Source: a virus | Strand: one strand, 5' to 3' | DNA: 64,000 nucleotides | Virus record (IMG/VR): IMGVR_UViG_3300020056_000025 | Span: 1-64,000 of that record | Shown here: piece by piece, positions 1 to 64,000 of the stretch | How positions within the stretch are numbered: position 1 is the first letter of the stretch | How the letters are laid out: the number at the start of each line of letters is the position of its first letter | Notes under the pieces: model-generated | What the model saw: only the letters and a program-made list of their open reading frames with translations | Databases searched by the model: none | What the model was told of the DNA's origin: nothing | Position numbers and translations under genes: made by a program

Positions 1-12
1 ATATTTTTTTTC

Positions 13-159
13 TCACTCTATCACCTCTGGTATTAATTCCTGTTCGTTCATCATCACCATGTGGTTGTGAATTTCTTCCTGTTCATCTAGCCAAGCCTCA
101 TATTCTGCTCTTGCTTCATACTGTTCTAACTCTTCATAGAAATTATAGTCAAGTCCCAT
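13..159 (-). CDS. Small acidic hypothetical protein (48 aa), early-type
   Basis: No family recognised. The 48-residue product is acidic, rich in Glu and Tyr, and probably largely helical. I chose the ATG at 159 because AAGGAG lies 6 bases upstream of it; a longer reading from 207 would start inside the promoter region and lacks a comparable site. A near-consensus sigma70 promoter (190-218) sits about 30 bases before this start. Together with the next leftward gene it forms the only leftward coding at this end. Short, individually promoted leftward genes are typical of early host-interaction functions in phages, but that role is inference from layout only. Confidence 0.75.
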   Translation of the reverse strand: MGLDYNFYEELEQYEARAEYEAWLDEQEEIHNHMVMMNEQELIPEVIE

Positions 160-189
160 GATAATCTCCTTAGTTGGTTGCTTTTCTCT

Positions 190-218
190 ATTGTACTGTA
201 TCGGCAATCGGTTGTCAA
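190..218 (-). promoter_or_regulatory. Sigma70-type promoter for the leftward gene at 13-159
   Basis: On the minus strand, TTGACA (213-218) is followed by exactly 17 bases and then TACAAT (190-195). The -35 is a perfect match and the -10 has one mismatch. The start codon of the downstream gene is about 30 bases beyond the -10, giving a short leader that contains the AAGGAG ribosome binding site. This is a host-type vegetative promoter read directly from sequence; its activity is inferred. Confidence 0.85.
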
Positions 219-222
219 GACA

Positions 223-414
223 TTAAGCATATTCTCGATTAAGTTCATTTTGCCAGAATCGAACTAAAAGCGGATCTTGTGAAACCTTAGCAGGAAAAGT
301 ATTTGCCGATTGAACAGCAACCACTCGGTTGTTTTGAGAAAGGAAAATTCTCATCTTATTCAGGATAGTGTAGCGGGTTCCGTTTGCTTCGAAGAAGGGG
401 ATGAACTTAGTCAT
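223..414 (-). CDS. Small hypothetical protein (63 aa), early-type
   Basis: No family recognised. The product is a 63-residue soluble protein with no signal peptide or membrane segment. The start at 414 is supported by an AAGGAAAAAGAA stretch just upstream of the ATG. A near-consensus sigma70 promoter (455-483) lies 41 bases before the start. The following leftward gene has its own promoter in the 63-base gap, so the two genes can be transcribed separately. Position and promoter type suggest early expression by host polymerase; function is unknown. Confidence 0.75.
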   Translation of the reverse strand: MTKFIPFFEANGTRYTILNKMRIFLSQNNRVVAVQSANTFPAKVSQDPLLVRFWQNELNREYA

Positions 415-454
415 TTCTTTTTCCTTTTGGTTAGTGTTTGTTTCTTATATCCTA

Positions 455-483
455 AGTATATACATCTAATCGTCAATTGTCAA
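455..483 (-). promoter_or_regulatory. Sigma70-type promoter for the leftward gene at 223-414
   Basis: On the minus strand, TTGACA (478-483), a 17-base spacer, then TATACT (455-460). It has the same geometry as the promoter at 190-218, which argues against chance. It drives transcription leftward, away from the structural genes. Confidence 0.85.
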
Positions 484-741
484 GTACTTTCTTGAAAATT
501 TTTTGATTTTTTTCGTACTGCAAATATCATGCCAAAAGTTTTCTTTTTTTACCCCTCCGCTGGGGGGATCGCGGCCCGTCTCGCATCCCTCATAAGGGTG
601 GGGGTTTTATCTTGTAATATCTTTCTTGATTTTGCAAGCAAAAAAGCCGGGGTGGTTCATAAACAATAAAATTTATCTATCTAAATGTATTACCCAATCC
701 CCCTCGATTGCCCCCGTTTGTTGCGAAAATAAACAAAAAGA
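484..741. other. Divergent intergenic region with two small GC-rich hairpins
   Basis: No gene is visible in this stretch between the leftward early genes and the rightward block. It is locally more GC-rich than its surroundings and contains two short inverted repeats: CCCC/GGGG around 552-565 with a 6-base loop, and CCCT/AGGG at 597-608 with a 4-base loop, followed after GTGGGGG by TTTT. Neither is a convincing terminator. I see no tRNA and no obvious origin repeats. It separates two transcription directions and may hold regulatory sites I cannot identify. Confidence 0.5.
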
Positions 742-749
742 GTGTATAA
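742..749 (+). promoter_or_regulatory. Candidate late promoter box GTGTATAA (copy 1)
   Basis: GTGTATAA lies 29 bases before the ATG at 771 and is one of a family of identical boxes in this window. This copy could also serve as a sigma70 -10 (TATAAA), with TTGCGA at 721-726 and an 18-base spacer, so it is the least specific member of the set. Confidence 0.5.
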
Positions 750-770
750 AGTATGTAAAGGAGAATCAAT

Positions 771-953
771 ATGAATAACAATCAGAATGCCCCTACACAG
801 CTAGGATGTAGTCTTTTTACTCAGGCGACAGCATCTTTACAGTCAGAAATTGAAGACGATTTGCAAATTGAGGACGTTTCTTTGGAAAAAATATTAGGAA
901 AGGTTAATAATGAAAGTAAAACCCCTGAAGACAACAAACAGGATAATTGCTGA
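771..953 (+). CDS. Hypothetical protein (60 aa)
   Basis: No family recognised. The start is well supported by AAAGGAG about 8 bases upstream, and a GTGTATAA box lies 29 bases before the ATG. The product is small, hydrophilic and Asn/Gln/Glu-rich, with no membrane segment. Its last 44 bases overlap the start of the next gene in another frame, which suggests translational coupling. It is the first gene of the rightward block. It could be a minor virion or regulatory protein; nothing in the sequence decides this. Confidence 0.6.
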   Translation: MNNNQNAPTQLGCSLFTQATASLQSEIEDDLQIEDVSLEKILGKVNNESKTPEDNKQDNC

Positions 954-1608
954 GGGATGTGAACTTGTCCCCTATAGCAACTCTCTCAAGCTTACTGGTT
1001 GCGAAATAGTAAACAAATTAATGCTTGAACATTTCAATGATGTTTTGAAATTTAATGAAGATGAAAATTCTTTTGCGTCAGTATTTGAACCTGACTTTTT
1101 CTTTTATTATGATCTTCGTCACTATAAAAAAGATCGAATTTTAGTTAGTGAACTAGGTCTTGGAGAAATTAGAGAGGACGAAGAAAATACTTATATAGAT
1201 CGCAAATTCTGTGTTTATCACAAAACGTCAGATGAAGAAGTGATCCCCTCGCCAGCATTTTACCAAAACCAGACAACATCAAAAGATGAATATATGCACG
1301 TTCAATATCACCCTATTGCTAACGCCTTGCAGCTTTTCTTAGCCCCACACACAGTACCATTTTCAGATATATCTGGCCCCTCAACAGTTCTCATAGAAGA
1401 AAATAGCGTATTAGGAAGAAAGAAAGGTAATATTGAATCTATCAATATAAAAGACTTATTCACTAATTCTAAAAAGCCAACAGTTTTACAAAACAAAGCT
1501 TTACCTAAAAAACCAGCCAAAGGAACAGTAGTTATGGACAGTGCAGACGGTATGGTTAAAGTGTACAATGGAGAAACGTGGAAAACTTTAAAATATGAAG
1601 ATACCTAA
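910..1608 (+). CDS. Hypothetical, possibly virion-associated protein (232 aa)
   Basis: Not assigned to a family with confidence. The start at 910 has AGGAAAGG upstream and lies inside the preceding gene. The C-terminal segment, around GTVVMDSADGMVKVYNGETW, resembles a short beta-hairpin motif (GTVVxDxxxxxxKVYxGxxW) common in phage fibre and virion proteins, which hints that it is structural. The middle is acidic and aromatic-rich. It overlaps the sigma-like gene by 14 bases, so the two are probably co-translated. The virion role is inference from the C-terminal motif only. Confidence 0.65.
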   Translation: MKVKPLKTTNRIIAEGCELVPYSNSLKLTGCEIVNKLMLEHFNDVLKFNEDENSFASVFEPDFFFYYDLRHYKKDRILVSELGLGEIREDEENTYIDRKFCVYHKTSDEEVIPSPAFYQNQTTSKDEYMHVQYHPIANALQLFLAPHTVPFSDISGPSTVLIEENSVLGRKKGNIESINIKDLFTNSKKPTVLQNKALPKKPAKGTVVMDSADGMVKVYNGETWKTLKYEDT

Positions 1609-2086
1609 GAATATGACCGAGGAGGAAACTTTAGATAAAATAAATTTAGTTGTAGACAGGATATCACCCAAGTATACATTCTTTGGTTACGATGTAAATG
1701 ATATAAAACAGGAAGCTTTTATAATATGCGTTGAAGCTTTAGAAAGATATGATCAAAAAAGACCACTAGAGAATTTTCTATCAGTCAATTTATCTAACAG
1801 GTTGAAGAATTTTGTTAGAGACAATTTTGGAAACGCTAAAGATGTTGAGAAGAAAAAAATATCTTGTCCCACGGCAATAACTCACGAATATTCCAGAACC
1901 CTATCTTACCAAGAAGATGTAGACCTAAAATTAGATATGTCTGATATTAGAGAAAAGATAGATAAAGAATTACACTCCAGCTATAGGGCCGACTATTTAA
2001 AGTTTATTAATAATATTACAATACCTAAACCAAGACGAGATAATTTAATACAAGAACTCAAGGATATTGTTAATGAAGACAGGTAG
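1595..2086 (+). CDS. Sigma-70 region 2-like protein, candidate late-transcription sigma factor (T4 gp55-like)
   Basis: A 163-residue protein whose residues about 33-78 read as sigma region 2: a DIKQEAFI segment, then ALERYD, then RPLENFLSVNLSNRLKNFVR. These match the core-binding and -10 recognition helices of sigma70-family proteins. No region 4 (-35 binding) is visible. That size and content match T4 gp55, which recognises only a -10-like late promoter. The start overlaps the previous gene by 14 bases; an alternative ATG lies 18 bases downstream. Identical GTGTATAA boxes lacking -35 elements precede several structural genes, which fits a phage sigma of this kind. Family membership is read from sequence; the promoter specificity is inferred. 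Confidence 0.75.
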   Translation: MKIPKNMTEEETLDKINLVVDRISPKYTFFGYDVNDIKQEAFIICVEALERYDQKRPLENFLSVNLSNRLKNFVRDNFGNAKDVEKKKISCPTAITHEYSRTLSYQEDVDLKLDMSDIREKIDKELHSSYRADYLKFINNITIPKPRRDNLIQELKDIVNEDR

Positions 2087-2858
2087 ACTATCAAAAGAAG
2101 AGAAACGCACTATAGACAAGATAGCAAATAGTCTAACAGTAGATGATATAGCCAAAAAACTAGATAGATCAGTAGACTCTATAGAAAAATACGTTAAAGA
2201 AAATTTACACATTGGCCTAACACCTTCTGAAGCTGCTGCGTACTCACTTGAGGATCGCCCCTACTGGGTTGAGTTAAAGGCCCAGTTCACTAGTGACGAA
2301 CTAGAGTTATTTAAGTACCATTGGTCCCGTATTATTTCACAGTTCAAGGATGACGTATTTCCAACAGAAGAACTACAGGTCGTTGATGTTATTAAGTTAG
2401 AAATACTTATGAACAGATGTCTCAAGGGTAACAAAGAAAACATAGAACAAATAAACACGTATGATCAAATGATTAAGAATGAACGATCAAGAGACAAGGA
2501 TCAACAAGATCATGATTATATAATTAACTTAGAAAGGCAGATTGCTTCGCTTAGGGCGTCTCAAGAGAGTTTGAACCGCGATTACCGCGAATTACAAGCT
2601 AAAAAGTCTAGTATGCTTAGAGAGATGAAGGGTACGAGAGAGCAGCGTATTAAACGACTTGAAGAGAGCAAACAAAGCTTTACTAGTTGGGTTGCGGCGA
2701 TGATGCAAGACCCAGAGCGTATGAAGCGTTATGGAATACAGATGGAAAAAATGAAGGCGGCTATGAGAAAGGAAGAGGAAAGATTATCATCATTTCATAA
2801 ATATGAAGATGGAACAATAGACCAACCATTTTTAACACCAGACACAGTAAAGGACTAA
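2073..2858 (+). CDS. Helix-turn-helix plus coiled-coil protein, possible small terminase subunit
   Basis: The N-terminal 45 residues resemble a helix-turn-helix (a VDDIAKKLDRSVDSIEKYV segment). The central part (about 145-215) is a charged coiled coil rich in Glu, Lys, Arg and Gln. DNA-binding HTH plus an oligomerising coiled coil is the usual plan of phage small terminase subunits, and the large subunit lies about 3.5 kb downstream in the same block. I chose the ATG at 2073 over an upstream TTG because AAGGA lies 8 bases before it. It overlaps the sigma-like gene by 14 bases. A transcription accessory role beside the sigma gene is an alternative. Confidence 0.6.
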   Translation: MKTGRLSKEEKRTIDKIANSLTVDDIAKKLDRSVDSIEKYVKENLHIGLTPSEAAAYSLEDRPYWVELKAQFTSDELELFKYHWSRIISQFKDDVFPTEELQVVDVIKLEILMNRCLKGNKENIEQINTYDQMIKNERSRDKDQQDHDYIINLERQIASLRASQESLNRDYRELQAKKSSMLREMKGTREQRIKRLEESKQSFTSWVAAMMQDPERMKRYGIQMEKMKAAMRKEEERLSSFHKYEDGTIDQPFLTPDTVKD

Positions 2859-2861
2859 TTA

Positions 2862-2969
2862 ATGAACCCAGAATCACTAGTTGTAATTTTACCATGTTGG
2901 AGTGCGGCGATTGGTTTAGAACTATTAGTGGTTGGTTTTTTCTACAACTTAGCTAAGGACAAAAAATGA
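2862..2969 (+). CDS. Tiny single-span membrane peptide (35 aa)
   Basis: A 35-residue frame starting at the ATG at 2862, with AAAGGA 7 bases upstream. The product has one hydrophobic segment of about 23 residues (roughly from LVVILPCW to LLVVGFFYNL) ending in a Lys/Asp-rich tail, so a single-pass membrane peptide is likely. The stop overlaps the start of the dehydratase gene as ATGA. Exact spacing, good ribosome binding site and coupling make it a real gene despite its size. Function is unknown; small phage membrane peptides include lysis modulators and envelope-targeting factors. Confidence 0.65.
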   Translation: MNPESLVVILPCWSAAIGLELLVVGFFYNLAKDKK

Positions 2970-4003
2970 AAGCAATCATAACTGGCATTACGGGACAGGA
3001 TGGAAGTCACCTTGCGGATTTACTTTTAGATAAAGGATATGAAGTTATTGGCATTGCTAGGCGTTGTAGCACAGATAATACACAAAGAATAAAAAATATC
3101 TTATATCACGAAAGATTCAAGTTGGTCGAAGGAGACATCACGGATGTAAGTAGTGTAATTAATATATTCAAAGATAACGAAGATGTTGATGAAGTCTACA
3201 ATCTAGCGGCACAGTCGCATGTAGCAACCTCTTTTAAACAACCAGCTCTAACATGGGATATTACTGGTAAAGGCTGTCTCAATTTATTACAGAGCCTTGT
3301 GGACCTAAATATGAAACACGTTAAGTTTTATCAGGCTTCCTCAAGTGAAATGTTTGGAAGTTCTTATGATGTGGATAAAAATGGAGATAAATACCAAAAT
3401 GAAGACACTAAGTTCATGCCGCAATCACCATACGCCATTGCTAAGTGTGCTGCTCATTATGCCGTTGGTTTGTATCGCGGTGGTTATAATTTACATGCTA
3501 GCTGCGGTATATTATTTAACCACGAAGGTCCAAGAAGAGGAGAGAACTTTGTTACCCAAAAAATCGTAAAATGGATATCTGATTTCACGTATTGGAAAGA
3601 GTCTCATGATAATCCAGTATTATTCTTCAGTGATGATTATATAAGTATTCAAAATGACAAGTTTCCAAAACTAAGACTTGGCAATCTACAATCCTATAGA
3701 GACTGGGGCTATGCTGGCGATTACGTAGAAGCTATGTGGTTAATGCTACAAGAGGAAAACCCAGATGATTACGTAGTTTGCACAGGTAAGACATATACAA
3801 TATCAGAGTTTTTAGATATTTCATTTAATTATGTAGGTATATCAGAATGGGAAAAGTATATAGTAATAGATCCAAAATTTTACAGACCTTCTGAAGTTGA
3901 CTATCTTCGCGGAGATTGTAGTAAAATAAAAAACAAGCTAGGATGGCAACCGAAACATAATTTGGAGGGGTTAATAAAACTTATGTTGGATGAGGAACTT
4001 TAA
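2966..4003 (+). CDS. gmd: GDP-mannose 4,6-dehydratase
   Basis: An extended short-chain dehydrogenase/reductase that converts GDP-mannose to GDP-4-keto-6-deoxymannose, the precursor of GDP-fucose, rhamnose-type and related sugars. The N-terminal GITGQDG gives the GxxGxxG NAD(P) motif at residues 7-13. The catalytic SSE segment is near 126-128, and Tyr156-xxx-Lys160 is the active-site pair in SPYAIAKCAAHY. The NHEGPRRGENFVTQKI segment is characteristic of Gmd. Length (345 aa) is normal for the family. The ATGA overlap with the membrane peptide and 14-base overlap with the next gene place it in a tight operon with a glycosyltransferase. No fucose synthase lies in this window, so the final sugar is unknown. 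Confidence 0.92.
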   Translation: MKAIITGITGQDGSHLADLLLDKGYEVIGIARRCSTDNTQRIKNILYHERFKLVEGDITDVSSVINIFKDNEDVDEVYNLAAQSHVATSFKQPALTWDITGKGCLNLLQSLVDLNMKHVKFYQASSSEMFGSSYDVDKNGDKYQNEDTKFMPQSPYAIAKCAAHYAVGLYRGGYNLHASCGILFNHEGPRRGENFVTQKIVKWISDFTYWKESHDNPVLFFSDDYISIQNDKFPKLRLGNLQSYRDWGYAGDYVEAMWLMLQEENPDDYVVCTGKTYTISEFLDISFNYVGISEWEKYIVIDPKFYRPSEVDYLRGDCSKIKNKLGWQPKHNLEGLIKLMLDEEL

Positions 4004-4238
4004 AGTATTCATAGACATATGTGATATATACTTAGATTTAATAAATTTAGATACTAGGAAATATACCAAACCCTTCATGATTATATTCATAGAAGCAGAC
4101 GACCCAGACGGAGCATGTTACTTCGCAATATCAAGAATAATGAACGAAGTCTTAGACTCTGGTAAAACTATTAAAAATAGAATATTATGTAGAAAAATAA
4201 AAAGAAAAATAAGAATAGAAAGGATAGAATCTTTATGA
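3990..4238 (+). CDS. Hypothetical protein between dehydratase and glycosyltransferase (82 aa)
   Basis: No family recognised. It overlaps the dehydratase gene by 14 bases and the glycosyltransferase gene by 4 (ATGA), so it is translationally embedded between two sugar genes. The C-terminal third is strongly basic, ending in a Lys/Arg/Ile-rich helix. A DDPDGACYFAIS segment in the middle has Asp residues that could bind metal, but I cannot assign it. The ribosome binding site is weak, consistent with coupled translation. Confidence 0.6.
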   Translation: MRNFKVFIDICDIYLDLINLDTRKYTKPFMIIFIEADDPDGACYFAISRIMNEVLDSGKTIKNRILCRKIKRKIRIERIESL

Positions 4239-5038
4239 GAACCCCACAAGAACAGTTTATTGATAGTGTTAATAAGTTTAACTTAGATAATAAGTATAAT
4301 TTTTCCGATAAGATTTTATGGGAAGATGAAGCTGATTGTTTAATGTATAACGCTGAGGAGGAAAAGAAATACATTAATTTTGCCGTATGGGACAATTCTC
4401 TAGTAGACTTACGTGACGACGTTTGCGTTTTTCAGTGCAGTGTTGTAAAATCACTTCGAAAAAAAAATCAATTTTCTTTACCTTATTCTTTTGAAAGATT
4501 TAATAAAAAATTTAAGACAATAAAAGATAAAGAAAAACCATCTGTTGGATTTTGTGGCAACTATATAGCGCACCCTCATAGAAAAGAAGCTTTGTTTTCT
4601 CTTAAGTTAGACAAAAGATTGAATACAAATTTTATCTGGAGGCTAATGTTTAATGGTGAGTTCTCAAAGGATGATAGGGAGCTAAACAGAGAAGAGTATA
4701 CAGAAAATATGCAAGAAAACGCATTTATTTTTTGCGCTAGGGGTTCTGGAAATTTTTCTATTAGATTTTTTGAAACATTATCATGCGGAAGAATACCAGC
4801 TCTTCTTGATACAGATTGTTTACTCCCTTTTGATGATGTTATAGACTATAGTGAATTTTCTGTTATTTCAGATACTCCAGAAGATCTTGCTAATCAGATA
4901 CTTTCTAAATTCAACGACGGCTCATACGTTGAGATGCAACAAAAGGCTTATGATATATATCAAAATTATTTCCATTTGGATATTGTTGGAAAAAGAATAG
5001 TAGAATATCTAGATAGAAACTATGAAAAGAAATTATAA
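4235..5038 (+). CDS. Exostosin-like (GT47-type) glycosyltransferase
   Basis: The C-terminal half matches the exostosin fold: a YTENMQENAFIFCARGSGN segment, then SIRFFETLSCGRIPAL, then LPFDDVIDYSEFSV. This is the family's S-x-F-x-xxRG...R-xxE-xxxxG-xIP...PF pattern, in the sugar-nucleotide-binding half of the enzyme. PSVGFCGN near residue 105 would be the start of the donor-side domain. At 267 residues it is compact compared with eukaryotic exostosins but typical of phage versions. No signal peptide, so it acts in the host cytoplasm. Its acceptor is unknown: virion proteins, DNA or host glycan are all possible. It follows the dehydratase gene directly. Confidence 0.8.
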   Translation: MRTPQEQFIDSVNKFNLDNKYNFSDKILWEDEADCLMYNAEEEKKYINFAVWDNSLVDLRDDVCVFQCSVVKSLRKKNQFSLPYSFERFNKKFKTIKDKEKPSVGFCGNYIAHPHRKEALFSLKLDKRLNTNFIWRLMFNGEFSKDDRELNREEYTENMQENAFIFCARGSGNFSIRFFETLSCGRIPALLDTDCLLPFDDVIDYSEFSVISDTPEDLANQILSKFNDGSYVEMQQKAYDIYQNYFHLDIVGKRIVEYLDRNYEKKL

Positions 5039-5285
5039 CGATCCAGACTACAAAAAATTTAGGATGTCTGTACTTAACAGAGATAGGTTTAAGTGTCAGA
5101 TGCCTAATTGTAAAAGCAGAAAAGATCTTCATGTACACCACATACAAACTTGGTCAACCGCCTCTGCTTTGAGATATGAACCATCAAATGGAATTACACT
5201 ATGCCGCCATTGCCACAGGTCGATAACCGGAAAAGAACTCCACTACGAAAATTTATTTAGAGAGATTATAAATGGCAAAATATAA
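5022..5285 (+). CDS. HNH endonuclease
   Basis: An 87-residue HNH nuclease. Zinc-binding Cys25 and Cys30 (CQMPNC) and Cys61/Cys64 (CRHC) frame the HNH core: His39-His40-Ile, then Asn56, then His65. Length matches stand-alone phage HNH proteins. It overlaps the glycosyltransferase gene by 17 bases and the ERCC4-nuclease gene by 14. HNH proteins encoded near the large terminase can take part in genome packaging, while others are homing enzymes. The tight operon overlaps on both sides favour a resident gene over a recent homing insertion. Confidence 0.85.
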   Translation: MKRNYNDPDYKKFRMSVLNRDRFKCQMPNCKSRKDLHVHHIQTWSTASALRYEPSNGITLCRHCHRSITGKELHYENLFREIINGKI

Positions 5286-5775
5286 ACAAGCTCCTGAGTT
5301 TACAGTTATAAAAGACACAAGGGAGCAGGATGGATATTATTTTAGCAAATTTAATACCTGCGCGGGTATGATAGATCAGAAGCTTGATACTGGAGATTAC
5401 TCGATACAGGGACTAGAGGACAAGATATGCGTAGAGAGAAAAGGTTGCGTTGAAGAGCTAGCTATAAACCTTGGTCAAAAGAAACACGCTTTCTTGAACG
5501 AAATAGGAAGAATGGAACCCTTCCCTCATAAGTACTTAGTTTTAGAATTTTCTCTTGAAGATTTAATCAAGTTCCCTAAAGATACAAGAATACCAGTAAA
5601 GAATAAAGCATCGCTTAAAATTACTGGTAAATATATGTTAAAATGCTTAATAGAGTTTGAGTTATATAATGACGTACATGTACTCTTCTGTGGAGACAAA
5701 TATACAGCATTCCTTGCTGTTAGCAGCATTTTCAAGCGGATTAACGAAATGTATACTATCGGGAGAAAAACATAA
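5272..5775 (+). CDS. ERCC4/XPF-type nuclease domain protein
   Basis: A 167-residue protein matching the XPF/ERCC4 nuclease fold. Asp15-Thr-Arg-Glu (DTREQ), GDY at 41-43 and the catalytic Glu55-Arg-Lys (VERKG) are the expected metal-binding and catalytic elements. It has no attached helicase or HhH domain, so it is a minimal nuclease that may cut branched or flap DNA. In phages such proteins are candidate resolvases that clear junctions before packaging. It sits between the HNH gene and the ClpP-like/terminase genes. The cellular target is inferred. Confidence 0.8.
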   Translation: MAKYKQAPEFTVIKDTREQDGYYFSKFNTCAGMIDQKLDTGDYSIQGLEDKICVERKGCVEELAINLGQKKHAFLNEIGRMEPFPHKYLVLEFSLEDLIKFPKDTRIPVKNKASLKITGKYMLKCLIEFELYNDVHVLFCGDKYTAFLAVSSIFKRINEMYTIGRKT

Positions 5776-5776
5776 G

Positions 5777-6421
5777 ATGAACAACAACGATAAAGACCTC
5801 CTTTATGATTTGCATAACTATGGCGCTAATTTAGACACAAGAGAGATCTTTTTGCATAATTACTATACTTCTGGAGATGATGAAAATCCGGGAGTAGAGT
5901 ACAAGATGTCAAACACTTTCTTAAAAAACTTAAGAGCTTTAGAAATAAAGTCAGAAAAGCCAATCACTATACACATGCAAAGCGTTGGCGGTGAATGGTC
6001 CGATGGCATGGCTATTTATGACGCTATTACAATGTCTAAATGTCATATCACAATAGTTGCATATGGTCAGGCTGAGTCTATGAGTAGTATTATATTCCAA
6101 GCCGCTGACTTAAGATTAATAACACCAAATACATACTTCATGTCCCATTATGGAAGCAGTTCTGCTGGAGGCCATTATCTGAATGTACAGAACTGGATTA
6201 AATACGAAAAATACATATGTGATATTATGCTTAATATTTATTCGTCACAATGTGTAAATGGCAAGTATTTTTTAGAAAGATACGGTAAGGGCTGTGAAAC
6301 TAAAGTTAAAAATTTCTTAAACACAAAATTAAAGTCTGGTGATTGGTACTTAAACGCAGAAGATGCGGTTTACTACGGATTTGCCGACAAGGTTATAAGT
6401 TCATGGCAAAATCTAAACTAA
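5777..6421 (+). CDS. ClpP-like serine protease (S14 family)
   Basis: A 214-residue ClpP-fold protein. The oxyanion strand SVGGEWSDGMAIYDAI (about 69-84) corresponds to SPGG...AIYD, the nucleophile is Ser101 in GQAESM, and the His is His124 in FMSHYG. A C-terminal DWYLNAEDAVYYGFADKV segment aligns with the ClpP AEEAxxYGLxD region. The Asp of the triad is not clear: the usual position seems to hold a non-acidic residue, with Asp189 nearby. I chose the ATG at 5777, just after the previous stop, because an upstream reading runs through the nuclease gene in another frame. ClpP-like phage proteins often process prohead components, but a second protease candidate lies at 10461. Confidence 0.87.
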   Translation: MNNNDKDLLYDLHNYGANLDTREIFLHNYYTSGDDENPGVEYKMSNTFLKNLRALEIKSEKPITIHMQSVGGEWSDGMAIYDAITMSKCHITIVAYGQAESMSSIIFQAADLRLITPNTYFMSHYGSSSAGGHYLNVQNWIKYEKYICDIMLNIYSSQCVNGKYFLERYGKGCETKVKNFLNTKLKSGDWYLNAEDAVYYGFADKVISSWQNLN

Positions 6422-8382
6422 AAAGAATTGATGAAGCTTGGCTTGGATTGGACGCGGTAGATTCTGATTTATTTAACCCAATGTCAATACTGAATGTGTC
6501 TGACGATGACTTTAATTTAAAGTTAGCTTGGCTAATGACTAGACCAGACTATCTTTCGTTTATAACTAGCGAAATACTTAATATACAACTGCTTCCTTCT
6601 CAGTCTTTATTTTTGAAAGAGATATGGAATCGAAAGTTTCCAATGCTAATTGCTAGTCGAGGGTTTGGTAAATCCTTCATGCTTTCTCTCTACGCTGTAC
6701 TTAGGGCGCTTATATTTCCTCGCAGAAAGGTTGTTGTCGTTGGTGCTGCATTTAGACAGTCTAAGGTCTTGTTTGAGTATATGGAAACTATATGGCGCAA
6801 TTCCCCGATGCTTAGAGATGTATGTGATAGCGATAGTGGGCCAAGAAGAGATACAGACAGATGCACCCTCCGGTTAAATGATAGTACTGTCACTTGTTTA
6901 CCTTTGGGTGACGGACAAAAAATTAGAGGACAAAGAGCTAATGATATTATTGCTGATGAATTTGCTTCGATCCCAAGGGAAATATTTGAAAATGTTGTGG
7001 CTGGCTTTGCAGCTGTTAGTTCTGACCCTGTTGAGAATGTAAAAAGGCTAGCTGCTCAAAAAAAAGCAGATGAATTAGGAATTACTTTAGAGTTGGAGGA
7101 AAAAGAAGTAAAGAAAGATAATCAAATTGTACTATCTGGCACTGCTTATTATGATTTTAATCATTTTGCTTCTTACTGGAAAAAGTGGAAGTCTATAATT
7201 AGAAGCCAAGGAGATAGAGCAAGACTAAGAGAAATCTTTGGAGAAGATCCACCTGAAAATTTTGATTGGAGCCAGTACTCTATTATTAGAATGCCTTACG
7301 AACTTTTACCAAAAGGGTTTATGGATTCGGATCAAGTAGCCCGATCTAAAGCGACTGTTCACGCTGGGATATACCAAATGGAGTATGGAGCTTGTTTTAC
7401 TAGAGATAGTCAAGGTTTTTTCAAGCGGTCTTTAATAGAATCTTGTGTAGCTAACCAGTCGGGAGATATAAAAGATAAACAAAATCAACCAATATCATTT
7501 GAAGCATCTTTAATTGGAGATAAAAATAAAAAATACATATTTGGAGTTGACCCAGCCTCTGAAGTAGATAATTTCAGCATAGTAATACTTGAGGTTTATC
7601 CAGAACACAGAAGAATTGTATATTGTTGGACCACGACTCGTTCAGAACATAAAGAAAAAGTAAAAAGAGGATATGTCTCGGAAACAGACTTTTATGCATA
7701 TTGCGCTAGAAAAATACGAGACCTTATGAAACTTTTTCCATGCTTGCATATAGCTATGGACGCTCAGGGTGGGGGCGTGGCCGTAATGGAGTCTTTGCAC
7801 GATAAAGATAAAATACAAGAAGGAGAAGTTGCTATATGGCCTACTATAGACGATGATAAACCAAAAGATACAGACGATGAAAGGGGATTGCATATCCTTG
7901 AGATGTGTCAATTTGCTAAATATGATTGGTTGGCTGAAGCTAATCATGGAATGAGAAAAGACTTTGAAGACAAGGCTTTACTATTTCCTTCATTTGACTC
8001 ACTTACTCTTTCCATATCAGAACACGAAGATAACACCAAAGGTAGAATGTTTGATACCATAGAGGAATGCGTTTTAGACATAGAGGAACTTAAAGATGAA
8101 TTATCTATGATACAAATGTCGCAAACATCTGCTGGTCGCGACAGGTGGGATACGCCACAGGTTGTCGTCGGAACGGGAAAGAAAAGCAAAATGAGAAAAG
8201 ATAGATATTCAGCTTTACTTATGGCTAATATGGCCGCTAGAATTATACAAAGAACACCAGAGCAAGCGGCCTATGAATTTTATGGCGGCTTTGCGACTGG
8301 CGGTGGACACAAAGAACAAAAAAATGAAAAAATGTATAATGGTCCCAGTTGGTTCTCTGACAATATGAAAGATGTGTATTAA
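6403..8382 (+). CDS. terL: Terminase large subunit
   Basis: The packaging motor ATPase and nuclease (659 aa). Walker A is SRGFGKS at residues 85-91 and Walker B is DIIADEF at 181-187, with the catalytic Glu. The C-terminal RNase H-like nuclease starts at YIFGVDPAS (Asp383) and continues through HIAMDAQGGG (Asp453), with further acidic residues toward KDRYSALL near the end. I chose the ATG at 6403, 19 bases inside the ClpP-like gene, because the protein reads well from MAKSKLK and AAGG lies upstream; a longer in-frame start at 6343 would be buried in the previous gene. The portal gene follows, the standard packaging order. Confidence 0.93.
   Translation: MAKSKLKRIDEAWLGLDAVDSDLFNPMSILNVSDDDFNLKLAWLMTRPDYLSFITSEILNIQLLPSQSLFLKEIWNRKFPMLIASRGFGKSFMLSLYAVLRALIFPRRKVVVVGAAFRQSKVLFEYMETIWRNSPMLRDVCDSDSGPRRDTDRCTLRLNDSTVTCLPLGDGQKIRGQRANDIIADEFASIPREIFENVVAGFAAVSSDPVENVKRLAAQKKADELGITLELEEKEVKKDNQIVLSGTAYYDFNHFASYWKKWKSIIRSQGDRARLREIFGEDPPENFDWSQYSIIRMPYELLPKGFMDSDQVARSKATVHAGIYQMEYGACFTRDSQGFFKRSLIESCVANQSGDIKDKQNQPISFEASLIGDKNKKYIFGVDPASEVDNFSIVILEVYPEHRRIVYCWTTTRSEHKEKVKRGYVSETDFYAYCARKIRDLMKLFPCLHIAMDAQGGGVAVMESLHDKDKIQEGEVAIWPTIDDDKPKDTDDERGLHILEMCQFAKYDWLAEANHGMRKDFEDKALLFPSFDSLTLSISEHEDNTKGRMFDTIEECVLDIEELKDELSMIQMSQTSAGRDRWDTPQVVVGTGKKSKMRKDRYSALLMANMAARIIQRTPEQAAYEFYGGFATGGGHKEQKNEKMYNGPSWFSDNMKDVY
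8374..8381 (+). promoter_or_regulatory. Imperfect late-promoter-like box before the portal gene
   Basis: GTGTATTA, one mismatch from the GTGTATAA box, lies 49 bases before the portal ATG and overlaps the terminase stop. The spacing fits the other boxes, but the mismatch and coding overlap make it uncertain. Confidence 0.3.
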
Positions 8383-8422
8383 TTAGTACATTCCAATTAT
8401 CAATCCAATTGAGGTAATTTCA

Positions 8423-10414
8423 ATGAGCAAAGAAGAAATGTTTACATGGTCTGACGGTGATGCTTCAAGTAAAGCTAGAGCCTTTGAGAATGCTGCTGAG
8501 AATGTACATTCTTATACTGGTCTTTCTAAAAGTCAAGGGAGTCATTATAGACATTTTATTGACATTGAACCAAATAGGTCCGTTAGGCCCGGATTTACCT
8601 CTCAGGATTATTATGCATTCAGGCCAGACGAGGCTGTTCCAACACAACAAAGAAGAATTATTAGAATGTGTATGGACGCTTACGATAAAGTTGGAATAAT
8701 TAGAAATATTATTGATTTAATGGGAGATTTTGGAAGTCAAGGCATTCAAATTGTTCATAGAGATAAAAGCGTTGAGAAATTTTACCAACAATGGTTTAGA
8801 AGCATTAATGGTAAGGAAAGATCTGAAAGATTTCTTAACAATCTATATAAAACCGGAAATGTAATACTTTATAGAAGCTACGCTAAAGTTACCCCTCAAC
8901 TCAATAACTACATGAAGGCTCTTTCTAGCGATATAAAAGTTGAAGTTCCTAACATGGTTCAAAACGAAATACCTTGGAGATACAATTTCTTTAACCCGCT
9001 TACTGTAAAAAACAAAGATGGAAATCTGTCTTTATTTATGGGTTTAAAAAATTATACGATTAGCACTAATTCTTTTTTTGATAAATTCACCAGCGGTGAT
9101 ATTCCAAACCATGTATTAGATAGCCTTCCTCCAAAAGTAAAACAAGGCATATTAAGAGGAGAAAAAGATATACCCCTAGATCCCTCCCGAGTAAGTATAT
9201 TTCATTACAAAAAAGACGACTGGAGGCAATGGGCCAATCCAATGATTTATGCAATCCTTGACGATATTGTGATGCTAGAAAAAATGAGACTAGCAGACAT
9301 GTCGGCTCTGGATGGTGCTATATCCAATATTAGATTATGGACCCTTGGAAATCTTGATCATAAAATTTTACCAAATAAAACAGCAATAAATAAATTAAGA
9401 GATATATTGTCTAGTAATGTTGGTGGCGGCACTATGGAGTTAGTTTGGGGACCAGAGCTTTCATTCCAAGAATCAAATAGTGAAGTTTATAAATTCTTAG
9501 GATCAGAAAAATATACAGCCGTTCTTAATAGTATTTATGCTGGTTTAGGCGTTCCACCCACTCTTACTGGAATGGCTAACAATGGTGGTGGATTTACAAA
9601 CAATTTCATTTCTCTTAAAACCTTGGTAGAAAGATTACAGTATGGTCGTGACCAACTTGTTAGATTTTGGGAGAAAGAACTTGAGATAGTTAGAAAAGCT
9701 ATGGGTTTTAGGTATAAGGCTCATATTCAGTTCGACAGAACTTCTTTGTCAGACGAATCTGCTGAGAAAAACCTGTTAATACAATTAGCTGATAGGGATA
9801 TCATTAGTCATGAGACTTTGTTGGAAAGATTTAAAGAAATACCACAAATTGAAAATATAAGAATGAAAAGAGAGCTTTCTAAGCGTGACGTTTCTGGCCC
9901 TCAAAAAGCTGGTCCCTTTCATCCTCCTCCAGCCCCATTCGATGGTAAAGACCAAAAACCAAACGAAGAAACTGAAGTAGCACCTCCTGAATCTGATTTA
10001 GATAATGGAAGACCGTTATTTAAAAAGGATGATGGCCCAAGAAAACAAAGAGTTGAAAAACCAAAATCAAAGCCGGGATTGGCCAACATAATTGTCAAAG
10101 CAGAAAAAACTTGGTCTCACATTTCCGAAACCATTAACAATGCCTATCTTAATTCATTAAATAAGAAAAATTTACGTCAATTAAACAAGTCTCAATTTAG
10201 AGATTTAGAGCAAATTAAGCTAGACGTGTTTACAAATATTGATATTAATCAAGATATTTCAGATGAAATTATATGCTCTATTTTAAAAAATAAAACTAAA
10301 GCTTCCACGGCTTTTATGAACCATTTAAGTTCTGAAAAAATAAGCTTAGATGAAATGGGCGTTGACGAATACAGAAGACATGTTATTGGTGTATATGTTG
10401 AATATTTATGTTAA
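8423..10414 (+). CDS. Portal protein
   Basis: A 663-residue portal: the dodecameric ring at the capsid vertex through which DNA enters and leaves. It directly follows the large terminase and precedes the prohead protease/scaffold gene, the standard order. Residues around 75-130 (RRIIRMCMDAYDKVGIIRNI and the following DLMGDFGSQGIQI) and 370-400 (GLGVPPTLTGMANNGGGFTN) match the wing and stem/crown regions of the HK97/SPP1-type portal family. The C-terminal 150 residues form a Pro/Lys-rich linker and a helical tail that could reach into the capsid. Ribosome binding site GAGGT 9 bases upstream. Confidence 0.85.
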   Translation: MSKEEMFTWSDGDASSKARAFENAAENVHSYTGLSKSQGSHYRHFIDIEPNRSVRPGFTSQDYYAFRPDEAVPTQQRRIIRMCMDAYDKVGIIRNIIDLMGDFGSQGIQIVHRDKSVEKFYQQWFRSINGKERSERFLNNLYKTGNVILYRSYAKVTPQLNNYMKALSSDIKVEVPNMVQNEIPWRYNFFNPLTVKNKDGNLSLFMGLKNYTISTNSFFDKFTSGDIPNHVLDSLPPKVKQGILRGEKDIPLDPSRVSIFHYKKDDWRQWANPMIYAILDDIVMLEKMRLADMSALDGAISNIRLWTLGNLDHKILPNKTAINKLRDILSSNVGGGTMELVWGPELSFQESNSEVYKFLGSEKYTAVLNSIYAGLGVPPTLTGMANNGGGFTNNFISLKTLVERLQYGRDQLVRFWEKELEIVRKAMGFRYKAHIQFDRTSLSDESAEKNLLIQLADRDIISHETLLERFKEIPQIENIRMKRELSKRDVSGPQKAGPFHPPPAPFDGKDQKPNEETEVAPPESDLDNGRPLFKKDDGPRKQRVEKPKSKPGLANIIVKAEKTWSHISETINNAYLNSLNKKNLRQLNKSQFRDLEQIKLDVFTNIDINQDISDEIICSILKNKTKASTAFMNHLSSEKISLDEMGVDEYRRHVIGVYVEYLC

Positions 10415-10434
10415 ATCTGTTTTTTCTCTTTTTT

Positions 10435-10442
10435 GTGTATAA
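10435..10442 (+). promoter_or_regulatory. Candidate late promoter box GTGTATAA (copy 2)
   Basis: TTTTGTGTATAATCC in the short gap after the portal gene, 26 bases before the ATG at 10461. No -35-like hexamer lies 16-18 bases upstream; that stretch is T-rich. It is nearly identical to the copy at 62923 over about 12 bases. Confidence 0.6.
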
Positions 10443-10460
10443 TCCTTGAGAGAGGCATAA

Positions 10461-11954
10461 ATGAAAATATATAAAAAAGAAATAGAAGATGGCGTTTCGG
10501 AGCTTGTAAAAACAAGCGCCAGTGTTGCTTATTGTACGCCCGCCACTTTGCTTTTAAAAAATCAAGAACTTAACGATGAACCTTTAGTAAAAAGTTCTAG
10601 AGTTGCAGTTGACAAAATTAAAGCTGAAAACGCCAACCCCGAACAAATTGACTTGTATTATATCAAGTCTGTGCTTGTGTCTACTGGGTGGAATAAAAAC
10701 GACGACGTTTTTACATCGCAGGCTACTTGGTCTGCTAGAAAAAGTCCAGAAGATAAGCAATTTAATCTTATGCACGATGAGAATAATATTATCGGGCATA
10801 TTACTGGCAGCTACGTCGTTGATCGAAACGGTCAAGCTGTTGCTGATGATACTCAGCCAGATGATTTTGATATTATCACCGAGGCTGTGTTGTATAATAG
10901 CTGGACAAAGCCAGAAAATAGAGAAAGGATGAATCAAATTATTTCTGAAATCGAAGACGGAAAATGGTTTGTTTCTATGGAATGTCTTTTTGCTGGCTTT
11001 GACTATGCACTTATAGATGATAATGGCGATTCTAAATTATTGGAGCGGAATGAAAGTTCAGCTTTTTTAACAAAACATTTACGAGCTTACGGTGGTAATG
11101 GAGAATACGAAGGCTATAAAGTTGGTAGATCATTAAGAGATATTTCTTTTTCTGGTAAGGGTCTTGTATCTAAACCAGCAAATCCAAGAAGTATTATTCT
11201 TGATTCTAGCAGAGCTTTCTCTCTAAATTCTAACTCAAATATTTTAACCAGTTTTCCTAAAGGAGAAAATGATATGTCAGATACAAATCTTTTAGAGAAG
11301 CAGCTTGCAGAATTACAGAGTGAGCTAGCCTCTGCTAGAGAAGAAAACGCAGAACTTCGAAGAGAAATCGAAGAAGCTTCTGCAAAAGAGCAAGGTGAAG
11401 CTGTCGCCAAGCTTGAAGAAACATTGGCAGCTAAAGATGACTCGATTAAAGCTTTAGAAGCTACAGTCGCTGAAAAAGAATCATTCATCACTGAACTTCA
11501 GGAAACCCTTGCTAAAGACAAGGAAGAAATGAAGGAAAAGATGGAAGAACTCAATAAGATGAAGAAGGAAAAGATGGCTATGAAGAGAAAAGCTGCCCTT
11601 CTTGATCTAGGCTTAGAAGATGAAGAAGCTGAAGAGTCAGTTGCTTCTTACGATTCATTTGACGACGAAACTTTCGAGGCTATTATAGCAGCGATGACGA
11701 AAATGAACGAAAAGAAAAAGGCAGCAGTAAAAGACGAAGAAGAAGACAAGGAAAAGGCCGCTATGCCTAAGAAAAACGTGGCTGAAGAAGTTGAAGCTGA
11801 AGAAGCTGAAGCTGAAATTGCCGCAGAAGAAGCTCTAGAAGAGGTGGAGACAACTGAAGCCACCCTTGTTGACGCTTCCGAAGAATCAGAAGAATTAGAA
11901 GCTACCAGAGCGAGTGTCGCAGAGTGGCTTGAAAATAATGTACTCAGCAAATAA
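10461..11954 (+). CDS. Prohead protease-scaffold fusion protein
   Basis: A 497-residue protein with two parts. Residues about 65-265 resemble a herpesvirus/HK97-type prohead protease: a GWNKNDDVFTSQATW segment, then FNLMHDENNIIGHI with candidate catalytic His105, and FVSMEC with candidate Ser172. Residues about 275-497 are a long, highly charged coiled coil (Glu, Ala and Lys rich) ending in a short helix (SVAEWLENNVL), the typical form of a capsid scaffold or delta domain. An in-frame start with a strong ribosome binding site occurs at the junction (11274). A GTGTATAA box precedes the gene. Capsid genes follow. The protease assignment rests on motif reading; the scaffold part is well supported by composition and position. 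Confidence 0.75.
   Translation: MKIYKKEIEDGVSELVKTSASVAYCTPATLLLKNQELNDEPLVKSSRVAVDKIKAENANPEQIDLYYIKSVLVSTGWNKNDDVFTSQATWSARKSPEDKQFNLMHDENNIIGHITGSYVVDRNGQAVADDTQPDDFDIITEAVLYNSWTKPENRERMNQIISEIEDGKWFVSMECLFAGFDYALIDDNGDSKLLERNESSAFLTKHLRAYGGNGEYEGYKVGRSLRDISFSGKGLVSKPANPRSIILDSSRAFSLNSNSNILTSFPKGENDMSDTNLLEKQLAELQSELASAREENAELRREIEEASAKEQGEAVAKLEETLAAKDDSIKALEATVAEKESFITELQETLAKDKEEMKEKMEELNKMKKEKMAMKRKAALLDLGLEDEEAEESVASYDSFDDETFEAIIAAMTKMNEKKKAAVKDEEEDKEKAAMPKKNVAEEVEAEEAEAEIAAEEALEEVETTEATLVDASEESEELEATRASVAEWLENNVLSK
11259..11265 (+). promoter_or_regulatory. Internal ribosome binding site for free scaffold
   Basis: AAAGGAG lies 8 bases before the in-frame ATG at 11274, inside the protease-scaffold gene. 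Its layout (AAAGGAGAAAATGATATG) is nearly the same as the start of the major capsid gene (AAAGGAGAAAATTAATATG). Confidence 0.75.
11274..11954 (+). CDS. Scaffold protein from an internal start (226 aa), nested in the protease gene
   Basis: The in-frame ATG at residue 272 of the fusion, with its own strong ribosome binding site, lies exactly between the folded protease-like domain and the coiled-coil domain. It would give a 226-residue free scaffold with the same C terminus, made in excess over the fusion. The same plan is known in lambda (C and Nu3). The product is almost entirely charged helix, with coiled coil at about 1-110 and an acidic Ala/Glu tail. Production is inferred from the start signal, not shown. 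Confidence 0.7.
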   Translation: MSDTNLLEKQLAELQSELASAREENAELRREIEEASAKEQGEAVAKLEETLAAKDDSIKALEATVAEKESFITELQETLAKDKEEMKEKMEELNKMKKEKMAMKRKAALLDLGLEDEEAEESVASYDSFDDETFEAIIAAMTKMNEKKKAAVKDEEEDKEKAAMPKKNVAEEVEAEEAEAEIAAEEALEEVETTEATLVDASEESEELEATRASVAEWLENNVLSK

Positions 11955-11972
11955 TTAAAGGAGAAATTAATT

Positions 11973-12425
11973 ATGGCTCTAAAATCAGATAGAAATGAAT
12001 TACAGACCGACATTAGCTTTTTCTATAACGCAGCTGCAACAACCAGAGGTTGTTTAGTTGCTCATGGTGCTACTGCCGGTACTGGTGCAACTATGGATGA
12101 TGGCGCAAATCTTTGCGTTAAGTCAACCAGCGCAGCACCTCTAGGCATCCTCCTTAATGATGTCGTAGATAAAGATCTTACTCGTACTCATTTGAATCAA
12201 CACAAAGATGAAGTACAAAAGGGTGGCAAGGTTACTATCCTCCGTAAAGGATATGTGGTAACTAATAATATCACCAATACCTCAGACGTAGCGGCTGGCG
12301 AAACAGCTTATCGTTGTGATGATGTTGCTGGCAACGTTGCCTCGTCAGGCACTGTTGCTGTAGGTAGCTTCCTTTCTGGGGTTGATGCTGATGGTTACGC
12401 AAAAGTCGAAGTCAACCTTCCCTGA
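11973..12425 (+). CDS. Putative capsid decoration/stabilisation protein (150 aa)
   Basis: A small Gly/Ala/Val/Thr-rich, beta-predicted protein with AAAGGAG upstream, placed between the scaffold and major capsid genes. Decoration proteins of many phages occupy this slot and have this size. The core (APLGILLNDVV, then GGKVTILRKGYVVTNN) resembles the compact beta barrel of capsid decoration proteins, but I cannot name a family. The strong ribosome binding site, like that of the capsid gene, suggests high expression. The function is mainly from context. Confidence 0.6.
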   Translation: MALKSDRNELQTDISFFYNAAATTRGCLVAHGATAGTGATMDDGANLCVKSTSAAPLGILLNDVVDKDLTRTHLNQHKDEVQKGGKVTILRKGYVVTNNITNTSDVAAGETAYRCDDVAGNVASSGTVAVGSFLSGVDADGYAKVEVNLP

Positions 12426-12459
12426 ACTTAATATATACAAAATAAAGGAGAAAATTAAT

Positions 12460-13467
12460 ATGCCTACAAATGAAAGACCTAGTGATGAATTTATCGCTCT
12501 CCTACGTAAGTCAGGTGATAGCGATGTCAACGTAGCTCAAGCTGCACAGCGAGAATTCGCAAAAGCCCTTGAGTTACCACTTCGCAAGGGTGTTCTCGTT
12601 GGGAACATTCTTGGTAATATTTTTGAAACCATCAATGTAGAAGCTGGTTCTACAACTGAATTTCCTTTGGATCTTATCAGTCCCGGCCTTGAGGGTGAGC
12701 ATGTTGCTTACACCAATCCCGGTCATGGTAGAATTCCAGAGCGTTCGGTTGAAGGCGATTACGTCATGATTCCAACTTACAGTATTGCATCTTCGGTTGA
12801 CTATCTCCTTCGCTACGCCCGAGAGGCGCGTTGGGATATTGTTGGTCGCGCCATGCAAGTCATGGAAGCTGGTTTCGTAAAGAAGATGAACGACGACGGC
12901 TGGCATACAATTCTTGCAGCTGGCGTTGATCGTAATATTCTTGTTTATGACGGCGATGCAACAGCTGGCTTGTTTAGCAAGAGGCTCGTTTCTCTTATGC
13001 AGACAGTTATGCGTCGTAATTCTGGTGGCAATAGCGCATCTGTTGGTCGTGGTCGGCTAACCGATCTTTATGTTTCGCCAGAAGCTTTAGAAGATGTTCG
13101 CAATTGGGGACTTGATCAAGTTGATGAAGTGACCCGTCGTGAGATTTACACTGCTGCTGAAGGTGGCGCTCCAATTACGCGTATCTTTGGTGTCAATCTT
13201 CACGATCTTGACGAACTTGGAGAAGGTCAAGAATATCAGAGCTTCTTTACTACTGACCTTTCTGGCAACGTTCAGGGTGATGACACTGAGCTTGTTGTCG
13301 GATTAGACCAGTCAAGTAACGATAGCTTTGTGATGCCCGTTAAGGAGCAGTTACAGGTCTTTGAAGACCCAACTCTCCACAGACAGCAGAGAGCTGGTTA
13401 TTACGGCTTTGCAGAGCTTGGTTTTGGTGTTCTAGACAACCGTAGAGTTATCTTGGGATCATTCTAA
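12460..13467 (+). CDS. Major capsid protein
   Basis: A 335-residue protein in the major capsid position, after portal, protease/scaffold and decoration genes and before a strong terminator. I chose the ATG at 12460, with AAAGGAG 9 bases upstream, and rejected an in-frame ATG at 12382 that overlaps the previous gene. A short helical N-terminal region is followed by a mixed alpha/beta core consistent with an HK97-type fold, and a C-terminal RQQRAGYYGFAELGFGVLDN segment resembles the end of known phage capsid proteins. Codon use looks more GC-rich and regular than in the neighbours, as expected of a very highly expressed gene. Confidence 0.85.
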   Translation: MPTNERPSDEFIALLRKSGDSDVNVAQAAQREFAKALELPLRKGVLVGNILGNIFETINVEAGSTTEFPLDLISPGLEGEHVAYTNPGHGRIPERSVEGDYVMIPTYSIASSVDYLLRYAREARWDIVGRAMQVMEAGFVKKMNDDGWHTILAAGVDRNILVYDGDATAGLFSKRLVSLMQTVMRRNSGGNSASVGRGRLTDLYVSPEALEDVRNWGLDQVDEVTRREIYTAAEGGAPITRIFGVNLHDLDELGEGQEYQSFFTTDLSGNVQGDDTELVVGLDQSSNDSFVMPVKEQLQVFEDPTLHRQQRAGYYGFAELGFGVLDNRRVILGSF

Positions 13468-13491
13468 GGATAATATCTTAGATATTAATTT

Positions 13492-13525
13492 AAGCCACCC
13501 TCATTGACTTGGGGGTGGCTTTTTT
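13492..13525 (+). terminator. Rho-independent terminator after the major capsid gene
   Basis: A 9-base stem (AAGCCACCC with GGGTGGCTT) and a 12-base loop, followed by a T run (13520-13525). It ends the head-gene transcript 25 bases after the capsid stop. A GTGTATAT box follows immediately for the next unit. Confidence 0.88.
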
Positions 13526-13533
13526 GTGTATAT
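13526..13533 (+). promoter_or_regulatory. Candidate late promoter box (GTGTATAT, copy 3)
   Basis: GTGTATAT directly after the terminator T run, 52 bases before the ATG at 13578. It differs from the consensus box only at the last base. A promoter here would restart transcription for the fibre cassette. Confidence 0.5.
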
Positions 13534-13577
13534 ACCTTTAGATTATACTTTTTTGTGGATTTCTCAGGAGGTAACAA

Positions 13578-14330
13578 ATGGCTGCAATTTCAGACTATCT
13601 TGAAAAAGAACTTTTGAATTTTATTTTCAGAGGATCAACATCTTTTCTTGGTCATACTTCTATACCTAGCAATCCCGCTTTTGGAGACCAAAACATACCT
13701 TGGGGAAAACCTAGTAATATTTCCATAGCTCTATTAACCAGTGTTCCAAAAGAAAATCAAACTGGAGCCACAATGGATGAGGTTAGCACCACTTTTACAA
13801 ACGAGGGTGGAACAGAAGTAAGCACTTTGTATGACAGAGTAAGTCTTGGAAGCCCAAGCGAGGTGGGTAACTCCAAGTGGTCAGATGTTGGTGTCGATAA
13901 TGCTTCTGCTTATTATGTGTACACGGAAGTTCCTGCCGATTCTGGATATTGGTATCCACTTTATTTAAATGAAAACTCAGTTACTGGAACTGTTGATGGG
14001 CCAATTGAATTTACTGAAGATTTTCCGGGTGTTCAATTTTATGCTCCTGCAAACACAGTTCAAAAAAGACAACAGGTTAATCCAGACCCACAAGAAATTA
14101 TTTATAAGCTTTATGATGGGAATGGTTTTATTCAAAACCAGACAACTATATCATTTCCCCAAGCGGGCCAAGGTGGCTGGGGGACAATTAGTGCTGTAGC
14201 TATAATGGACAGTCCAACTGTTGGCGAGGGAAACATACTTTTTTACTCTCAACTCGAAACACCAAAAAGTGTTGGGCGCGGTGACATTGTTCAATTTATA
14301 CCATCATCCTTAGAGCTTAGTGTTAAGTAA
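13578..14330 (+). CDS. Phage structural protein of the Gp80-like tail-fibre family
   Basis: The N terminus (MAAISDYLEKELLNFIFRG) and C terminus (WGTISAVAIMDS, then ILFYSQLETPKSVGRGDIVQ) match a widespread small virion protein family that starts with SDYLE and ends with a PKTVxxGDxxxxPxGxL-type segment, often annotated as Gp80-like tail fibre. At 250 residues it is longer than most members, owing to about 80 extra residues in the middle (about 100-175). It has a near-perfect ribosome binding site (AGGAGGTAACAA). It opens the adhesin cassette after the capsid terminator. Its place on the particle is unknown; its gene position next to capsid genes would allow a capsid or neck location. Confidence 0.65.
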   Translation: MAAISDYLEKELLNFIFRGSTSFLGHTSIPSNPAFGDQNIPWGKPSNISIALLTSVPKENQTGATMDEVSTTFTNEGGTEVSTLYDRVSLGSPSEVGNSKWSDVGVDNASAYYVYTEVPADSGYWYPLYLNENSVTGTVDGPIEFTEDFPGVQFYAPANTVQKRQQVNPDPQEIIYKLYDGNGFIQNQTTISFPQAGQGGWGTISAVAIMDSPTVGEGNILFYSQLETPKSVGRGDIVQFIPSSLELSVK

Positions 14331-14332
14331 GC

Positions 14333-17300
14333 ATGAAAATTACAAAAGATACTTTAGTATCGATTATCAACACTGATATTCCAGACAACTCTACTGCTGA
14401 AATATCACCGCTTGATATTAGGAAAAATCTTCTTAATATCATTGACTCTGTTAGTAATCTAACAGAAAGAGACGATTTAAAATCCAATAACTTAGAAACA
14501 AATTTAAGTCGATCAACAAGGCTTGGTATTTCTACGCACGAAAGAAGACTAACAGATGTCTTCTCTAGTCAAGACGATGTTTCTATTGGTTATGCTTCCT
14601 CCAAGTCTCAGGTTGAAGGCGCGAGAAATGTAGCAGTCGGTGCTTATGCATTAACTTGCAACATGTACGGTGAAGACAATGTTGCAGTGGGATACCACTC
14701 TCTTGGAAATACTATTGGCGGTTATGCAAATGTTGGTTTGGGCGCTTTTACTCTAGAAAGTGTTAGAGACGGAAACTTTAATATTGCAATAGGTCATGGC
14801 GCTGGATATTACATTGGTGGAAACGATAGCTATAAACTGTACATAGCTTCACACCCAGTTGATTCTGATTATGTTTGCTCTAATTCAACTGGTTCAGGCT
14901 TAATACCATTCATCATTGGGGATATGTCTGACGGTAATCATAAACTTGGAATAGGTATTAGAAATTTCATTGATAATACTTCAGCACTTCAAGTGGCTGG
15001 CCGTATAGTTCCATCAGATAATAATTCCTACGACTTAGGTAGTGACGATCACGGTTTTAGATCTGCTTATCTTTACGATTCTCTATTTTTTGGAACCCAG
15101 AGACTTCATTATAGCAATAACTCTTTTAATCTTAGTCGATCATTAATTGTAGATGGAGATCATACTGTAAATGAAAATATTTATGGATCTGGCAACGCGG
15201 TCATAGTTGGTTCTTTAGAAACGGGCGGAAATCTTCAAGTTAATTCTTATGGAACTATTAATGGCACACTTGACATTGCTGGTCACACTCGTCCCGTTAA
15301 TGATATACGGTACGTTCTTGGCGACGCTCAAACAAGGTGGTTATCTGCTCATATCTACAGCCTTAATGTTGACGGTATCGCTAGAATAAATAAATTTGAA
15401 GCTATGGAGCAAACCCACTTCAAAAATAAAACTATATTCTTAGCATCTACTGGAGATATGACTTCAATTGATGGTGGAGGTCCAACCTCGTTATATGATT
15501 ACTATGTTCCTTCTGATGATTTACCCACAGAACCAGTTGCACACTTGTTGGATGAAGATTTAAATGGCGCTGGTTTAAAAACCTCAAGTAGAGGCGTTGA
15601 TTACTACAGAACATACTCTTTTGGTTTTAACTCTAGAAATGGAGATTTAAAATATCTTGAATTAGATAATGTTTTTTCTAGATCTTCTTGGAACAGTAAC
15701 ATTAGTATATCTGTTAAAGATGGTATGCATGTGCAAACCCAACGAGTTCTTAGTAAGAATTCCCTAAGTTTAGTGACTGACAATGATGGTCTAGGTCTTT
15801 TCTTTAAAAATGGTTCTTGTTATTTCGCAAAAGAAGATGACCTGTCGATAGATAAAGTTGGTAATGGAAATTACAATTTTATAGCGCCTTCTGGCACAGT
15901 GGATAGATTCGACATATCTATCTCCAGCCCAGAATCTGGAGTTAATCTTTTTCAGAAATTCTTAAACTATACATCTAATTACGAGTTTGATAATGGTCTA
16001 GAAAAGTTAGATGGCTTTCAGCTTGGTTACGTTAATGATTCACAGATACCTCAACCGTCTTATTTTAATGAGCAAGAAAATCAAAATCCTAATAGGTTTA
16101 TAATATCTTCTTATAACAATACTTCTCACGCTAAACGCTGTTTTACTCTTTTGCAGGATGGAACTGAGGGATATGTTGGCATAACCAATTTTGACCACTC
16201 TGAGTCCATGCTTCCAGATACTATTCTCAACATAAGGAGTACTGGAAATGCTATTATTCGAACAACTGCTGAAAATGAAAATTATACTGCTGGTCTTGAG
16301 ATTTTAAGCAAATCAAACTGCTTAGATGATGGTTTTGGTATTTACCATGTTAACACCAGTGGAACAATAAATTTCAATACTTATAAAGATGGCATTCCCA
16401 ACGAATCAATTACAATTGGAAGTTCCAGCGGAAATGTATCTATTTTAAATAGATCAATGACAACTAATGCTATGTTATCCCTTGGGGATGAAAGTCACGC
16501 TGAGGCCGCAATTGCTATTCATCACTCAAGTGGAATACCTAGCGGCTTTCGTGGTTATGGTCAAATTTTTACAAGAGACTTTCCAGATGGAGATAGTCAA
16601 ACAAGTTTATTGTCATTTGTTGATAATAGTGGTAACTTGTTTAATGTAAACATGACAGCTTCAACAATTGGCGGTTTATCAGATAGGCCAGTTGGAGTTG
16701 ATGATTATGGTAATACCTTTGTAGGTGTAAGAGCGCCTTCTTCAAGATCTAATATCGTTAGCACTACAGAGCGTAATACTATCTATGGATATGAAGCTTT
16801 AACTGATGTTTCTGCTAATTCAACCGACAATGTTGCTGTTGGATATAGGGCTGGAAAAGGAATATCTTCTGGAGATGGAAATGTATTTATTGGCTCTAAT
16901 CTAAACGCCAGTTCTGACAATAGTAATAACATAGTTCTTGGAACTGGGATTACAACTTCTTACTCTAATAGCATCGTAATTGGTCACGGAACTCCTACCG
17001 TCAGAGCTAAGACAGATGGTATTGATAAGTTCTTTGCAGCAAATAATTCTTTAGCCGCTTTTCCTAATGATATAGCTAATACATCCACTTCAAACATACA
17101 ACAGAACAGCACACACTACAAAGTTGAAAAAATTAATTTTACAGGTAATTTATTTGATATAAATAAAAAGGCATACTCTGAAGGAAATGAATATCTTACA
17201 AATGTATTAGAAATAGACTGCACTAATTCTGCCCCATCGTCTTCAGAGAGCTATGCTACTAATAGCAATCAATCATTCAAAGTAAATGCCGACCTTAAAG

Positions 17301-17758
17301 TTCGTGGAGAAATATTTTTTCCTGATGGTACTAAAATTTCTAATGCTAATTTCCTAGCAGAGCTTGACACAGCTGAAAGCAATATTACCACTAATTCTAA
17401 TAGCATTTCAAATCAGTCTAACAGAATGGATGGCATTGATAATAGGATAGACGCATTAGTTATAGAGGGCGTTGTAACAACAGTTATACAGCCGGGATCT
17501 AATAACAGAGGTGGAGATTGGCCAAGCGACCAAATTACAGACGATTCTAATTCTAGTGACAGGCTTGTATTTTACATCAAGAGAAAAGTTGTTAATTCTT
17601 TAGACCAACTAGTTAATGCTGAGTCTTCAGCTGAACCGCCAAGCGAAATAGCAGTCACTCTCAGAGATCCAAATATTGAAGTTTACACAGGAGATTACGT
17701 AATAGCCATGAAGATTGGAGATGAATATCGTCCAATTTCTATCACCGGAAACAACTAA
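14333..17758 (+). CDS. Long fibre protein with YadA-like head repeats
   Basis: A 1141-residue fibre. The N-terminal 50 residues contain a short module (IPDNSTAEISPLDIRKNLLN) shared with the fibre at 25945 and likely for attachment or trimerisation. Residues about 85-160 and 820-890 carry YadA/trimeric-autotransporter head-type repeats (AVGAYAL, AVGYHSLG, VGLGAFTL; YGYEALT, AVGYRAGKG, FIGSNLN), which form left-handed beta rolls in trimers. Between them lies a long beta-rich shaft. A short coiled coil (about 1025-1065, with SNITTNSNSISNQSNRMDGI) precedes a small C-terminal domain. It starts 2 bases after the preceding stop. It is clearly a trimeric fibre; whether attached to head, neck or tail is not known. 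Confidence 0.8.
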   Translation: MKITKDTLVSIINTDIPDNSTAEISPLDIRKNLLNIIDSVSNLTERDDLKSNNLETNLSRSTRLGISTHERRLTDVFSSQDDVSIGYASSKSQVEGARNVAVGAYALTCNMYGEDNVAVGYHSLGNTIGGYANVGLGAFTLESVRDGNFNIAIGHGAGYYIGGNDSYKLYIASHPVDSDYVCSNSTGSGLIPFIIGDMSDGNHKLGIGIRNFIDNTSALQVAGRIVPSDNNSYDLGSDDHGFRSAYLYDSLFFGTQRLHYSNNSFNLSRSLIVDGDHTVNENIYGSGNAVIVGSLETGGNLQVNSYGTINGTLDIAGHTRPVNDIRYVLGDAQTRWLSAHIYSLNVDGIARINKFEAMEQTHFKNKTIFLASTGDMTSIDGGGPTSLYDYYVPSDDLPTEPVAHLLDEDLNGAGLKTSSRGVDYYRTYSFGFNSRNGDLKYLELDNVFSRSSWNSNISISVKDGMHVQTQRVLSKNSLSLVTDNDGLGLFFKNGSCYFAKEDDLSIDKVGNGNYNFIAPSGTVDRFDISISSPESGVNLFQKFLNYTSNYEFDNGLEKLDGFQLGYVNDSQIPQPSYFNEQENQNPNRFIISSYNNTSHAKRCFTLLQDGTEGYVGITNFDHSESMLPDTILNIRSTGNAIIRTTAENENYTAGLEILSKSNCLDDGFGIYHVNTSGTINFNTYKDGIPNESITIGSSSGNVSILNRSMTTNAMLSLGDESHAEAAIAIHHSSGIPSGFRGYGQIFTRDFPDGDSQTSLLSFVDNSGNLFNVNMTASTIGGLSDRPVGVDDYGNTFVGVRAPSSRSNIVSTTERNTIYGYEALTDVSANSTDNVAVGYRAGKGISSGDGNVFIGSNLNASSDNSNNIVLGTGITTSYSNSIVIGHGTPTVRAKTDGIDKFFAANNSLAAFPNDIANTSTSNIQQNSTHYKVEKINFTGNLFDINKKAYSEGNEYLTNVLEIDCTNSAPSSSESYATNSNQSFKVNADLKVRGEIFFPDGTKISNANFLAELDTAESNITTNSNSISNQSNRMDGIDNRIDALVIEGVVTTVIQPGSNNRGGDWPSDQITDDSNSSDRLVFYIKRKVVNSLDQLVNAESSAEPPSEIAVTLRDPNIEVYTGDYVIAMKIGDEYRPISITGNN

Positions 17759-17771
17759 TGAGGAACCTTAA

Positions 17772-19883
17772 ATGGCTAATGATTGTGAACCAACTGGCTG
17801 CTTTAGAGGACCGCAAAGAAATAGAAGAGTTAAAGCTTCTCCACAAGACAGGCCGTATCTAGACTACACGACGCCTTCTCCACTTACAACAACCACCACT
17901 ACATCAACTACTGTAACTCCTATTGTTCCTCGGGTTTTAAGCGATTTAGTGTCTATTCCTGATAGTGGTGCTGTTTGTCCTACTTTAGAAACAACTGTTT
18001 CACCCTTCTATTTTGATGCTATAGGTGGGGATGAAAAGATAGTAACCCCCAATTTAATAATTCACAAATTTAATAAAGATGGGGTTTTTTCTATTTTTCC
18101 ATATCCTGACCAAGATGGCGAATTTTTTGCAAATACAAAAATTTTATTAGTAGGAGGCGGTGGTGGCGGTGGGATGTACAATGGTGGCGGAGGAGGTGGG
18201 GGCGGAGAAGTTATACATAAAAATTATACCTTTGGCGAAGGTAGCTATCAGATCATTATTGGCTCTGGAGGTATTGCTGGACAAAATGGAAATAGTACTT
18301 TCATTCCACAAACCTTCGTTGAAGCCATAGGGGGTGGCGCTGGTGGAGACGCTTATAGCGATAATGCCAAGAGAGGAGCTAGCGGAGGAGGCGCGGGAGG
18401 TAGAAGCAACTCTTTGGGAGCTTTAGGTATACGCGGAAATAATGGAGGCGCTTCTATTGGCAACTTAGGGGGAGGAGGAGGAGGAGGTGCTGGAGACAGG
18501 GGGCAATCAGCAGGATCATTTGTTGACAATTCTACAGTGAACGCTGGGGTTGGTGGTGACGGAGTTGCAATCACAATAGATGATAAAGAGTACTCTTATT
18601 ACTCAGGAGGTGGAGCTGGTGATCCAACCACAGACCTCACTTTACCAAGAAGTTTGGGTGGCGGCGGCAGTACTACTGAAAAAGATGGTTTACCAAACAC
18701 TGGCGGTGGCGGCGCTGGAGATGGTGGAGACGGTGGAACTGGCTATTGCGTTATTAGCTATGTGCCTATTACAACTCCAGCACCCACGACAACCACCACA
18801 ACAACTACGACAACCACCACAACAACGACGACTACTACAACTACTACAACAACTACCACGATTCCTCCAGACCATGTTTTATTTAGGATTGATTATCAAG
18901 ATCATGGATTATTGTATGGCGATTCTGAGAAAGATATTGAAATTTTTTCTGGTCCTGAATATGAAAAACGGTCATCTTCTGCTAGGGTTTATCCTTCTGG
19001 TGATTATGTTTTTTATGAAGCTCCACTTATAACTTTTGCTGGTGAGGGAGTTAAATATATTTTTGATCAAGGTGATCCCATCATCTCACAAGATAATTTA
19101 TATGTAGAATATCCCTTTTCTTTTAGTTTTCCAAATCAACCCGAAACTAGACTTCTTATAGTTTTTGATGGAGAGGCTGTTGCTCCAACAACAACTAGTA
19201 CTACCACCACAACTACTACTCTACCCCCTCTGTGTACGAGCATGTATCATACTGCTGACATATCTTTAGACTCTAATGGTTCATGTTTTCAAACCCCAAA
19301 TTCAGAACGTTTGTTATTTCCTCTTCAGTTTTTTCTTTCTAGAAATCCATTTCCTAGTTCAATTACTGGCACTTCTTCAGAACAGTTAGATATTATTGGA
19401 GACCCTTGGTATAACGGTATATATTTTGAGTCGGCAAAATCCAGAGCGGATGCAGATGAGTTTGTAAGTAATTTGAGTGCAGACCACAAATTGTTATTAC
19501 CTTACTCTGACGGTGTACATGAAAATATATTTTACACACTAAAATACCCAAGTATATCAAGTAATGAAATTAATGAATCTTTTTTTGAAACTGTGTATTC
19601 AGAACCGTTAATAAATTACTTTATTCAAATGGAAATATTTTTAGATTACAACTGCGTTGTTTCAGACACAGACGTTTGTGGTAAAGGAAATGATGAAATT
19701 AGCGGTTTTACTAGAATTTATTTTCGAGAAATATTGTTTGATCAAGAATCGGTTGTGCTTAATAGACTAATTTCACTCTATAACTATAGAGCCTATGGAG
19801 AAATTAATCTCAGTCTGTTGTCTAATTCTTCTTTATATTACATGATAGACTTTGGGACTAGAGAGAAAGTGGTGGGATCATAA
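17772..19883 (+). CDS. Adhesin with glycine-rich domain and poly-threonine linkers
   Basis: A 703-residue mosaic. Residues 1-60 are a Cys-containing leader ending in a Thr-rich linker. Residues about 85-335 are a glycine-rich domain with runs of up to 8 Gly, starting at TKILLVGGGGGGG and ending at GYCVISYV. It matches the glycine-rich phage adhesin/fibre domain thought to pack as polyglycine helices. A run of 25 Thr (DNA 18786-18860) then links to a beta domain, and a second Thr-rich linker (near 19190-19225) leads to a C-terminal domain of about 215 residues that I do not recognise. Its stop overlaps the next gene by one base. It is probably a receptor-binding or surface-decorating fibre component. 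Confidence 0.75.
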   Translation: MANDCEPTGCFRGPQRNRRVKASPQDRPYLDYTTPSPLTTTTTTSTTVTPIVPRVLSDLVSIPDSGAVCPTLETTVSPFYFDAIGGDEKIVTPNLIIHKFNKDGVFSIFPYPDQDGEFFANTKILLVGGGGGGGMYNGGGGGGGGEVIHKNYTFGEGSYQIIIGSGGIAGQNGNSTFIPQTFVEAIGGGAGGDAYSDNAKRGASGGGAGGRSNSLGALGIRGNNGGASIGNLGGGGGGGAGDRGQSAGSFVDNSTVNAGVGGDGVAITIDDKEYSYYSGGGAGDPTTDLTLPRSLGGGGSTTEKDGLPNTGGGGAGDGGDGGTGYCVISYVPITTPAPTTTTTTTTTTTTTTTTTTTTTTTTTIPPDHVLFRIDYQDHGLLYGDSEKDIEIFSGPEYEKRSSSARVYPSGDYVFYEAPLITFAGEGVKYIFDQGDPIISQDNLYVEYPFSFSFPNQPETRLLIVFDGEAVAPTTTSTTTTTTTLPPLCTSMYHTADISLDSNGSCFQTPNSERLLFPLQFFLSRNPFPSSITGTSSEQLDIIGDPWYNGIYFESAKSRADADEFVSNLSADHKLLLPYSDGVHENIFYTLKYPSISSNEINESFFETVYSEPLINYFIQMEIFLDYNCVVSDTDVCGKGNDEISGFTRIYFREILFDQESVVLNRLISLYNYRAYGEINLSLLSNSSLYYMIDFGTREKVVGS
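18786..18860 (+). repeat. Poly-threonine coding tract (25 Thr)
   Basis: Twenty-five consecutive Thr codons using ACA, ACC, ACT and ACG in irregular order, flanked by Pro-Ala-Pro and Ile-Pro-Pro. The codon mixture shows it is not a simple triplet expansion; the protein sequence seems to be what is maintained. Confidence 0.95.
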
Positions 19884-22585
19884 TGGCATTAACTATAGGC
19901 GTGGCTGGCAGAAAACATGGTAAAGGAAGGGTTGCGGCTTTTACGAAAGCCTTTAGCGTTTCTGATTTTACTATTTCTGGACAAGGACAAGATTTGCTCA
20001 TTCGATTGTTTTTAAACACAATGCTTTGGTGTCACAACCCTAAAGGTAAACTTGTTTTTTTGCATGATACTGATAATCAAACATTGAATTCAAAGATTAA
20101 ATCTTTTATTGATGATCTAGGCTTTTTTTGTCAGATAATGCCAGCTTGGTACAGTGAGCAAACCATTACTACTTGTGATGCAAGAATTATTATTCCTTCA
20201 TACAATGCAAACCTTGGTTTAAAAATGCCAGACGCTGTTCAGCAAAGCATTATGGATAATGTCGCTGGTGGAGAGGGATTAATTATTGGAGAATGGTTTC
20301 ATTTACTTCAATCAATGCCTTCCAGAAGATCTTTTTCTTTTTCTTCGGACATAAATGAAGGTTTATATACAATTTCTCCAATAGCTTTAAATTTAAATAA
20401 ATTTGTTGTTTGGACAAAAGTTGATGAATTGGCTTACATAAAAACACAGCAAGAAGACAGCATGTCTTATACTTTGCCTCCAAGATTTGATGTAGAAAAC
20501 GTATCTAGTGATGTAAATTTTTCTGCTCATTTTTCTCAGCTAAGTGACATTAAAGATGATGCAATTACTTTTTGGATTACTGACATTCCTGCCATTTCCA
20601 ATACCACCACTACAACAACCACAACAACCACAGAATCTCCCGTTGAATCAGATGACATAAAGATGAAGCTATTTAACGTTGAAATGGTTGATTACTGTGG
20701 TCCACAGACTTGGTATTTAGGGGGAGAAGATGCAGATAAATTTTCATTTGATGGAAAACATGTTTATTTAACGAAAAATTTAACTGAAGAGAAAAATTTA
20801 ACTTTTGACATTATAACAGAAGATCATTTTAACCCCAAAAGATTTGAAAAAAAAATAAAACAAGTTGATGTTATTGTGAAAAAATGTAATTCTCCGATTA
20901 CCGAACCCAAGAAATATAGACCCGCATACTCTTACAGGGGGTGGCCTTCAGAAGAACAACATATACAAGTATGGGGAAGCAATGCTATTACAGGAATTAT
21001 AAATGATTTTTCTGAATGGGAAATTTATGGCAATGGAGATTTAGACGATCCAAAAATAGCAATCCTTGGTGGTATGCATGGTGATATCAATGTTCTTTGG
21101 CTTCAATTAAACAATGGAGGAACTGTTAGCGGAAGACTAACTACTAGCCTTTCGACCGCAGAGGCGAGTGCAGGATCTTTAGATACTATAGGTAACAATA
21201 GTTTTTATTCTGATATTGCAGCTCTTTTTTATGTTTCAAACTCTCTTTCTACCAATATACATCCCTATCAGCATGTTGATGATATAATTCCTTTTCTTGA
21301 TTCTAGCGTGGAAGGTGTTGTTAAAAGGGTTCCGGGCATTACAGAGCCTCCAACTGGAGAAGGTCAAAGTGGTGAGACTACAGAAGGTTTCACTTTTAAT
21401 ATAGAAGACCCAAACGAATTAGACGAGCAAAGCAATAGAGTGCGTGGCGATGCTTACTTAGTTCTTGTTCTGAAAAAGAGCCCGACAGTATCACAATATG
21501 ATGATAAAGTTTACTTAGAGGCTTATTATGGATCAATATCGACCACTCCTCCACCCACATTTTCATACAACGTGTTTATTATTAATAATGTTGCTGGAAC
21601 AAGTTTGAGCAGAGATTCTTTAACTTTTACTAGTGAGGCTACAAACGACCCTTTACCTACGACTAGTTTTACTATTTTTAGTGATGAAGGTGTTGGAATT
21701 AATTCTCTTAGCTCTGTGGATAATTCTGAAATTTTAACAGTTAGCATTGGAACAATTCAAGATCCTATTTCAAGCAGGGTAATAAATGTTGATCTAGAAA
21801 AAATGCCAGTAAATGGCGGCGCTGCAACAATAATTCTTTCTGGCTCTACCATTACAACAACTACTCCTGCCCCTCCTCAAAGTGCTACTTTGAATATTAA
21901 TTTTTTCAACAATGTTCCAAATACAGAGCTGATAAGTGCTGATTATGGAGAAACTTATAGAGCTTCAATCACCGCATTAGTTAATTCAACTGAAGTTCAA
22001 CTTTTTTCAATTGATTGTAAAGCTGGTTATGCTTGGTATAGTAGTAATATACCCTCTTATACTCTTACTTCTTCTAGCCCCTCTTCTGCTTTTGTTTCTT
22101 TAGTTCCTCAAAAGTTAAATGATACTACAGTTCGCTTAACGTTAACTGTATTAATTCCAGAGGGTGGCGGAACTATAAATATTACTATTGAAAATAATCC
22201 TCCAGTACCTGTAACAACTACGACTACGACAACCACTCCTGAGCCTTGTAGTAATTTGATACAAATTATTTGCCAGCAGACCTTGGTGTGCTCAGAAGAT
22301 GCTGATGGTAATTGTCAGGCTTCATTGCCCATTTCTCAGGAGGTTATATATTACACTTGCTGCGACATTGATGAAGAAGCTGTACTTTCTATCATTAGAA
22401 CTGAAAATGGATCAAGTTCAACAGCTACATTACAAGAAATTTACTCTTCTTACTGTCCTTCTTCTACTAACACTTTGTTAAATCCATGTCAGCCAAAAGA
22501 TCAGGATGGAAATTGTCAAGAAACAATACATTCTGTTATAATAGATGAAATTTCTTGTGGTTCTTCAGAAAACCCATTACCATAG
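19883..22585 (+). CDS. Multidomain adhesin: amidotransferase-like N domain, cadherin-like and Ig-like modules, Thr linkers
   Basis: A 900-residue mosaic. The N-terminal 200 residues resemble a glutamine-amidotransferase/ThuA-like alpha/beta fold (DARIIIPSYN, then GGEGLIIGEWFHLL) but I see no catalytic Cys, so probably a structural use. A 10-Thr linker (20603-20632) leads to a cadherin-like stretch (YLGGEDADKFSFDGKHVYLT, about 270-310) and then beta-rich modules, including a domain around DPKIAILGGMHGDINVLWLQ. Further Thr-rich linkers (ITTTTPAP near 21850 and an 8-Thr run near 22212-22235) delimit a module of about 110 residues and a Cys-rich C-terminal domain of about 110 residues. Extracellular-type modules suggest host-surface contact. 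Confidence 0.65.
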   Translation: MALTIGVAGRKHGKGRVAAFTKAFSVSDFTISGQGQDLLIRLFLNTMLWCHNPKGKLVFLHDTDNQTLNSKIKSFIDDLGFFCQIMPAWYSEQTITTCDARIIIPSYNANLGLKMPDAVQQSIMDNVAGGEGLIIGEWFHLLQSMPSRRSFSFSSDINEGLYTISPIALNLNKFVVWTKVDELAYIKTQQEDSMSYTLPPRFDVENVSSDVNFSAHFSQLSDIKDDAITFWITDIPAISNTTTTTTTTTTESPVESDDIKMKLFNVEMVDYCGPQTWYLGGEDADKFSFDGKHVYLTKNLTEEKNLTFDIITEDHFNPKRFEKKIKQVDVIVKKCNSPITEPKKYRPAYSYRGWPSEEQHIQVWGSNAITGIINDFSEWEIYGNGDLDDPKIAILGGMHGDINVLWLQLNNGGTVSGRLTTSLSTAEASAGSLDTIGNNSFYSDIAALFYVSNSLSTNIHPYQHVDDIIPFLDSSVEGVVKRVPGITEPPTGEGQSGETTEGFTFNIEDPNELDEQSNRVRGDAYLVLVLKKSPTVSQYDDKVYLEAYYGSISTTPPPTFSYNVFIINNVAGTSLSRDSLTFTSEATNDPLPTTSFTIFSDEGVGINSLSSVDNSEILTVSIGTIQDPISSRVINVDLEKMPVNGGAATIILSGSTITTTTPAPPQSATLNINFFNNVPNTELISADYGETYRASITALVNSTEVQLFSIDCKAGYAWYSSNIPSYTLTSSSPSSAFVSLVPQKLNDTTVRLTLTVLIPEGGGTINITIENNPPVPVTTTTTTTTPEPCSNLIQIICQQTLVCSEDADGNCQASLPISQEVIYYTCCDIDEEAVLSIIRTENGSSSTATLQEIYSSYCPSSTNTLLNPCQPKDQDGNCQETIHSVIIDEISCGSSENPLP
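20603..20632 (+). repeat. Poly-threonine coding tract (10 Thr)
   Basis: Ten Thr codons of mixed type between Asn and Glu-Ser-Pro, separating the amidotransferase-like domain from the cadherin-like region. Confidence 0.95.
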
Positions 22586-22592
22586 GTTTAAA

Positions 22593-24875
22593 ATGTCAAA
22601 TTACAATTATAACGTATCTTCATATTCAAACTATGGTAGTTTATATTTTTCTTTTAGTGGGGATGCGTCTGGTTTAAATCCAAATATATCTATTAATGTT
22701 TCTAGTGGAGACACACTAACATTTAACGTGTCTGCAACGGGACACCCATTTTATATCAAAACTGCGTTAGGGTCTGGTAGTTCAAATGCTTATAATGATG
22801 GAACTAATAATAATGGAGATGATTCTGGAGTAGTTGTTCTTACTATTTCTGATTCCACTCCGTCTACTTTATATTATCAATGCGGTTTTCATTACTCTAT
22901 GAATGGACAAATCAATCTAAATATTTCTACTACCACAACAACGACAACCCCTACCCCAACAACCACAACGACTACAACTACCACAACGACTACGACTACC
23001 ACTACGACCACTACAACTCCTGCTCCAACCACCACAACGACAACCACAACTCTAACTAGCACCACTCCAGCGCCCTTAATAACATCTTCAACCACCACGA
23101 CTACAACGGCTGAATATATACCATCTCTATCTCTTTATCTTAATCAAAACGATGAAGATTTAGAACTTTCTGTTGAGTGGGATAGCAATATTATTGAGCC
23201 AAGCGTTACTGAGATATCTTGGTTTTTATCTTCTGGCAGCGTTGTCATTCGAGAATCTAGAAATACTGAAGATTTTCTAAATGACTCATTTGTTATAGAC
23301 ATGAGTAATTTATCTATCTCTTCTCAGTACACAGTTATAGTAAAACAGTATAATGATTCTGAGACATTAATATCCTCTTCTTCTTTTGTAACTCCCGGAA
23401 TACCAACAACAACTACCACAACAACCACAACAGACAGCCCCTTAGACGTGTTGATAGAAACTGTTAATCTAGATGATTGCTCTTGTGGTATTTTAAAATT
23501 ACCTGCTGGTGGTTTTTACAAAAAAGAATCAGGATTAAAAGTTTTGTTAATTGATGACACTTCTAGCTTATCTTATGATTTAATTCATGATCAAGATATT
23601 TTACTTCAAAGAGAAGAACTTTTTGTTACCCTAACTAGTATTATTCCGAATTCTATACAACCCAAAAAAATGGCTATTTATATAGACACAGAAGATTATG
23701 TCAGAATGTCTCTAGAGAATATCATTACCATAAAAGTTCAAGACTATATAAATAAAAAAACTTTAGCATATCAAACTTTTGGGTCTTACGGCATAAGGCA
23801 ACGTATTAAAAGAACGAGCGTCATAGATAAACCTTCTTTGGTTCTAAACTTAACTGGAACTACTAATCTTCAATATAATTCATTAATTATTAGTATTCAA
23901 AGTATGTGTAATAAGCAAAAAACACCATGTTGTGACTCTCTGCCTAACCTTGTAAAGATTACTACTGGAGACGGAGCTTTGTATGGATCTTATAATCTTT
24001 CATCTTCTTATTATTCGCCCCAAGGAGGAGGTGGTATTTGCATACCTCTAAAAGATCATTATGATTTAGATGAAATTAATTATGTAGTCGAAACTACTAC
24101 CCCTCCCGAAACTGTAACTTTTGTAGAACCGTTATCTGCAACAATTCAAGAAGGTCAGGTAATACTATCTGCCAAAATGGAAAGCTCTTACGATTCTGAT
24201 ATCAGATATTGGTGGGAGTTGACTAGCTCTTCGCCAGTTACAAGATTAACAACTTTACAAAAAACTAAATCGGGAGAAACCGTTTCATTTACAGATAAAA
24301 GGTACGGCGATGCTAGTTATAGAATTTTTGTTGTAGATCCTGAAATAAAATACAGCGATGTTTTAAACGTAAACATTCCAGTAACAACAACTACGACCAC
24401 TACGACTACCACGACCACAACTACTACAACCACAACTCCAGCTCCTCCACAAACACAAGTATCCTTCTTAAGTAGTGGTGAAAGCAATGGGTGGGATAAT
24501 TCGTTTGCAACTTGCTTTGGTGGCAAATATGTATTTCCTTCTGAACTTAAAGAAAGAAATATCTATGGTGGCGTAAGAATATCAGCGAATGTTTCAGTTA
24601 CTAACGCTTCTGGACCTACAACCTTTGAGTGGGAATACCAAACAAACGTTTACCAAGGAGTATCTTCCATCGGAAAGCTTAAATCTGGAGATTGTCTTGG
24701 TTATATCGATTGGTCTCAAGCGACTCAAAAATCTACTTCTACTAATTCATATATTGATTTTCAAAAACGATACGATGAAACCATTAGAGTTGGAATACGC
24801 TGTAAAGCCACCAACAATGGCGTATCTGCTATTTCAGAAATATTTTATCTTACAGTTTATGGCGCAGTAGCTTAA
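22593..24875 (+). CDS. Adhesin with N-terminal cupredoxin-like domain and poly-threonine linkers
   Basis: A 760-residue mosaic. Residues about 20-110 resemble a plastocyanin/cupredoxin fold with a full set of type 1 copper ligand candidates: His in TGHPFYIKT, and Cys, His and Met in YYQCGFHYSMNG (Cys-x2-His-x2-Met). Thr runs of 7, 20, 8 and 6 residues follow (22929-23108), then a beta domain, a 9-Thr run (23406-23432), a longer domain with several Cys (about 280-500), a beta domain, an 18-Thr run (24384-24437) and a C-terminal Ig-like domain of about 145 residues. I chose the ATG at 22593, 8 bases after the previous stop. Copper binding is inferred from residues only. Confidence 0.75.
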   Translation: MSNYNYNVSSYSNYGSLYFSFSGDASGLNPNISINVSSGDTLTFNVSATGHPFYIKTALGSGSSNAYNDGTNNNGDDSGVVVLTISDSTPSTLYYQCGFHYSMNGQINLNISTTTTTTTPTPTTTTTTTTTTTTTTTTTTTTPAPTTTTTTTTLTSTTPAPLITSSTTTTTTAEYIPSLSLYLNQNDEDLELSVEWDSNIIEPSVTEISWFLSSGSVVIRESRNTEDFLNDSFVIDMSNLSISSQYTVIVKQYNDSETLISSSSFVTPGIPTTTTTTTTTDSPLDVLIETVNLDDCSCGILKLPAGGFYKKESGLKVLLIDDTSSLSYDLIHDQDILLQREELFVTLTSIIPNSIQPKKMAIYIDTEDYVRMSLENIITIKVQDYINKKTLAYQTFGSYGIRQRIKRTSVIDKPSLVLNLTGTTNLQYNSLIISIQSMCNKQKTPCCDSLPNLVKITTGDGALYGSYNLSSSYYSPQGGGGICIPLKDHYDLDEINYVVETTTPPETVTFVEPLSATIQEGQVILSAKMESSYDSDIRYWWELTSSSPVTRLTTLQKTKSGETVSFTDKRYGDASYRIFVVDPEIKYSDVLNVNIPVTTTTTTTTTTTTTTTTTTPAPPQTQVSFLSSGESNGWDNSFATCFGGKYVFPSELKERNIYGGVRISANVSVTNASGPTTFEWEYQTNVYQGVSSIGKLKSGDCLGYIDWSQATQKSTSTNSYIDFQKRYDETIRVGIRCKATNNGVSAISEIFYLTVYGAVA
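22929..23108 (+). repeat. Cluster of poly-threonine tracts (7, 20, 8 and 6 Thr)
   Basis: Four Thr runs at 22929-22949, 22959-23018, 23028-23051 and 23091-23108, separated by short Pro/Ala/Leu/Ser spacers such as Pro-Thr-Pro and Pro-Ala-Pro. All four Thr codons are used. Confidence 0.95.
23406..23432 (+). repeat. Poly-threonine coding tract (9 Thr)
   Basis: Nine mixed Thr codons between Ile-Pro and Asp-Ser-Pro, acting as an interdomain linker. Confidence 0.95.
24384..24437 (+). repeat. Poly-threonine coding tract (18 Thr)
   Basis: Eighteen mixed Thr codons followed by Pro-Ala-Pro-Pro, just before the C-terminal Ig-like domain. Confidence 0.95.
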
Positions 24876-24879
24876 TATT

Positions 24880-25320
24880 ATGAATAAATACATTACTCAC
24901 AAACGACACTTAATAGCACGATGCGAACAGCGTGGATATTCAGTAGAAGAAGTTATGCCATGTGTTATAGAACAAAGAGATGATGATATTTGGGTCATAG
25001 ACGTAAATCATCCAACCTATCCTAAAAGCAGGAGAGATGACCTTGTGCCAAAAAACGACATTGGCGACGGAGTTGGAACAGAATTAAAAAATATCTTATC
25101 TTGGATGAGAATCAAGTCTACTCCAACATGTTCATGTAATCAAAGAGCTAAACTCATGAATGACAGGGGTATAGATTGGTGTAAAGAAAATATCGAAGAA
25201 ATATGCGACTGGCTCAGAGAAGAGTCAGAGAAAAGAAAAATACCATTTTTCAGATATGGCGCTAAAAAACTGATCAAACTTGCTATATCTAGAGCCAAAA
25301 GAAAATCCTCTATAAAATAA
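24880..25320 (+). CDS. Conserved phage protein of unknown function (146 aa)
   Basis: I recall the C-terminal half (CSCNQRAKLMNDRG, then IEEICDWLREESEKRKIPF) as a module in many phage proteins, of unknown function: a CxCxxRAxxM motif followed by a WLRxExxxRxxPF helix and a basic tail. The N-terminal half contains a HLIARCEQRGYSVEEVMPCV helix. There are five Cys in all. Between a fibre gene and a connector-type gene it could be an assembly factor. It starts 4 bases after the adhesin stop with only a weak ribosome binding site, so it is probably coupled. A late-promoter box follows its stop. Confidence 0.7.
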   Translation: MNKYITHKRHLIARCEQRGYSVEEVMPCVIEQRDDDIWVIDVNHPTYPKSRRDDLVPKNDIGDGVGTELKNILSWMRIKSTPTCSCNQRAKLMNDRGIDWCKENIEEICDWLREESEKRKIPFFRYGAKKLIKLAISRAKRKSSIK

Positions 25321-25352
25321 TATTTCTAGATAATACTTACTTTAAGCATTTG

Positions 25353-25360
25353 GTGTATAA
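25353..25360 (+). promoter_or_regulatory. Candidate late promoter box GTGTATAA (copy 4)
   Basis: GTGTATAA in the 91-base gap, 59 bases before the ATG at 25412. No recognisable -35 hexamer at the expected distance. It marks a possible new unit for the connector and neck genes. Confidence 0.6.
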
Positions 25361-25365
25361 CTTAT

Positions 25366-25385
25366 TAAGGAAATACCTTATTTTT
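25366..25385 (+). other. Small hairpin with T run in the leader
   Basis: TAAGG/CCTTA, a 5-base stem with a 5-base loop, followed by TTTTT, immediately downstream of the late-promoter box. Too weak for a confident terminator; it could attenuate transcription or terminate readthrough from upstream. Confidence 0.3.
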
Positions 25386-25411
25386 AACGTTTTTTAGATC
25401 ATGGGTGAAGT

Positions 25412-25933
25412 ATGTCGTGGCAGTCAGATATTACAACGATGGTTCGCTATTTATTAGGAGATGTAGACTCTTCAAATTACACTTATTCTGACTCAAGAAT
25501 TCAAACAACAATCTTAGTTGCTGCACAGCTTTTAATGTCTAGTGTCAACTTTGATCAGTCTTATAGTATTAGTATTTCTGAGCAAACATTGTCACCAGAT
25601 CCTACTTCTTCAGGATCTCAAGATGACAATTTTATAGCTTTAGTATCTCTTAAAACGGCCTGTGTTATAGTTGGTTCAGAGGTTAAATCTGAGTCTGGAA
25701 ACTCAATATCTATTAAAGATGGACCTTCGGCTATTGACTTAAGAGGCGTAAGCAGTACACTCATGGCTTTGTACAAAGATTTATGCACAAAGTATGACTC
25801 ATTAATGTTATCTTATCAAGCTGGCAATAGTATCGCTGGGCAAGCGGTTCTTGGCCCATACGCCCCCGGCAGTGATTTTGTTAGAAGAAGTTATTCCAAC
25901 AACGACCTTAGAGGTGGTTATTTTAGAAATTAA
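25412..25933 (+). CDS. Putative head-tail connector (adaptor) protein
   Basis: A 173-residue protein. The start (MSWQSDITTMVRYLLGD, then YTYSDSRIQTTILVAAQLL) matches phage neck/adaptor-type proteins that begin with a short helix pair, and the middle (FIALVSLKTACVIVGSE) is a helix of the same kind. It stands ahead of other neck-type genes and after a late-promoter box. Adaptors form a ring below the portal. Assignment is moderate: size, position and pattern agree, but I could not run a profile search. The C-terminal tail is Gly/Arg/Tyr-rich and probably flexible. Confidence 0.5.
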   Translation: MSWQSDITTMVRYLLGDVDSSNYTYSDSRIQTTILVAAQLLMSSVNFDQSYSISISEQTLSPDPTSSGSQDDNFIALVSLKTACVIVGSEVKSESGNSISIKDGPSAIDLRGVSSTLMALYKDLCTKYDSLMLSYQAGNSIAGQAVLGPYAPGSDFVRRSYSNNDLRGGYFRN

Positions 25934-25944
25934 AGGAGAAAAAA

Positions 25945-26931
25945 ATGGCTGAGTCCAAAACAGTAACACAACTAGTTGATGATATCAACGACCGCCTTGC
26001 AGATAATAATGCTGGACAGATTAGCGCAAAAGACGTTAGAGAAACTATGCGTAATGTTGCCCATTCAATTCCATTCGTTGTTGCTAGCGGCGACTGGGAC
26101 GTTCAAGGTAAAGAATTTATTAGTGATGTTCGATTAAGAACCCATGATTCTGGATCTGGCGATGAGGGTGGAACCTTAATCGTTCAGTCCGGTGTGGTTT
26201 TTGAAAACGGAAATCCCGATGGCGTTCTTGCCCAAACAAGGCCATACCTTGGTCCAACTGGAATCAATCACGGAGAGTTATTAAACTTAACTGGAACTAG
26301 CAATGACCACCATACACAATATCTATTAGTTGCCGGAACTAGATCTATGGCTGGCGATTTGGGCATGGGAGACAATTTTATTAAACATCACAATGATGGC
26401 AATTCCTATTCTGGTCACGGAATTCGGTTTGAGCATGTCGATGCAAATGAAGAAATATTACATGTTGGAGATGAAACATCCATTCAGTTTGATGTTGATG
26501 GAACCAAAATGACAACGGCCAGATCAAACGCTCAAGCTTGGGTTAATTTTAATTCTGTTTCTGGCGTTGGTGAGTCAAACACACTAATCGTGAACAGCTC
26601 TTACAATGTAAGCAGCGTTAAGCGAGTTACTGAAAATGGCGTACCACAAGCGGGAAAATTTAGGGTTTATTTTAACGCTGGAACTTTCGACAATCCTTCT
26701 GGCATATGCGCAATTGGAACAAGTAATGCTAGATCCAGCAATGCTTCTGGTGGAGATTTTGATCAAAATACAGTTTCTTGCGTTGTAAGAAATTCTAATT
26801 ATGTTACTTTTTATGTACAAGACGACACTAATGCTTTCAGGGATGCTGAAGTGAATGACCTTATGGTTTTCGGAAATCCATCTGGAGTGATTCCTGCCGA
26901 TACCGTTACGGTGGGATACGTAGCAGAGTAA
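25945..26931 (+). CDS. Fibre protein sharing the N-terminal module of the long fibre
   Basis: A 328-residue protein. Residues about 8-40 (LVDDINDRLADNNAGQISAK, then DVRETMRNV) closely match the N-terminal module of the 14333 fibre, so both probably attach or trimerise in the same way. A TGTSNDHHTQYLLVAGTRSM segment (about 115-135) is the HHxxYL-type motif common in phage tail fibres. The rest is beta-rich. AAAGGAG lies just upstream. It is located between connector-type genes, which is unusual for a tail fibre and suggests a neck or head fibre. Exact location on the virion is inferred. Confidence 0.65.
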   Translation: MAESKTVTQLVDDINDRLADNNAGQISAKDVRETMRNVAHSIPFVVASGDWDVQGKEFISDVRLRTHDSGSGDEGGTLIVQSGVVFENGNPDGVLAQTRPYLGPTGINHGELLNLTGTSNDHHTQYLLVAGTRSMAGDLGMGDNFIKHHNDGNSYSGHGIRFEHVDANEEILHVGDETSIQFDVDGTKMTTARSNAQAWVNFNSVSGVGESNTLIVNSSYNVSSVKRVTENGVPQAGKFRVYFNAGTFDNPSGICAIGTSNARSSNASGGDFDQNTVSCVVRNSNYVTFYVQDDTNAFRDAEVNDLMVFGNPSGVIPADTVTVGYVAE

Positions 26932-26952
26932 TAATAAACAAAGGGGTTAATT

Positions 26953-28530
26953 GTGACTCAAAATGCTGTTAATTTATATGATCGTGTAAAAGAATTATCT
27001 TACACCACTGGCACTAATGATTTTGAACTTTCTGGAGCGTCTGCTGGCTTTAGCACGTTCAGTAGGTTTTATAGTCATAATGATATTATTTTTTACGCCA
27101 TAACAGATGGAACTTTCTATGAAGTTGGATCTGGTATTTTTAAGAGAGAAGATTATAGTGGCGTAGACAATATACATGTTGACACAATAGTAAGAAATCC
27201 TTTTAGAAGTAGCAATCTCGATAATAGTAAAGTAAATTTCCCAGCCGGAACAAAAGAGGTATATATAACCTATCCAGCAACTCACTCTGTTATTATGGGT
27301 TCTGGATTAAGTGGTGGGTTGAATACTCCACAAAGACACGGAATAGCAGTTTGGGATTCCGAAAATATTCTCAATTATTTTTCTAATTTTGTTTTTACTG
27401 AGAATGGCGGATTAGGTATAAACAATAGTAATCCATTGTATGGGATTGATCTCGGTGGTGATGCTCAAGACTATTCTTCAAGAGTAAGGGCGTCTGGTTA
27501 CTATGTTGGTCCAACTGGTGTTTACTTTCAAGCAAATACAACTGGCGCGAATAGTAACGATGTTGGTCTAAACACTGATGCTTACCCTTATGCTGGTGGT
27601 CGTCAGTTTGTGCATTTTAAACCAAATTTAACAGACGCAGGCATCACGCCCACTACAAATTCTCATTTGGTTTTTGACGTAAGCGGAGTGGTTAATGAAT
27701 ATCTTCTGTTAAAGAAACAACCTGCTGGCCAAGTGTTTGCTGGCCCTCTAACGTCTTGCGGTAGTCCACCTTGCGATGCTGATTACCCTTCTTTTAGACC
27801 TCTTGGAAGTGGCGATTTACCCCTTAGTGAATTAGACACATTGTATACCACGAATATTCAGTTAGCAATTACCTCTGGAGACTTAGCTTCTTATACTGAC
27901 TCTGAGATATTATCCGCTTCGGGAGCTTTAAATTCCTCTATTAGTGGAGTTCAAGATAATTTAGATATTCACGTTAGCGGATACGCTTCTGATTTAAGAG
28001 ATTTGGAAGTTGCAATATCTGGTAAACTGGATACATATTTACATCAAGTTGATCATGAACACCCATATGTTACAGCCTATATAGATAGATCTAATCAATT
28101 TGGCCACGAAGATAATTCAACGTATTGGACTGATTCTCAGTGGTCTATAGTTCCATTCGCAGATGTAGAGTACCAGTCCAGCGATTCTTCTTGGGATACT
28201 AGCTCGTACTGGTATGATGTTCCCATGTCTGGAAGATACAACGTACAGGTTAATTTATCCAGTTTTTATGATGATGACGCCTCTCCTGCTCATGGTGACA
28301 CTGTGTACCGATTAGCTACTAGTGGTAATAATACAGTTAGTTATTCTTATACAAACGGATATGCAATACCAGCAAATCCCCTTACGATTGATGGCGGATC
28401 TAATTACATTTCATACAATTCCGTTAAGTCTCACAGCTGGAACATTAGTGTCCCAAGTGGTCACAAGATATTTTTAGAGTATGGTGGATTTTTATACAAT
28501 ATGAGCAATATTAGCATACACAAGATTTAA
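26953..28530 (+). CDS. Tail-fibre-like structural protein
   Basis: A 525-residue protein starting with GTG, with AAGGGG upstream. The N terminus (NLYDRVKELSYTTGTNDF, ASAGFSTFSR, IIFYAITDGTFYEVGSGIF) matches a common phage fibre domain of the DRVKxxxxTTGTGxFxLxG...YxIxDGxxWEVGxGxY type. The middle has Gly/Ser-rich beta segments and an LHQVDHEHPYVTAYID motif; the C-terminal 130 residues look like a beta-sandwich knob. It is placed between fibre 25945 and the next neck-type gene, so the two fibres probably act together. Confidence 0.65.
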   Translation: MTQNAVNLYDRVKELSYTTGTNDFELSGASAGFSTFSRFYSHNDIIFYAITDGTFYEVGSGIFKREDYSGVDNIHVDTIVRNPFRSSNLDNSKVNFPAGTKEVYITYPATHSVIMGSGLSGGLNTPQRHGIAVWDSENILNYFSNFVFTENGGLGINNSNPLYGIDLGGDAQDYSSRVRASGYYVGPTGVYFQANTTGANSNDVGLNTDAYPYAGGRQFVHFKPNLTDAGITPTTNSHLVFDVSGVVNEYLLLKKQPAGQVFAGPLTSCGSPPCDADYPSFRPLGSGDLPLSELDTLYTTNIQLAITSGDLASYTDSEILSASGALNSSISGVQDNLDIHVSGYASDLRDLEVAISGKLDTYLHQVDHEHPYVTAYIDRSNQFGHEDNSTYWTDSQWSIVPFADVEYQSSDSSWDTSSYWYDVPMSGRYNVQVNLSSFYDDDASPAHGDTVYRLATSGNNTVSYSYTNGYAIPANPLTIDGGSNYISYNSVKSHSWNISVPSGHKIFLEYGGFLYNMSNISIHKI

Positions 28531-28532
28531 TC

Positions 28533-29015
28533 ATGCCAGTAAATATACCACAATCTGTTTTTGATAAATACTTCGATGTAATTGATTCTACATTCGACAT
28601 ATTTGGTGTTACATGTCAATTAGTGTCTATCGAAAAAAGGGAAGTTATAGTTTACAATCCAGACAATAACCTTCCTAATATTAACACTATCAATGATCAC
28701 AGGCGAGGCGGTGGAGATAGAAATAGAGGAACTAAAACCATTAAAGAAGTTGAAGTTCTAACTGACATAAAATTAAAAGTATATTGGGACGCGAAACAGT
28801 TCATAAGAATAGCTCAAAACCTTGTTGTTCCAGACGCAGAAATACAAACTATTAGCTACATGTCTGATCTACCTAAAATACAAAAAGCAAAACAACTAAT
28901 AGTTCATAAAGACATAAAAGAATATAAAGAAATGAGATTTGTTAGAACTGGAGATCCCATTCCAATGGGATTAAAGCAAAATAGATATCTTGGCTGTTTT
29001 TGGAAAAGAGCATGA
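28533..29015 (+). CDS. Putative neck protein (head-closure type)
   Basis: A 160-residue protein. The size, a beta-rich N half (FGVTCQLVSIEKREVIVYN), a Gly/Arg-rich loop near residue 60 and position before the tail tube suit a head-closure protein of the SPP1 gp16 type, but no diagnostic motif is visible. The stop overlaps the next start as ATGA, so the two are coupled. The assignment is contextual. Confidence 0.45.
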   Translation: MPVNIPQSVFDKYFDVIDSTFDIFGVTCQLVSIEKREVIVYNPDNNLPNINTINDHRRGGGDRNRGTKTIKEVEVLTDIKLKVYWDAKQFIRIAQNLVVPDAEIQTISYMSDLPKIQKAKQLIVHKDIKEYKEMRFVRTGDPIPMGLKQNRYLGCFWKRA

Positions 29016-29638
29016 TATCAATTAAATTATTAGATAGTTCTGCTAGTATTAGCAGAAAAGTTAATAAAGCCTGCGCTTCAGTTCTTAACAAAAAGCTAAA
29101 AAACAAGCAAAATTCTATACTAATTCAATCAAAACGAAAAGCTTTAGGATGGTTAATTTCTCAGCCCGAGATAACATCACTTAATGGTGGAGAGTTAGCT
29201 GGAGCTTTTGGTTTACCTGTTGGATCTGGCCCCTTGGTAACATCTGCATTAAGTCAAGCTTTTTTTAATAGTATATATCTTAAGTTTCAAGCTTTTGACA
29301 ACAATCTTAAAAATGGAGGAATTTTTATTTATTTTCAGCCCTCTGATTTTAATAATTTATTATCTTTATCAGAAGGTCATGTGATTTACCAGTTGGGAGA
29401 TTTACATTGGCTTCGTTGGCTTTTAGAGCTTGGAGATAAAATTATTGTAACCGGATATCATTACAATGCTAAAAGTGGCACAGGTAGATCTTCACTTGGT
29501 TATATGGAGGCTGGCGGCGCTTTTCGTGTACCACCTCAATTCTCTGGCGATTCAGACAACAACTTCATAACACGCGCTTTAATCGGTGAAAAACAAGAAC
29601 GTCAAATAGGACAAATTTTAAAAAAGGCTTTAAACTAA
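29012..29638 (+). CDS. Putative neck/tail-completion protein
   Basis: A 208-residue protein; I chose the ATG at 29012 (ATGA overlap with the previous stop, GGAAAAGAG upstream) over an upstream TTG. The N terminus is basic and helical; the middle (LAGAFGLPVGSG) is Gly-rich and the C terminus is basic. Position suggests a tail-completion or neck-ring role, but I do not recognise the family. Its stop overlaps the next ATG by one base (TAATG). Confidence 0.4.
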   Translation: MISIKLLDSSASISRKVNKACASVLNKKLKNKQNSILIQSKRKALGWLISQPEITSLNGGELAGAFGLPVGSGPLVTSALSQAFFNSIYLKFQAFDNNLKNGGIFIYFQPSDFNNLLSLSEGHVIYQLGDLHWLRWLLELGDKIIVTGYHYNAKSGTGRSSLGYMEAGGAFRVPPQFSGDSDNNFITRALIGEKQERQIGQILKKALN

Positions 29639-30600
29639 TGGGTTTAATTAATTTAGATAATATATTTTCCTCTAATTTAAGTAATAAACTACTCGATAGT
29701 TTTATAGAGTATTTTGATTGGGAGCTTTTAAATAAAGGAAATTACTTTAACTCATCATTAGGAGAAATTTCTCCCAATGGGTTTGATTATTCTGAACTTA
29801 AACTATCTTCTTCTGAGCACCATTCTTCCGGCTCTGCTTGGGAAGCTTTTAGGTCTAATTGGGTTTGGCAGTCTGGTATTGCTCCTGATGGTTTTTCACC
29901 CCCTCTTGTTGGTCTTAACCACGACATACCCGGAATTTCAGGCGTTTATGTAGATAATGTTTTTTATCCTTCTTCGACCACTGGCGACTATTCGCACAAA
30001 GTAGACTATTTTAATGGTCGAATTATTTTTGACAACCCCATATCTACGTCTAGTAAGGTTCAGGCGGAATATAGCTATAAATATACCAATATTATGTATG
30101 CTTCAAACTTACCTTTTATTCGTGAAATACAATATCGCACGCTTGATAAATCTGCTTTTTTTAATGAATCTACGAAAGGTGATTATTCAGTTCCCAGCGA
30201 GATGCGCGCGCAATTGCCTCTTATAGCAATAGAAATTGTTCCGTCAAGATCATCTAAACCTCTTGAGTTAGGTTTACTTTCTCAAGTTACTTATACTGAC
30301 ATTCTGTTTCACTGCGTTTCAGAAGACGAATTTACTAGAAATCAACTTTCAGACATTATTTCTTTACAGGCCGACACAGCCATACCATTGTTAGATTTGG
30401 ACAAAATATCAAAAAATAACGCTTTTCCTATCAATTATGAGGGTGTTCCGGTATCCGGCGCGCTAAGATATCCCGACCTTATTGACGCTTATTGTGCTGG
30501 TCATGCTAGGCTTTTAAACCCTAGAGTTCAGGGTATGGAAATGTTAAACTCAAACCTTTATGGGTCGGTCATTAGGGTTACGGCAGAAGTTGTCAATTAA
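29638..30600 (+). CDS. Putative neck or tail-terminator-region structural protein (320 aa)
   Basis: Not recognised. A mostly beta, aromatic-rich protein with an HKVDYFNGRIIFDNPIS stretch (a typical beta-hairpin in phage structural proteins) and no membrane segment. Translationally coupled to the previous gene by TAATG. It is the last gene before a late-promoter box and the tail tube, so it probably belongs to the neck or tail terminator set. Confidence 0.45.
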   Translation: MGLINLDNIFSSNLSNKLLDSFIEYFDWELLNKGNYFNSSLGEISPNGFDYSELKLSSSEHHSSGSAWEAFRSNWVWQSGIAPDGFSPPLVGLNHDIPGISGVYVDNVFYPSSTTGDYSHKVDYFNGRIIFDNPISTSSKVQAEYSYKYTNIMYASNLPFIREIQYRTLDKSAFFNESTKGDYSVPSEMRAQLPLIAIEIVPSRSSKPLELGLLSQVTYTDILFHCVSEDEFTRNQLSDIISLQADTAIPLLDLDKISKNNAFPINYEGVPVSGALRYPDLIDAYCAGHARLLNPRVQGMEMLNSNLYGSVIRVTAEVVN

Positions 30601-30601
30601 T

Positions 30602-30609
30602 GTGTATAA
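30602..30609 (+). promoter_or_regulatory. Candidate late promoter box GTGTATAA (copy 5)
   Basis: GTGTATAAA two bases after the preceding stop and 68 bases before the tail-tube ATG. The predicted leader contains TGGAGAA for ribosome binding. No -35-like hexamer upstream. Confidence 0.6.
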
Positions 30610-30669
30610 ACTAATATATCTTTCTTTCTAATTATTGCTCACATCACACAAAAAAAATGGAGAATTAAA

Positions 30670-31698
30670 ATGGGTAGAATTTTTTATGGGCTAAATACAA
30701 TTGTTATTCGCCGCACTTATAACTCTTGCAGCAGCCTTGCCAGTACTGCCGGTGGAGTTACAGGTTCAGTGGCGTATCCCCCAGAACTATATCGTTATTT
30801 TCAGAGCGTTGGAGTTAATTCAACAATAGAATACGAGCAGCTTTTTGAATTAGGCAGAGTTGGATTATACGAAAATTTAGACGGACTTCCCGTAGCAGAG
30901 ATTACTGTTGAGAAGGCTATGGATCATGAAGAGGCATTAGGGCTGTTCAGACAGGGTGGCGGTAATACATCCGCTATAGAAGATAGTACATTTCAGATTG
31001 AGATGGAGCTAAGAAAGCCGGGTGTAGGTGGTTGCGGAGCCTATACCGCTTCGGGTTTTGTCAATGTTGAAGGTGCGATTATGACCAATTACAGTATGAA
31101 TTGGAATGTTGAGGGTCCATTAACAGAAAGTGCTACTTATGAAGCTTATGACATTGGTTGGTCTTCTGGTAATACCACAGATTTAATCAATGACACTAAC
31201 GGGCTTGATGCGCAGCAGGCTTACCCCGACACAAGCGGCATAAGAACGAGAGAACATGCTACTGAAATTCGAAATCCTATGGGTGGCTATGTACAGTCTG
31301 TTACATTTAGCGTTGACCTTTCTAGAGAAGATGTATTTACGCTGGGGAATAAAACACCCACAATTAGAAGCGTTCAAACCCCGCTCCAGTGTACTGCTGA
31401 ATTTGAATGCGTTGCTGACTCTGCGTCTGCTTATGGTTTGGGTTTTAGTTCGGTTAATGAGACCACACAAGGATTGGAATACAGAGGTGTAGGTAGAACT
31501 CTTACTGCCGGTGTGAGTTGTCCAAACGATGCAGGCGCCCCAGTCAAATTTTTAAAAATACCCAACGCTTATCTTACTAACACTACCTATAATGTGGATA
31601 CTGGCGGTGGAAATGCAACGATTAATCACACTTTCACTAATTACGGTGATGGTATGTCAGCCCATTATCGGGCGGGTGGTACGGATTACGACTATTAG
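30670..31698 (+). CDS. Major tail tube protein
   Basis: A 342-residue protein in tail-tube position: own candidate promoter, upstream of putative chaperone-position genes and the tape measure. Features consistent with a tube protein are the VGLYENLDGLPVAEITVEKA segment, the beta-strand series in the middle (MTNYSMNWNVEGPLTESATY) and repeated Gly-rich turns. There are five Cys. Only one tube candidate and no sheath were found, which implies a non-contractile tail. The size is at the upper end for siphovirus tubes, suggesting an extra surface domain. Confidence 0.65.
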   Translation: MGRIFYGLNTIVIRRTYNSCSSLASTAGGVTGSVAYPPELYRYFQSVGVNSTIEYEQLFELGRVGLYENLDGLPVAEITVEKAMDHEEALGLFRQGGGNTSAIEDSTFQIEMELRKPGVGGCGAYTASGFVNVEGAIMTNYSMNWNVEGPLTESATYEAYDIGWSSGNTTDLINDTNGLDAQQAYPDTSGIRTREHATEIRNPMGGYVQSVTFSVDLSREDVFTLGNKTPTIRSVQTPLQCTAEFECVADSASAYGLGFSSVNETTQGLEYRGVGRTLTAGVSCPNDAGAPVKFLKIPNAYLTNTTYNVDTGGGNATINHTFTNYGDGMSAHYRAGGTDYDY

Positions 31699-31707
31699 AG
31701 ATAAATA

Positions 31708-32718
31708 GTGAATGATAGAAAGAAAGAATTTCTAATAGCTAATATTAGATCTGGAAATACTAAAATAAAAACCTTTGGTATTAATTTAAAGCCAGCGTCT
31801 CTTGAAGATGTAATAGATTCATACTATGTGTATGAAGAATCTCTTGAAGAGGCGCGGCGCGATGGATTGATGACAGTGGAAGAAATTGAAAAATGGATGC
31901 TTTTATGTGGATTTTGGACAAATTTAGATGAGGAATCATTAAAAAAAATGAACACTAAAATTGAAGACCATAAAATTGAATTGTATAAAAATTTTTCTAA
32001 AAAAGATTTTGTTGAAAAAGAAAGAAGAAAATTAAGATCACTCGAAACAACATGTTTGTCTTATCTTTCAAAAAAAAATGTATTTTATTCAAATACTTGT
32101 GAAAGTTATGCAGAATCAAATAGATTAATTTATCTAGTTAAACTGTGTTGTGACGCTACGGTTAGTAAAAATAAAATAGAAAATAATATAGATAGTATAG
32201 TTTCAGAATATCAAAAAACAATTCTTCCCGAAAAAGACATTAGATTTTTATGTAGAACAGAACCTTGGAAGTCCCTTTGGTCGGTTAGATCAAGCTGTCA
32301 ACTAAAACTCTTCTCCAATGAAGAGCCAACCATTAATCAAAAAAATTTAGTTTTATGGTCCAAGACTTATGATGGAGTTGCGGAATCATATGAACCTCCA
32401 CCAAAAGAAGTTATTGAAGATGACGATTTCTTAGACGGCTGGTTTTTACATAAATCTAGAGAAAGAGAAAAAGAATCTAACAAAAAAACTGTGGAAGACA
32501 GACTCAATAATTCTAAGATTAAATCTTCTCAAGAAGTGTTTATTCCGGCTAGTAGCAACAAAGAGGCTGAAATGATCCACAATTTGAATGACGAGGAGTC
32601 CAAACAAATTATTAGATCAAGATCATTAGCTCTTCAGAAAAGTGGAGGTAAGATTTCTTATAAAGATTTTGATGATAAGAAGAAAGAAGCCATAAGGCAA
32701 CGAACTCAGAAAGGATAA
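31708..32718 (+). CDS. Protein in tail-assembly-chaperone position (336 aa)
   Basis: Not recognised. It starts with GTG at 31708, 9 bases after the tube stop, and reads as a helical, charged protein with an LKPASLEDVIDSYYVYEESLEEARRD-type N-terminal region, a Trp-rich middle (TEPWKSLWSVRSS) and a basic tail (KKEAIRQRTQKG). Between tube and tape measure one expects tail-assembly chaperones, often with a programmed frameshift; no clear slippery site is visible here. The role is from position alone. Confidence 0.5.
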   Translation: MNDRKKEFLIANIRSGNTKIKTFGINLKPASLEDVIDSYYVYEESLEEARRDGLMTVEEIEKWMLLCGFWTNLDEESLKKMNTKIEDHKIELYKNFSKKDFVEKERRKLRSLETTCLSYLSKKNVFYSNTCESYAESNRLIYLVKLCCDATVSKNKIENNIDSIVSEYQKTILPEKDIRFLCRTEPWKSLWSVRSSCQLKLFSNEEPTINQKNLVLWSKTYDGVAESYEPPPKEVIEDDDFLDGWFLHKSREREKESNKKTVEDRLNNSKIKSSQEVFIPASSNKEAEMIHNLNDEESKQIIRSRSLALQKSGGKISYKDFDDKKKEAIRQRTQKG

Positions 32719-32721
32719 ATT

Positions 32722-33030
32722 ATGAAGGAAAAAAGAAAAATATATTTAGATAAAAGCAACCAAAGACTAAAGAGAATTTCTTGTAAAAAAATTAAAACAA
32801 CTATGATTGGAGCAATTTCTTCTATTGAAGATCATTTTGGATTTTTATTAGATCAGGAGGGAGACGATGGATTAAAAGCAAAAGAAATTTTTGATAAACT
32901 TAGGTCTGATATTTTAGACAAAGGAAACCAGCAAATAAGAAATTTAAGCAAAGAGTTTAATTTATACGAAATTTCACTTAAGAGATATGAACAAAAATTT
33001 ACATTACCAACACAGGATATAGGAGAATAA
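32722..33030 (+). CDS. Small protein in tail-chaperone region (102 aa)
   Basis: Not recognised. A Lys-rich, helical 102-residue protein with AAAGGA 7 bases upstream, tightly placed between two other genes (3-base gap, then a 1-base gap). A central IGAISSIEDHFGFLLDQEGD segment could form an amphipathic helix. Position before the tape measure suggests a tail-assembly or tail-tube accessory. Confidence 0.5.
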   Translation: MKEKRKIYLDKSNQRLKRISCKKIKTTMIGAISSIEDHFGFLLDQEGDDGLKAKEIFDKLRSDILDKGNQQIRNLSKEFNLYEISLKRYEQKFTLPTQDIGE

Positions 33031-33031
33031 T

Positions 33032-33907
33032 ATGTCTAACGGAAAAAATAAAACTATCACAGTAGAAAAAGAAGACGGAAGTAAAGTTGAAATTGTTGTT
33101 AAAAAGCCAAACGCCAGCGTTATTAACCAAGCTCAAAAAATTGGTGCTAAAGTTTGGACAGAATCTGTCAGAGAAGGATTATTTACTAAACTCTCATTAG
33201 ATAAGTTTATGCGAGATAATGGAATTTGGGATGATAGTAAAGAAGAAGAAAAAGAAAATATAGTAGAAAATATTAAGTTATTAGAAAGACAAATAGCTTT
33301 AGGGGTCGATGGTAAAAAATTAAAAGTTTCAGAAGGTAAAAGAAAAGCCATTGAATTAAGAGGTCTTAGAAATAATTTAAGATCTTTATTGTCTGAAAAA
33401 ATTAATTTAGAATCTAATACAGCAGAAGGTCTTGCTGATAATGCTAAGTTTAACTTTTTGGTCGCTTGTTGCACTTTTGATGTTAACGACCAAAAGATTT
33501 ATAAAAATATAGATGATTATAACAATAATTCTGATGACGAGGTAGCTTTTGCAGCAGCTGCTGCCTTGGGTCAAATGATGTATAGTCTTGATTCTAATTA
33601 TGAAGAAGAACTTCCAGAAAATCAATTTCTTAAAAAATTCAATTTGGTTGACGACGATCTTTCTTTGGTTGACAAAGATGGTCACAGAATTGATGTAGAT
33701 GGAACTTTAGTAAATGATAAAGGTTGGCTTGTTAACTCTGACGGTCAAAGAATTGATAGAGAAGGAAATCTTCTCAATGAAAATGGACAAATATTATTAC
33801 AAGCTGACTACGAAGATGATGTGAGCGAAAAAACAAAAAGAGCAAAGAAAAAAATTAGTCAAGAAGATCCTTCAGAAGAAGTAAATAAAACCGTAGAAGA
33901 TAAATAG
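33032..33907 (+). CDS. Tail-region protein with tandem heptapeptide repeats (291 aa)
   Basis: Unrecognised as a family. The N-terminal 150 residues are charged helices (KKPNASVINQAQKIGAKVW, then SVREGLFTKLSLDKFM). Residues 214-255 contain six back-to-back 7-residue units of the form [D/N]-x-[acidic or polar]-G-x-x-[I/V/L], for example DKDGHRI and NENGQIL. The C-terminal tail is acidic and then basic. It directly precedes the tape measure, so a tail-assembly chaperone role is likely from context. The ATG follows the preceding stop by 1 base, with GGAGAA upstream. Confidence 0.6.
   Translation: MSNGKNKTITVEKEDGSKVEIVVKKPNASVINQAQKIGAKVWTESVREGLFTKLSLDKFMRDNGIWDDSKEEEKENIVENIKLLERQIALGVDGKKLKVSEGKRKAIELRGLRNNLRSLLSEKINLESNTAEGLADNAKFNFLVACCTFDVNDQKIYKNIDDYNNNSDDEVAFAAAAALGQMMYSLDSNYEEELPENQFLKKFNLVDDDLSLVDKDGHRIDVDGTLVNDKGWLVNSDGQRIDREGNLLNENGQILLQADYEDDVSEKTKRAKKKISQEDPSEEVNKTVEDK
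33671..33796 (+). repeat. Six tandem 21-base (7-residue) protein repeats
   Basis: Six in-frame units of 21 bases with conserved Gly at position 4, Asp/Asn at position 1 and an aliphatic residue at position 7 of each unit. The DNA is diverged between units, so the repeat is maintained at protein level. It may form a small beta-solenoid or Asp-rich metal-binding stack. Confidence 0.8.
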
Positions 33908-33949
33908 TAGTGAGTTTTAGTAATTAGTGCGAAATAATCAGGAGAAAAT

Positions 33950-36900
33950 ATGTCAAAATTCGTACTAACTGCGCAGCTTCAGTTACAAGCTCCAAATAAT
34001 GTTAAACAGGTTGTTCAGAAAATGCAATCGCAGCTGAACAACCTTAAGGTTAATTTTAATGCTCAAAGTGCTGTTCAAGCACAAAAAAACATTAAAAATT
34101 TATCTAAGACTTCTGATCAAGCTTCTAAAAGTTTTCAGAGTATGGGTAAATCCTTCTCTGCTAGTGTTAGACGATTTTCTGCTCTAGCTATTGCGACTAG
34201 GGCGGTTGGTTTATTTACTAGCACTCTGAGCAACGCTGTTAAAGAGTCTATTGACTTTGAGAGAGAACTTATTAAAATTTCTCAGGTTACTGGTAAAACC
34301 GTTTCTCAGCTACAAGGTTTGACAAACACTATTACGTCTCTTTCTACTAGTCTTGGTGTTTCGTCTTCATCTCTTTTAGGTGTTTCTAGAATTTTAGCTC
34401 AGACTGGTTTATCTGCTAGGGATACTCAAATCGCTTTAGCTACTTTAGCTAGATCAGACCTTGCTCCAACGTTTGATAATATTACTCAGACCGCTGAAGG
34501 CGCTGTTGCTATTCTTAATCAGTTTGGTAAAGGCGCGTCTGCGTTGGAGGCACAGCTTAGTTCTTTGAATGCTGTTGCTGGCCAATTCGCTGTTGAAGCT
34601 GGAGATTTGGTTGCGGTTATTCGTAGGACTGGTGGCGTGTTTCAAGCTGCTGGTGGTGACTTAAATGAATTAATTGCTTTGTTTACCAGCGTTAGGGCTA
34701 CTACGCGAGAATCAGCTGAAAGTATCGCTACTGGCTTGAGAACAATTTTTACTAGAATTCAACGACCAGAAACTATTGAATATTTAAAACAATTTGGAGT
34801 TGAGTTAGTTAATCTTGAAGGTAAGTTTGTTGGTCCTTATGAAGCTATAAGGCAGCTTAGTGCTGCTTTAGCTGGATTAGAAAAAGGAGATCTTACTTTT
34901 GTTCAAATAGCAGAAGAGCTTGGTGGATTTAGGCAGATTGGTAAAGTGATTCCGTTATTGCAACAATTTTCTGTAGCTCAAGCAGCTTTGAATGTTGCTC
35001 AAGAGGGTAGTGGAAGTTTAGCAACCGACGCCGCAAAGGCGCAAGCTGCACTTGGCGTACAAATAACCAAAGTAAAAGAAGAGTTTTTAGCATTAGTAAG
35101 AAGCTTTACTTCTTCCACCGCATTTCAAGTTATGGCTGATGCCATACTAAAGATTGTCAGCGCTCTTGTGAAATTAGCTGATACTTTATCTCCAATACTT
35201 CCGCTTCTCACTGCGTTTGCTGGAATTAAAATTCTTGGCAATGTAGGAAAGGGGTTAGGCGGCTTAACTGGCTTTAGTGATGGTGGCAAGGTATTGAAAT
35301 TTGCTAGAGGTGGAATGGTTCCCGGCTCTGGCAATAGAGACACTGTTCCTGCTATGTTAACTCCGGGTGAGTTTGTAATTAAGAAGAGTAGTGTTTCTAA
35401 GTTGGGTGCTGATACATTATCCCAGATGAATGAGAATCGTTACGCTACTGGTACTCCAGCTATGGGTGTTCCAAGAAAAAGCGTTAGTAACATGACTGCT
35501 GAAGAAAGAAAGAAAGCAAGGGAGGCAGCAAAAGCAGGATCTGGTGGAACCCTTAGATTAAAATCATCAAGAGTTGGTGGCTTATTTTTACAAGAAGGAT
35601 CTGGCGGAAAACGTGGCATAGACAAATCTCTTCGTGGTATGCAACTTCCGGGGTTTGCTGAAGGCGCTAAAAGGTTAGAAGCAAGCATCTATACCGGAAA
35701 GCTTAGACCAGAAGCCGGACAGTCTATTAGAAATGAACTAAAGCCCAGCCTTGTTAAAGCGGTTCAAAACGCAGCTGCAAATTCTATAGCTTCTTTAGAA
35801 ATAAATCCGCTTAATATAGATGAAAAATCAGCTGCTAAAAGAGCTGTAAATAAAATCGATTTAACTTCTATAGAAGGTTATATATTTGAGGCGTTTACCT
35901 CCGCATTAACTGGACTACGATTATCTGATGCTGGCTCTACATTTGACTTTGTTAATCCTTCTGCTAGAGCATCGCAAAGAGTTTCACAATTATTTAGTTC
36001 TGGTTTAAGTGGTGAAACATTATTGGATGCAAAACGAACTCTTAGTACCGATAGTGTTCAGAGTGGTAAAAATTCTATTGCCAATAAAATTATAGCATCA
36101 ATTAAAAATGGTTTATTAAATAAATCTGATTTTGATAGATATGCGACTGGTGGACCTGTTGGTACAGACACAGTTCCAGCCCTGTTAACTCCCGGTGAGT
36201 TTGTTGTTAATAAGAAGTCTGCCCAGAAGATTGGTTACGGTTCACTAAACCGCATGAATAAAGTCGCTAAGTTTGCCAAAGGCGGCGTGGTTGGAAAGAA
36301 AGTTAAAGCTTTTGCTGGTGGAGGCACAAGCGGTGCTGATACTGGCGCTGTAATGATTAACGTAGATCCACTCAATGCGGCCCTTAACGCCGTAACTGGA
36401 ATCTTAACAAACACTGCATCTGCACTTAGCAGCTTTACAACTGCTGCCCTTAATACGTCTGTTTCTCTTAATAATTTATCTCAGGCCACTTTGAACAATT
36501 TAGCTTCAACTGGTCAAATCACTCAAGCTGAATCACAAGCTGCTCAGGCAGTCTTAAAAAGTAATAATGCTACTTTACAAGCATTGTCTGCTAAAAATCA
36601 AGAACAAAAGGCAAGTTTAGCTGCCGCAGCTGCTGATCAGAAAGAAGCCAAAGAGAGCCTGAAAGCTGCTCAAGGTGATAATGCAGAATCAAAAAGTGGA
36701 AGTGGTCTGCTTCTTGCGTTTACTGCATTAACTAGTGGTATTGGGATGCTTATACCAACAATAGATGAAAACTCTTCCGCTAGCACACGGTTTGCCGCAA
36801 AGCTTGGTGATCTGGCTATACAACTCACAACTTTAGCCTTTTTGGTTCAACAGGTTAATTTTGGAAAAATGGCTAACGAAGTTTCTGGAGCGATTGGATC

Positions 36901-39900
36901 ATTAGGAAAACTTGGAGGTAATTTTAGCAAGCTTGGAGGTATTTTATCTAAAATCCCCGGCGCTTCTAAGCTAGGCGGAGCCGTGAGTTCCGTTGCGAGT
37001 AAAACTGTAAGCAAAGTTGCTGGCGGTGTTGGTCAAAACGCAAACATTGGAGCGACAGTAAAAGCTCTTAGCGGTTTAGCTAATCCCTTAACGTTATTTC
37101 TTGCTGCAATTGCTGCTATAATTGCTGGTATATATCTTTGGAATTCTTCTGTTGCCGAAGCTGCTAAAGCTGCAAAAAATAAAGCCATAGAAGATGGCAA
37201 TGCTGCTGAAGCTGTGAAACAAGCCCAGATTGAGGCTGGTGGAGAAAGAGGTAAAGCCCAAGCTAAAGGCATGGCTGCTGGCGCTATTACTGGTGCTGCC
37301 ATTGGAGCGTTTCTTGGTCCAGTCGGCGTGGCGGTTGGTGCTGCTCTTGGCGCTGTTATTGGTGGTTTTTTCGGTGACTTCTTTACTCCCTTCGATAAAA
37401 CCGCCGAGGTTTTGACTAAAACAGCCAATGCCGCCGCTTTGCAAAACGCTGCCCAAAAAGCTTTAGCCGAATCAGGCAAAGCTGCATCTGAAGCTATGCA
37501 GAAGTTTAGGGATGGTAATGCTACTGCCGCAGAAGCTTTAGCTGCTACTAGTGCTGGCACAGCTGCTGTTGTAGCCTCTCAGCAAGCCACGATTGCCGCT
37601 AATACAGCGCTTATGAAAAATACTAGAACAGCTGCGAGTGCAGTTGGCGACTTGATAGTTGGTTTTACTAAAGCTTTAACTTTTGGTCTTACTGATGGAT
37701 TTAGCCTTGGCTTTGGAACTACTGCTCAAAACGAGGAAAAAGCCCAAGCCCAAATAGATGAACAAAATAAACAACAAAAACAACTTAGCCAAGAAGCTGT
37801 CTCACAAAATCAACCAGCCCTTAGCGCTTTAGGTAAACAAATTGCTGTAGCTGGTGGAAGCCTTTCAGACTTTAGGGCGCAGCTATTAGCTTCTAATGAA
37901 GGTCTTTCCAACTTGATAAGTGATGACGATTTAAAGCAAGCTTTTGAAAATATCCAAAAAGAAGTCAAGAGGGCGCAAGCTGCTTTTAATGCTATGAATC
38001 TTGGCTTTCAGAGTGTTAATGCAGCTGCTAGTGCTGCTGCACTTTCTGTAGACAATCTTATCAGTGGCTTTGATGGAAGTAGCAATGCGATTGAACGATC
38101 TATTGCCACACTAGAGGCCGGTATTACTAATGCTGCTCAAGGCATAAGCGACGAAGCTTTCTCTAGTGCGGTTGATAGTGCCGCTGCACAAATTGAAAGG
38201 TTTGGAGGAGATGCTACTAAATTCAAAGAAAACTTAAACGCTATTAATACTGCTCAAAAATTCTTTGTTAACGCTAGCAATCAAGCTAAAGAAAATTTAC
38301 GCAAAGAATTTGAACGTGGTGCGTCTAGCGCCCCAACCGCTGAAGGTAGAAGGGGCGCTTTGGCTGACGCAATAGTTGGTCAAATGGATGGAGTGGGAGA
38401 TGGCGTTAAGAAAAGAATAAAAGACGCTTTGGCTGGTGCTGATATTTCCCAAGGAGATATGGACAAGATTCTTGCTGGTGATATGAGCGTTTTAGACAAG
38501 GTATTAAAAGACCTTGGAGATACAACATTATCGCAAGTCATGCCAGCACTTAAAGCCGCAGCTGACATGCAAAACCAACTTAACGCCGTTATTAGTAAGA
38601 GACTTTCTCTTGAAAATGAATTTGCGGCTGCTACTAAACGTCAAATAGATGTTACTCTTGAGGCTGCTCAAATAATGCAAGAGTTTGGTGGTGCAGCTGT
38701 AACTCCAGAAATGCAAGGACAAGCGGCTGTTGACAGGTTGAACGTTACGGGTCAACAGCTTGGTTTAACACAAGTGAGTGCTGGAAGCGCGGATGAAATC
38801 AGAAGAAGAAATACTGAAATACAGACACAAATGCAAAGCCAAGGGCTTGTCAGAGCAGCCGCAGCTGGAGATGCTGGAGCGCAGCGGGCAACTGGATTAA
38901 GCTTAGAACAAGCACAAGCACAAACTAGTTCTCCAGAATTCCAACAGAGAGAAGATAGATTAAAGAAAGCTGCTGAAGAAACTTATAGTGAGACTAAGAA
39001 ATTAATAGATGCTAGAAGAGAAGAGATTAAAATCATCAATGCTAAAACCGCCGCTGAGAAAAAAGCTACAGAAGCATTGCTTGGAAATGATGTTGAGGCT
39101 TTTCTTGATGAAATGGCTGGAAAGGGAGCGGCTACCGCAGCTGCTATAGGCGATCCAACTCTTGCTGCTCAATTTGGAGTAAGCGATTTTGGAAGGGCTA
39201 ATAAACAACTAGAAGAAATGCAAAAAGCTGGTGTTACTAGTTTTATGGGTCAGGATATAGGCGCTGTTAGACAAAGCGCCGTTGGCATGGGACTTACTAA
39301 TGCTGGATTAAGTGGTTCTATAGTTACTGACTTAGCAAAGGCGGCGACGGGGACGACAGATGCAGCTGAAGCAGCAAAAGAAGCAGCTAGGGATTTAGCA
39401 TCAACTTTACCGCAAAGCACTGGGAATTTACAAACATCTACTGAGAATATGTTGGCGGCTACAAGGATTTTGGAATCAAATGTTGAGAAAGAAGCTGAAG
39501 AAGCTACTAAACGTGCTGAACAAAGAGTTGATGAATCAAAACCGCCAGAAGAAAAAACTGATAAGGCTGAGGCTAAATCAAGAGAGGCTGAGTCTGAATC
39601 AAAACCGCCAAAACAGCAAGAATCAGACGCTCCCCCTGCGGTTCCTCCGTCTACCTCTGAAGCAGACACTTCTGGTGGTACACCTCCCCCTTCAACACAA
39701 GCTCAAGCTGAAGCAGATAGTACAGACATTCAAAAAGTATTTGTTGTTAACTTTCCTGATATGTCTGCTAGTTTGGCTGTAGCATCGTCTGTAGCAAAAA
39801 AGCAAACAACGGGCAGCGATTCATTTCTTGGGATAGGTGGCGTAGGTGATCTGGCGAATAAAGCTTTTGAATACTCTCCAATGGGCGTAATGGGTAATAT

Positions 39901-40465
39901 GATGAGTCAGGGAGGCGCTATGGGTGGTGTGATGGGCAAAGCTCTGCAAAGCTCCCCAGCGGGTTTAGCAGCTAGAGGGCTTGGTTTGATGGAAACCTCA
40001 TCTGCGCCCACTGTAGATTCTGGCGTTGAATCGCAATCTGCTTTGGCTGGTTTACCAGAGTTAACAAGCTCCCTAAGTAACTTAACTACAGCTTTATCTC
40101 CGTTAGGGGGAGGATTTTCTACCTTAACACAGTCTTTAACTCAAGTAAATAATACTATGCAAGCGTTTTCTCAAAGTTTAAATAATATGCCTTCTTTAGA
40201 CTTGTCTGCGTTAGATGGCCTATCTAGTACTTTTAGTTCGTTTAACCAGACATTCTCAGAGACTGTAAATAAGCTAGAAGGACTAAGTATAAATATTAAA
40301 TTAGCTCCAACTAATGTAAATGTAAATATTACCGGAGGAGAATTTTTGCAACAGATTGAAGAAAGAATTAGAAGTGATATTATGAATAAAGTTGCTACAA
40401 AAATTTCAAATATCAAACATGGACCAAACGGTAATCACATTTCTTCTGAAGGTCAGTTAGGATAA
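33950..40465 (+). CDS. Tape measure protein
   Basis: A 2171-residue tail tape measure. The N-terminal region (about 40-300) matches the phage minor-tail/TMP domain (SIDFERELIKISQVTGKT, then SSLLGVSRILAQTGLSARDT and NQFGKGASALEAQ). The motif DTVPAMLTPGEFVI (about 461) is repeated as DTVPALLTPGEFVV (about 738), typical of tape measures. Hydrophobic segments near 1045-1062 and 1108-1143 probably insert in the membrane during DNA ejection. Long helical Ala/Gln-rich regions follow, with a Pro/Glu linker near 1860-1925. Using the usual rule of about 0.15 nm per residue, the tail would be near 325 nm. Ribosome binding site AGGAGAAAAT. Confidence 0.93.
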   Translation: MSKFVLTAQLQLQAPNNVKQVVQKMQSQLNNLKVNFNAQSAVQAQKNIKNLSKTSDQASKSFQSMGKSFSASVRRFSALAIATRAVGLFTSTLSNAVKESIDFERELIKISQVTGKTVSQLQGLTNTITSLSTSLGVSSSSLLGVSRILAQTGLSARDTQIALATLARSDLAPTFDNITQTAEGAVAILNQFGKGASALEAQLSSLNAVAGQFAVEAGDLVAVIRRTGGVFQAAGGDLNELIALFTSVRATTRESAESIATGLRTIFTRIQRPETIEYLKQFGVELVNLEGKFVGPYEAIRQLSAALAGLEKGDLTFVQIAEELGGFRQIGKVIPLLQQFSVAQAALNVAQEGSGSLATDAAKAQAALGVQITKVKEEFLALVRSFTSSTAFQVMADAILKIVSALVKLADTLSPILPLLTAFAGIKILGNVGKGLGGLTGFSDGGKVLKFARGGMVPGSGNRDTVPAMLTPGEFVIKKSSVSKLGADTLSQMNENRYATGTPAMGVPRKSVSNMTAEERKKAREAAKAGSGGTLRLKSSRVGGLFLQEGSGGKRGIDKSLRGMQLPGFAEGAKRLEASIYTGKLRPEAGQSIRNELKPSLVKAVQNAAANSIASLEINPLNIDEKSAAKRAVNKIDLTSIEGYIFEAFTSALTGLRLSDAGSTFDFVNPSARASQRVSQLFSSGLSGETLLDAKRTLSTDSVQSGKNSIANKIIASIKNGLLNKSDFDRYATGGPVGTDTVPALLTPGEFVVNKKSAQKIGYGSLNRMNKVAKFAKGGVVGKKVKAFAGGGTSGADTGAVMINVDPLNAALNAVTGILTNTASALSSFTTAALNTSVSLNNLSQATLNNLASTGQITQAESQAAQAVLKSNNATLQALSAKNQEQKASLAAAAADQKEAKESLKAAQGDNAESKSGSGLLLAFTALTSGIGMLIPTIDENSSASTRFAAKLGDLAIQLTTLAFLVQQVNFGKMANEVSGAIGSLGKLGGNFSKLGGILSKIPGASKLGGAVSSVASKTVSKVAGGVGQNANIGATVKALSGLANPLTLFLAAIAAIIAGIYLWNSSVAEAAKAAKNKAIEDGNAAEAVKQAQIEAGGERGKAQAKGMAAGAITGAAIGAFLGPVGVAVGAALGAVIGGFFGDFFTPFDKTAEVLTKTANAAALQNAAQKALAESGKAASEAMQKFRDGNATAAEALAATSAGTAAVVASQQATIAANTALMKNTRTAASAVGDLIVGFTKALTFGLTDGFSLGFGTTAQNEEKAQAQIDEQNKQQKQLSQEAVSQNQPALSALGKQIAVAGGSLSDFRAQLLASNEGLSNLISDDDLKQAFENIQKEVKRAQAAFNAMNLGFQSVNAAASAAALSVDNLISGFDGSSNAIERSIATLEAGITNAAQGISDEAFSSAVDSAAAQIERFGGDATKFKENLNAINTAQKFFVNASNQAKENLRKEFERGASSAPTAEGRRGALADAIVGQMDGVGDGVKKRIKDALAGADISQGDMDKILAGDMSVLDKVLKDLGDTTLSQVMPALKAAADMQNQLNAVISKRLSLENEFAAATKRQIDVTLEAAQIMQEFGGAAVTPEMQGQAAVDRLNVTGQQLGLTQVSAGSADEIRRRNTEIQTQMQSQGLVRAAAAGDAGAQRATGLSLEQAQAQTSSPEFQQREDRLKKAAEETYSETKKLIDARREEIKIINAKTAAEKKATEALLGNDVEAFLDEMAGKGAATAAAIGDPTLAAQFGVSDFGRANKQLEEMQKAGVTSFMGQDIGAVRQSAVGMGLTNAGLSGSIVTDLAKAATGTTDAAEAAKEAARDLASTLPQSTGNLQTSTENMLAATRILESNVEKEAEEATKRAEQRVDESKPPEEKTDKAEAKSREAESESKPPKQQESDAPPAVPPSTSEADTSGGTPPPSTQAQAEADSTDIQKVFVVNFPDMSASLAVASSVAKKQTTGSDSFLGIGGVGDLANKAFEYSPMGVMGNMMSQGGAMGGVMGKALQSSPAGLAARGLGLMETSSAPTVDSGVESQSALAGLPELTSSLSNLTTALSPLGGGFSTLTQSLTQVNNTMQAFSQSLNNMPSLDLSALDGLSSTFSSFNQTFSETVNKLEGLSINIKLAPTNVNVNITGGEFLQQIEERIRSDIMNKVATKISNIKHGPNGNHISSEGQLG

Positions 40466-40470
40466 ATCAA

Positions 40471-43400
40471 ATGTCAAGTAGATGTTCTAATAATGATTCT
40501 TTGAAAGTTAGAATAAAATCTGAGACAAAACTCAGAAATCATATAATTAAAAAAGTAAAACTAAAAGCAAAACCAACCGTTACTTCCAAGTTTAAATCTT
40601 TTGCTTCATTGCAGATAATTGGGTACGCCAGAGGTGGAGGTTCTTCAGGATCTTTTTCTTCAAATAATTTTGGTTCATCTAATTTTGGCGCAGAAAGCTT
40701 GTCTTCTGGACCAATTTTGCCAAAGATTATGAGAGGCGTTTTTGATATTTCTTTTGATTATGTTAAAGAATTTATTCCAAAGCCGCCCAGATCTTTACCA
40801 TCTCAATTAATTGATATTACATCTGTAGAAATTAAAAAGGGAGGATGGGACGCAATTCCCGATTCAGTTTACGAACCAGCTTCTTCGAATAATCATACAT
40901 ATACTTATATAAATTCACCTCAGTTTAATCATAGGCCGATAGCTAGATTTAAAACTTCGTTTAATTTCAAGTCTAGTTTAGGCATTCCTTTAATTAATTT
41001 AAATTCAAAGTTTAAGTCTTCTTCAAACTTTTCATCAAAATTCTTTGAGAAAATAAAAGGGCATGTTGCAAAGCTAAATACTTTTGACTTTAGCAATCCC
41101 TATCTACAGCGTTTGTATCCAGAATTAGACGAGCCCGTTACTAGCGACGTTACTTTTGTTGATAAAATTCAAAACTCAAGCGGAATATATAGTAGTATAA
41201 ATGAGGGAGTTTTTACTGGAAGTGTAATGCAAAATCAAGGCACTGGCTACTTAATGTCAGATGATTCTAATACTTATATTACCCCTTCCTCTATCAGTAC
41301 CGATAACGTATCTAGTTATAGATGTGTTGTAACAACTCCAAATATTACTCCCACAGAAAGCCTCTTATTTATTAGAGCGACAACTCCTCTATTCACAAAC
41401 GAGACAGATCGACCACCAAGCTATGATATATATAACATATTATTCCTAGATCCTTCTGGAAATAAAATAGCTAAATATAAAGATGTTACTGTTGGGGGCG
41501 AATCAGATTATTACAAATCCTCTATTTCAAATATAGATAAAGATTGGTTTACTATTGTTACTGAGCCATCAGAGTTTTATGCTGGTACTGGTGTTAGCAG
41601 AATAGATTATCCAATTTTAGGAGAACCAAGTGGATATACATTATCTTTTGATGTAAAATCAAATTGTAAATTTGAACCATTTGATGATGGATTTAATGAA
41701 GGCTTTGAAGAAGGGTGTGATATTAGTCGATTGGGTTTAGACTTGTCTTCTCACTATTTTCCTGCAAACTCAGTAAATAATCATCTTGGAATATCAAGTA
41801 CTCCTCTCTCAACACGAACTCAAGGATATCGATTAAATCCAAATAATTCTATAAGATTCTCTGCTCTAGAAATTGTTAATGCCGGATTGAGTAGTGGAAT
41901 AATACACGATACCGTTTTAAATTTACACATAACACCACAACCAACGGGTCAAAGATTAGAAAGAATTTTATCCCCAACTAAGGTTCTAACAACTAGTTAT
42001 ACAAACAACATTTATCCCACTGGAATAGTTAATACTTGGGTCTCTTCTGCCGACGCTGACGGACTTAGATTTGATAACACTTCAGATGAACACGCTGGAG
42101 TTTTGGTAGATAGACTTGTGAATCGTTTTGTTGACGGCTGGATAACTCTAGAAGATATTAATCCAATAGCTTCCTCTGGTAAACTACAGCTTGTTTATAA
42201 ACACAGCAAGCCAAAATCTATTAAACAACCTACGGGTGGAGCCTTCTTGTTTGGCCAAAAGTATGGCGGATCGGATTTTGGAACCGCAAAAATAGAAATA
42301 GTTCCTGCTGATGATTCTTTTTATGTTATAGAAGAAATTAAGCTAAGAATTTCTGCGAAGAAAGCTTCTGGCACTGACGATTACCCGATTGATGTAGTTG
42401 GGTATAGTGACGATGGGGTTTTGGCGATAACTTCTCAGGTTGGTGGATTTTTACAAAATGAACAAATTGGTTCCGGCGCAGTTCCTTTACATTCTGGCTT
42501 TCTACCTACAGATGATTTAGGAATTTCTACAAATTCTATATCAGATAAATATGCATATTTTCAAGAAAAAATAATAAAACATGCAGCTGGCGACCATTAT
42601 ATGGTTTCTACTTCTCCAGTTGTTAATAGTACTTCTTTCGAAACATATGACATTCCTCTTAAGATATATAATGATTCAGTAGAATTGGGTCGGTCAAAAG
42701 ATTACTCTATGAGTAGTTATTTCGAGCAGTTATACTTAGATATTTATCCCATACCTAGCGGTGCTTCTATCCAAAGAGCTGATCTGATAATTAAATACAA
42801 ACCAGCTGGAGCATTGCCATTAAGTACTGCTGGATATCTTTCTAGAGAATTTTATAGCAGAGAAGGAAGGTTATATCCAGACGCAAAGAGAGGCACTGAT
42901 GTTATAACAAATTCTAATTCTGAACCTCTATCTTTAATTGAAAACATACCGCACGGATATACACATATAGAAGATACTCTTAAAACTAATTACTCAAGAA
43001 GATGGCGTGGCAATACCGGAAACGTTGATAGTTCTGCTTTCGATCCAGTATCTTTTGACTTCTCTTTTGAGAGAAGTGTATTAGATCAACCATTTCTTCT
43101 TGGTTATTTTGATTTTAATAAAACAGTTGGAAGTTATGTTATAGATTCTAATAATTACGGTTCAACCTCTGGAGTCTTTAATTCAGATTTACAGTCTAGC
43201 TTAATAAGAAATATTGGTTTAAGATTTAATTCTGACAGCTTGTTTAATGCCAATGTTAGAAATTACAAAACTATTGACTGGTGCGGAAGTGGCCATGAAC
43301 TAGAAGGAAAAATACTTGACGCTTATGATAACGCTCTGCGTGTTTCTGGTGTTAATGGTTACTTAGACTTTGGAAATACTCCAACCTCTAGCGGTTTTTC

Positions 43401-46400
43401 TGTTTACACAAGGTTTTCTCCTGACTCAAGTATTAGCGGGGTTGGATACAATGGTTGGAATGACGGAGTTATTTTTGGTAAATGGGACAGTGGGCAAAAT
43501 CTAGAGTATGCCCTTGGTTATGAAAACGAATACCTGTGCGTATATGCAAGATCTGAAGATTCTTCTGTTGTAAAAGTCGTTGATTCTATCCCTTATACTT
43601 CTTATCAATATCCTCTTTCTACCTTAGTTACATACAATCAAAATCATGATAATAAACTAAGACTATATGCTTATAACGAAATTTCTTCTGGCATTCCTGT
43701 TTTGAGAGGTGAATCGTCTTCGTTTATTATGCATAGTGGAAATAGTAGCTTGTCATTTGGGTATTCTTCTGGTTCAGGGGTTGGTATAAATGCGTTCATT
43801 CATGAAATTGGAATTTCACACGTAAATGCTAGTGGTTCTACTAATTTGGTTGAAGGCGTAGGCAATAGATCTATACAAGAAGAAAGTGTAGCAGACTTTT
43901 TTGCGTCTCAAGCAATTGACTTCTGGAGAGGATCTGACAATTTATGGAACTATGTTGACGAAAAAACTGATGATTGGAAATTGGGATCATTTAAGTATTG
44001 CTCTTTTTCTCCAGACTTTAACGTTATGAGCCTTCGTATTGGGAAAGACTTTATATATCATAATTTTTATAATCATGGACAAACATATGACAACCTAACA
44101 GACCTGAGCCTACCAGATTCAACCAAAGCTTCGGGATTAGCATACCATACACAAATTGAAAACGACATGCTGAGAGTTCAGCTTTCTGGTAGAGAAGATA
44201 GATTTCACGCAGTTGCTCCAAGAATTTCTAAAAACTTTCCAAGAAGTTACTTGTTTGCAGAAGATTCACTTCTAGTCAATACGATAATGCAGCACAGCTG
44301 TGACCAAGATATTGTTTGGCCAGATGGTCGGCGTGGAGTTAAAATTATTGTTAGTCTTTATACACCAAGTAGAGAAAGCGAATATACTCCGACTAAAAAC
44401 TATGGCTTAGTAAGTAGAGATGTTCACTACGTTACTCCAGAGGATTGCTGGTTGAAGCTAAGAAGTAAATTCACCTTAGAAAACTATAATGACACCAGTA
44501 GTGAGCCTTGGTCTTACTTCGATAAAACTATTAGCAAAAAAGAATTTACAGAGAATTATTTCTCTAGAGACGTTGATGAAATGTTTGTGCAGTATGATTT
44601 AGCTTACCCTTCTGGTACTTACGAAGAATCAAAAATTATAATTCATTCTTTAGATATTAGTCTTGATAATATACTTCTTAACAAAGATAATGAAAATGAG
44701 CGATTAAATGTTTACACTAGCGGCGAACCATACAGAGACTCATCTTTAAATTTATCTTGGGCCGAAGGTTCGGTAAGAGGTGTTATTGCTGCACAAGGTT
44801 TTGGATCTTCGAACTATGGCGTTGTTCTGGGTGATTCTATTACTCTTAATGATCTATCGCTCGGTTTTTACACAAGCGGAAATATATACTCTAATATTTA
44901 TACGAGCGGAATAAACCTTTATGCTTCTGGATATACGTATGATTCAGATATTCTTAATTGTTACAGTGTGGGTAGTGAGACCCACAGTGGATTACTAAAT
45001 ATCAGTAGCTTAGGCGGTTACGCAAATGAAAACAATTTAAACAAACCGTTCTGCTTATATTCTGACGCCTTTTACGCAAACGCTGACCACCTGAGCGAAA
45101 GTCTAAACGTTTATAATTTGGGAGTTAACACCAAGGGAGAATTTGCTTCTAATATTAACGAAACTATGCATAGCTTTATACTAGGTGGATTAGGAGCTAC
45201 AAGTTTTCCAATTAGTATATCAGAAACTTTCAATATCTCTATTGCTACTCCTCAATTTGCTTCAATTAATTTTCAAGATTCTATAAATTTATATACTGTT
45301 GTTCGTAAGGTGGAAGACACAATATTCGATAGTGTTAACATGTATACTCACCACGAAGCCAGAATAGTAAAAGAAGAAAATGAATTAGAATCATTTTTAT
45401 GGAATGGGAAGAACTTTGGTTTTGAAATTTATGTAGATGATAATCAATATGCATCAATTCCAGCAAATGATGAAATACGGGGCGTAAACACGATGTGTTA
45501 CGGAGACTGTGATTCTCTTGCTGGAATACCTTGCACAGAAACAGACATTGTTACCCATGATACACTATGGTATTCGCCAGAATGCGTAGATGGCGGCGTT
45601 ATAAGACCATATAGAGTTTATAGTAACCCAGATGTAAATGCTTTTGGGACAAATCAACCATACGATAAGCAATATTATGGCATAAGAAAATTCACAAGCT
45701 TGATACCAAACGCTCCCTACACGATTAAGATTACTGGACAAAGTGGAGGCGGTGAAGTTTTAGAGGTTCCTAGAGAAGTGTCAGAATGGAACTATGGAAA
45801 ATCAGAAACTCCATCCGGCGTGTTAAGCCCTGAAGTAAATTATTCAGGACTTCAGATTTTAGAAAGTTTAAGCAATCGTGATTCTAATAACAATTTTGGA
45901 AAATCTGTCAAAGTTGTAGGAGATTTACTTGCTGTTGGTGTTCCACACGCAGATAGCACTGTTGGTGTGGATGACTTATTAAATTCTGATACAGCTTCTC
46001 GCACTGTAAATAGTCATGGAAAAATATATGTTTACAGAAGAAACCCAGCTCCATCTGGACATGATTGGTCGAATCAAGATGACCAAGCTCAATGGTCTGT
46101 TGAGCAAGAAATTGTTTTACCCACAGGTTGGAGGAGGGATTACTTTACCAATACTGTCGCTAGCTTTACTGATGATACTGGAGAATTCCTGCCATTTACT
46201 GGATCTGTTAGAAGTTGGTTTAATTCTGGAGAGGGACGAGAGCTTGGATATTCCTTAGATGCAACTAAAGTCGGGGATAAAGAAATTATAGTAGCTGGTG
46301 GACCCGGATGCGAGTGGACAAGGACGTTTGCTCCCATAGCAGCTACCCCAGTTTCTATTGGTTTAATTGTTTTTAATAATGAACTACAATCCAACGCAAA

Positions 46401-49400
46401 ACCTTGGCAAAATATATTAGAAGAATTAAAAAATAGAGATTTATTATATCGATACTTTTCTGATCCGCCAGTTGAATTTGATATTAAGATTATGATTTTA
46501 GAACCACATCTTGGTTCAAATATATCTTTTCAGCCATCAGATGAATTTGCTACTCCGAAGCCAGATTTTGTATCTAAACACGTTACTACAAGACACTGGG
46601 AAAGGAGTACCACCAGTCAAGAATGGATTGATGCAGACGCTGTGATTCTGCAAGAAATGAAAAATATTTTCCACGAAACGTTCCCAATAACCCCCGGAGC
46701 GTTACATAGTGGAATTCCTCCTTTACTTGGTATATTTATAGATGACTCTGCCTCCTTGGGAACTGATGTTGTTGGTTATTATACCAACGGATTCAAGGGC
46801 GCTGTAAACAAGTTCATAGATTATTACAATTCTTATTCGTACAATAATGGTTTAAGTGATCAATATGGCAACCCGTCCGAAGGATACACTCAGGTTACAG
46901 TTAGACAAAGAGAAGCAGACTGGGTTGACCAATCCATTGAATGTCTTAAAGATATTACAGATATTAATAAAATTATTGAAAATAATAAAACAAATTTAAT
47001 AGCTAATAATCTTGGTACATTTAATGTTAATGCTCAAGAGTTTAATAACCCTCCTCCGAGTGGTGGTGCTGTTTACATTTTTGAGAAAGAAAACCAAGAT
47101 TCTTTGTTTGAGCTAAAGCAGGAAATAAGATCTCCCGCAACATACACAGATAATGCTTCTGATAGATTTGGACACGATGTTGCAATTAGTAAAAACGGAA
47201 ATATAATCGTAATTGGTTCTCCTTACTCAGAAAACGCTGTTCAAATTTTTGAAAAAAATAATTCACACGAAAAAGAATTGCAAACCAAAATACATCAAAG
47301 AATACCAGCTTTCTTAAATGCTGAATACAACAAAGAAGTTCAAAATCAAACCTTTGGAGAATCCTTTAATTTATATGAAGATTACCTTGAGCAAAAGGAT
47401 ATCGTTAATGACTTTGCTTTAACAGAGTCTCTGTTTAATAGAATGTCAGAGAGTTTAAAGTTATCTTTTTATAAATCTTATGATATATCCCCATACAAAA
47501 AAATAAAAGATCTTACTTACTCTGATATTCACAAAGACATGGGTGGTGTATGGAGTGAATTTTATTCTAAGTACATACCAACTTCTCGCATTGGTTATAG
47601 CGTTGATACAAACGATGATGGAACTTTAGTTGCAATTGGTTGTCCAACCGACAGTCTTGGAGAGAGAGATAATACCATTACTTGGTTTAGGCATGATGGT
47701 GGACAAACTCAAGATTGGCAATGGCAAAATTATGTCAACGCAGGATGTGTTAGAGTCTTAGAGAGCAGAAAGTATTACCCCCACACTAACAAGGTTGTTG
47801 AATTTTATAAGTATGGAAATTTACATGAAGATCTTGCTACTGAAGAGCATAAGTACTTATACCATGATAATATAAAACAAATGTTTGAAAGCAAGCATTT
47901 AGATTATTCTAGAACTAGTTTCTCAGAAGACGTTGATATTCCAGAAGACGCCGGAATGGCTTTCATTATAACTCCATCGATTGATGCTTCTAGTGACGAA
48001 GTTGTGCAAAATATTAAAAATTGGTTGGCAAAAGGTGACAGACATTTAGTTCTTGTTGGCGATGATCCAAGATACGAAAAAAATGGCGCGTTTCAAAAAT
48101 CAACAGCTATTATTAATGAGTTGCTAGAAAAACTAGATATCAATATGAGAATTTATCCTGCTCGGAATGAAAGAGAAGCTTTACTCACGGATACAAATAT
48201 AGAATTAAATGTTCAACAGTCTTTTAAGCCAGCTAAGTCTAGCAGCATTCTTGGGTATGCGGGTAGTAAGTTAAAGTCTTATGGTGTGGGAGATATTAGG
48301 CATTACAATAAAGATAAATTAGATTTATATAATTGTACTCTTCCGTTTGGGACAAAGCTTACTAGCAATGGAGAGTTAACAGAAAATTACAATGATCCAT
48401 TTGTAATATTAGAAAAAATTGATGCTGTCTCAGATGGTTCTGAACCGCCAAGAAAAAAGATTTATAGAGAGATGCATGATAAGTGTCATCTACCAATTAA
48501 ACATGAGGGCGATTTAAGAGCGGAGTATCAAGACCAATGTGCCTTTATTAACTTGGGTGGCTCCCCTGTTTGGTTAAACTATAAGAGGAATTTACCTTTT
48601 GCTTATGGGGATCATATTACGGCGGATTGGGGCTGTGTTGGTCCGGGAGATGTAATTTTATCAAAAGAAGAAAACCTCAGAGATTCACATGCTCCAGTTC
48701 CAATGCTAGCAGCTTATGAAAATGTTAATCTTAAATTTGACGTTCCAGAAATTCCTGCCTCTCAATTTCTTCAGCGTTATATTTCTTCTTATAAAGATGG
48801 ATATCAACATAAGTTTGGAAGAGTTCCTTACTCGGGAGTTTCTTTTTCTTGGACTGCAAATGAAAGTAATTATACATCAATTGAAAATAATATTAACCAA
48901 ATTACCAGCGAAAGTCTTTTCTTTGATCCTCCACAAACTGCTTCCTCCGATGGTTTTATTGATTCAATAATGCAAGCGAAAGCAACAACTCCACTAAGAG
49001 AAGTAGAACAAGATATTAATGCGGGGTATTTCAATGTTGTAAATGAGGAACCATACCTTCCTCATGAGGTTGATAATTCTCATGTTGTATTAATGGCTAC
49101 AACTTTTACTGAAAGAAAAGATATATTGCTTTCATCGCAGAATGATGCTAATCTAGTATTTTATAAAAACTTGTTAACGTATCGTAATAGTATAAACTCT
49201 CAAGGTTTTTATTGTAAAGTCGCTCAGTTGGGAAGCTTTACAAATAGATCTAGTTATACTGATGGTTACTTCAAAAGCGATATAGCTTTCCAAATGTATG
49301 GTCTCGGGGTAGACATGCGAGATCTAAACGTTGACATTGACGATATATCCTTAGAGCACTTAGAGTATAATGTTGTTTGGATTGCTAACACTGATCAGAT

Positions 49401-52400
49401 GCCTTCTGATGAAGATATTTCTAAGCTAAAAGACTTTTTAAGCCTTGGAAATAAAAAGGTTGTTATTACATATGGTCAGGAACCAAATAAACCAGAAGAA
49501 AGTTTAGAGCTTACACCTTATATGATAAGGGCAGCAAATGTCGCTAGAAATATTTGCGAAAAATTAGGCGTTACTATGCGTCCAAATTTCTTGGTCGGAA
49601 AAAACAGATACGCTTTTAAAGAAGACTATAATAGCAATGCTGTGGGTAAATATTCAGAATTGTATATTGTATCTGAATATGCTCAAGAAGGAATACCGCG
49701 CCTAGAGGGTGACTATGCTAAATTTACTACTAATGCCCCACCGTTTACTAGGTATGGCTTAGGAACAACATTAGATCATAACATTATACCAATACAAAAA
49801 AATAACAGCTCAATATTGCTTAGACTTGAAGAAACAGTTTCTGATATACAAACTGTTTCTTTAGGAAAACCAAAATTAAACACTGGTATTACCAAAGTAA
49901 CATTTGACGTTCCAGACCATTCAGAAGAACTTTCTCACGATCTTGGTAGGCAGGCTGAAGATGATTTATATCTATTTAGAATGTACTTTGATGTTATCTC
50001 ACTAACAGAACAGGAAAACCAAAACATTAAAGTTTATATAGAAAATGCTCAGTCTTCCATAAATTCTGATCAAGAAGGTCAAGCGCTACCAATTAGTAAT
50101 GCTAAAGGAACATTAGTTCAAATACAAGACGGAGACGATCTTGGTAATATTTACAATTCTAATATATCCGCTGGAGCTAATATTACCCTTCAAAAGTCTT
50201 CTTCCTTGAAGACCTACACTTTAGATTTTCAAGCGGCGAGTGGAACCCAAATAAACCTGTACTTTACTGGCTATAAATATTGGCCAGAACGTGATTTGGT
50301 TCCAAATCCAGAACAAGTAAGAACTACGAGGCTTGTTGCAGTTTCTGGTGTTAGAGTTCCTGTAGAAACTACGGTTTCTCCTACATATCCAGTTTATGAT
50401 GTAAGAGTAGTTGAAACTCCTGCTACACCGGGATACTCTTATTATCAAGATGTGGACAGGCAAATTAGTACAAACAGTTCTAAATACTGTGCAGAGAATA
50501 ATTCTGAAATATGTTCAGCTGAACCTCCAATTGGCTATGGGTCCGAAGGTTCTGATTTAGATATTGCTGACGGACCAGTGGTGGTCGCACAACAGTTTTA
50601 TGATCAAGCAGGTTTTTATTCTGGACATAATAGATCTAGGGTTACTGTTATTAGTGATGCAAGTTTAATTCAGGGTCCAAACATTTTAACACAAGAAGGA
50701 AATACTGTTACAGATTTAGCTAGCTTTTTAGCTTCTTTATATCCAACTACGAATGAGTTTTTTCAGGACGAATACTATGGTGTTCAGCAAAGCACTTTCT
50801 ACCCAAATGCTTACAAATTAATTTCTCCCGAAAGATCTAGTCCAAGTAGGCTAGTAAACGCATTTCCTCAAAACTCTGGATTAAATGCTAGATTTGGTTC
50901 ATATCCAAGTTCTGGATTTCCTGTTAGTTCTTATGCTGATGACGAGGGTAAGAAAAACATTAACATTCCTTTGGGTCAAGATCAAGCTGCGATACCTTTT
51001 GACCTTATGATTGGTTTATTAGCAGCTGATGATCCCGGAACTTTTAGGCAGCTTCCAGAACCTCCAAGATTGCCACCAAGCTACTGGTTTTCGGTTTTTC
51101 CTTATACATATTTAGGATATACCCAACAAGAATATGAACAAAAGTGGTACACTGACGAATTTTTACAATATCAAGCTTATTGGTCTTCTACTTCAAAAAT
51201 ACAAGATGTTTATCAAGGCCAGACCTACGTGGATGCGGGCTTGTCGGAAAGAATTCCACCAATAATGAGAGCTACTGGTTTTGATCACCTTGACTTGGAT
51301 GTGTTTAATTCTGGATATCCCGGAGATTTGTTTGGTTATAAAGTATGCATACATAATGATAAGATTTATGCTGGATCTCCATTTACTCCCTATAGCTCTG
51401 AGACTATTCTTTCTTGGGATGAAATTTTAGACAGTGGATACATGCATGGCGTTGAGATTGGTTACAACGGCGGAGCTGGAGCTGTTTATCAAATTGAAAA
51501 AGTTGGAAACGTTGGCAGTGGTGTTGGATCAATTCAAGGTTCTTCAAAAGAAACGTCTGGATTACCTTGGCAAACAGTCAAAAAAATTAGACCACAAGAA
51601 ATCGGAGTTGGATTTTCTAATTTAACCGCGAACGAAGCATCTGGAATTTTTGGTAATCACTTATATACTGATGAGTTTTTACAAAACAATGCTTTTGTTT
51701 CAGATATGTTTGGTTACAATATTACACTAGACGCTGATTTAATGGCGATATCAGCTCCCGGTCATAATTTTGAAGTTTTATTCCAAGAAAATTCTGGACA
51801 ATTTGTTAATAAAGAATTTAATGAGCAATTTAATATTACTACTCGAAACCAATATGATTTAGCAATTCAATCCAATAGAAATAACTACCCGAATAGCGGT
51901 GAAACTATAATAAATAATGGAGCTGTGTTTACCTATGAAAATAAAATTAATGACTGGGGATCTAAGAGTAAAGACTGGACACCCATACAGAAACTAACTC
52001 CAGAGCAAGTTACCTTTAGCTCAGGTAATGCTTACTTTGGACAAGCCATAAGCATGTTTAGATCAAACAGATCTGACGCAGATTACATACTAGCTATAGG
52101 TTCTAAAAATTATACCACTGATACTATGCAAAAAGCTGGATCTGTTTATACCAATGATGCAATGTTGAGAAAATTAAGACCGGCCTTTTCTCATCCAGAT
52201 ACATATCTAGCTGGAAAAGTTTTTGGAAACTATAAAGACAAAAGTGAATATATTGAATTTAACTTTAAAAATGGAAATATCCCAGATGATAAACATTCTT
52301 TCGAGGGTAGAGTTTTTGCCAATGAGCAGGGAGAAATATTTATTGAAGCCTCTGGTCAGGACATGGTTGACAGAGGATATGTAAATCACAGACCGTTTAT

Positions 52401-52704
52401 TAAGCAGATTCGTGGGGCTTACGAATTTGGTGTAAAAAATACAGAAAGAATCAATTTATACTCTGAAGGTAAACCATTTTCTTCGTCTGGCGCGCTCAAC
52501 CTTACCAGCAAAGCTCCAGACGTGGGAATTGTGTATAATAATGTAGGACTTTACAGCATATCCAATTTAGATAGTTCTGGAATTTTGCAATTATATGCTA
52601 GTGGAATTAATATGAATAATATACATGAAGATATAAATTTTGTATGTAGTGGTATTGTTTTTATGGACCCTCAGTCTATAGCCCTTTATGGATATTCAAT
52701 ATAA
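40471..52704 (+). CDS. Giant multidomain tail protein (4077 aa) with FG-GAP propeller-like and LamG-like modules
   Basis: One uninterrupted 4077-residue frame (about 450 kDa) between the tape measure and tail-tip genes. Seen in order: a basic N terminus; beta-rich N-terminal third; a laminin-G/concanavalin-like domain (about 875-1120, LLGYFDFNKTVGSYVIDS at its start); an LYxSG-type repeat region (about 1395-1630); FG-GAP-like motifs near residues 1808, 1923, 2232, 2373, 3620, 3747 and 3855; a MIDAS-like DDSAS near 2091; two related alpha/beta domains (2495-2573 and 2967-3048); and a second LYxSG region at the C terminus (3991-4077). Position implies a tail-tip or side-fibre protein; size and domain mix suggest adhesion. 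The stop overlaps the next ATG by one base. Confidence 0.85.
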   Translation: MSSRCSNNDSLKVRIKSETKLRNHIIKKVKLKAKPTVTSKFKSFASLQIIGYARGGGSSGSFSSNNFGSSNFGAESLSSGPILPKIMRGVFDISFDYVKEFIPKPPRSLPSQLIDITSVEIKKGGWDAIPDSVYEPASSNNHTYTYINSPQFNHRPIARFKTSFNFKSSLGIPLINLNSKFKSSSNFSSKFFEKIKGHVAKLNTFDFSNPYLQRLYPELDEPVTSDVTFVDKIQNSSGIYSSINEGVFTGSVMQNQGTGYLMSDDSNTYITPSSISTDNVSSYRCVVTTPNITPTESLLFIRATTPLFTNETDRPPSYDIYNILFLDPSGNKIAKYKDVTVGGESDYYKSSISNIDKDWFTIVTEPSEFYAGTGVSRIDYPILGEPSGYTLSFDVKSNCKFEPFDDGFNEGFEEGCDISRLGLDLSSHYFPANSVNNHLGISSTPLSTRTQGYRLNPNNSIRFSALEIVNAGLSSGIIHDTVLNLHITPQPTGQRLERILSPTKVLTTSYTNNIYPTGIVNTWVSSADADGLRFDNTSDEHAGVLVDRLVNRFVDGWITLEDINPIASSGKLQLVYKHSKPKSIKQPTGGAFLFGQKYGGSDFGTAKIEIVPADDSFYVIEEIKLRISAKKASGTDDYPIDVVGYSDDGVLAITSQVGGFLQNEQIGSGAVPLHSGFLPTDDLGISTNSISDKYAYFQEKIIKHAAGDHYMVSTSPVVNSTSFETYDIPLKIYNDSVELGRSKDYSMSSYFEQLYLDIYPIPSGASIQRADLIIKYKPAGALPLSTAGYLSREFYSREGRLYPDAKRGTDVITNSNSEPLSLIENIPHGYTHIEDTLKTNYSRRWRGNTGNVDSSAFDPVSFDFSFERSVLDQPFLLGYFDFNKTVGSYVIDSNNYGSTSGVFNSDLQSSLIRNIGLRFNSDSLFNANVRNYKTIDWCGSGHELEGKILDAYDNALRVSGVNGYLDFGNTPTSSGFSVYTRFSPDSSISGVGYNGWNDGVIFGKWDSGQNLEYALGYENEYLCVYARSEDSSVVKVVDSIPYTSYQYPLSTLVTYNQNHDNKLRLYAYNEISSGIPVLRGESSSFIMHSGNSSLSFGYSSGSGVGINAFIHEIGISHVNASGSTNLVEGVGNRSIQEESVADFFASQAIDFWRGSDNLWNYVDEKTDDWKLGSFKYCSFSPDFNVMSLRIGKDFIYHNFYNHGQTYDNLTDLSLPDSTKASGLAYHTQIENDMLRVQLSGREDRFHAVAPRISKNFPRSYLFAEDSLLVNTIMQHSCDQDIVWPDGRRGVKIIVSLYTPSRESEYTPTKNYGLVSRDVHYVTPEDCWLKLRSKFTLENYNDTSSEPWSYFDKTISKKEFTENYFSRDVDEMFVQYDLAYPSGTYEESKIIIHSLDISLDNILLNKDNENERLNVYTSGEPYRDSSLNLSWAEGSVRGVIAAQGFGSSNYGVVLGDSITLNDLSLGFYTSGNIYSNIYTSGINLYASGYTYDSDILNCYSVGSETHSGLLNISSLGGYANENNLNKPFCLYSDAFYANADHLSESLNVYNLGVNTKGEFASNINETMHSFILGGLGATSFPISISETFNISIATPQFASINFQDSINLYTVVRKVEDTIFDSVNMYTHHEARIVKEENELESFLWNGKNFGFEIYVDDNQYASIPANDEIRGVNTMCYGDCDSLAGIPCTETDIVTHDTLWYSPECVDGGVIRPYRVYSNPDVNAFGTNQPYDKQYYGIRKFTSLIPNAPYTIKITGQSGGGEVLEVPREVSEWNYGKSETPSGVLSPEVNYSGLQILESLSNRDSNNNFGKSVKVVGDLLAVGVPHADSTVGVDDLLNSDTASRTVNSHGKIYVYRRNPAPSGHDWSNQDDQAQWSVEQEIVLPTGWRRDYFTNTVASFTDDTGEFLPFTGSVRSWFNSGEGRELGYSLDATKVGDKEIIVAGGPGCEWTRTFAPIAATPVSIGLIVFNNELQSNAKPWQNILEELKNRDLLYRYFSDPPVEFDIKIMILEPHLGSNISFQPSDEFATPKPDFVSKHVTTRHWERSTTSQEWIDADAVILQEMKNIFHETFPITPGALHSGIPPLLGIFIDDSASLGTDVVGYYTNGFKGAVNKFIDYYNSYSYNNGLSDQYGNPSEGYTQVTVRQREADWVDQSIECLKDITDINKIIENNKTNLIANNLGTFNVNAQEFNNPPPSGGAVYIFEKENQDSLFELKQEIRSPATYTDNASDRFGHDVAISKNGNIIVIGSPYSENAVQIFEKNNSHEKELQTKIHQRIPAFLNAEYNKEVQNQTFGESFNLYEDYLEQKDIVNDFALTESLFNRMSESLKLSFYKSYDISPYKKIKDLTYSDIHKDMGGVWSEFYSKYIPTSRIGYSVDTNDDGTLVAIGCPTDSLGERDNTITWFRHDGGQTQDWQWQNYVNAGCVRVLESRKYYPHTNKVVEFYKYGNLHEDLATEEHKYLYHDNIKQMFESKHLDYSRTSFSEDVDIPEDAGMAFIITPSIDASSDEVVQNIKNWLAKGDRHLVLVGDDPRYEKNGAFQKSTAIINELLEKLDINMRIYPARNEREALLTDTNIELNVQQSFKPAKSSSILGYAGSKLKSYGVGDIRHYNKDKLDLYNCTLPFGTKLTSNGELTENYNDPFVILEKIDAVSDGSEPPRKKIYREMHDKCHLPIKHEGDLRAEYQDQCAFINLGGSPVWLNYKRNLPFAYGDHITADWGCVGPGDVILSKEENLRDSHAPVPMLAAYENVNLKFDVPEIPASQFLQRYISSYKDGYQHKFGRVPYSGVSFSWTANESNYTSIENNINQITSESLFFDPPQTASSDGFIDSIMQAKATTPLREVEQDINAGYFNVVNEEPYLPHEVDNSHVVLMATTFTERKDILLSSQNDANLVFYKNLLTYRNSINSQGFYCKVAQLGSFTNRSSYTDGYFKSDIAFQMYGLGVDMRDLNVDIDDISLEHLEYNVVWIANTDQMPSDEDISKLKDFLSLGNKKVVITYGQEPNKPEESLELTPYMIRAANVARNICEKLGVTMRPNFLVGKNRYAFKEDYNSNAVGKYSELYIVSEYAQEGIPRLEGDYAKFTTNAPPFTRYGLGTTLDHNIIPIQKNNSSILLRLEETVSDIQTVSLGKPKLNTGITKVTFDVPDHSEELSHDLGRQAEDDLYLFRMYFDVISLTEQENQNIKVYIENAQSSINSDQEGQALPISNAKGTLVQIQDGDDLGNIYNSNISAGANITLQKSSSLKTYTLDFQAASGTQINLYFTGYKYWPERDLVPNPEQVRTTRLVAVSGVRVPVETTVSPTYPVYDVRVVETPATPGYSYYQDVDRQISTNSSKYCAENNSEICSAEPPIGYGSEGSDLDIADGPVVVAQQFYDQAGFYSGHNRSRVTVISDASLIQGPNILTQEGNTVTDLASFLASLYPTTNEFFQDEYYGVQQSTFYPNAYKLISPERSSPSRLVNAFPQNSGLNARFGSYPSSGFPVSSYADDEGKKNINIPLGQDQAAIPFDLMIGLLAADDPGTFRQLPEPPRLPPSYWFSVFPYTYLGYTQQEYEQKWYTDEFLQYQAYWSSTSKIQDVYQGQTYVDAGLSERIPPIMRATGFDHLDLDVFNSGYPGDLFGYKVCIHNDKIYAGSPFTPYSSETILSWDEILDSGYMHGVEIGYNGGAGAVYQIEKVGNVGSGVGSIQGSSKETSGLPWQTVKKIRPQEIGVGFSNLTANEASGIFGNHLYTDEFLQNNAFVSDMFGYNITLDADLMAISAPGHNFEVLFQENSGQFVNKEFNEQFNITTRNQYDLAIQSNRNNYPNSGETIINNGAVFTYENKINDWGSKSKDWTPIQKLTPEQVTFSSGNAYFGQAISMFRSNRSDADYILAIGSKNYTTDTMQKAGSVYTNDAMLRKLRPAFSHPDTYLAGKVFGNYKDKSEYIEFNFKNGNIPDDKHSFEGRVFANEQGEIFIEASGQDMVDRGYVNHRPFIKQIRGAYEFGVKNTERINLYSEGKPFSSSGALNLTSKAPDVGIVYNNVGLYSISNLDSSGILQLYASGINMNNIHEDINFVCSGIVFMDPQSIALYGYSI

Positions 52705-54455
52705 TGGCTACAAAAAATAATATATTAAGACTTTATGTGAATAATGAATACAAAGAAGGGTTACTTGAACCTGCTCCATTCATAGGTATTTCTAGTACTT
52801 CTCAGAGAAATGAAGCTGCTTATCTACATACGGAATATACGATCAACCTAGAGGGGTATGCACTACCATCGGGGGCCTGCGCGATAGAGGAAAAAACGGA
52901 CGGATGTGGCAATCATGTTACACTTAGCAGAGCTGATCAGACTTTTGATAGAGTTGCTGAGCTTCAGGCGGTGTTTTACAACCATGTAAATGGAGCCTTG
53001 AGACTTGATATTTGCGATCCGGGAGGGAGAATTAAATCAAGTTTTAGCAATTTAATCGTAGAGAGTACTGACTTTGAACCCGGAACTTGGCATAATTATG
53101 CTAAATATAAGATTGTCATGAAGTCTTACTCGGGATACAAATGTGATGATGCCGACAATCCACATTTAAGCTCTTACCTGAAACGCGTTTCAGGTAAAAA
53201 GAACCTCGAAACCGCAAGCCCCGGTGATTCTGGTGTTCTTACAGATTATCAAGAATCTTTTTCCATAGAGCCAGTGTTTGGAGAGTTTGGATACGGTACG
53301 AATAATCAAGAAAATGCTGAAGCTAGCGGCCCACAGATTGGTTCGGTTTACTATAAGGGTAGTTATAGTACCACCATAAGCGCTAAGAGCATTAGCAAGG
53401 CTAATTACAAAAAGTTGCCACCAACAGATACTGACAAGCTGGGCTGGCAAATTGCTAGGGGTCTTTTCGAGATGTATAGGGGTGATGTAAACCACCCTCC
53501 AGCAGCTATGGAGTATTATCTTAACGATGGAATTTTTGAATACGGGCTATCGACTAAAGAGCGAAGCAGTGAGAAGCTGAAAACATACAACATAGTGCGT
53601 TCACAATCTATGGATGCTCATACTGGAAGTTATACGGTTACTGATAATTTTATTATAGCGCCTCACGACGCACAAACAGTAGAAACTTTTAGTTGTTCAT
53701 ACGAGTCTGATGGCGAAAGTCCTAATATTAGTGTTACTGTTCAAGGCAATATCAAAGGTCTTTCACTATTAGACGTGACCAATCAAGTAAGATTGTATAC
53801 AGATTTTCTCGACGGTACCCCCATTGAAGAAGATTCTGCGAAACCTTCTGGTATGATTGACAGGGCTATGGGTGCATTTCACGCTCTTTCAAACAACAAA
53901 ACATATGGACAAAATTGTGTATTTTTTCAACGCGCACAAGCTAATTCTGGCTATTTTTTAAATAGCGCTCCCCGCTCAATATCTTATACAACTAACGATG
54001 TGGCAGGAGAGGTAAACTATTCTCTTGTTTTCGACAATAAACCTGATAAATTTTTTACCGGAGTAATTGTAGAAAACATCAATGTGGAAGACACTCTTCC
54101 CGGAGATTCTTATACAACGATACCAATTCTCGGAAGACCCACTGGGCCAATACTACAATATCTATATGGAAGAACAGAATACAAAAGAACTCTGTCTATA
54201 GAATTAGTTTTTGACAACTCTGTGGTAAGTACAGCGCTTACATTTCCAAATTCGAACAGGACGAATATGCTTGCGAGTAAACCAAGCATAAGAAAAGGCT
54301 TTAAAGAACAATTAGCTTCTTGTATTTCAAGTTATAGTCCAGCCAATGAAGATGGTATTCAAAATTGGTTTCAAGATCCTGCTGTAGAAACGTGGAATCA
54401 ATCTGACTGTCGTTACACATGTACTATAACTTGGATTTACGAATTAAATAAGTAG
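52704..54455 (+). CDS. Tail-tip structural protein (583 aa), unassigned
   Basis: A 583-residue beta-rich protein coupled to the giant gene by TAATG. The N-terminal domain (about 30-115) and C-terminal part (CRYTCTITWIYELNK) resemble phage distal-tail or baseplate components in general character, but no diagnostic motif is visible. It contains several Cys. Together with the next three genes it forms the presumed tail-tip set. A distal tail (Dit-like) role is possible. Confidence 0.5.
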   Translation: MATKNNILRLYVNNEYKEGLLEPAPFIGISSTSQRNEAAYLHTEYTINLEGYALPSGACAIEEKTDGCGNHVTLSRADQTFDRVAELQAVFYNHVNGALRLDICDPGGRIKSSFSNLIVESTDFEPGTWHNYAKYKIVMKSYSGYKCDDADNPHLSSYLKRVSGKKNLETASPGDSGVLTDYQESFSIEPVFGEFGYGTNNQENAEASGPQIGSVYYKGSYSTTISAKSISKANYKKLPPTDTDKLGWQIARGLFEMYRGDVNHPPAAMEYYLNDGIFEYGLSTKERSSEKLKTYNIVRSQSMDAHTGSYTVTDNFIIAPHDAQTVETFSCSYESDGESPNISVTVQGNIKGLSLLDVTNQVRLYTDFLDGTPIEEDSAKPSGMIDRAMGAFHALSNNKTYGQNCVFFQRAQANSGYFLNSAPRSISYTTNDVAGEVNYSLVFDNKPDKFFTGVIVENINVEDTLPGDSYTTIPILGRPTGPILQYLYGRTEYKRTLSIELVFDNSVVSTALTFPNSNRTNMLASKPSIRKGFKEQLASCISSYSPANEDGIQNWFQDPAVETWNQSDCRYTCTITWIYELNK

Positions 54456-54463
54456 AAAATTTT

Positions 54464-55153
54464 ATGTTACATCCAGATAGCAGCTATTATACATACAGTT
54501 ATATTAAAAACCATAATTTGTATAATTTTCGGTACGACCCTTTTTTAGATTTAAGCGTTTATGATAACAAAGCTCTTGCTGACAAGCAGAAGCAGCTGAG
54601 GTCCAATAATCATTTTGGTAGATTAAAATTCGTAGGTTGGCCTACTTGGTGGTTGACACCTAAAGGAACGGGAAAGGCTGGTGGTATTAATTGGCAGATT
54701 GCTGAACAAGAGGCAAGCGATGGTACGAACGTTTATTGGACTAATGGTGGCTATTCTGCTACTGTTAAACACCCCTTAACGGCTGAATGGAATGAGAAAG
54801 GAAAGTATCATGATTACCCAAATGCTATAACTCCAGTTGAAGACTATAAAGTTTCAAGCAGTCACGATAATAAAAATCCATTATCAAACGCTAGAGATTT
54901 TGGGACATATGGATTTGGGGGTTTAATTTTTTCTGATTTTCGTCACTATTCTGATCCTATTCCGTTAAATTTTGCAGGAACACCCTACACAGTTACCGAT
55001 GACGAACCAATTCAAAGAATATCTTTTGGTGGGAAATATAAATCTCTTCAAAAAATATCGATATGGAGTCCTTATTCAGAAGCTACTTGGGTTGACTTCA
55101 CTAACGGCACAGAATACAAAACTTCACTTGAAAAATCATCTGTTTGGGGGTAA
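54464..55153 (+). CDS. Tail-tip associated protein (229 aa)
   Basis: Not recognised. A Tyr/Trp/Gly-rich, mostly beta protein (VGWPTWWLTPKGTGKAGG near residue 58, then NVYWTNGGYSATVKHPL). It is 8 bases after the preceding stop and 6 before the next start, so it is co-translated with the tail-tip genes. No signal peptide. Possibly a small baseplate or tail-tip plug. Confidence 0.5.
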   Translation: MLHPDSSYYTYSYIKNHNLYNFRYDPFLDLSVYDNKALADKQKQLRSNNHFGRLKFVGWPTWWLTPKGTGKAGGINWQIAEQEASDGTNVYWTNGGYSATVKHPLTAEWNEKGKYHDYPNAITPVEDYKVSSSHDNKNPLSNARDFGTYGFGGLIFSDFRHYSDPIPLNFAGTPYTVTDDEPIQRISFGGKYKSLQKISIWSPYSEATWVDFTNGTEYKTSLEKSSVWG

Positions 55154-55159
55154 TTTGAA

Positions 55160-58100
55160 ATGGGATTTAATTCAATAGCGGATATAGGGGTTGGCACAAA
55201 CGTAGGAGGTGCTGAACAACAATCTTTTTTGGGCGCTACCATACAGGGTTTTTCGGTTAGCGCTGGTTTTGGTGACTCTCCCTCGCAATTAACTGTAAAT
55301 CTTGTTACAGATGGAAGTTTTAAGTCTGATGAGAATGGACTAAACGCAGGAGTTGATGTCTATCACAATGGTAAAGGAGATAGATTTAGACCACCTCCCG
55401 TGGGAACTCCTGTTTTTTTTAGTTTTGGTAAAATAAGAGCCAAGGTATCGGAAGCTTTTGTAAGAACCATTGATGACTATTATGGAACTGATCGTGCTTC
55501 TAGTTACAGTGGAGGTCCAACCGAATGGAAAACTGCACCAAAAGAAGATGTTGGAAAATACAAATCAGGAAACAAAGGGTATTATCACTTTGCTTTTGGT
55601 GGAATTTTACAGTCTTATCATCAATCAGCGACTAGCACAGATGGCTTGCGATACACCGTTAATGTTGTTGATCCTAGAGAAATTTTATCAAATTATATGC
55701 TTATACTTAATAATTATACAGGAACTACTTTTGGAAATTCTAACATGATGAATATTTATGGCTATCTAGAGCATAACGCTTCAAACATAAATATTCGAAA
55801 GATAAATGACCCCGAATCAGGACATTTAAGAAATAGTAAAAGTATATTAGATGAAGACGGGGTGGGCATGGACGTTTTTTTAAAAAATGAAGCCCCACAC
55901 AGCGTCGAGAATTTTGAAATATACAACAAACGCCTTAGTGATTTTGCTGGAGGGTGGCCCATGACTGGAACGGGAATGTCTAGAAGAAATTCATCTGGCA
56001 TACCTTATTATAGAGTTGTTCAAGCGTTTAACTTTTTAAATTCAGCGAACTACTCAGGGTCTTTAGTTGATGAGTATAGTAAGTATGGAGGTTCAGTTTA
56101 TTTCAGGGGATTAAAATACGCTTTGGACTTATCAGCATTACCAACACTGCCAAAAACTTATATGATAGATTATGATAATCTAAGCCTTTTAGATTTATGT
56201 CAAGAGATTTGTGATGCAGCAAATTATGAATTATTTTTTACCTTACTACCAATAGTTGATGGTACGGCCACCGAAAACTATTCCAAAATAAACGTTGGCG
56301 TTATTAAAGCTATTGTAGTAAATAAAAACATTCAATCAGAACCCGGAAAGATTAAAAGCTACCTAGACGACTTACAACTGCAAGATCAATCAGATGGTAC
56401 AAAACTTGAAACAACGAATGTGGAAATTGGATATGAATTAACAAATGAGCCTACGGATAAGTTTGTTACTGGAGGTAAAGAAAATACCGTTTACTATTTT
56501 CCAACAGAACACACTGGAGAAGTACACGGAATGCATAACTATAGATGCAAGTCACATTCTATTATTCCGTACTATGGACTTCTTGGCCCTAATACACCGA
56601 CCATACCAAGGGGTTATGGGTCTTATTCTCAAATCATTTTAGATGCAGGCAGTTTGAACGCTTATGGTGTTGGAAGGTATTATGTAACAACTGAAATAGA
56701 GCTGAGGGCAGCTTCTGTTTCGTTTGAAAAATGGTCTGAATTTTTGCTAATGTATAACTCAGTTTTTATGGAGTCTATTGAAAATAGTGACATATCAGAT
56801 TTGTTTTATGCTTACAACACGCCCGCTGGCGGCAATCAAAGGGATATTAATCTAAGCTCCAATTACAATGTAACTGTACCTAGATGTGTCTGGCCTCCTC
56901 ACACTAAGGAGGATGGCTTTACGGATGAAGATGAGCCAATAAACCCTTGTAGCCCTCCATATGGCTGGCCTTTATACTGGCATAGAGCTTTAAACATAGG
57001 CTTACCACAAGCAGGCGCTGTCGGCGTCTCAGCTATGGCTGCTCAGGTTATGGAGCAGGGAGAAAATATCATAAACGAAGAGATTAAAAATGGTGATACT
57101 TCTTCGACAGGAACTGGAGAGCCAGATACTAGTAAAGGTGTAGACTCTGAGTATGTAAAATCGCGCACAGCTCTAGATAGGGCAATTATTAATAATGCCA
57201 ATGCTGCTTTAGCCACGTCTTTAGCTAAAAAACTTGGTAAAAAAGGTTTATCCAATGCTAAACTTATTTATAACTTCTTAAAGAAAATTGCAGATGAGTG
57301 TCTTGGTAAAAAATATTTAGTTCAAATACCACAAAGAGCTAATAGATATTGGTCTAACAATTCTTTGACCGCAAATGCTGGCAACAAATATAATGGTCGA
57401 GGACCGTTTGGGTTTCCTCCAGTTAAGGGTGGTTACATAGGGGGTTATACTTCTCCGGGTGTGTCGAGGTCTGGAAAGATTTTTGAATATCTTGAAGATT
57501 TGTATACAACACCAACAGATAACACAGAAGGAGCTATGGCGGTTAACATTAATCAAGCAACAGGGCAAGATTTTTATAACTATCTCCCTTCTCCTGCTGG
57601 CGGTTTCTATGGCTATTACGGAGCACCAACTTTAACACAAAGACGTTCTTTTGTGCTGGAACCTTATGATAAATTATTTATATCAGGTTCAGATAATAGA
57701 ACTAAATGTTATGTTAGATTTTCTAATGCTGAATACATATCGCTGTCTAATTTCCCAAAGGGTAGTTTTTCTTATCAATACCTAGATAGTGTCCATCATG
57801 GTTATGTCCCAGACCTTACTGATGGTATAAGCGTTGGCGCAGATGAAGATGTTGATTTTACGGACGAGGTTGAACTTAATGGTAAAAAGTTTATCCCCCA
57901 GTCTGCGGTGGCTTTCGTGAAGGCTGAATTAGATGATCAGTTTTATAAAGGTCCACCCCAGAGGACGAGGAGTACAATGTTAACAGGAAACTCATACGGT
58001 TATAATAATGTATCATTACCAACAAGAAAAATTTTTGACCCAGAGACTTGTGAAGAAAAGGAGACTGTAACTGTAATTTCTAGAAAATATTATCCAAAAG

Positions 58101-59434
58101 CCATAAGCAATGGGAATCAGAGTATTTTTACAATAAATTTAGATAGTTTATGGGATGGTGGTCAAGGAACTTTTGAGAATGGAGTGTTTGCTTTAATTAC
58201 ACTTCCAGAACGATGTGTACCTAAAAAAAATTCATCTTTTAGAGATGGCATGAACATGCAAGTGAATGCTGCAAATATTCACCACTACTTACAAAAAGAC
58301 GTTGTGCGAGGAATGCCGGGACTACTTAATCAAACTGCTGGCGCTCCTGAATTGACTGCTATTTCTCAAATTCATGATCTTGATGACGATCCCGATGGTG
58401 AATATGGTTTAACATTTAGAAAGTCACACCAACAAGCTGTAAGGAAAGCCTATCAAGGCTTAACTTTTGATCTTACTAATAGAATTGGTATTATATCACC
58501 TTCTCCGATTATTCCTGACTTGGTTGCAATACCATTAGAATCTCAAGAAAGAAATTACGGACCTTGGACTTCCATATACGAAGCGTATGGTCAAATAGGA
58601 GGTAAAATAGATTATTTACACGACGAAAATTTAACACCTTGGACATACGGTGGTTATACTTTAATGGATAGGGCTGGAAAGTTAAAAGCAGAGTTTGGAA
58701 CAAGCGCAAAACTCATGTCTGAAAAGGGTTCTTTTTCATATCCTACTTGGCCTTCTGGGCTAACCCTTGGAGGCTCCCTTGTTTTTGGAGGCCCATTAAT
58801 GAGTGATATTAACGTTAGCGTTGATGCAAATGGTATTTCAACATCCGTAGTAATGCAAACTTATACTCAAAGTTTTGGTAAAATGCAAAAACAAAGGGCA
58901 GATCAATTATCAAAATTAAATAGGGCAAACCAAAGAGTGAGAGATATTAACAATCATTTGGTGCGAAGAAATATGGCTAAGGGCCAAACGAATGCTAGTT
59001 TTTCATCTGCTGTTAACGGATTAAAGAGTTTAATTACATCTCAAGATTTTTCTGATAGAAATTATGGCGATATTGAAAAACGAGGATCTGATGGAGGAAC
59101 AATATTAAACCTGAGCAGTAACTCTTACCCTACAAAACATGAAGACGATATGGCGGGTATTGCTTTACAAGCTGATCAAAGAAAAGGTGGTAGTCTACAA
59201 TCTTCTGAAGCTCAAAACCATATGCATGGAATTATTTCAGAAAATCCCGTTCAGGCAGCTTTTAATTATTCGAATACAGCTACTGAGAACGTTACCGATT
59301 TATTTACTCCGGTGTCCAATGGGCATCACCAAAGTATGACCTCGGCTCCACCTCAAAAACCAATGAATGCTGCCAACTATAACGATGAGTGGGGTGACTT
59401 AGATGTTTCAAACTATGAGCCTCCTAAAAATTAA
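55160..59434 (+). CDS. Putative tail hub (tail-tip) protein (1424 aa)
   Basis: The N-terminal 480 residues look like a tail hub of the gp27/Tal type: an opening beta domain (IQGFSVSAGFGDSPSQLTVN), a segment FGGILQSYHQSATSTDGLRY and the hallmark-like DYDNLSLLDLCQEICDAANY. This last is a helical motif in hub proteins where the tail-tip ring engages. The rest is unrecognised, with Tyr/Gly/Pro-rich loops, a basic helix near 1240-1290 and an acidic C terminus. GGGGGTAA lies upstream. Hub function is inferred from motif and position after the tape measure and giant genes. Confidence 0.6.
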   Translation: MGFNSIADIGVGTNVGGAEQQSFLGATIQGFSVSAGFGDSPSQLTVNLVTDGSFKSDENGLNAGVDVYHNGKGDRFRPPPVGTPVFFSFGKIRAKVSEAFVRTIDDYYGTDRASSYSGGPTEWKTAPKEDVGKYKSGNKGYYHFAFGGILQSYHQSATSTDGLRYTVNVVDPREILSNYMLILNNYTGTTFGNSNMMNIYGYLEHNASNINIRKINDPESGHLRNSKSILDEDGVGMDVFLKNEAPHSVENFEIYNKRLSDFAGGWPMTGTGMSRRNSSGIPYYRVVQAFNFLNSANYSGSLVDEYSKYGGSVYFRGLKYALDLSALPTLPKTYMIDYDNLSLLDLCQEICDAANYELFFTLLPIVDGTATENYSKINVGVIKAIVVNKNIQSEPGKIKSYLDDLQLQDQSDGTKLETTNVEIGYELTNEPTDKFVTGGKENTVYYFPTEHTGEVHGMHNYRCKSHSIIPYYGLLGPNTPTIPRGYGSYSQIILDAGSLNAYGVGRYYVTTEIELRAASVSFEKWSEFLLMYNSVFMESIENSDISDLFYAYNTPAGGNQRDINLSSNYNVTVPRCVWPPHTKEDGFTDEDEPINPCSPPYGWPLYWHRALNIGLPQAGAVGVSAMAAQVMEQGENIINEEIKNGDTSSTGTGEPDTSKGVDSEYVKSRTALDRAIINNANAALATSLAKKLGKKGLSNAKLIYNFLKKIADECLGKKYLVQIPQRANRYWSNNSLTANAGNKYNGRGPFGFPPVKGGYIGGYTSPGVSRSGKIFEYLEDLYTTPTDNTEGAMAVNINQATGQDFYNYLPSPAGGFYGYYGAPTLTQRRSFVLEPYDKLFISGSDNRTKCYVRFSNAEYISLSNFPKGSFSYQYLDSVHHGYVPDLTDGISVGADEDVDFTDEVELNGKKFIPQSAVAFVKAELDDQFYKGPPQRTRSTMLTGNSYGYNNVSLPTRKIFDPETCEEKETVTVISRKYYPKAISNGNQSIFTINLDSLWDGGQGTFENGVFALITLPERCVPKKNSSFRDGMNMQVNAANIHHYLQKDVVRGMPGLLNQTAGAPELTAISQIHDLDDDPDGEYGLTFRKSHQQAVRKAYQGLTFDLTNRIGIISPSPIIPDLVAIPLESQERNYGPWTSIYEAYGQIGGKIDYLHDENLTPWTYGGYTLMDRAGKLKAEFGTSAKLMSEKGSFSYPTWPSGLTLGGSLVFGGPLMSDINVSVDANGISTSVVMQTYTQSFGKMQKQRADQLSKLNRANQRVRDINNHLVRRNMAKGQTNASFSSAVNGLKSLITSQDFSDRNYGDIEKRGSDGGTILNLSSNSYPTKHEDDMAGIALQADQRKGGSLQSSEAQNHMHGIISENPVQAAFNYSNTATENVTDLFTPVSNGHHQSMTSAPPQKPMNAANYNDEWGDLDVSNYEPPKN

Positions 59435-59459
59435 ATAATATTTTATAAGGAATAAAAAT

Positions 59460-62400
59460 ATGTCGAGAGGAAATTATTTTGTATCTTTAAGAACAAATCA
59501 CTATCTTCATGTACCAGAATTTTACAGATTTGGGATGAGTTATATAGATGGCTATTGTTACAACGTTTTAAGAAATACAAGCAATCCAATAGCACAACGA
59601 GCTAAAGAGATTACATCGCATGTCGATGTTAATATATATGATAACCAAAGTTTATTTGCTGCTTGGATAAGAGACCATCTAGGTGTTGAAAGTTTCAGTT
59701 GGACGTATTTTAATAGTACCGGAGATATACATACAGATACTATAAACACATGGGATACTTCAAATGTAAATATTGGAACTTTAATTAATTATGTTGAATC
59801 GACAACTTATGAACAACGAGGATTTGACTTAGAAAATCAAAACGCTCAGGCAAAAAAACTACTTCAAATACAGTCTAGCTTAGAGGGTTATGCTGTAGGC
59901 ACTTCTAGTAAGAATCATGATGTTCGGATATATTTTCCGCAACCTAATGCAAATAGAACCGACAGAACAGCGGCAACTAAAGGATCGTCTTTAATTTCAT
60001 CAGTTCCTAGATTAGCTAGTGGTAAAAAGTTTCATCTTGATGCGACTGACAATGCGGAGGTCGGCACGTATGTCACAAGTAATGAACTATCTGAAGACGA
60101 CACCGCCGCGACTGTTGCGGGAACACTAAAACTTCGTTGGAATAAGAATCTTAACGTCTGGGATGCTGGTCAGACATTTTTAGCTGTATTGTTATCAGAT
60201 GTTGACGGAGCTGACATAACGAATGTTGGATTTGATATTGGAAACATTGAAGCTGTTAGTAAAGATCAATTTTATGGATCAGAAGCTGCTTTTGGAATGT
60301 TCGACTTTACAACCGGAATAGCAATGCCTATGGGTTTAGAATCAAGCCATCCACAAAGTTTTGGTCCAAATATTTTAAAATGTAAAGATAGTACAAAATT
60401 AGAGACAATTAGAGTTGTTAACCGAAGTAGAACTAATTACTCTAATGGTGAGATTGTCATTATTCATCAAATTGATGGAGAGAATATCATTGGAGGCAAG
60501 TTTACAGAAGACGTTGTTGAGCAAAGACCTCCTCAGCCGGGACGTTGGAACTTTACTAAATTTTTTGCTAATAGTGATGAATATTTTAGATTACGTTATG
60601 GCTCCAACAGTGGCGGCTCTGATCAGGGGAGACCTTCTATCAATCCCCACGGTCTTGTTATGCTGTTGTTTCAAAAATATTACAATGAGAAAACTGGTAC
60701 TATAAAAAGCCTAAATATTTTTGAAGATACTGAATTACCCATAGACTCAAGTTTTATTAATAACTTTGAACTCTTTGAATATTATCAGAGTAAAATAGAA
60801 GATTTAGAGCCCACAATAGGTAGAATAAATATTTATGATGATCCCAGCGGAGAGGGTAATGTTGCTCAACAGCGGGTAGGTCAGGAAGAAGTTCCTATAT
60901 TCTTTGGGCCTATGTTTCCAGATGGAGTTAATCTCAAAGTTGGTAACTATAACAAGATGCATACGCCGGGAGAGCGAGTCTACCCGTGGACGTATGATGC
61001 TCACAACGCAGTACGAAAAATAAATAGAAAACAGTACTATAACGGTGTAGGCACGGGATATACAGCTAGCGGCATAATTTCTGTTGCAGATCCATTTCGG
61101 GTTCAGTTTTCTTTATGTAGCTGTGAACTTTTAGGAGCTGCTGACAGCACAAGTAATCAATTGAACGAAAACTTGCAATCGCATAAGGATAGATTTGGGC
61201 CAGATACCAACTTGGAAGTTAGAAAATTTCAAAAAACACTTAACAATGTTTTTACTACTTATAACAACAAAGAAACAAGTGTACTACAGTTAACTAAAAG
61301 AGACAATTTTCCCGATTCATTTACCAGCCCAGCTGCTGAAAGGAGGGGAACTGACGGTCATGATGCAAGTGCAAGAGTTAATACAAACTTCAACCTTCCA
61401 CAATCTTTAAATTATCAAGGTTTGACAAATAGCGCCGACATCACTCAATTAATACCTTACGATGCCTATATCAAGTATATACCTCTTAACACGCCAATAG
61501 GAGCACCCACTGTTTTTGGGGGTGATGTTGGACCTGAAAGCCTTGAGAATCCCTACATGGGGTCCAATGCTGTTGGTATTACTTCTTCTAGATTGAGACT
61601 GAATCAAGGATCAGGAGGTTCTTTTCAATTAACAGCTGAAGTTAATCAAAACATTGGAATGAAAGGTAGGTACTTTGGAGGAGGTATGCAGCAGGGTGGA
61701 ATTTTACCAACTGTTATTGGAGCGTTTTTGCATTTTGCAACTGATACTCGTCGCGACAGAGAAATTAATGGGAGAGTTGCATTATGGGGATCTAGCAGGG
61801 ACTACATAGATAGTTTTGGCACTGCCGCCTGTCATGTTCAAGTGTGGGATGCGTGGCCTGACGCATTGACTACTTGGATACCTCAATATATGTGCTCCTT
61901 ACACTTTAACCCTTCCCCCGCCAGTGATGAGGGTAGTGTGATAAAAGCTCTTAATTTTGCTAACGCTGAAAAAGATTCGGACGGAAATTGGGCGAAGGAT
62001 AAAGAGCCAGAAGATTTCGAGATTAATGTTCCCGCCCTTTGTGAAGTTAGCTATCAAGTTCCTACATACGGAGCTACGGTAGATATTTCATACACAAATG
62101 ATGACAACGAAACTATTACAGGAACTTATCCAGCTTATGGCGTTGGTCAGGATGGAGATGCAGTTGGAGCTGGAAACGAGATATTTCAATCTACTGTTCT
62201 TCGACCTTCAACTCAATGGCTTTGGGCTACACACAGACATGGAAAATTAGTTACTCAGTATGGTTATAGATATTATCAAACCGTTATAGGGTTGTCACAG
62301 TTCAATGTCTCGCTTGTAGATTATGACGACGACACTACTCCTTCTGATTTTCAGACTGGAGAGGAAAATATATATTCCGTTGGGACTGGTGATAGGAAAG

Positions 62401-62918
62401 CCAATTTTTATTTTACAAGCAGTATCCCTAGTGAAAAGAATAAAAATGTAAGTATTAAATTTGTTGAAAATGAAGTCACAATAAACGACAACACAAAAAA
62501 ATCTTATCAAGAAAGGGGACAAGGTTGGCTTCCAGAAAGTTTGCCTTTTGAAGCAAGTATTGAAGATAGCAATGGTGTTAGAATAGTCATTAAGTTTACA
62601 CAACTCAGAACACACCAACTAATTAAAATTGATGCTGGCCCACAACCTAGAACTCCTCTCACTAGAGTATCAATGAAAAGTGGTTCTGGACAAGATTGGG
62701 TTTATGGAGATTATTCGACTACTCTACAGGTAGAAGGTAATAAGACTGGAATAGGTGAGAATCCAAACGCTTTTCAGAGCAGGGATTTGGAACTATATGG
62801 GGGCCAATACGAAGTTCTTGTTTATGTACATAACGACGTTGCTCTTTGTTGGCATGAAATACCAGAAATTACATCTGGTAGTAATTTAGCTCAATATATA
62901 ACCGTAAAATTCAGGTAA
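59460..62918 (+). CDS. Large tail-tip or tail-fibre structural protein (1152 aa)
   Basis: Not recognised. A 1152-residue predominantly beta protein (AAGGAATAAAA before the ATG). An N-terminal segment (RTNHYLHVPEFYRFGMSYID) is aromatic; the middle includes long Gly/Asn-rich loops; the C-terminal 350 residues have several beta-sandwich-like stretches (GATVDISYTNDDNETITG, then GGQYEVLVYVHNDVALCWHE). It ends the tail-tip gene set; a late-promoter box and a last virion gene follow. Probably part of the tail tip or a side fibre. Confidence 0.55.
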   Translation: MSRGNYFVSLRTNHYLHVPEFYRFGMSYIDGYCYNVLRNTSNPIAQRAKEITSHVDVNIYDNQSLFAAWIRDHLGVESFSWTYFNSTGDIHTDTINTWDTSNVNIGTLINYVESTTYEQRGFDLENQNAQAKKLLQIQSSLEGYAVGTSSKNHDVRIYFPQPNANRTDRTAATKGSSLISSVPRLASGKKFHLDATDNAEVGTYVTSNELSEDDTAATVAGTLKLRWNKNLNVWDAGQTFLAVLLSDVDGADITNVGFDIGNIEAVSKDQFYGSEAAFGMFDFTTGIAMPMGLESSHPQSFGPNILKCKDSTKLETIRVVNRSRTNYSNGEIVIIHQIDGENIIGGKFTEDVVEQRPPQPGRWNFTKFFANSDEYFRLRYGSNSGGSDQGRPSINPHGLVMLLFQKYYNEKTGTIKSLNIFEDTELPIDSSFINNFELFEYYQSKIEDLEPTIGRINIYDDPSGEGNVAQQRVGQEEVPIFFGPMFPDGVNLKVGNYNKMHTPGERVYPWTYDAHNAVRKINRKQYYNGVGTGYTASGIISVADPFRVQFSLCSCELLGAADSTSNQLNENLQSHKDRFGPDTNLEVRKFQKTLNNVFTTYNNKETSVLQLTKRDNFPDSFTSPAAERRGTDGHDASARVNTNFNLPQSLNYQGLTNSADITQLIPYDAYIKYIPLNTPIGAPTVFGGDVGPESLENPYMGSNAVGITSSRLRLNQGSGGSFQLTAEVNQNIGMKGRYFGGGMQQGGILPTVIGAFLHFATDTRRDREINGRVALWGSSRDYIDSFGTAACHVQVWDAWPDALTTWIPQYMCSLHFNPSPASDEGSVIKALNFANAEKDSDGNWAKDKEPEDFEINVPALCEVSYQVPTYGATVDISYTNDDNETITGTYPAYGVGQDGDAVGAGNEIFQSTVLRPSTQWLWATHRHGKLVTQYGYRYYQTVIGLSQFNVSLVDYDDDTTPSDFQTGEENIYSVGTGDRKANFYFTSSIPSEKNKNVSIKFVENEVTINDNTKKSYQERGQGWLPESLPFEASIEDSNGVRIVIKFTQLRTHQLIKIDAGPQPRTPLTRVSMKSGSGQDWVYGDYSTTLQVEGNKTGIGENPNAFQSRDLELYGGQYEVLVYVHNDVALCWHEIPEITSGSNLAQYITVKFR

Positions 62919-62922
62919 TTTT

Positions 62923-62930
62923 GTGTATAA
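62923..62930 (+). promoter_or_regulatory. Candidate late promoter box GTGTATAA (copy 6)
   Basis: TTTTGTGTATAATAC, almost identical to the copy before 10461, 43 bases before the ATG at 62966. No -35-like hexamer upstream. Gives the last virion gene its own start. Confidence 0.6.
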
Positions 62931-62965
62931 TACTACGTGATCACTTATTTTTTGGGAGGCTTAAA

Positions 62966-63757
62966 ATGGCTGAAATTAGATTTTATGGAAACAGGTTTGA
63001 CGGAGCAGACGAGGTTCAAGACCTTTTGGATCATACAAGTGGAAGTGGCTTGGGTTTTTTCGCTGCTACAGGCTTTGGATACCCCGTCCCCGTTGATGAA
63101 ACTCAGGGCAGTACTTTTGTCACTGACTCCACCGGAGCAAGTCCGGGAGGTGGTAGTCCTCTACAGCTAAATAACTGTCAATACCCCTTTTCAGAAGATT
63201 CTCCTGATTCTAAAGTAAAAGTAAACGGCGTTGGCACTGCTAAAAACTTGAGTGAATTAAATAATAACGAAGCTACTTTGAACATAAGATTTACCCACAC
63301 TCAGGCGGTAAGAGCTTCACAGCCCAAAATAATTATTTATGACAGAACCAGTATTAACAATCACGCACAAGATGTTATTACATATGTTTTTGAGGTACGT
63401 AAGCCTTACACTGGAACAGCAGCAAATTTATCGCACAGGGCAAAAAACGAAAACACATGGACCGTTTTTGACCCAACAGTAGGTGGTGCGCCATCTGCTA
63501 TGAACCTTACTCAATCTCCGGGTCCAAGTGGATTAAATGCTAATACTACAGATTTTGGTAATTCTTCATATACAAATTATATTGTAAATACCTCAACAGA
63601 TAGTCCTGCTGGCCTTGGTCTTTCAGCTGAGGATTACAATGATGCAGACTCTGGATCATTTCTTAGACACGATTGGTATTTAGCATTAAGCTCATCTCCG
63701 ACAACAATTGGAGAAAAAAGAAATTACGCACTGTATTTTACAGTAGACTATATCTAA
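62966..63757 (+). CDS. Virion-type protein (263 aa)
   Basis: A 263-residue Gly/Ser/Asn-rich beta protein. I chose the ATG at 62966 (GGGAGG upstream). A reading from a TTG at 62921 would begin within the promoter box. The N-terminal region (MAEIRFYGNR, then SGLGFFAATGFGYPV) resembles small phage structural proteins that begin with a short beta domain, and the GNSSYTNYIVNTSTDSP region is typical of virion beta proteins. It has its own GTGTATAA box, suggesting high late expression. Possible roles are minor tail, capsid fibre or decoration. Confidence 0.6.
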   Translation: MAEIRFYGNRFDGADEVQDLLDHTSGSGLGFFAATGFGYPVPVDETQGSTFVTDSTGASPGGGSPLQLNNCQYPFSEDSPDSKVKVNGVGTAKNLSELNNNEATLNIRFTHTQAVRASQPKIIIYDRTSINNHAQDVITYVFEVRKPYTGTAANLSHRAKNENTWTVFDPTVGGAPSAMNLTQSPGPSGLNANTTDFGNSSYTNYIVNTSTDSPAGLGLSAEDYNDADSGSFLRHDWYLALSSSPTTIGEKRNYALYFTVDYI

Positions 63758-63758
63758 T

Positions 63759-63781
63759 AAAAAGGGGCGCATTAGCGCCCC
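63759..63781 (-). terminator. Rho-independent terminator (leftward), possibly bidirectional
   Basis: A perfect 7-base GC stem, GGGGCGC/GCGCCCC (63764-63781), with a 4-base loop. On the minus strand it is followed by TTTTT (63763-63759), so it best fits termination of the leftward gene entering from the right. On the plus strand it is followed by ATCTAGTTTT, a poorer tail, but may still help stop the rightward virion gene transcript. It separates converging genes. Confidence 0.85.
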
Positions 63782-63908
63782 ATCTAGTTTTGTATGTTCT
63801 ATCAACTCTCTTAAGAACTAGTTAACTTAGATTTTGTTGTTGATAGATTCTGGCTTGTTTCGCCATAACGCTTGCTTAAGACCAGAAACTTAGCTTTTAT
63901 GCGCTATG
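63782..63908. other. Convergent intergenic region with two inverted repeats
   Basis: Contains TCTATCAAC (63798-63806) pairing with GTTGATAGA (63839-63847), and TTCTGG (63848-63853) pairing with CCAGAA (63882-63887), back to back, plus the palindrome AACTAGTT in the first loop. This would be the 3' untranslated region of the leftward gene. No gene of credible length is present. Confidence 0.5.
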
Positions 63909-64000
63909 TTATTCCATCTGCTTTGACTTCGCGTTCCACTTCATCCAACCGCCATCAGGCAACCAAGTGTCACCATCCTTGCGCTTTGGAAATAGACCGC
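63909..64000 (-). CDS. 3' end of a leftward gene (partial)
   Basis: On the minus strand an open frame enters from the window edge and ends at a TAA at 63909-63911, giving a 29-residue C-terminal tail that includes KRKDGDTWLPDGGWMKWN. The Trp/Gly/Lys composition looks protein-like, and the terminator at 63759-63781 with its T run on this strand supports a leftward transcript. The product cannot be named from this fragment. Confidence 0.6.
   Translation of the reverse strand, partial: GLFPKRKDGDTWLPDGGWMKWNAKSKQME

Follow-up and report, generated by a model that had tools for sequence, protein, structure and literature searches.

What the short box recurring ahead of late genes in this viral DNA does, and what reads it, is the question raised by the locus. 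The window (the whole stretch of DNA analysed) is 64 kb out of a 68,130-bp IMG/VR virus record, and an earlier note on it proposed that the 8-mer GTGTATAA is a phage-specific late promoter. Sequence comparison makes it likely that the boxes are single-element late promoters, to which a phage-encoded region 2 sigma factor would direct the host core RNA polymerase. The proposal of the note is supported, at the level of sequence, by the enrichment of the box, by boxed orthologous late operons in 12 modules, by a box placed after a conserved terminator and by the region 2 sigma that the phage encodes.

Late module and box copies in the window

The window corresponds to a phage late module, with nearly all of its genes on the + strand. 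A near match was not found in an annotated phage collection, the terminase large subunit (TerL, 6343..8382, +) is about 25-27% identical at best to those of cultured phages (Microcystis phage MaeS and Bacillus phage Slash being nearest by TerL), and the related contigs reach 166 kb. The first boxed operon is opened by a 61-aa ORF (771-953, +) and contains, as its third ORF, the gene (1595..2086, +) for a sigma factor of 163 aa that matches sigma-70 region 2. The adjacent gene (2073..2858, +) encodes a helix-turn-helix plus coiled-coil protein, probably the small terminase, with a weak match to the HK97 small terminase; a gp33-like coactivator was considered for this protein, and structure and fold search weakly favour the small terminase. 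The prohead protease (5657..6421, +), a cement-like protein (11973-12425), the probable major capsid protein (12382..13467, +; weak matches to phrog_2522 and to the Bacillus phage G major head protein, 21%) and a fiber/head protein (13578-14330) were assigned. Two neighbouring giant genes within 33950-52704 encode proteins of 2171 and 4077 aa with no assigned function, and the counterpart of the 4077-aa gene looks split into two ORFs in some relatives. An exostosin GT47-like gene (4235-5038) is absent from 11/11 other late modules compared.

On the + strand, exact copies of GTGTATAA form P1 (742..749, 29 bp before the 61-aa ORF), P3 (10435..10442, 26 bp before gene 10461), P5 (25353..25360, 59 bp before gene 25412), P6 (30602..30609, 68 bp before gene 30670) and P9 (62923..62930, 43 bp before gene 62966). 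P4 (GTGTATAT, 13526..13533, +) lies 52 bp before gene 13578, and P2 (8374..8381, +), the variant GTGTATTA, occupies the last TerL codons, GTG TAT TAA, 49 bp before gene 8423. These seven sites had been reported at the same coordinates and at 26-68 bp before start codons, and both statements are correct. The count of five exact copies was incomplete: all five are present, and two unlisted ones, at 52531 (+) and 44358 (-), bring the total to seven. The former is P8 (52531..52538, +), which falls on the codons GTG TAT AAT in the last part of the 4077-aa gene, with gene 52704 following 173 bp downstream; the latter, antisense in a gene and missing from relatives, is probably due to chance. GTGTATAT at 10389 and the coding near-match or copy at 43076 (+) are not conserved in relatives and were treated as chance. 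At a further position, P7 (33500..33510, +, inside gene 33032), the box of the relatives is degraded to ATTTATAA in the window.

Chance occurrence had been put at two copies per strand, which was too high: shuffles give about 2.5 on both strands together. Seven exact copies in the window are only mildly unusual (reached in 2/100 shuffles). The suggested intergenic enrichment is borne out: the roughly 1.3 kb of non-coding DNA hold five copies on the + strand, with a Poisson P ~1e-10 that combines shuffle rates with a gene list drawn up by hand.

Immediately upstream of the start of gene 8423 the window also carries two TCCAATT repeats (ATTCCAATTATCAATCCAATTGAGG, 8385-8420). They are strongly conserved in relatives, are among the most enriched intergenic elements and are possibly a leader or operator.

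Enrichment and conserved positions in related phages

Related loci were collected from IMG/VR, 80 via the TerL gene and a further 62 via the sigma gene; gene calls were mechanical (simple, ORF-based), and the loci are related, hence not statistically independent. Counted on the gene strand of the TerL set, GTGTATAA has 51 copies in the intergenic DNA (33 kb) and 23 in the coding DNA (848 kb), far from the equal frequencies by which the note would have given up its reading. Several coding copies are themselves at conserved promoter positions. When all intergenic 8-mers of the TerL and sigma sets were ranked without prior choice, TGTGTATA came out on top (78 sites, 66-fold). The exact core GTGTATA is 37-fold enriched, while among its 21 one-base neighbours the next, GTGTACA, reaches 5.8-fold and the others are lower. 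The motif consists of a T-rich tract followed by TTTTGTGTATA(A/T)T, GTGTATA being followed by A or T and then mostly by T. The lack of a -35 element, also noticed before, is confirmed by zero information at the -35 positions of 92 dereplicated upstream sites, collected with the GTGTATA core fixed. A description of the GTGTATA motif was not found in the literature searched.

We compared box positions across 12 related late modules, the window counted among them. Nine box positions, P1 to P9, are shared across these divergent modules, and boxes precede the orthologs of genes 771, 10461, 13578, 25412, 30670 and 62966 and almost no other gene. The P1 place is boxed in 12/12 modules (in one of them as GTGTATTA), P2 in 9/12, P5 in 10/11 and P6 in about 10/11; P9 is GTGTATA in eight modules and GTGTATTA in one, and P7 is GTGTATA in 9/11, having been lost in the window and in relative G011. 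Upstream of the gene 10461 orthologs (P3), GTGTATA was detected in 57/62 distinct sequences, and four of the five remaining carry GTGTATTA. Since some relatives also carry GTGTATTA in place of the standard box at positions other than P2, it counts as an accepted form; the copy at 8374 was rightly called a variant. No box was detected upstream of TerL (0/106) or of the sigma gene itself (0/61). Enrichment, strand and positional conservation together rule out chance or coding bias as the source of the boxes.

The capsid-protein operon is followed by an intrinsic terminator (13492..13521, +) with a 12-bp stem and a T tract that runs into P4. The box is found upstream of 22/23 orthologs of gene 13578, and the order of terminator hairpin and then box is also found in 22/23. 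Since the P4 box starts at the T-tract end of this conserved terminator, a new transcript must begin there.

Two boxes of the window lie within codons. In 9/10 modules P8 is GTGTATA at the equal place, 174-189 bp short of where the giant gene ends, and in the tenth it is GTGTATTA; its flanking sequence has diverged although the box is conserved. P2 is carried by the TerL C-terminus, V-Y-stop, where GTG codes the valine in 111/119 cases (172 distinct TerL genes); at 12 other conserved TerL valines the GTG share has a median of 7% and a maximum of 18%, a codon count that rules out protein conservation alone. Judged by codon use, nucleotide-level selection acts within codons at the boxes.

The boxes had been described as starts of structural transcription units. 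They do mostly precede late operons, but the first unit also has regulatory and packaging genes, and one large relative (G004) has boxes before a minority of non-structural genes. G004 has about nine intergenic boxes beyond its virion-gene block, upstream of genes for thioredoxin, HNH-type and lipid-desaturase-like proteins, and the regulon is therefore not purely structural.

A candidate sigma factor and the competing explanations

The 163-aa sigma factor very probably reads the GTGTATA box, as its sequence, predicted fold and distribution suggest. All aligned sigma homologs (45/45) match Pfam Sigma70_r2 (PF04542) at E<0.01, the window protein itself at E 2.8e-4, below the curated cut-off. 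In the AlphaFold model (mean pLDDT 80), residues 4-79 align to region 2 structures, complexes with -10 DNA included, at Z 8-9.5 and rmsd 2.4-3.0; a Foldseek search with the model gave no E below 0.001. The window sigma thus has the region 2 sequence and fold of the sigma-70 family. For region 4, a Pfam or PHROG match was not found, and alignments of the C-terminal helices had a large rmsd; the C-terminal ~70 residues, without a confident assignment, might conceivably hold a diverged region 4. The missing -35 element would be explained by a sigma in which only region 2 is recognisable.

The region 2 sigma is encoded in 6/6 large relatives and is the sole sigma found in five of them; the sixth, G006, has one more sigma match, a weak one. 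Within clades B and C of this sigma (about 40-50% identity), the top intergenic 8-mer is again TGTGTATA, and intergenic GTGTATAA is also present with the two most distant homologs (32% identity). GTGTATA enrichment was not found in MaeS, Slash and T4, taken as controls without this sigma; Slash encodes other sigma genes. The link between sigma and box is a co-occurrence inside one phage lineage, not independent covariation.

Host-type promoters were detected on the other strand of these phages. The late block of G004 (166 kb) and its replication genes (ribonucleotide reductase, UvsX-like, DnaB-like, DNA polymerase) are on opposite strands, and intergenic TTGACA-16/17-TATAAT promoters lie on the replication side in 17/18 cases in G004 and 12/13 in G014. 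The window has a sigma-70-type promoter, TTGACA-17-TATACT (455..483, -), which faces leftward genes, unlike the late boxes. The G004 DNA polymerase is found as two ORFs that match one profile in consecutive sections (L145:13611-17470), which suggests a split gene or an insertion. Dispersed intergenic inverted-repeat-like elements, TAAGGACTTACG...GCGGCCCGCC...CGTAAGTCCTTA, were observed outside the late module of relatives (L307:5421-5500, L261, L150) and not in the window. Contigs with related capsid proteins (L193-L196) are binned in MAGs of SAR202, Alphaproteobacteria, Flavobacteriales and Chitinophagia; the TTGACA/TATAAT promoters of these phages presumably speak against Bacteroidota as host.

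It is unlikely that the boxes are host housekeeping sigma-70 promoters of the extended -10 type (TGnTATAAT), which need no -35 element. TATA(A/T)T, with T commonest at the last position and TG just upstream, would agree with such promoters, but the TG abuts TATA, so that the TGn spacing is missed by one base, and the preceding G is fixed as well. Moreover, sigma-70 -10 elements are tolerant, whereas here one-base variants of the seven-base core lose most of the enrichment, and the same phages have the separate TTGACA-16/17-TATAAT promoters on their early strand. We give similarly little credence to late promoters read by another phage factor, either an activator, for example the helix-turn-helix protein (2073-2858), or a phage RNA polymerase. 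That protein is a conserved neighbour of the sigma gene and weakly matches a 'D5-like regulator' profile, yet it resembles the small terminase more, and the TATA part of the box is a -10-like element, the kind of sequence read by sigma region 2. A single-subunit polymerase was not found in the six large relatives, in a search without positive control (with PF00940 and PF02916 the controls gave no match).

The idea that the boxes act in the RNA, as 5' leader elements for processing or translation, agrees with the location of most copies 15-60 bp upstream of start codons. It is nevertheless very improbable: for the copies inside coding sequence the next gene is 173 to about 440 bp away, one box begins at a terminator end, where the transcript has to start anew, and a leader sequence common to all boxes was not found downstream of them.

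We therefore return to the region 2 sigma reading, in which the early genes would be transcribed from host sigma-70 promoters and the first sigma would be supplied by read-through or from a host-type promoter. The sigma, with region 2 and without a recognisable region 4, would bind the host core RNA polymerase and would by itself recognise and melt the box, the TATA(A/T)T part being at the -10 position with no -35, and the predicted late transcripts would start about 6-8 bp downstream. As the sigma gene is in the first boxed operon, the sigma, once made, would amplify its own synthesis. The eight boxes of the window would split the late module into operons, two of them overlapping coding sequence (at the TerL stop and the giant gene end).

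Somewhat less firmly, we favour the broader view that a separate late-sigma lineage (region 2 plus an unassigned ~70-residue tail) controls a large uncultured phage family via a near-invariant 7-base core, and that in-gene promoters fix codons, e.g. that of the penultimate TerL valine. The analysis offers a testable sigma-promoter pair for phages without a close cultured relative, recurring in hundreds of IMG/VR contigs, and would make late operons callable from sequence alone. Strong base specificity makes the pairing of a small sigma and a single box promising for orthogonal expression, and the system suits the question of how region 2 alone defines a promoter, while the codon-embedded boxes are a case of a promoter constraining protein-coding sequence.

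Comparison with known phage late sigmas

Phage 7-11 gp47 is a late sigma with region 4, which uses the bipartite promoter GTAAtg-(16)-aCTA (PMC8948821). The likeness lies in a phage-encoded late sigma, conserved promoter positions before structural genes and a proposed positive feedback on the sigma gene; the bipartite promoter differs from the single element here.

T4 gp55 reads late promoters TATAAATA and needs the coupling proteins gp33 and gp45 (PMC1524935). It is likewise a small sigma, essentially region 2, with only a short -10-like element and a strand-separated late module, but the box here differs from TATAAATA. The latter shows no enrichment in clades B and C of the sigma and is not among the top 8-mers in the clade of the window, while the same count applied to the T4 late region recovered it (10 intergenic copies in 3.4 kb). 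An hhalign comparison of the sigma with gp55 gave Prob 8% and E 0.004 over 47 columns, and the gp45 clamp (PF02916) was not found in the six relatives, in a search without positive control.

The phiEco32 gp36 sigma lacks region 4 and uses the single-element middle/late promoter tAATGTAtA, with starts 6-8 bp downstream (PMC8948821). It shares with the present system a single element without -35 before structural operons, host-type early promoters and the string TGTATA. The box here, TTGTGTATA, departs from the tAATGTAtA consensus, phiEco32 belongs to a phage family that is unrelated as far as tested, and hhalign of the A1 sigma profile with gp36 gave a weak alignment over region 2 (Prob 1%, E 0.044). 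As membership in the gp36 or gp55 family is not demonstrable and the box differs, the likeness would be one of working rather than of membership, and the best reading is that the window sigma works like phiEco32 gp36 or T4 gp55. The GTGTATA/sigma set is clearly a further example of an already known type of phage late-gene control.

Follow-up and report, generated by a model that had tools for sequence, protein, structure and literature searches.

The window analyzed here, 64,000 nucleotides of viral DNA (positions 1 to 64,000 of IMG/VR record IMGVR_UViG_3300020056_000025), encodes a 163-aa protein, sigma A, which belongs to the sigma70 superfamily by the sequence and the fold of its region 2. 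A conserved box, GTGTATA, occurs upstream of genes of the structural block in this phage and its relatives and usually also lies before the sigma A operon itself. We propose, with a probability of about 0.6, that sigma A acts as a pared-down late sigma factor that reads GTGTATAAT without a -35 element, amplifies its own synthesis, and is primed by the host polymerase.

Sigma region 2 in a 163-residue phage protein

The gene and its parts are as follows.
1595 to 2086, + strand: sigma A, a 163-aa region 2-only sigma factor and proposed late-promoter specificity subunit (intact ORF, ATG at 1595, stop at 2086)
1598 to 1828, + strand: sigma2 fold, residues 2 to 78 (AlphaFold model superimposed on sigma factors, rmsd 1.8 to 3.0 Å)
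1760 to 1825, + strand: predicted -10 reading segment, residues 56 to 77, regions 2.3 and 2.4 (90% mean identity across 12 phages)
1874 to 2083, + strand: C-terminal three-helix part, residues 94 to 163, with a conserved LP..R.DYLK...K core and without a sigma4 match

The preliminary description of the window, made from the sequence alone, had seen sigma region 2 in this protein and no visible region 4, and the profile and fold searches that it had suggested agreed with it on both points. Sigma A of the window, taken alone, matched the Pfam model Sigma70_r2 slightly below the Pfam cutoff (E = 2.8e-4), and the model was matched by all 46 aligned relatives (best E value, 7.5e-8). The AlphaFold model had a pLDDT of 82, its residues 2 to 78 lay on sigma2 domains, and its 50 best PDB matches were all sigma factors, with individually weak Foldseek E values. 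Long alignments in which the entire model was set against complete sigmas had an rmsd near 9 Å and were excluded from the evidence.

No region 4 model was among the matches listed for the 46 relatives. In the C-terminal part, the AlphaFold model predicts helices at residues 98 to 125, 128 to 138, and 145 to 160. When the last 70 residues were folded by themselves, they gave no sigma4 and no convincing match, so that a region 4 hidden in this part was not found. Sigma A probably lacks a recognizable region 4, although a weak relation could have escaped these searches.

The late box and two classes of promoters

We mapped the gene layout of nine contigs, namely, the record that contains the window and eight relatives. 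In each of them, the sigma operon stands at the head of a structural block, and there are also genes on the opposite strand, which form a long block only in the larger contigs. We call these blocks "late" and "early," respectively, by layout and not by timing. The box was found in 46/121 late and 31/294 early upstream regions, and the host -35 hexamer TTGACA was found in 0/121 late and 55/294 early ones (Fisher P near 1e-9 for each split, the genomes being related and thus nonindependent). Early genes carry host-type -35/-10 promoters, and the late promoters have the -10-like, -35-less form that the preliminary description had anticipated. Their box, GTGTATAAT, is also unlike the TATAAATA of T4, as stated there.

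The bases before the -10 element separate the two classes as well. GTG directly precedes TATAAT in 18 of 32 cases in the late class and in 7 of 62 in the early class, and TGG does so in none of the late contexts listed. Among 165 early-type promoters with a -35 element, TGG is preferred (38 cases) and GTG comes second (18 cases). Since the late class favors GTG without TGG and the early -35 promoters favor TGG, the late reader would have a specificity of its own, unlike that of the host sigma, with some overlap between the two.

Two other elements of the relatives may be recorded here. In the early blocks of G004, G009, G010, and others, host-type promoters often have the word GCCGATA or GTCGATA, either within the spacer or just 3' of the -10 element, perhaps as a phage operator. 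GC-rich intergenic regions of G012, G010, G004, and G015 hold palindromes, CGTAAGTC...GACTTACG, that are repeated, in some cases at a distance of about 53 bp.

Within the window, the following late boxes lie beyond the sigma A operon.
8374 to 8380, + strand: possible variant box GTGTATT over the end of the terminase gene, 5' of gene 8423 (same layout in relatives)
10435 to 10442, + strand: late box, 19 bp 5' of the ATG of gene 10461 (aligned in nine phages)
13526 to 13532, + strand: late box GTGTATA, GTGTATATA, 45 bp 5' of head-protein gene 13578 and directly 3' of a terminator-like hairpin (13494 to 13525)
25353 to 25360, + strand: late box 5' of gene 25412 (motif match)
30602 to 30609, + strand: late box 5' of gene 30670 (motif match)
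62923 to 62930, + strand: late box 5' of gene 62966 (motif match)

The box at 13526 is absent from the preliminary description and is grouped here with the other late boxes. The variant GTGTATT precedes nine late genes and two early ones in the upstream regions. Two further sites, 44358 (- strand) and 52531 (within an ORF), were taken as chance occurrences.

The late box is a real element. The whole window contains seven matches to GTGTATAA versus 2.5 expected. On the + strand of the late block, six of eight GTGTATA sites are intergenic, in intergenic space that amounts to 850 bases (1.3%); dinucleotide shuffles of the block gave a mean of 0.06 such sites, and none of 2,000 reached six. Unprompted word counts across loci returned GTGTATA as the most enriched 7-mer upstream of genes. 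Upstream of gene 10461, its seven bases are identical in all nine phages while the flanks vary, and the box is unchanged even where sigma A falls to 32% identity. We rejected chance as its origin on the basis of the 7-mer enrichment, the shuffles, and the anagram counts at the sigma A operon given below. The papers listed by a literature search for the box dealt with primers and amplicons, and no phage promoter was among their subjects.

The sigma A operon and the reader of the box

The sigma A operon has the following elements.
721 to 726, + strand: TTGCGA, a weak -35-like hexamer and candidate host-read operon start, 18 bp upstream of TATAAA
742 to 749, + strand: GTGTATAA box at the head of the operon, proposed autoregulatory promoter (position conserved in most of 56 nonredundant loci)
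771 to 953, + strand: 60-aa ORF that opens the operon and has an AAGGAG site (seen in the sequence)
910 to 1608, + strand: 232-aa ORF overlapping the start of sigma A (homologue 5' of sigma A in 68/124 loci, not deduplicated)
2073 to 2858, + strand: helix-turn-helix (HTH) and coiled-coil protein whose gene overlaps sigma A at its 3' end and directly follows it in 120/124 loci (not deduplicated), perhaps a small terminase subunit or a transcription partner

Between this operon and the packaging genes lies an ORF (2966 to 4003) for a putative GDP-mannose 4,6-dehydratase.

The exact box was found within 1.3 kb upstream of sigma A in 49/56 nonredundant loci, at 670 to 1,040 bp in 46 of these, versus 27 loci for the best of its anagrams and 4 for its reverse complement. 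It usually adjoins, on the 5' side, the ribosome site of the first gene. Seven loci lack it before the operon, and in G027 no exact box was present within 1.5 kb around sigma A. The full GTGTATAAT was more frequent at this operon (33/48 boxes) than at other late boxes (15/41; P = 0.003, a value that overstates independence because the loci are related). With the same proviso, -35-like hexamers were more frequent at the operon boxes than at random positions (P = 0.001) but only marginally more frequent than at the other late boxes (P = 0.08). The box at the operon suggests that sigma A amplifies its own expression, and the promoter appears to be open to both readers, first to the host polymerase and then to sigma A. 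Likewise, the sigma gene of phage 7-11 has promoters of both host and phage type upstream and is read from both (PMC4331800).

We infer that sigma A reads the box, which is the best supported of the readings considered here. Its region 2 would dock on the host RNA polymerase core and read GTGTATAAT, in which GTG would occupy roughly -15 to -13 and TATAAT would be the -10 element, with no -35 element. Sigma A would thereby direct transcription of genes for the head, for packaging, and for the tail, presumably late in infection. Through the same box at its own operon, existing sigma A would raise its own level; as this box is nearer to the full host -10 element and weak -35-like matches accompany it, the first sigma A could come from host polymerase. 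A polymerase of the phage's own was rejected for the multisubunit type, as PF00562 (RNA polymerase beta) had no match in ten records while the control was positive. We favor sigma A as the reader because its apparent lack of region 4 fits the missing -35 element and because its reading segment is conserved together with a constant box. In 12 phages with both sigma A and a second sigma, this segment has a mean identity of 90% (minimum, 68%) versus 49% for the rest of the protein, and at least one positionally conserved box, always GTGTATA, is found in most of them. Such conservation of the segment can have other causes, and we counted the boxes of the early block (31/294) against the assignment of sigma A to late boxes.

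The second sigma, sigma B, has regions 2 and 4, and most of the long relatives encode it in their early block (for example, at G009:28954-29424 and G003:22895-23374 and in relatives L191 to L270). The 68-kb window record stops short of the early block where its gene would sit. The preliminary description had spoken of a self-contained late circuit: the box that 49/56 loci have ahead of the sigma A operon suggests the self-amplification that this implies, but with a second sigma in the long relatives "self-contained" is too strong. Sigma B might itself read the box, sigma A being a modifier or the sigma for another class; this is the chief competing reading, and we regard it as unlikely. It would be the usual order of a cascade for an early sigma to read late promoters, and sigma B accompanies sigma A in 9/10 contigs of at least 130 kb. 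Many divergent relatives have a box at or just past the sigma B stop codon, leading into the next gene; the leader that follows carries repeated GGA words (AGGAxxxGGA...AGGAxxxGGA). A promoter class separate from these was not found for sigma B, word enrichment having returned nothing beyond ribosome sites, words from tRNAs, and GTCGATA, so that sigma B may share or own the box. However, the late boxes lack the -35 element that its region 4 would normally use, and its reading segment averages 65% identity in the same 12 phages, with 40% for the rest, and falls to 23% while the box stays constant. The sigma A and sigma B families have no detectable profile similarity.

The box might instead be an extended -10 element for the primary sigma of the host, which would either be aided by a phage activator or share the box with sigma A; this strikes us as improbable. 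The perfect -10 element within GTGTATAAT, the presence of GTG in 18/165 early promoters with a -35 element, and the closeness of the sigma A operon boxes to the host consensus would all suit such a reading. It is harder to reconcile with late promoters that have TTGACA in 0/121 regions and no TGG before TATAAT in the contexts listed, TGG being the commonest early form, and no activator site is evident upstream of the late boxes besides a T tract partly owed to terminators. Some boxes directly follow terminators or overlie stop codons, as a processing or regulatory signal might, but the TATAAT-like core, the position shortly upstream of start codons, and the inverse relation to promoters with a host-type -35 element all suit a promoter, and we give a nonpromoter role hardly any credence.

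Relation to known sigmas and distribution of the family

T4 gp55, the textbook case of a sigma cut down to region 2, depends on the sliding clamp. It consists of sigma region 2, a helix-loop-helix, and a clamp-binding tail (PMC7892883) and reads an 8-bp TATA box without a -35 element (PMC2988020). Sigma A resembles gp55, which acts with gp33 and the clamp gp45, in its small size, its restriction to region 2, and its -10-like late promoter without a -35 element. In a profile alignment, both have an F.GY motif with acidic residues after it (D36 and E40 of sigma A under E70 and D74 of gp55), and the three C-terminal helices of the sigma A model could play the role of the gp55 helix-loop-helix. 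The profile match is weak (hhalign probability, 50; E = 1.6e-4 over 47 columns), and only 2/46 sigma A members matched the PHROG late-sigma family. Unlike gp55, sigma A has a conserved C-terminal hairpin, and its gene heads the structural block with its own box at the operon. The hydrophobic clamp-binding C terminus of gp55 (...LDFLYE) is absent from sigma A, whose members have a charged end, for example NEDR or DEEG, or end in KFYA. Nine long relatives had no match to the sliding-clamp models PF02916 and PF00712, the PF02916 control being barely positive, such that a divergent clamp could escape. The T4 parallel drawn in the preliminary description stands for region 2 and the -35-less late promoter; the clamp-binding tail is missing, and no clamp was detected. 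Given this and the weak profile match, we do not claim membership in the gp55 family, and we suggest only that sigma A works like gp55.

The sigmas of phages phiEco32 and 7-11 likewise serve late promoters. They differ in that they are described as distantly related to the host sigma family, and the 7-11 sigma reads a TGATGT core unlike the box considered here (PMC4331800). Compact two-domain (ECF-like) sigmas share the sigma2 fold, with SigW, CnrH, and SigE among the sequence or fold matches, but differ in that no sigma4 was found in sigma A and no -35 element in its proposed promoters.

The gp55-like logic is known; new here would be a self-amplifying and apparently clamp-free late circuit. 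Tentatively, and with more doubt than confidence, we extend this to a late system that needs no clamp and is unlinked to replication, in which a one-domain sigma, a distinct -35-less box, and a hybrid promoter started by the host and taken over by sigma A operate beside a two-domain phage sigma in a widespread uncultured clade. A family with no detectable clamp, hundreds of natural variants, and a sharp box would permit a direct test of the minimal sigma for promoter opening and of how a phage passes transcription from host to virus, and the box would serve as a promoter signature for annotating this group of uncultured phages.

We then looked into the distribution of sigma A, with gene calls in relatives being simple ORF picks and the contigs being fragments. 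Searching IMG/VR with the single protein gave 63 loci (32 to 69% identity), and searching with the alignment gave 416 matching stretches; tblastn against the GenBank phage collection gave no match, and the relatives that the window terminase has there reach only about 25% identity. The siphovirus-like look noted earlier was borne out by a 2,171-aa tape-measure protein and by the lack of a detectable contractile-sheath gene in the window record and seven relatives. The carriers are probably a large, widespread family of uncultured, likely long-tailed phages. The tail region of the window also holds a single 4,077-aa ORF (40471 to 52704). We discarded host inference from genome bins, as sigma A occurred in only three MAG contigs, probably phage DNA binned along. 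In L056 (1720 to 3033), one ORF spans sigma A and the HTH/coiled-coil protein, either as a true fusion or through a frameshift, and we did not adopt a fusion protein on this single case. Divergent sigma A proteins at L062:739-1377 and L063:298-897 have, behind region 2, an insert rich in cysteines (CxxCPF...C...C) that may be a metal site.

Follow-up and report, generated by a model that had tools for sequence, protein, structure and literature searches.

The analysed window (64,000 nt of a viral genome, IMG/VR record IMGVR_UViG_3300020056_000025) encodes two large proteins in succession on the same strand:

33950 to 40465, + strand: tape-measure protein gene (2,171 aa; matches PHROG tape-measure families, E 3e-23), directly upstream of the giant gene
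40471 to 52704, + strand: giant tail protein gene (4,077 aa; open reading frame, with full-length relatives L002-L005)

The tape-measure gene directly upstream, a neighbour expected of a tail protein, indicates a tail context for the giant protein, and the same gene order was also found in relative L013. The full-length relatives L002-L005 share 45-77% identity with the giant protein, and the plan described below, a propeller carrying inserts, recurs in ~65 distinct IMG/VR relatives. Among named phages no close relative was found, and a PDB sequence search with the whole protein returned 0 matches. No family in PHROGs covers the FG-GAP propeller, indicating that this protein group is essentially undescribed.

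Seven FG-GAP motifs are present in this one chain, as in the N-terminal propeller of integrin alpha chains, at F1809-G, L1925-G, F2233-G, I2374-G, F3621-G, F3747-G and F3856-G, which are the places listed in a preliminary description of this DNA. The proline of 'GAP' follows Phe-Gly by 15-19 residues in six of the seven motifs (blade 7 has no Pro), and the FG-GAP/Cage spacing of 13-20 residues between Gly and Pro was accordingly observed in 6/7 blades. Pfam FG-GAP_2 (PF14312), the only propeller family to match, scored 43.9 bits (E 2.8e-11) against a cut-off of 23 and was also matched in 10/10 relatives. Profile comparisons of repeat against repeat, based on 35 relatives, yielded P <= 0.0015 for all 21 pairs (most <= 1e-6), while a combined repeat HMM identified exactly seven sites in the giant protein (12.8-35.1 bits); no eighth repeat was detected with this HMM, as nothing besides these sites exceeded the best of 50 shuffles (1.0). 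The Pfam score, the pairwise profiles and the combined HMM compared with shuffles thus place the seven motifs above chance. A leave-one-out HMM recovered R1, R3, R4 and R6, with R2 borderline and R5 and R7 missed. The repeats were assigned to blades as follows:

45877 to 46122, + strand: blade 1, residues 1803-1884 (FG-GAP HMM; AF2 strands 1812-16, 1819-24, 1850-57 and 1875-81)
46138 to 46224, + strand: long beta hairpin linking blades 1 and 2, residues 1890-1918 (AF2)
46228 to 46320, + strand: blade 2 strands A and B, residues 1920-1950 (FG-GAP HMM; AF2 strands 1928-34 and 1937-44)
47062 to 47136, + strand: blade 2 strands C and D, residues 2198-2222 (AF2)
47158 to 47262, + strand: blade 3 strands A-C, residues 2230-2264, the best FG-GAP_2 match (Pfam, AF2, FG-GAP HMM)
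47263 to 47484, + strand: helical insertion in the blade 3 C-D loop, residues 2265-2338 (AF2; poorly conserved, 21% mean identity)
47494 to 47517, + strand: blade 3 strand D, residues 2342-2349 (AF2)
47578 to 47769, + strand: blade 4 strands A-C, residues 2370-2433 (FG-GAP HMM; AF2, last strand less confident)
50800 to 50838, + strand: blade 4 strand D, beyond insert 2, residues 3444-3456 (D-strand profile)
51304 to 51591, + strand: blade 5, residues 3612-3707 (FG-GAP HMM 28.3 bits; strand D from profile)
51691 to 51999, + strand: blade 6, residues 3741-3843 (FG-GAP HMM 25.3 bits; strand D from profile)
52018 to 52185, + strand: blade 7, residues 3850-3905, the weakest repeat (FG-GAP HMM 12.8 bits)

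Motifs 4 and 5 are separated by 1,247 residues, in line with the insertion of about 1250 residues described previously, and this stretch was found to interrupt blade 4 itself. A D-strand profile derived from blades 1, 2, 3, 5 and 6 scored 10.5 bits at residues 3444-3456, the runner-up among 1,170 positions reaching 1.1. Blade 4 is therefore split across insert 2, which argues that both propeller halves belong to one ring and not to two folds. The single seven-bladed propeller put forward in the preliminary description is supported by sequence profiles for all seven blades and by a predicted structure for blades 1-4.

The first of the two large inserts emerges from blade 2:

46333 to 47055, + strand: insert 1, alpha/beta domain in the blade 2 B-C loop, residues 1955-2195 (AF2; 65 distinct relatives)
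46378 to 46383, + strand: residues 1970-1971, Asn-Glu in the giant protein, past the first strand of insert 1 (relatives' alignment)
46741 to 46755, + strand: DxSxS element D2091-S2095, past strand 4 of insert 1 (conservation; AF2 strands)

AF2 predicted a confident alpha/beta fold with five strands for insert 1 (pLDDT 86.9, pTM 0.86), which in the model of blades 1-4 separates strand B of blade 2 from strand C. The element formed by Asp2091, Ser2093 and Ser2095, previously noted as MIDAS-like, is indeed conserved, as in a MIDAS: [DE]x[ST]xS occurs in 64/65 distinct relatives (strict DxSxS in 44/65; by column, D/E in 65/65, S/T in 65/65 and S in 64/65), even though insert 1 sequences share just 32% identity on average in pairwise comparison. 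It is this conservation that carries the meaning, since the bare DxSxS pattern occurs three times in the giant protein, with 3.0 occurrences expected from composition, and is by itself uninformative. Among the 65 relatives, residue 1970 is Asp in 54 and Asn in 9, and it represents a candidate partner of the DxSxS site.

The VWA fold that had been proposed for this domain was not recovered. The DxSxS element follows the fourth strand (model residues 144-148) and not the first, no VWA entry was present among the best 50 Foldseek PDB matches of insert 1 (all with E > 0.001), and Pfam VWA families gave nothing significant (VWA_2, E 0.16 in 1/36 members). On these grounds, insert 1 does not appear to be a canonical VWA domain, judging from its sequence and predicted model. 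Foldseek is order-dependent, however, and a permuted VWA would escape such a search. If insert 1 were a VWA-like domain in circularly permuted or rearranged form, its strand 4, the DxSxS element and the helix would correspond to VWA strand 1, while its strand 1, with a T-D end that reads FTDEF in most relatives, would be the counterpart of VWA strand 4 and the TDG loop. Both signature elements would then lie on the same sheet edge. When 43 bacterial VWA domains were combined into a profile, the segment DxSxS-helix-strand scored 22-24 against VWA strand 1-helix 1-strand 2 (P 0.002-0.02, modest values), exceeding 100 column shuffles (maximum 16.2) and other alpha/beta controls (11.3-16.6), and the VWA DxSxS motif found its best score at 2088 across the whole 2,170-residue span. 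Conversely, the TDG match at 1964-1971 is undistinctive, with higher scores at other places, and insert 1 showed no counterpart of the MIDAS threonine loop; we consider such a permutation unlikely. An equivalence of strand 1 with the VWA TDG strand, hinted at by four VWA sequences, was lost when 43 were used.

Foldseek searches of insert 1 against the PDB and viral models gave no match at E <= 0.001, and the metalloprotease matches heading the list were dismissed as spurious (TM 0.13). The highest TM-score listed was that of SurE, a metal-dependent phosphatase (0.32, E 8e-3), as might be expected if insert 1 were an enzyme, for example a Rossmann-like metal-dependent hydrolase of host surface polymers. 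The profiles of SurE and insert 1 showed no similarity, so that SurE was rejected as a relative, and no enzyme family matched insert 1; an enzymatic role is, in our estimation, quite improbable.

A structure prediction covering the part of the propeller before the long insertion yielded blades 1-4 together with the alpha/beta insert. Against the PDB, this model of blades 1-4 and insert 1 produced seven matches at E <= 0.001, all of them I-domain integrins (including alphaL at 2.5e-7, alphaX and alphaE; range 2.5e-7 to 1.6e-4), whereas integrins lacking an I domain were far weaker (alphaV 0.047, alpha4 0.059). As the TM-scores were low (0.14-0.17), these matches support a common domain order and not superposition, and a gap-free path through the I domain may explain part of the integrin E-value. 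PDB sequence searches with insert 1 and with blades 1-4 returned 0 matches each, and sequence identity to I-domain integrins is very low (9-12%).

The giant protein resembles I-domain integrin alpha chains in that seven FG-GAP blades would form one ring and a DxSxS-bearing alpha/beta domain leaves blade 2 on the face that, in integrins, carries the strand 4-1 and 2-3 loops. The available text of two studies places the integrin I domain in the connection between blades 2 and 3 (PMC3192720, PMC10659397), past the fourth strand of blade 2, whereas insert 1 occupies the B-C loop. The DxSxS domain therefore lies between motifs 2 and 3, as initially described, but inside blade 2 and not between blades 2 and 3. 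Further differences are the DxSxS position past insert strand 4, an additional 1,000-residue insert in blade 4 and the lack of a known partner equivalent to the integrin beta subunit. Moreover, blades 5-7 contain none of the DxDxDG Ca2+ loops found in the corresponding integrin blades, the sole DxNxDG-like string being located in blade 4 (residues 2379-2384). A true integrin-alpha-like head, with insert 1 as a homologous VWA/I domain bearing a standard MIDAS between blades 2 and 3, would account for the seven top PDB matches and the conserved DxSxS. Such homology is nevertheless largely refuted and highly improbable, given the DxSxS element past the fourth strand where the first is expected, an insertion point that is off by two strands, the missing DxDxDG motifs and the failure to recover VWA domains in either the best 50 PDB matches or Pfam; in addition, the origin of integrin I domains has been placed in the chordates (PMC3192720, PMC10659397). 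The integrin-alpha-like order of motifs is thus supported as an architecture, while membership in the integrin alpha family is not.

The second insert is located in blade 4 and contains two related domains:

47788 to 50790, + strand: insert 2, blade 4 C-D loop, residues ~2440-3440 (HMM mapping; blade 4-5 spacing)
47944 to 48216, + strand: DUF4350-like domain, residues 2492-2582 (PF14258)
49252 to 49578, + strand: second DUF4350-like copy, about residues 2928-3036 (profile-profile match to the first copy)

The blade 4-to-5 spacing amounts to 961-1214 residues in all mapped relatives, save for one mis-assigned match (negative value), and no relative with a short insert 2 was found among them. 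PF14258 (DUF4350) was matched by 4/5 relatives (best E 5.5e-7), the protein of the window itself falling below the cut-off (24.8 bits vs 30.4), and the two copies matched one another in a profile-profile comparison (96.8%, E 2.2e-10). A PDB sequence search with insert 2 gave chance-level matches only. The DUF4350 copies were also compared with insert 1 and rejected as its kin.

The propellers of the Staphylococcus aureus phi11 receptor-binding protein and of phiKZ gp131C are not known to be of the FG-GAP type or to carry an inserted DxSxS alpha/beta domain. These baseplate beta-propellers have five and seven blades, respectively, and the phi11 platform probably binds a wall sugar, as stated in the available text of PMC4901313. 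FG-GAP propellers are known from bacteria (available text of PMC3192720 and PMC10659397); the bacterial integrin-type (FG-GAP_2) propellers reported by Chouhan et al. 2011 (PMC3192720) likewise have seven repeats, but retain the repeat Ca2+ motifs that the giant protein lacks, and the available text describes no large inserted domains, of which the giant protein has two. FG-GAP-like stretches also occur in the 'FG-GAP repeat protein' of Vibrio phage nt-1 and a giant protein of Sinorhizobium phage Phosso, although these matches are short (2-25% of the query, E 0.03-6) and a common architecture was not seen. Prasinovirus MntV1, a eukaryotic algal virus, encodes FG-GAP repeats for which an attachment role has been proposed, with no inserted domains described in the available text (PMC11467894). 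The Bdellovibrio MIDAS adhesin Bd0875 shares the DxSxS plus an acidic residue, but has a canonical VWA fold and no propeller; adhesins of this type mediate metal-dependent cell-cell contact (PMC11003981).

Taken as a whole, the observations are best explained by a distal-tail FG-GAP propeller that serves as a platform for inserts and is convergent with the integrin layout, a reading to which we assign a slightly better than even chance. It is supported by the seven repeats, the split blade 4, the fold and position of insert 1, the integrin matches, the conservation of DxSxS and the tape-measure neighbour. The giant protein would belong to the distal tail (tail tip, baseplate or central fibre) of uncultivated tailed viruses that make up a widespread family, and the C-terminal half of the protein would form one seven-bladed propeller of the FG-GAP, or integrin-alpha-N-terminal, type. 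The five-stranded alpha/beta domain borne by the blade 2 B-C loop would probably bind a divalent metal through its [DE]x[ST]xS loop, while on the opposite face the blade 4 C-D loop would present ~1,000 residues with the two DUF4350-like domains. We infer an adhesion role, in which the site would make metal-dependent contact with a molecule on the host surface or with an adjacent protein of the virion. The likeness to I-domain integrins would reflect convergence starting from a shared, older propeller family.

Several observations argue against this reading: the TM-scores to the integrins are low, conservation is even, unlike that of a hypervariable receptor-binding tip, and neither structure nor sequence searches gave insert 1 a significant relative. 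The architecture and insert lengths are near-invariant in all relatives, and the good conservation of the blades (mean identity 39-50%) resembles that of a structural component more closely than that of a tip that binds receptors. This pattern would suit a purely structural tail-tip hub, in which DxSxS stabilises a domain or subunit interface and has no part in adhesion. The DxSxS element, however, is located at the exposed end of the insert, on the loop that carries ligand-binding elements in integrins, a purely positional argument, and we regard the hub as a serious though somewhat unlikely alternative. A more specific proposal, which we view as decidedly doubtful, is that tailed viruses independently evolved an analogue of the integrin headpiece, in which the FG-GAP propeller holds a circularly permuted VWA-like domain, a MIDAS-like site on this domain touches the host cell surface in a metal-dependent way, and the other face bears a further giant module.

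A conserved virus family whose FG-GAP propeller carries a DxSxS alpha/beta domain in its second blade would represent a second, independent route to the layout of I-domain integrins. With ~250 residues and a good structural model, insert 1 makes both metal binding and adhesion directly testable.

The ORF at 40471-52704, in a window belonging to a 68-kb IMG/VR virus record, encodes a giant tail protein (the propeller protein), and sits after the tape-measure gene (2,171 aa), a position that points to a location at the tail tip. FG-GAP_2 was the sole credible family in a Pfam search with this protein (E 2.8e-11). The features are as follows:

40471-52704, + strand: propeller protein, 4,077 aa
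44670-45390 (residues about 1400-1640): short 'LNLYTSG'-type repeats flanking the propeller, by eye only
Residues 1955-2195: insert 1, an alpha/beta domain in blade 2 with DxSxS at D2091-S2095
47788-50790 (residues 2440-3440): insert 2, in blade 4
52440-52690 (residues about 3990-4070): 'LNLYTSG'-type repeats on the other flank, by eye only

Relatives were gathered from virus contigs by profile and sequence scans. Four are full length (45-77% identity), and many more, with propeller identity down to about 26-35%, are spread over IMG/VR contigs of up to about 176 kb. One relative, 40% identical (L079; VFHP01000009.1, 44391-65572), comes from a SAR202 (Chloroflexota) metagenome-assembled genome, on a contig of 94 kb that may represent a virus binned with that genome or a hint at the host. 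In eight relatives (L054, L055, L063, L067-L070 and L072), the propeller ORF begins much later (1,734-2,498 aa), and there the N-terminal half might be encoded by a gene of its own, or the frames may be broken. The named-phage collection yielded no relative with this architecture; giant hypothetical proteins of Sinorhizobium phage Phosso (PV764938.1, 48356-68978) show numerous weak FG-GAP-like matches.

Both the seven FG-GAP motifs and the DxSxS element reported in the preliminary description were correctly located. The repeats are real; their seven profiles (R1-R7, for blades 1-7) scored positively in 21 of 21 pairwise comparisons (P <= 0.0015), and a pooled model identified exactly seven places over the 4,077 residues, scoring 12.8-35.1 bits against a maximum of 1.0 in 50 shuffles. 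The weakest repeat is that of blade 7, and a leave-one-out test failed to recover R5 and R7.

The preliminary description also placed all blades in a single propeller, which would span about 2,100 residues and retains the long insert 2 in every relative. The outer strand D of each blade bears a recognisable pattern, W..v.K[IL].P, and a profile of this strand from blades 1, 2, 3, 5 and 6, averaged over 35 relatives, scored 10.5 at residue 3444 (YPNAYKLISP), beyond insert 2, the next best score among about 1,170 positions being 1.1. Insert 2 thus separates strand C of blade 4 from its strand D, the blades flanking the insert belong together, and the ring is inferred to close. An AlphaFold2 model of residues 1786-2450 (35 sequences; pLDDT 82, pTM 0.74) showed four strands in each of blades 1-3, and A, B and C in blade 4, with strand C at low confidence. 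Insert 2 itself is larger and varies more, its segments having mean identities of 22-46%. It contains one domain in two copies (profile match E 2.2e-10), the first of which matches DUF4350 below the threshold (best E among relatives, 5.5e-7).

When modelled by itself from 36 sequences, insert 1 was predicted to form a confident alpha/beta domain (pLDDT 86.9, pTM 0.86) of the order b-a-b-b-a-b-a-b-a, in which D2091-S2095 directly follows the fourth strand. Three bare DxSxS patterns are expected by chance in this protein; among 65 distinct relatives, the motif reads DxSxS in 44, DxTxS in 10, ExSxS in six, ExTxS in four and DxSxG in one. Position 1970, after strand 1, holds Asp in 54 of these and Asn in nine, the window protein being one of the nine. 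The DxSxS of VWA domains comes after the first strand. Foldseek against the PDB gave no match for insert 1 at E <= 0.001 and no VWA domain in the top 50, although it follows chain order, so that a permuted fold would escape; likewise, Pfam returned no significant VWA match for 36 members. Insert 1 is therefore not a VWA domain in the ordinary sense. Compared with strand 1-helix 1-strand 2 of 43 VWA domains from bacterial genomes, its DxSxS-helix-strand segment scored 22-24 (P 0.002-0.02; maximum of 100 column shuffles, 16.2; other alpha/beta profiles, 11.3-16.6). This likeness is suggestive, not more, since column shuffling destroys secondary-structure patterns and is thus a lenient control, and since a second VWA signature was not distinctive. 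A 266-aa ORF in the virus record of relatives L061/L154 (G007; bases 17847-18200) matches VWA_2 slightly below the cut-off (E 2e-6) and is separate from, and unrelated to, the propeller protein.

In the AlphaFold2 model, insert 1 lies between strands B (1937-44) and C (2200-06) of blade 2, rather than between blades 2 and 3 as previously suggested; the integrin I domain comes after the fourth strand of that blade and is described as lying between blades 2 and 3 (PMC3192720, PMC10659397). According to PMC3192720, the loop preceding strand 1 and the 2-3 loop have conserved segments that bond with one another, and the Ca2+ loops (1-2, 3-4) lie at the opposite end of the blade. By analogy with this geometry, insert 1 would occupy the same face as the I domain, and the opposite face would carry insert 2, whose site is the 3-4 loop.

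Blades 1-4 with insert 1 gave seven PDB matches at E <= 0.001, all to I-domain integrins, including alphaL (5e6r, 5e6s, 5e6u), alphaX (4neh) and alphaE (9p97), while integrins lacking this domain ranked far lower (alphaV, 0.047; alpha4beta7, 0.059). This gap may arise partly because the I domain spans insert 1 without a gap penalty. TM-scores of 0.14-0.17 and rmsd values of 18-22 A indicate that the model agrees with these integrins locally, along the chain, rather than in overall shape. The observation behind the preliminary description is sound, and its comparison with integrins is better than usual for comparisons of this kind, but the strict claims (a VWA domain, between blades 2 and 3) fail. 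If it works in this way at all, the protein would work like an integrin head in its layout, and it is not shown to be an integrin family member; we found no integrin-like phage tail protein described in our non-exhaustive literature search.

Phage baseplates can carry propellers, as two known examples show: the receptor-binding protein of phi11 and phiKZ gp131C (both described in PMC4901313). The propeller would most likely serve as a platform presenting the inserted domains, with the acidic DxSxS loop ending a parallel strand as a plausible, predicted divalent-metal site that may contact either a further protein of the virion or a ligand of the host. Blades and inserts are evenly conserved, which favours a structural or common-ligand role over that of a hypervariable receptor-binding tip.
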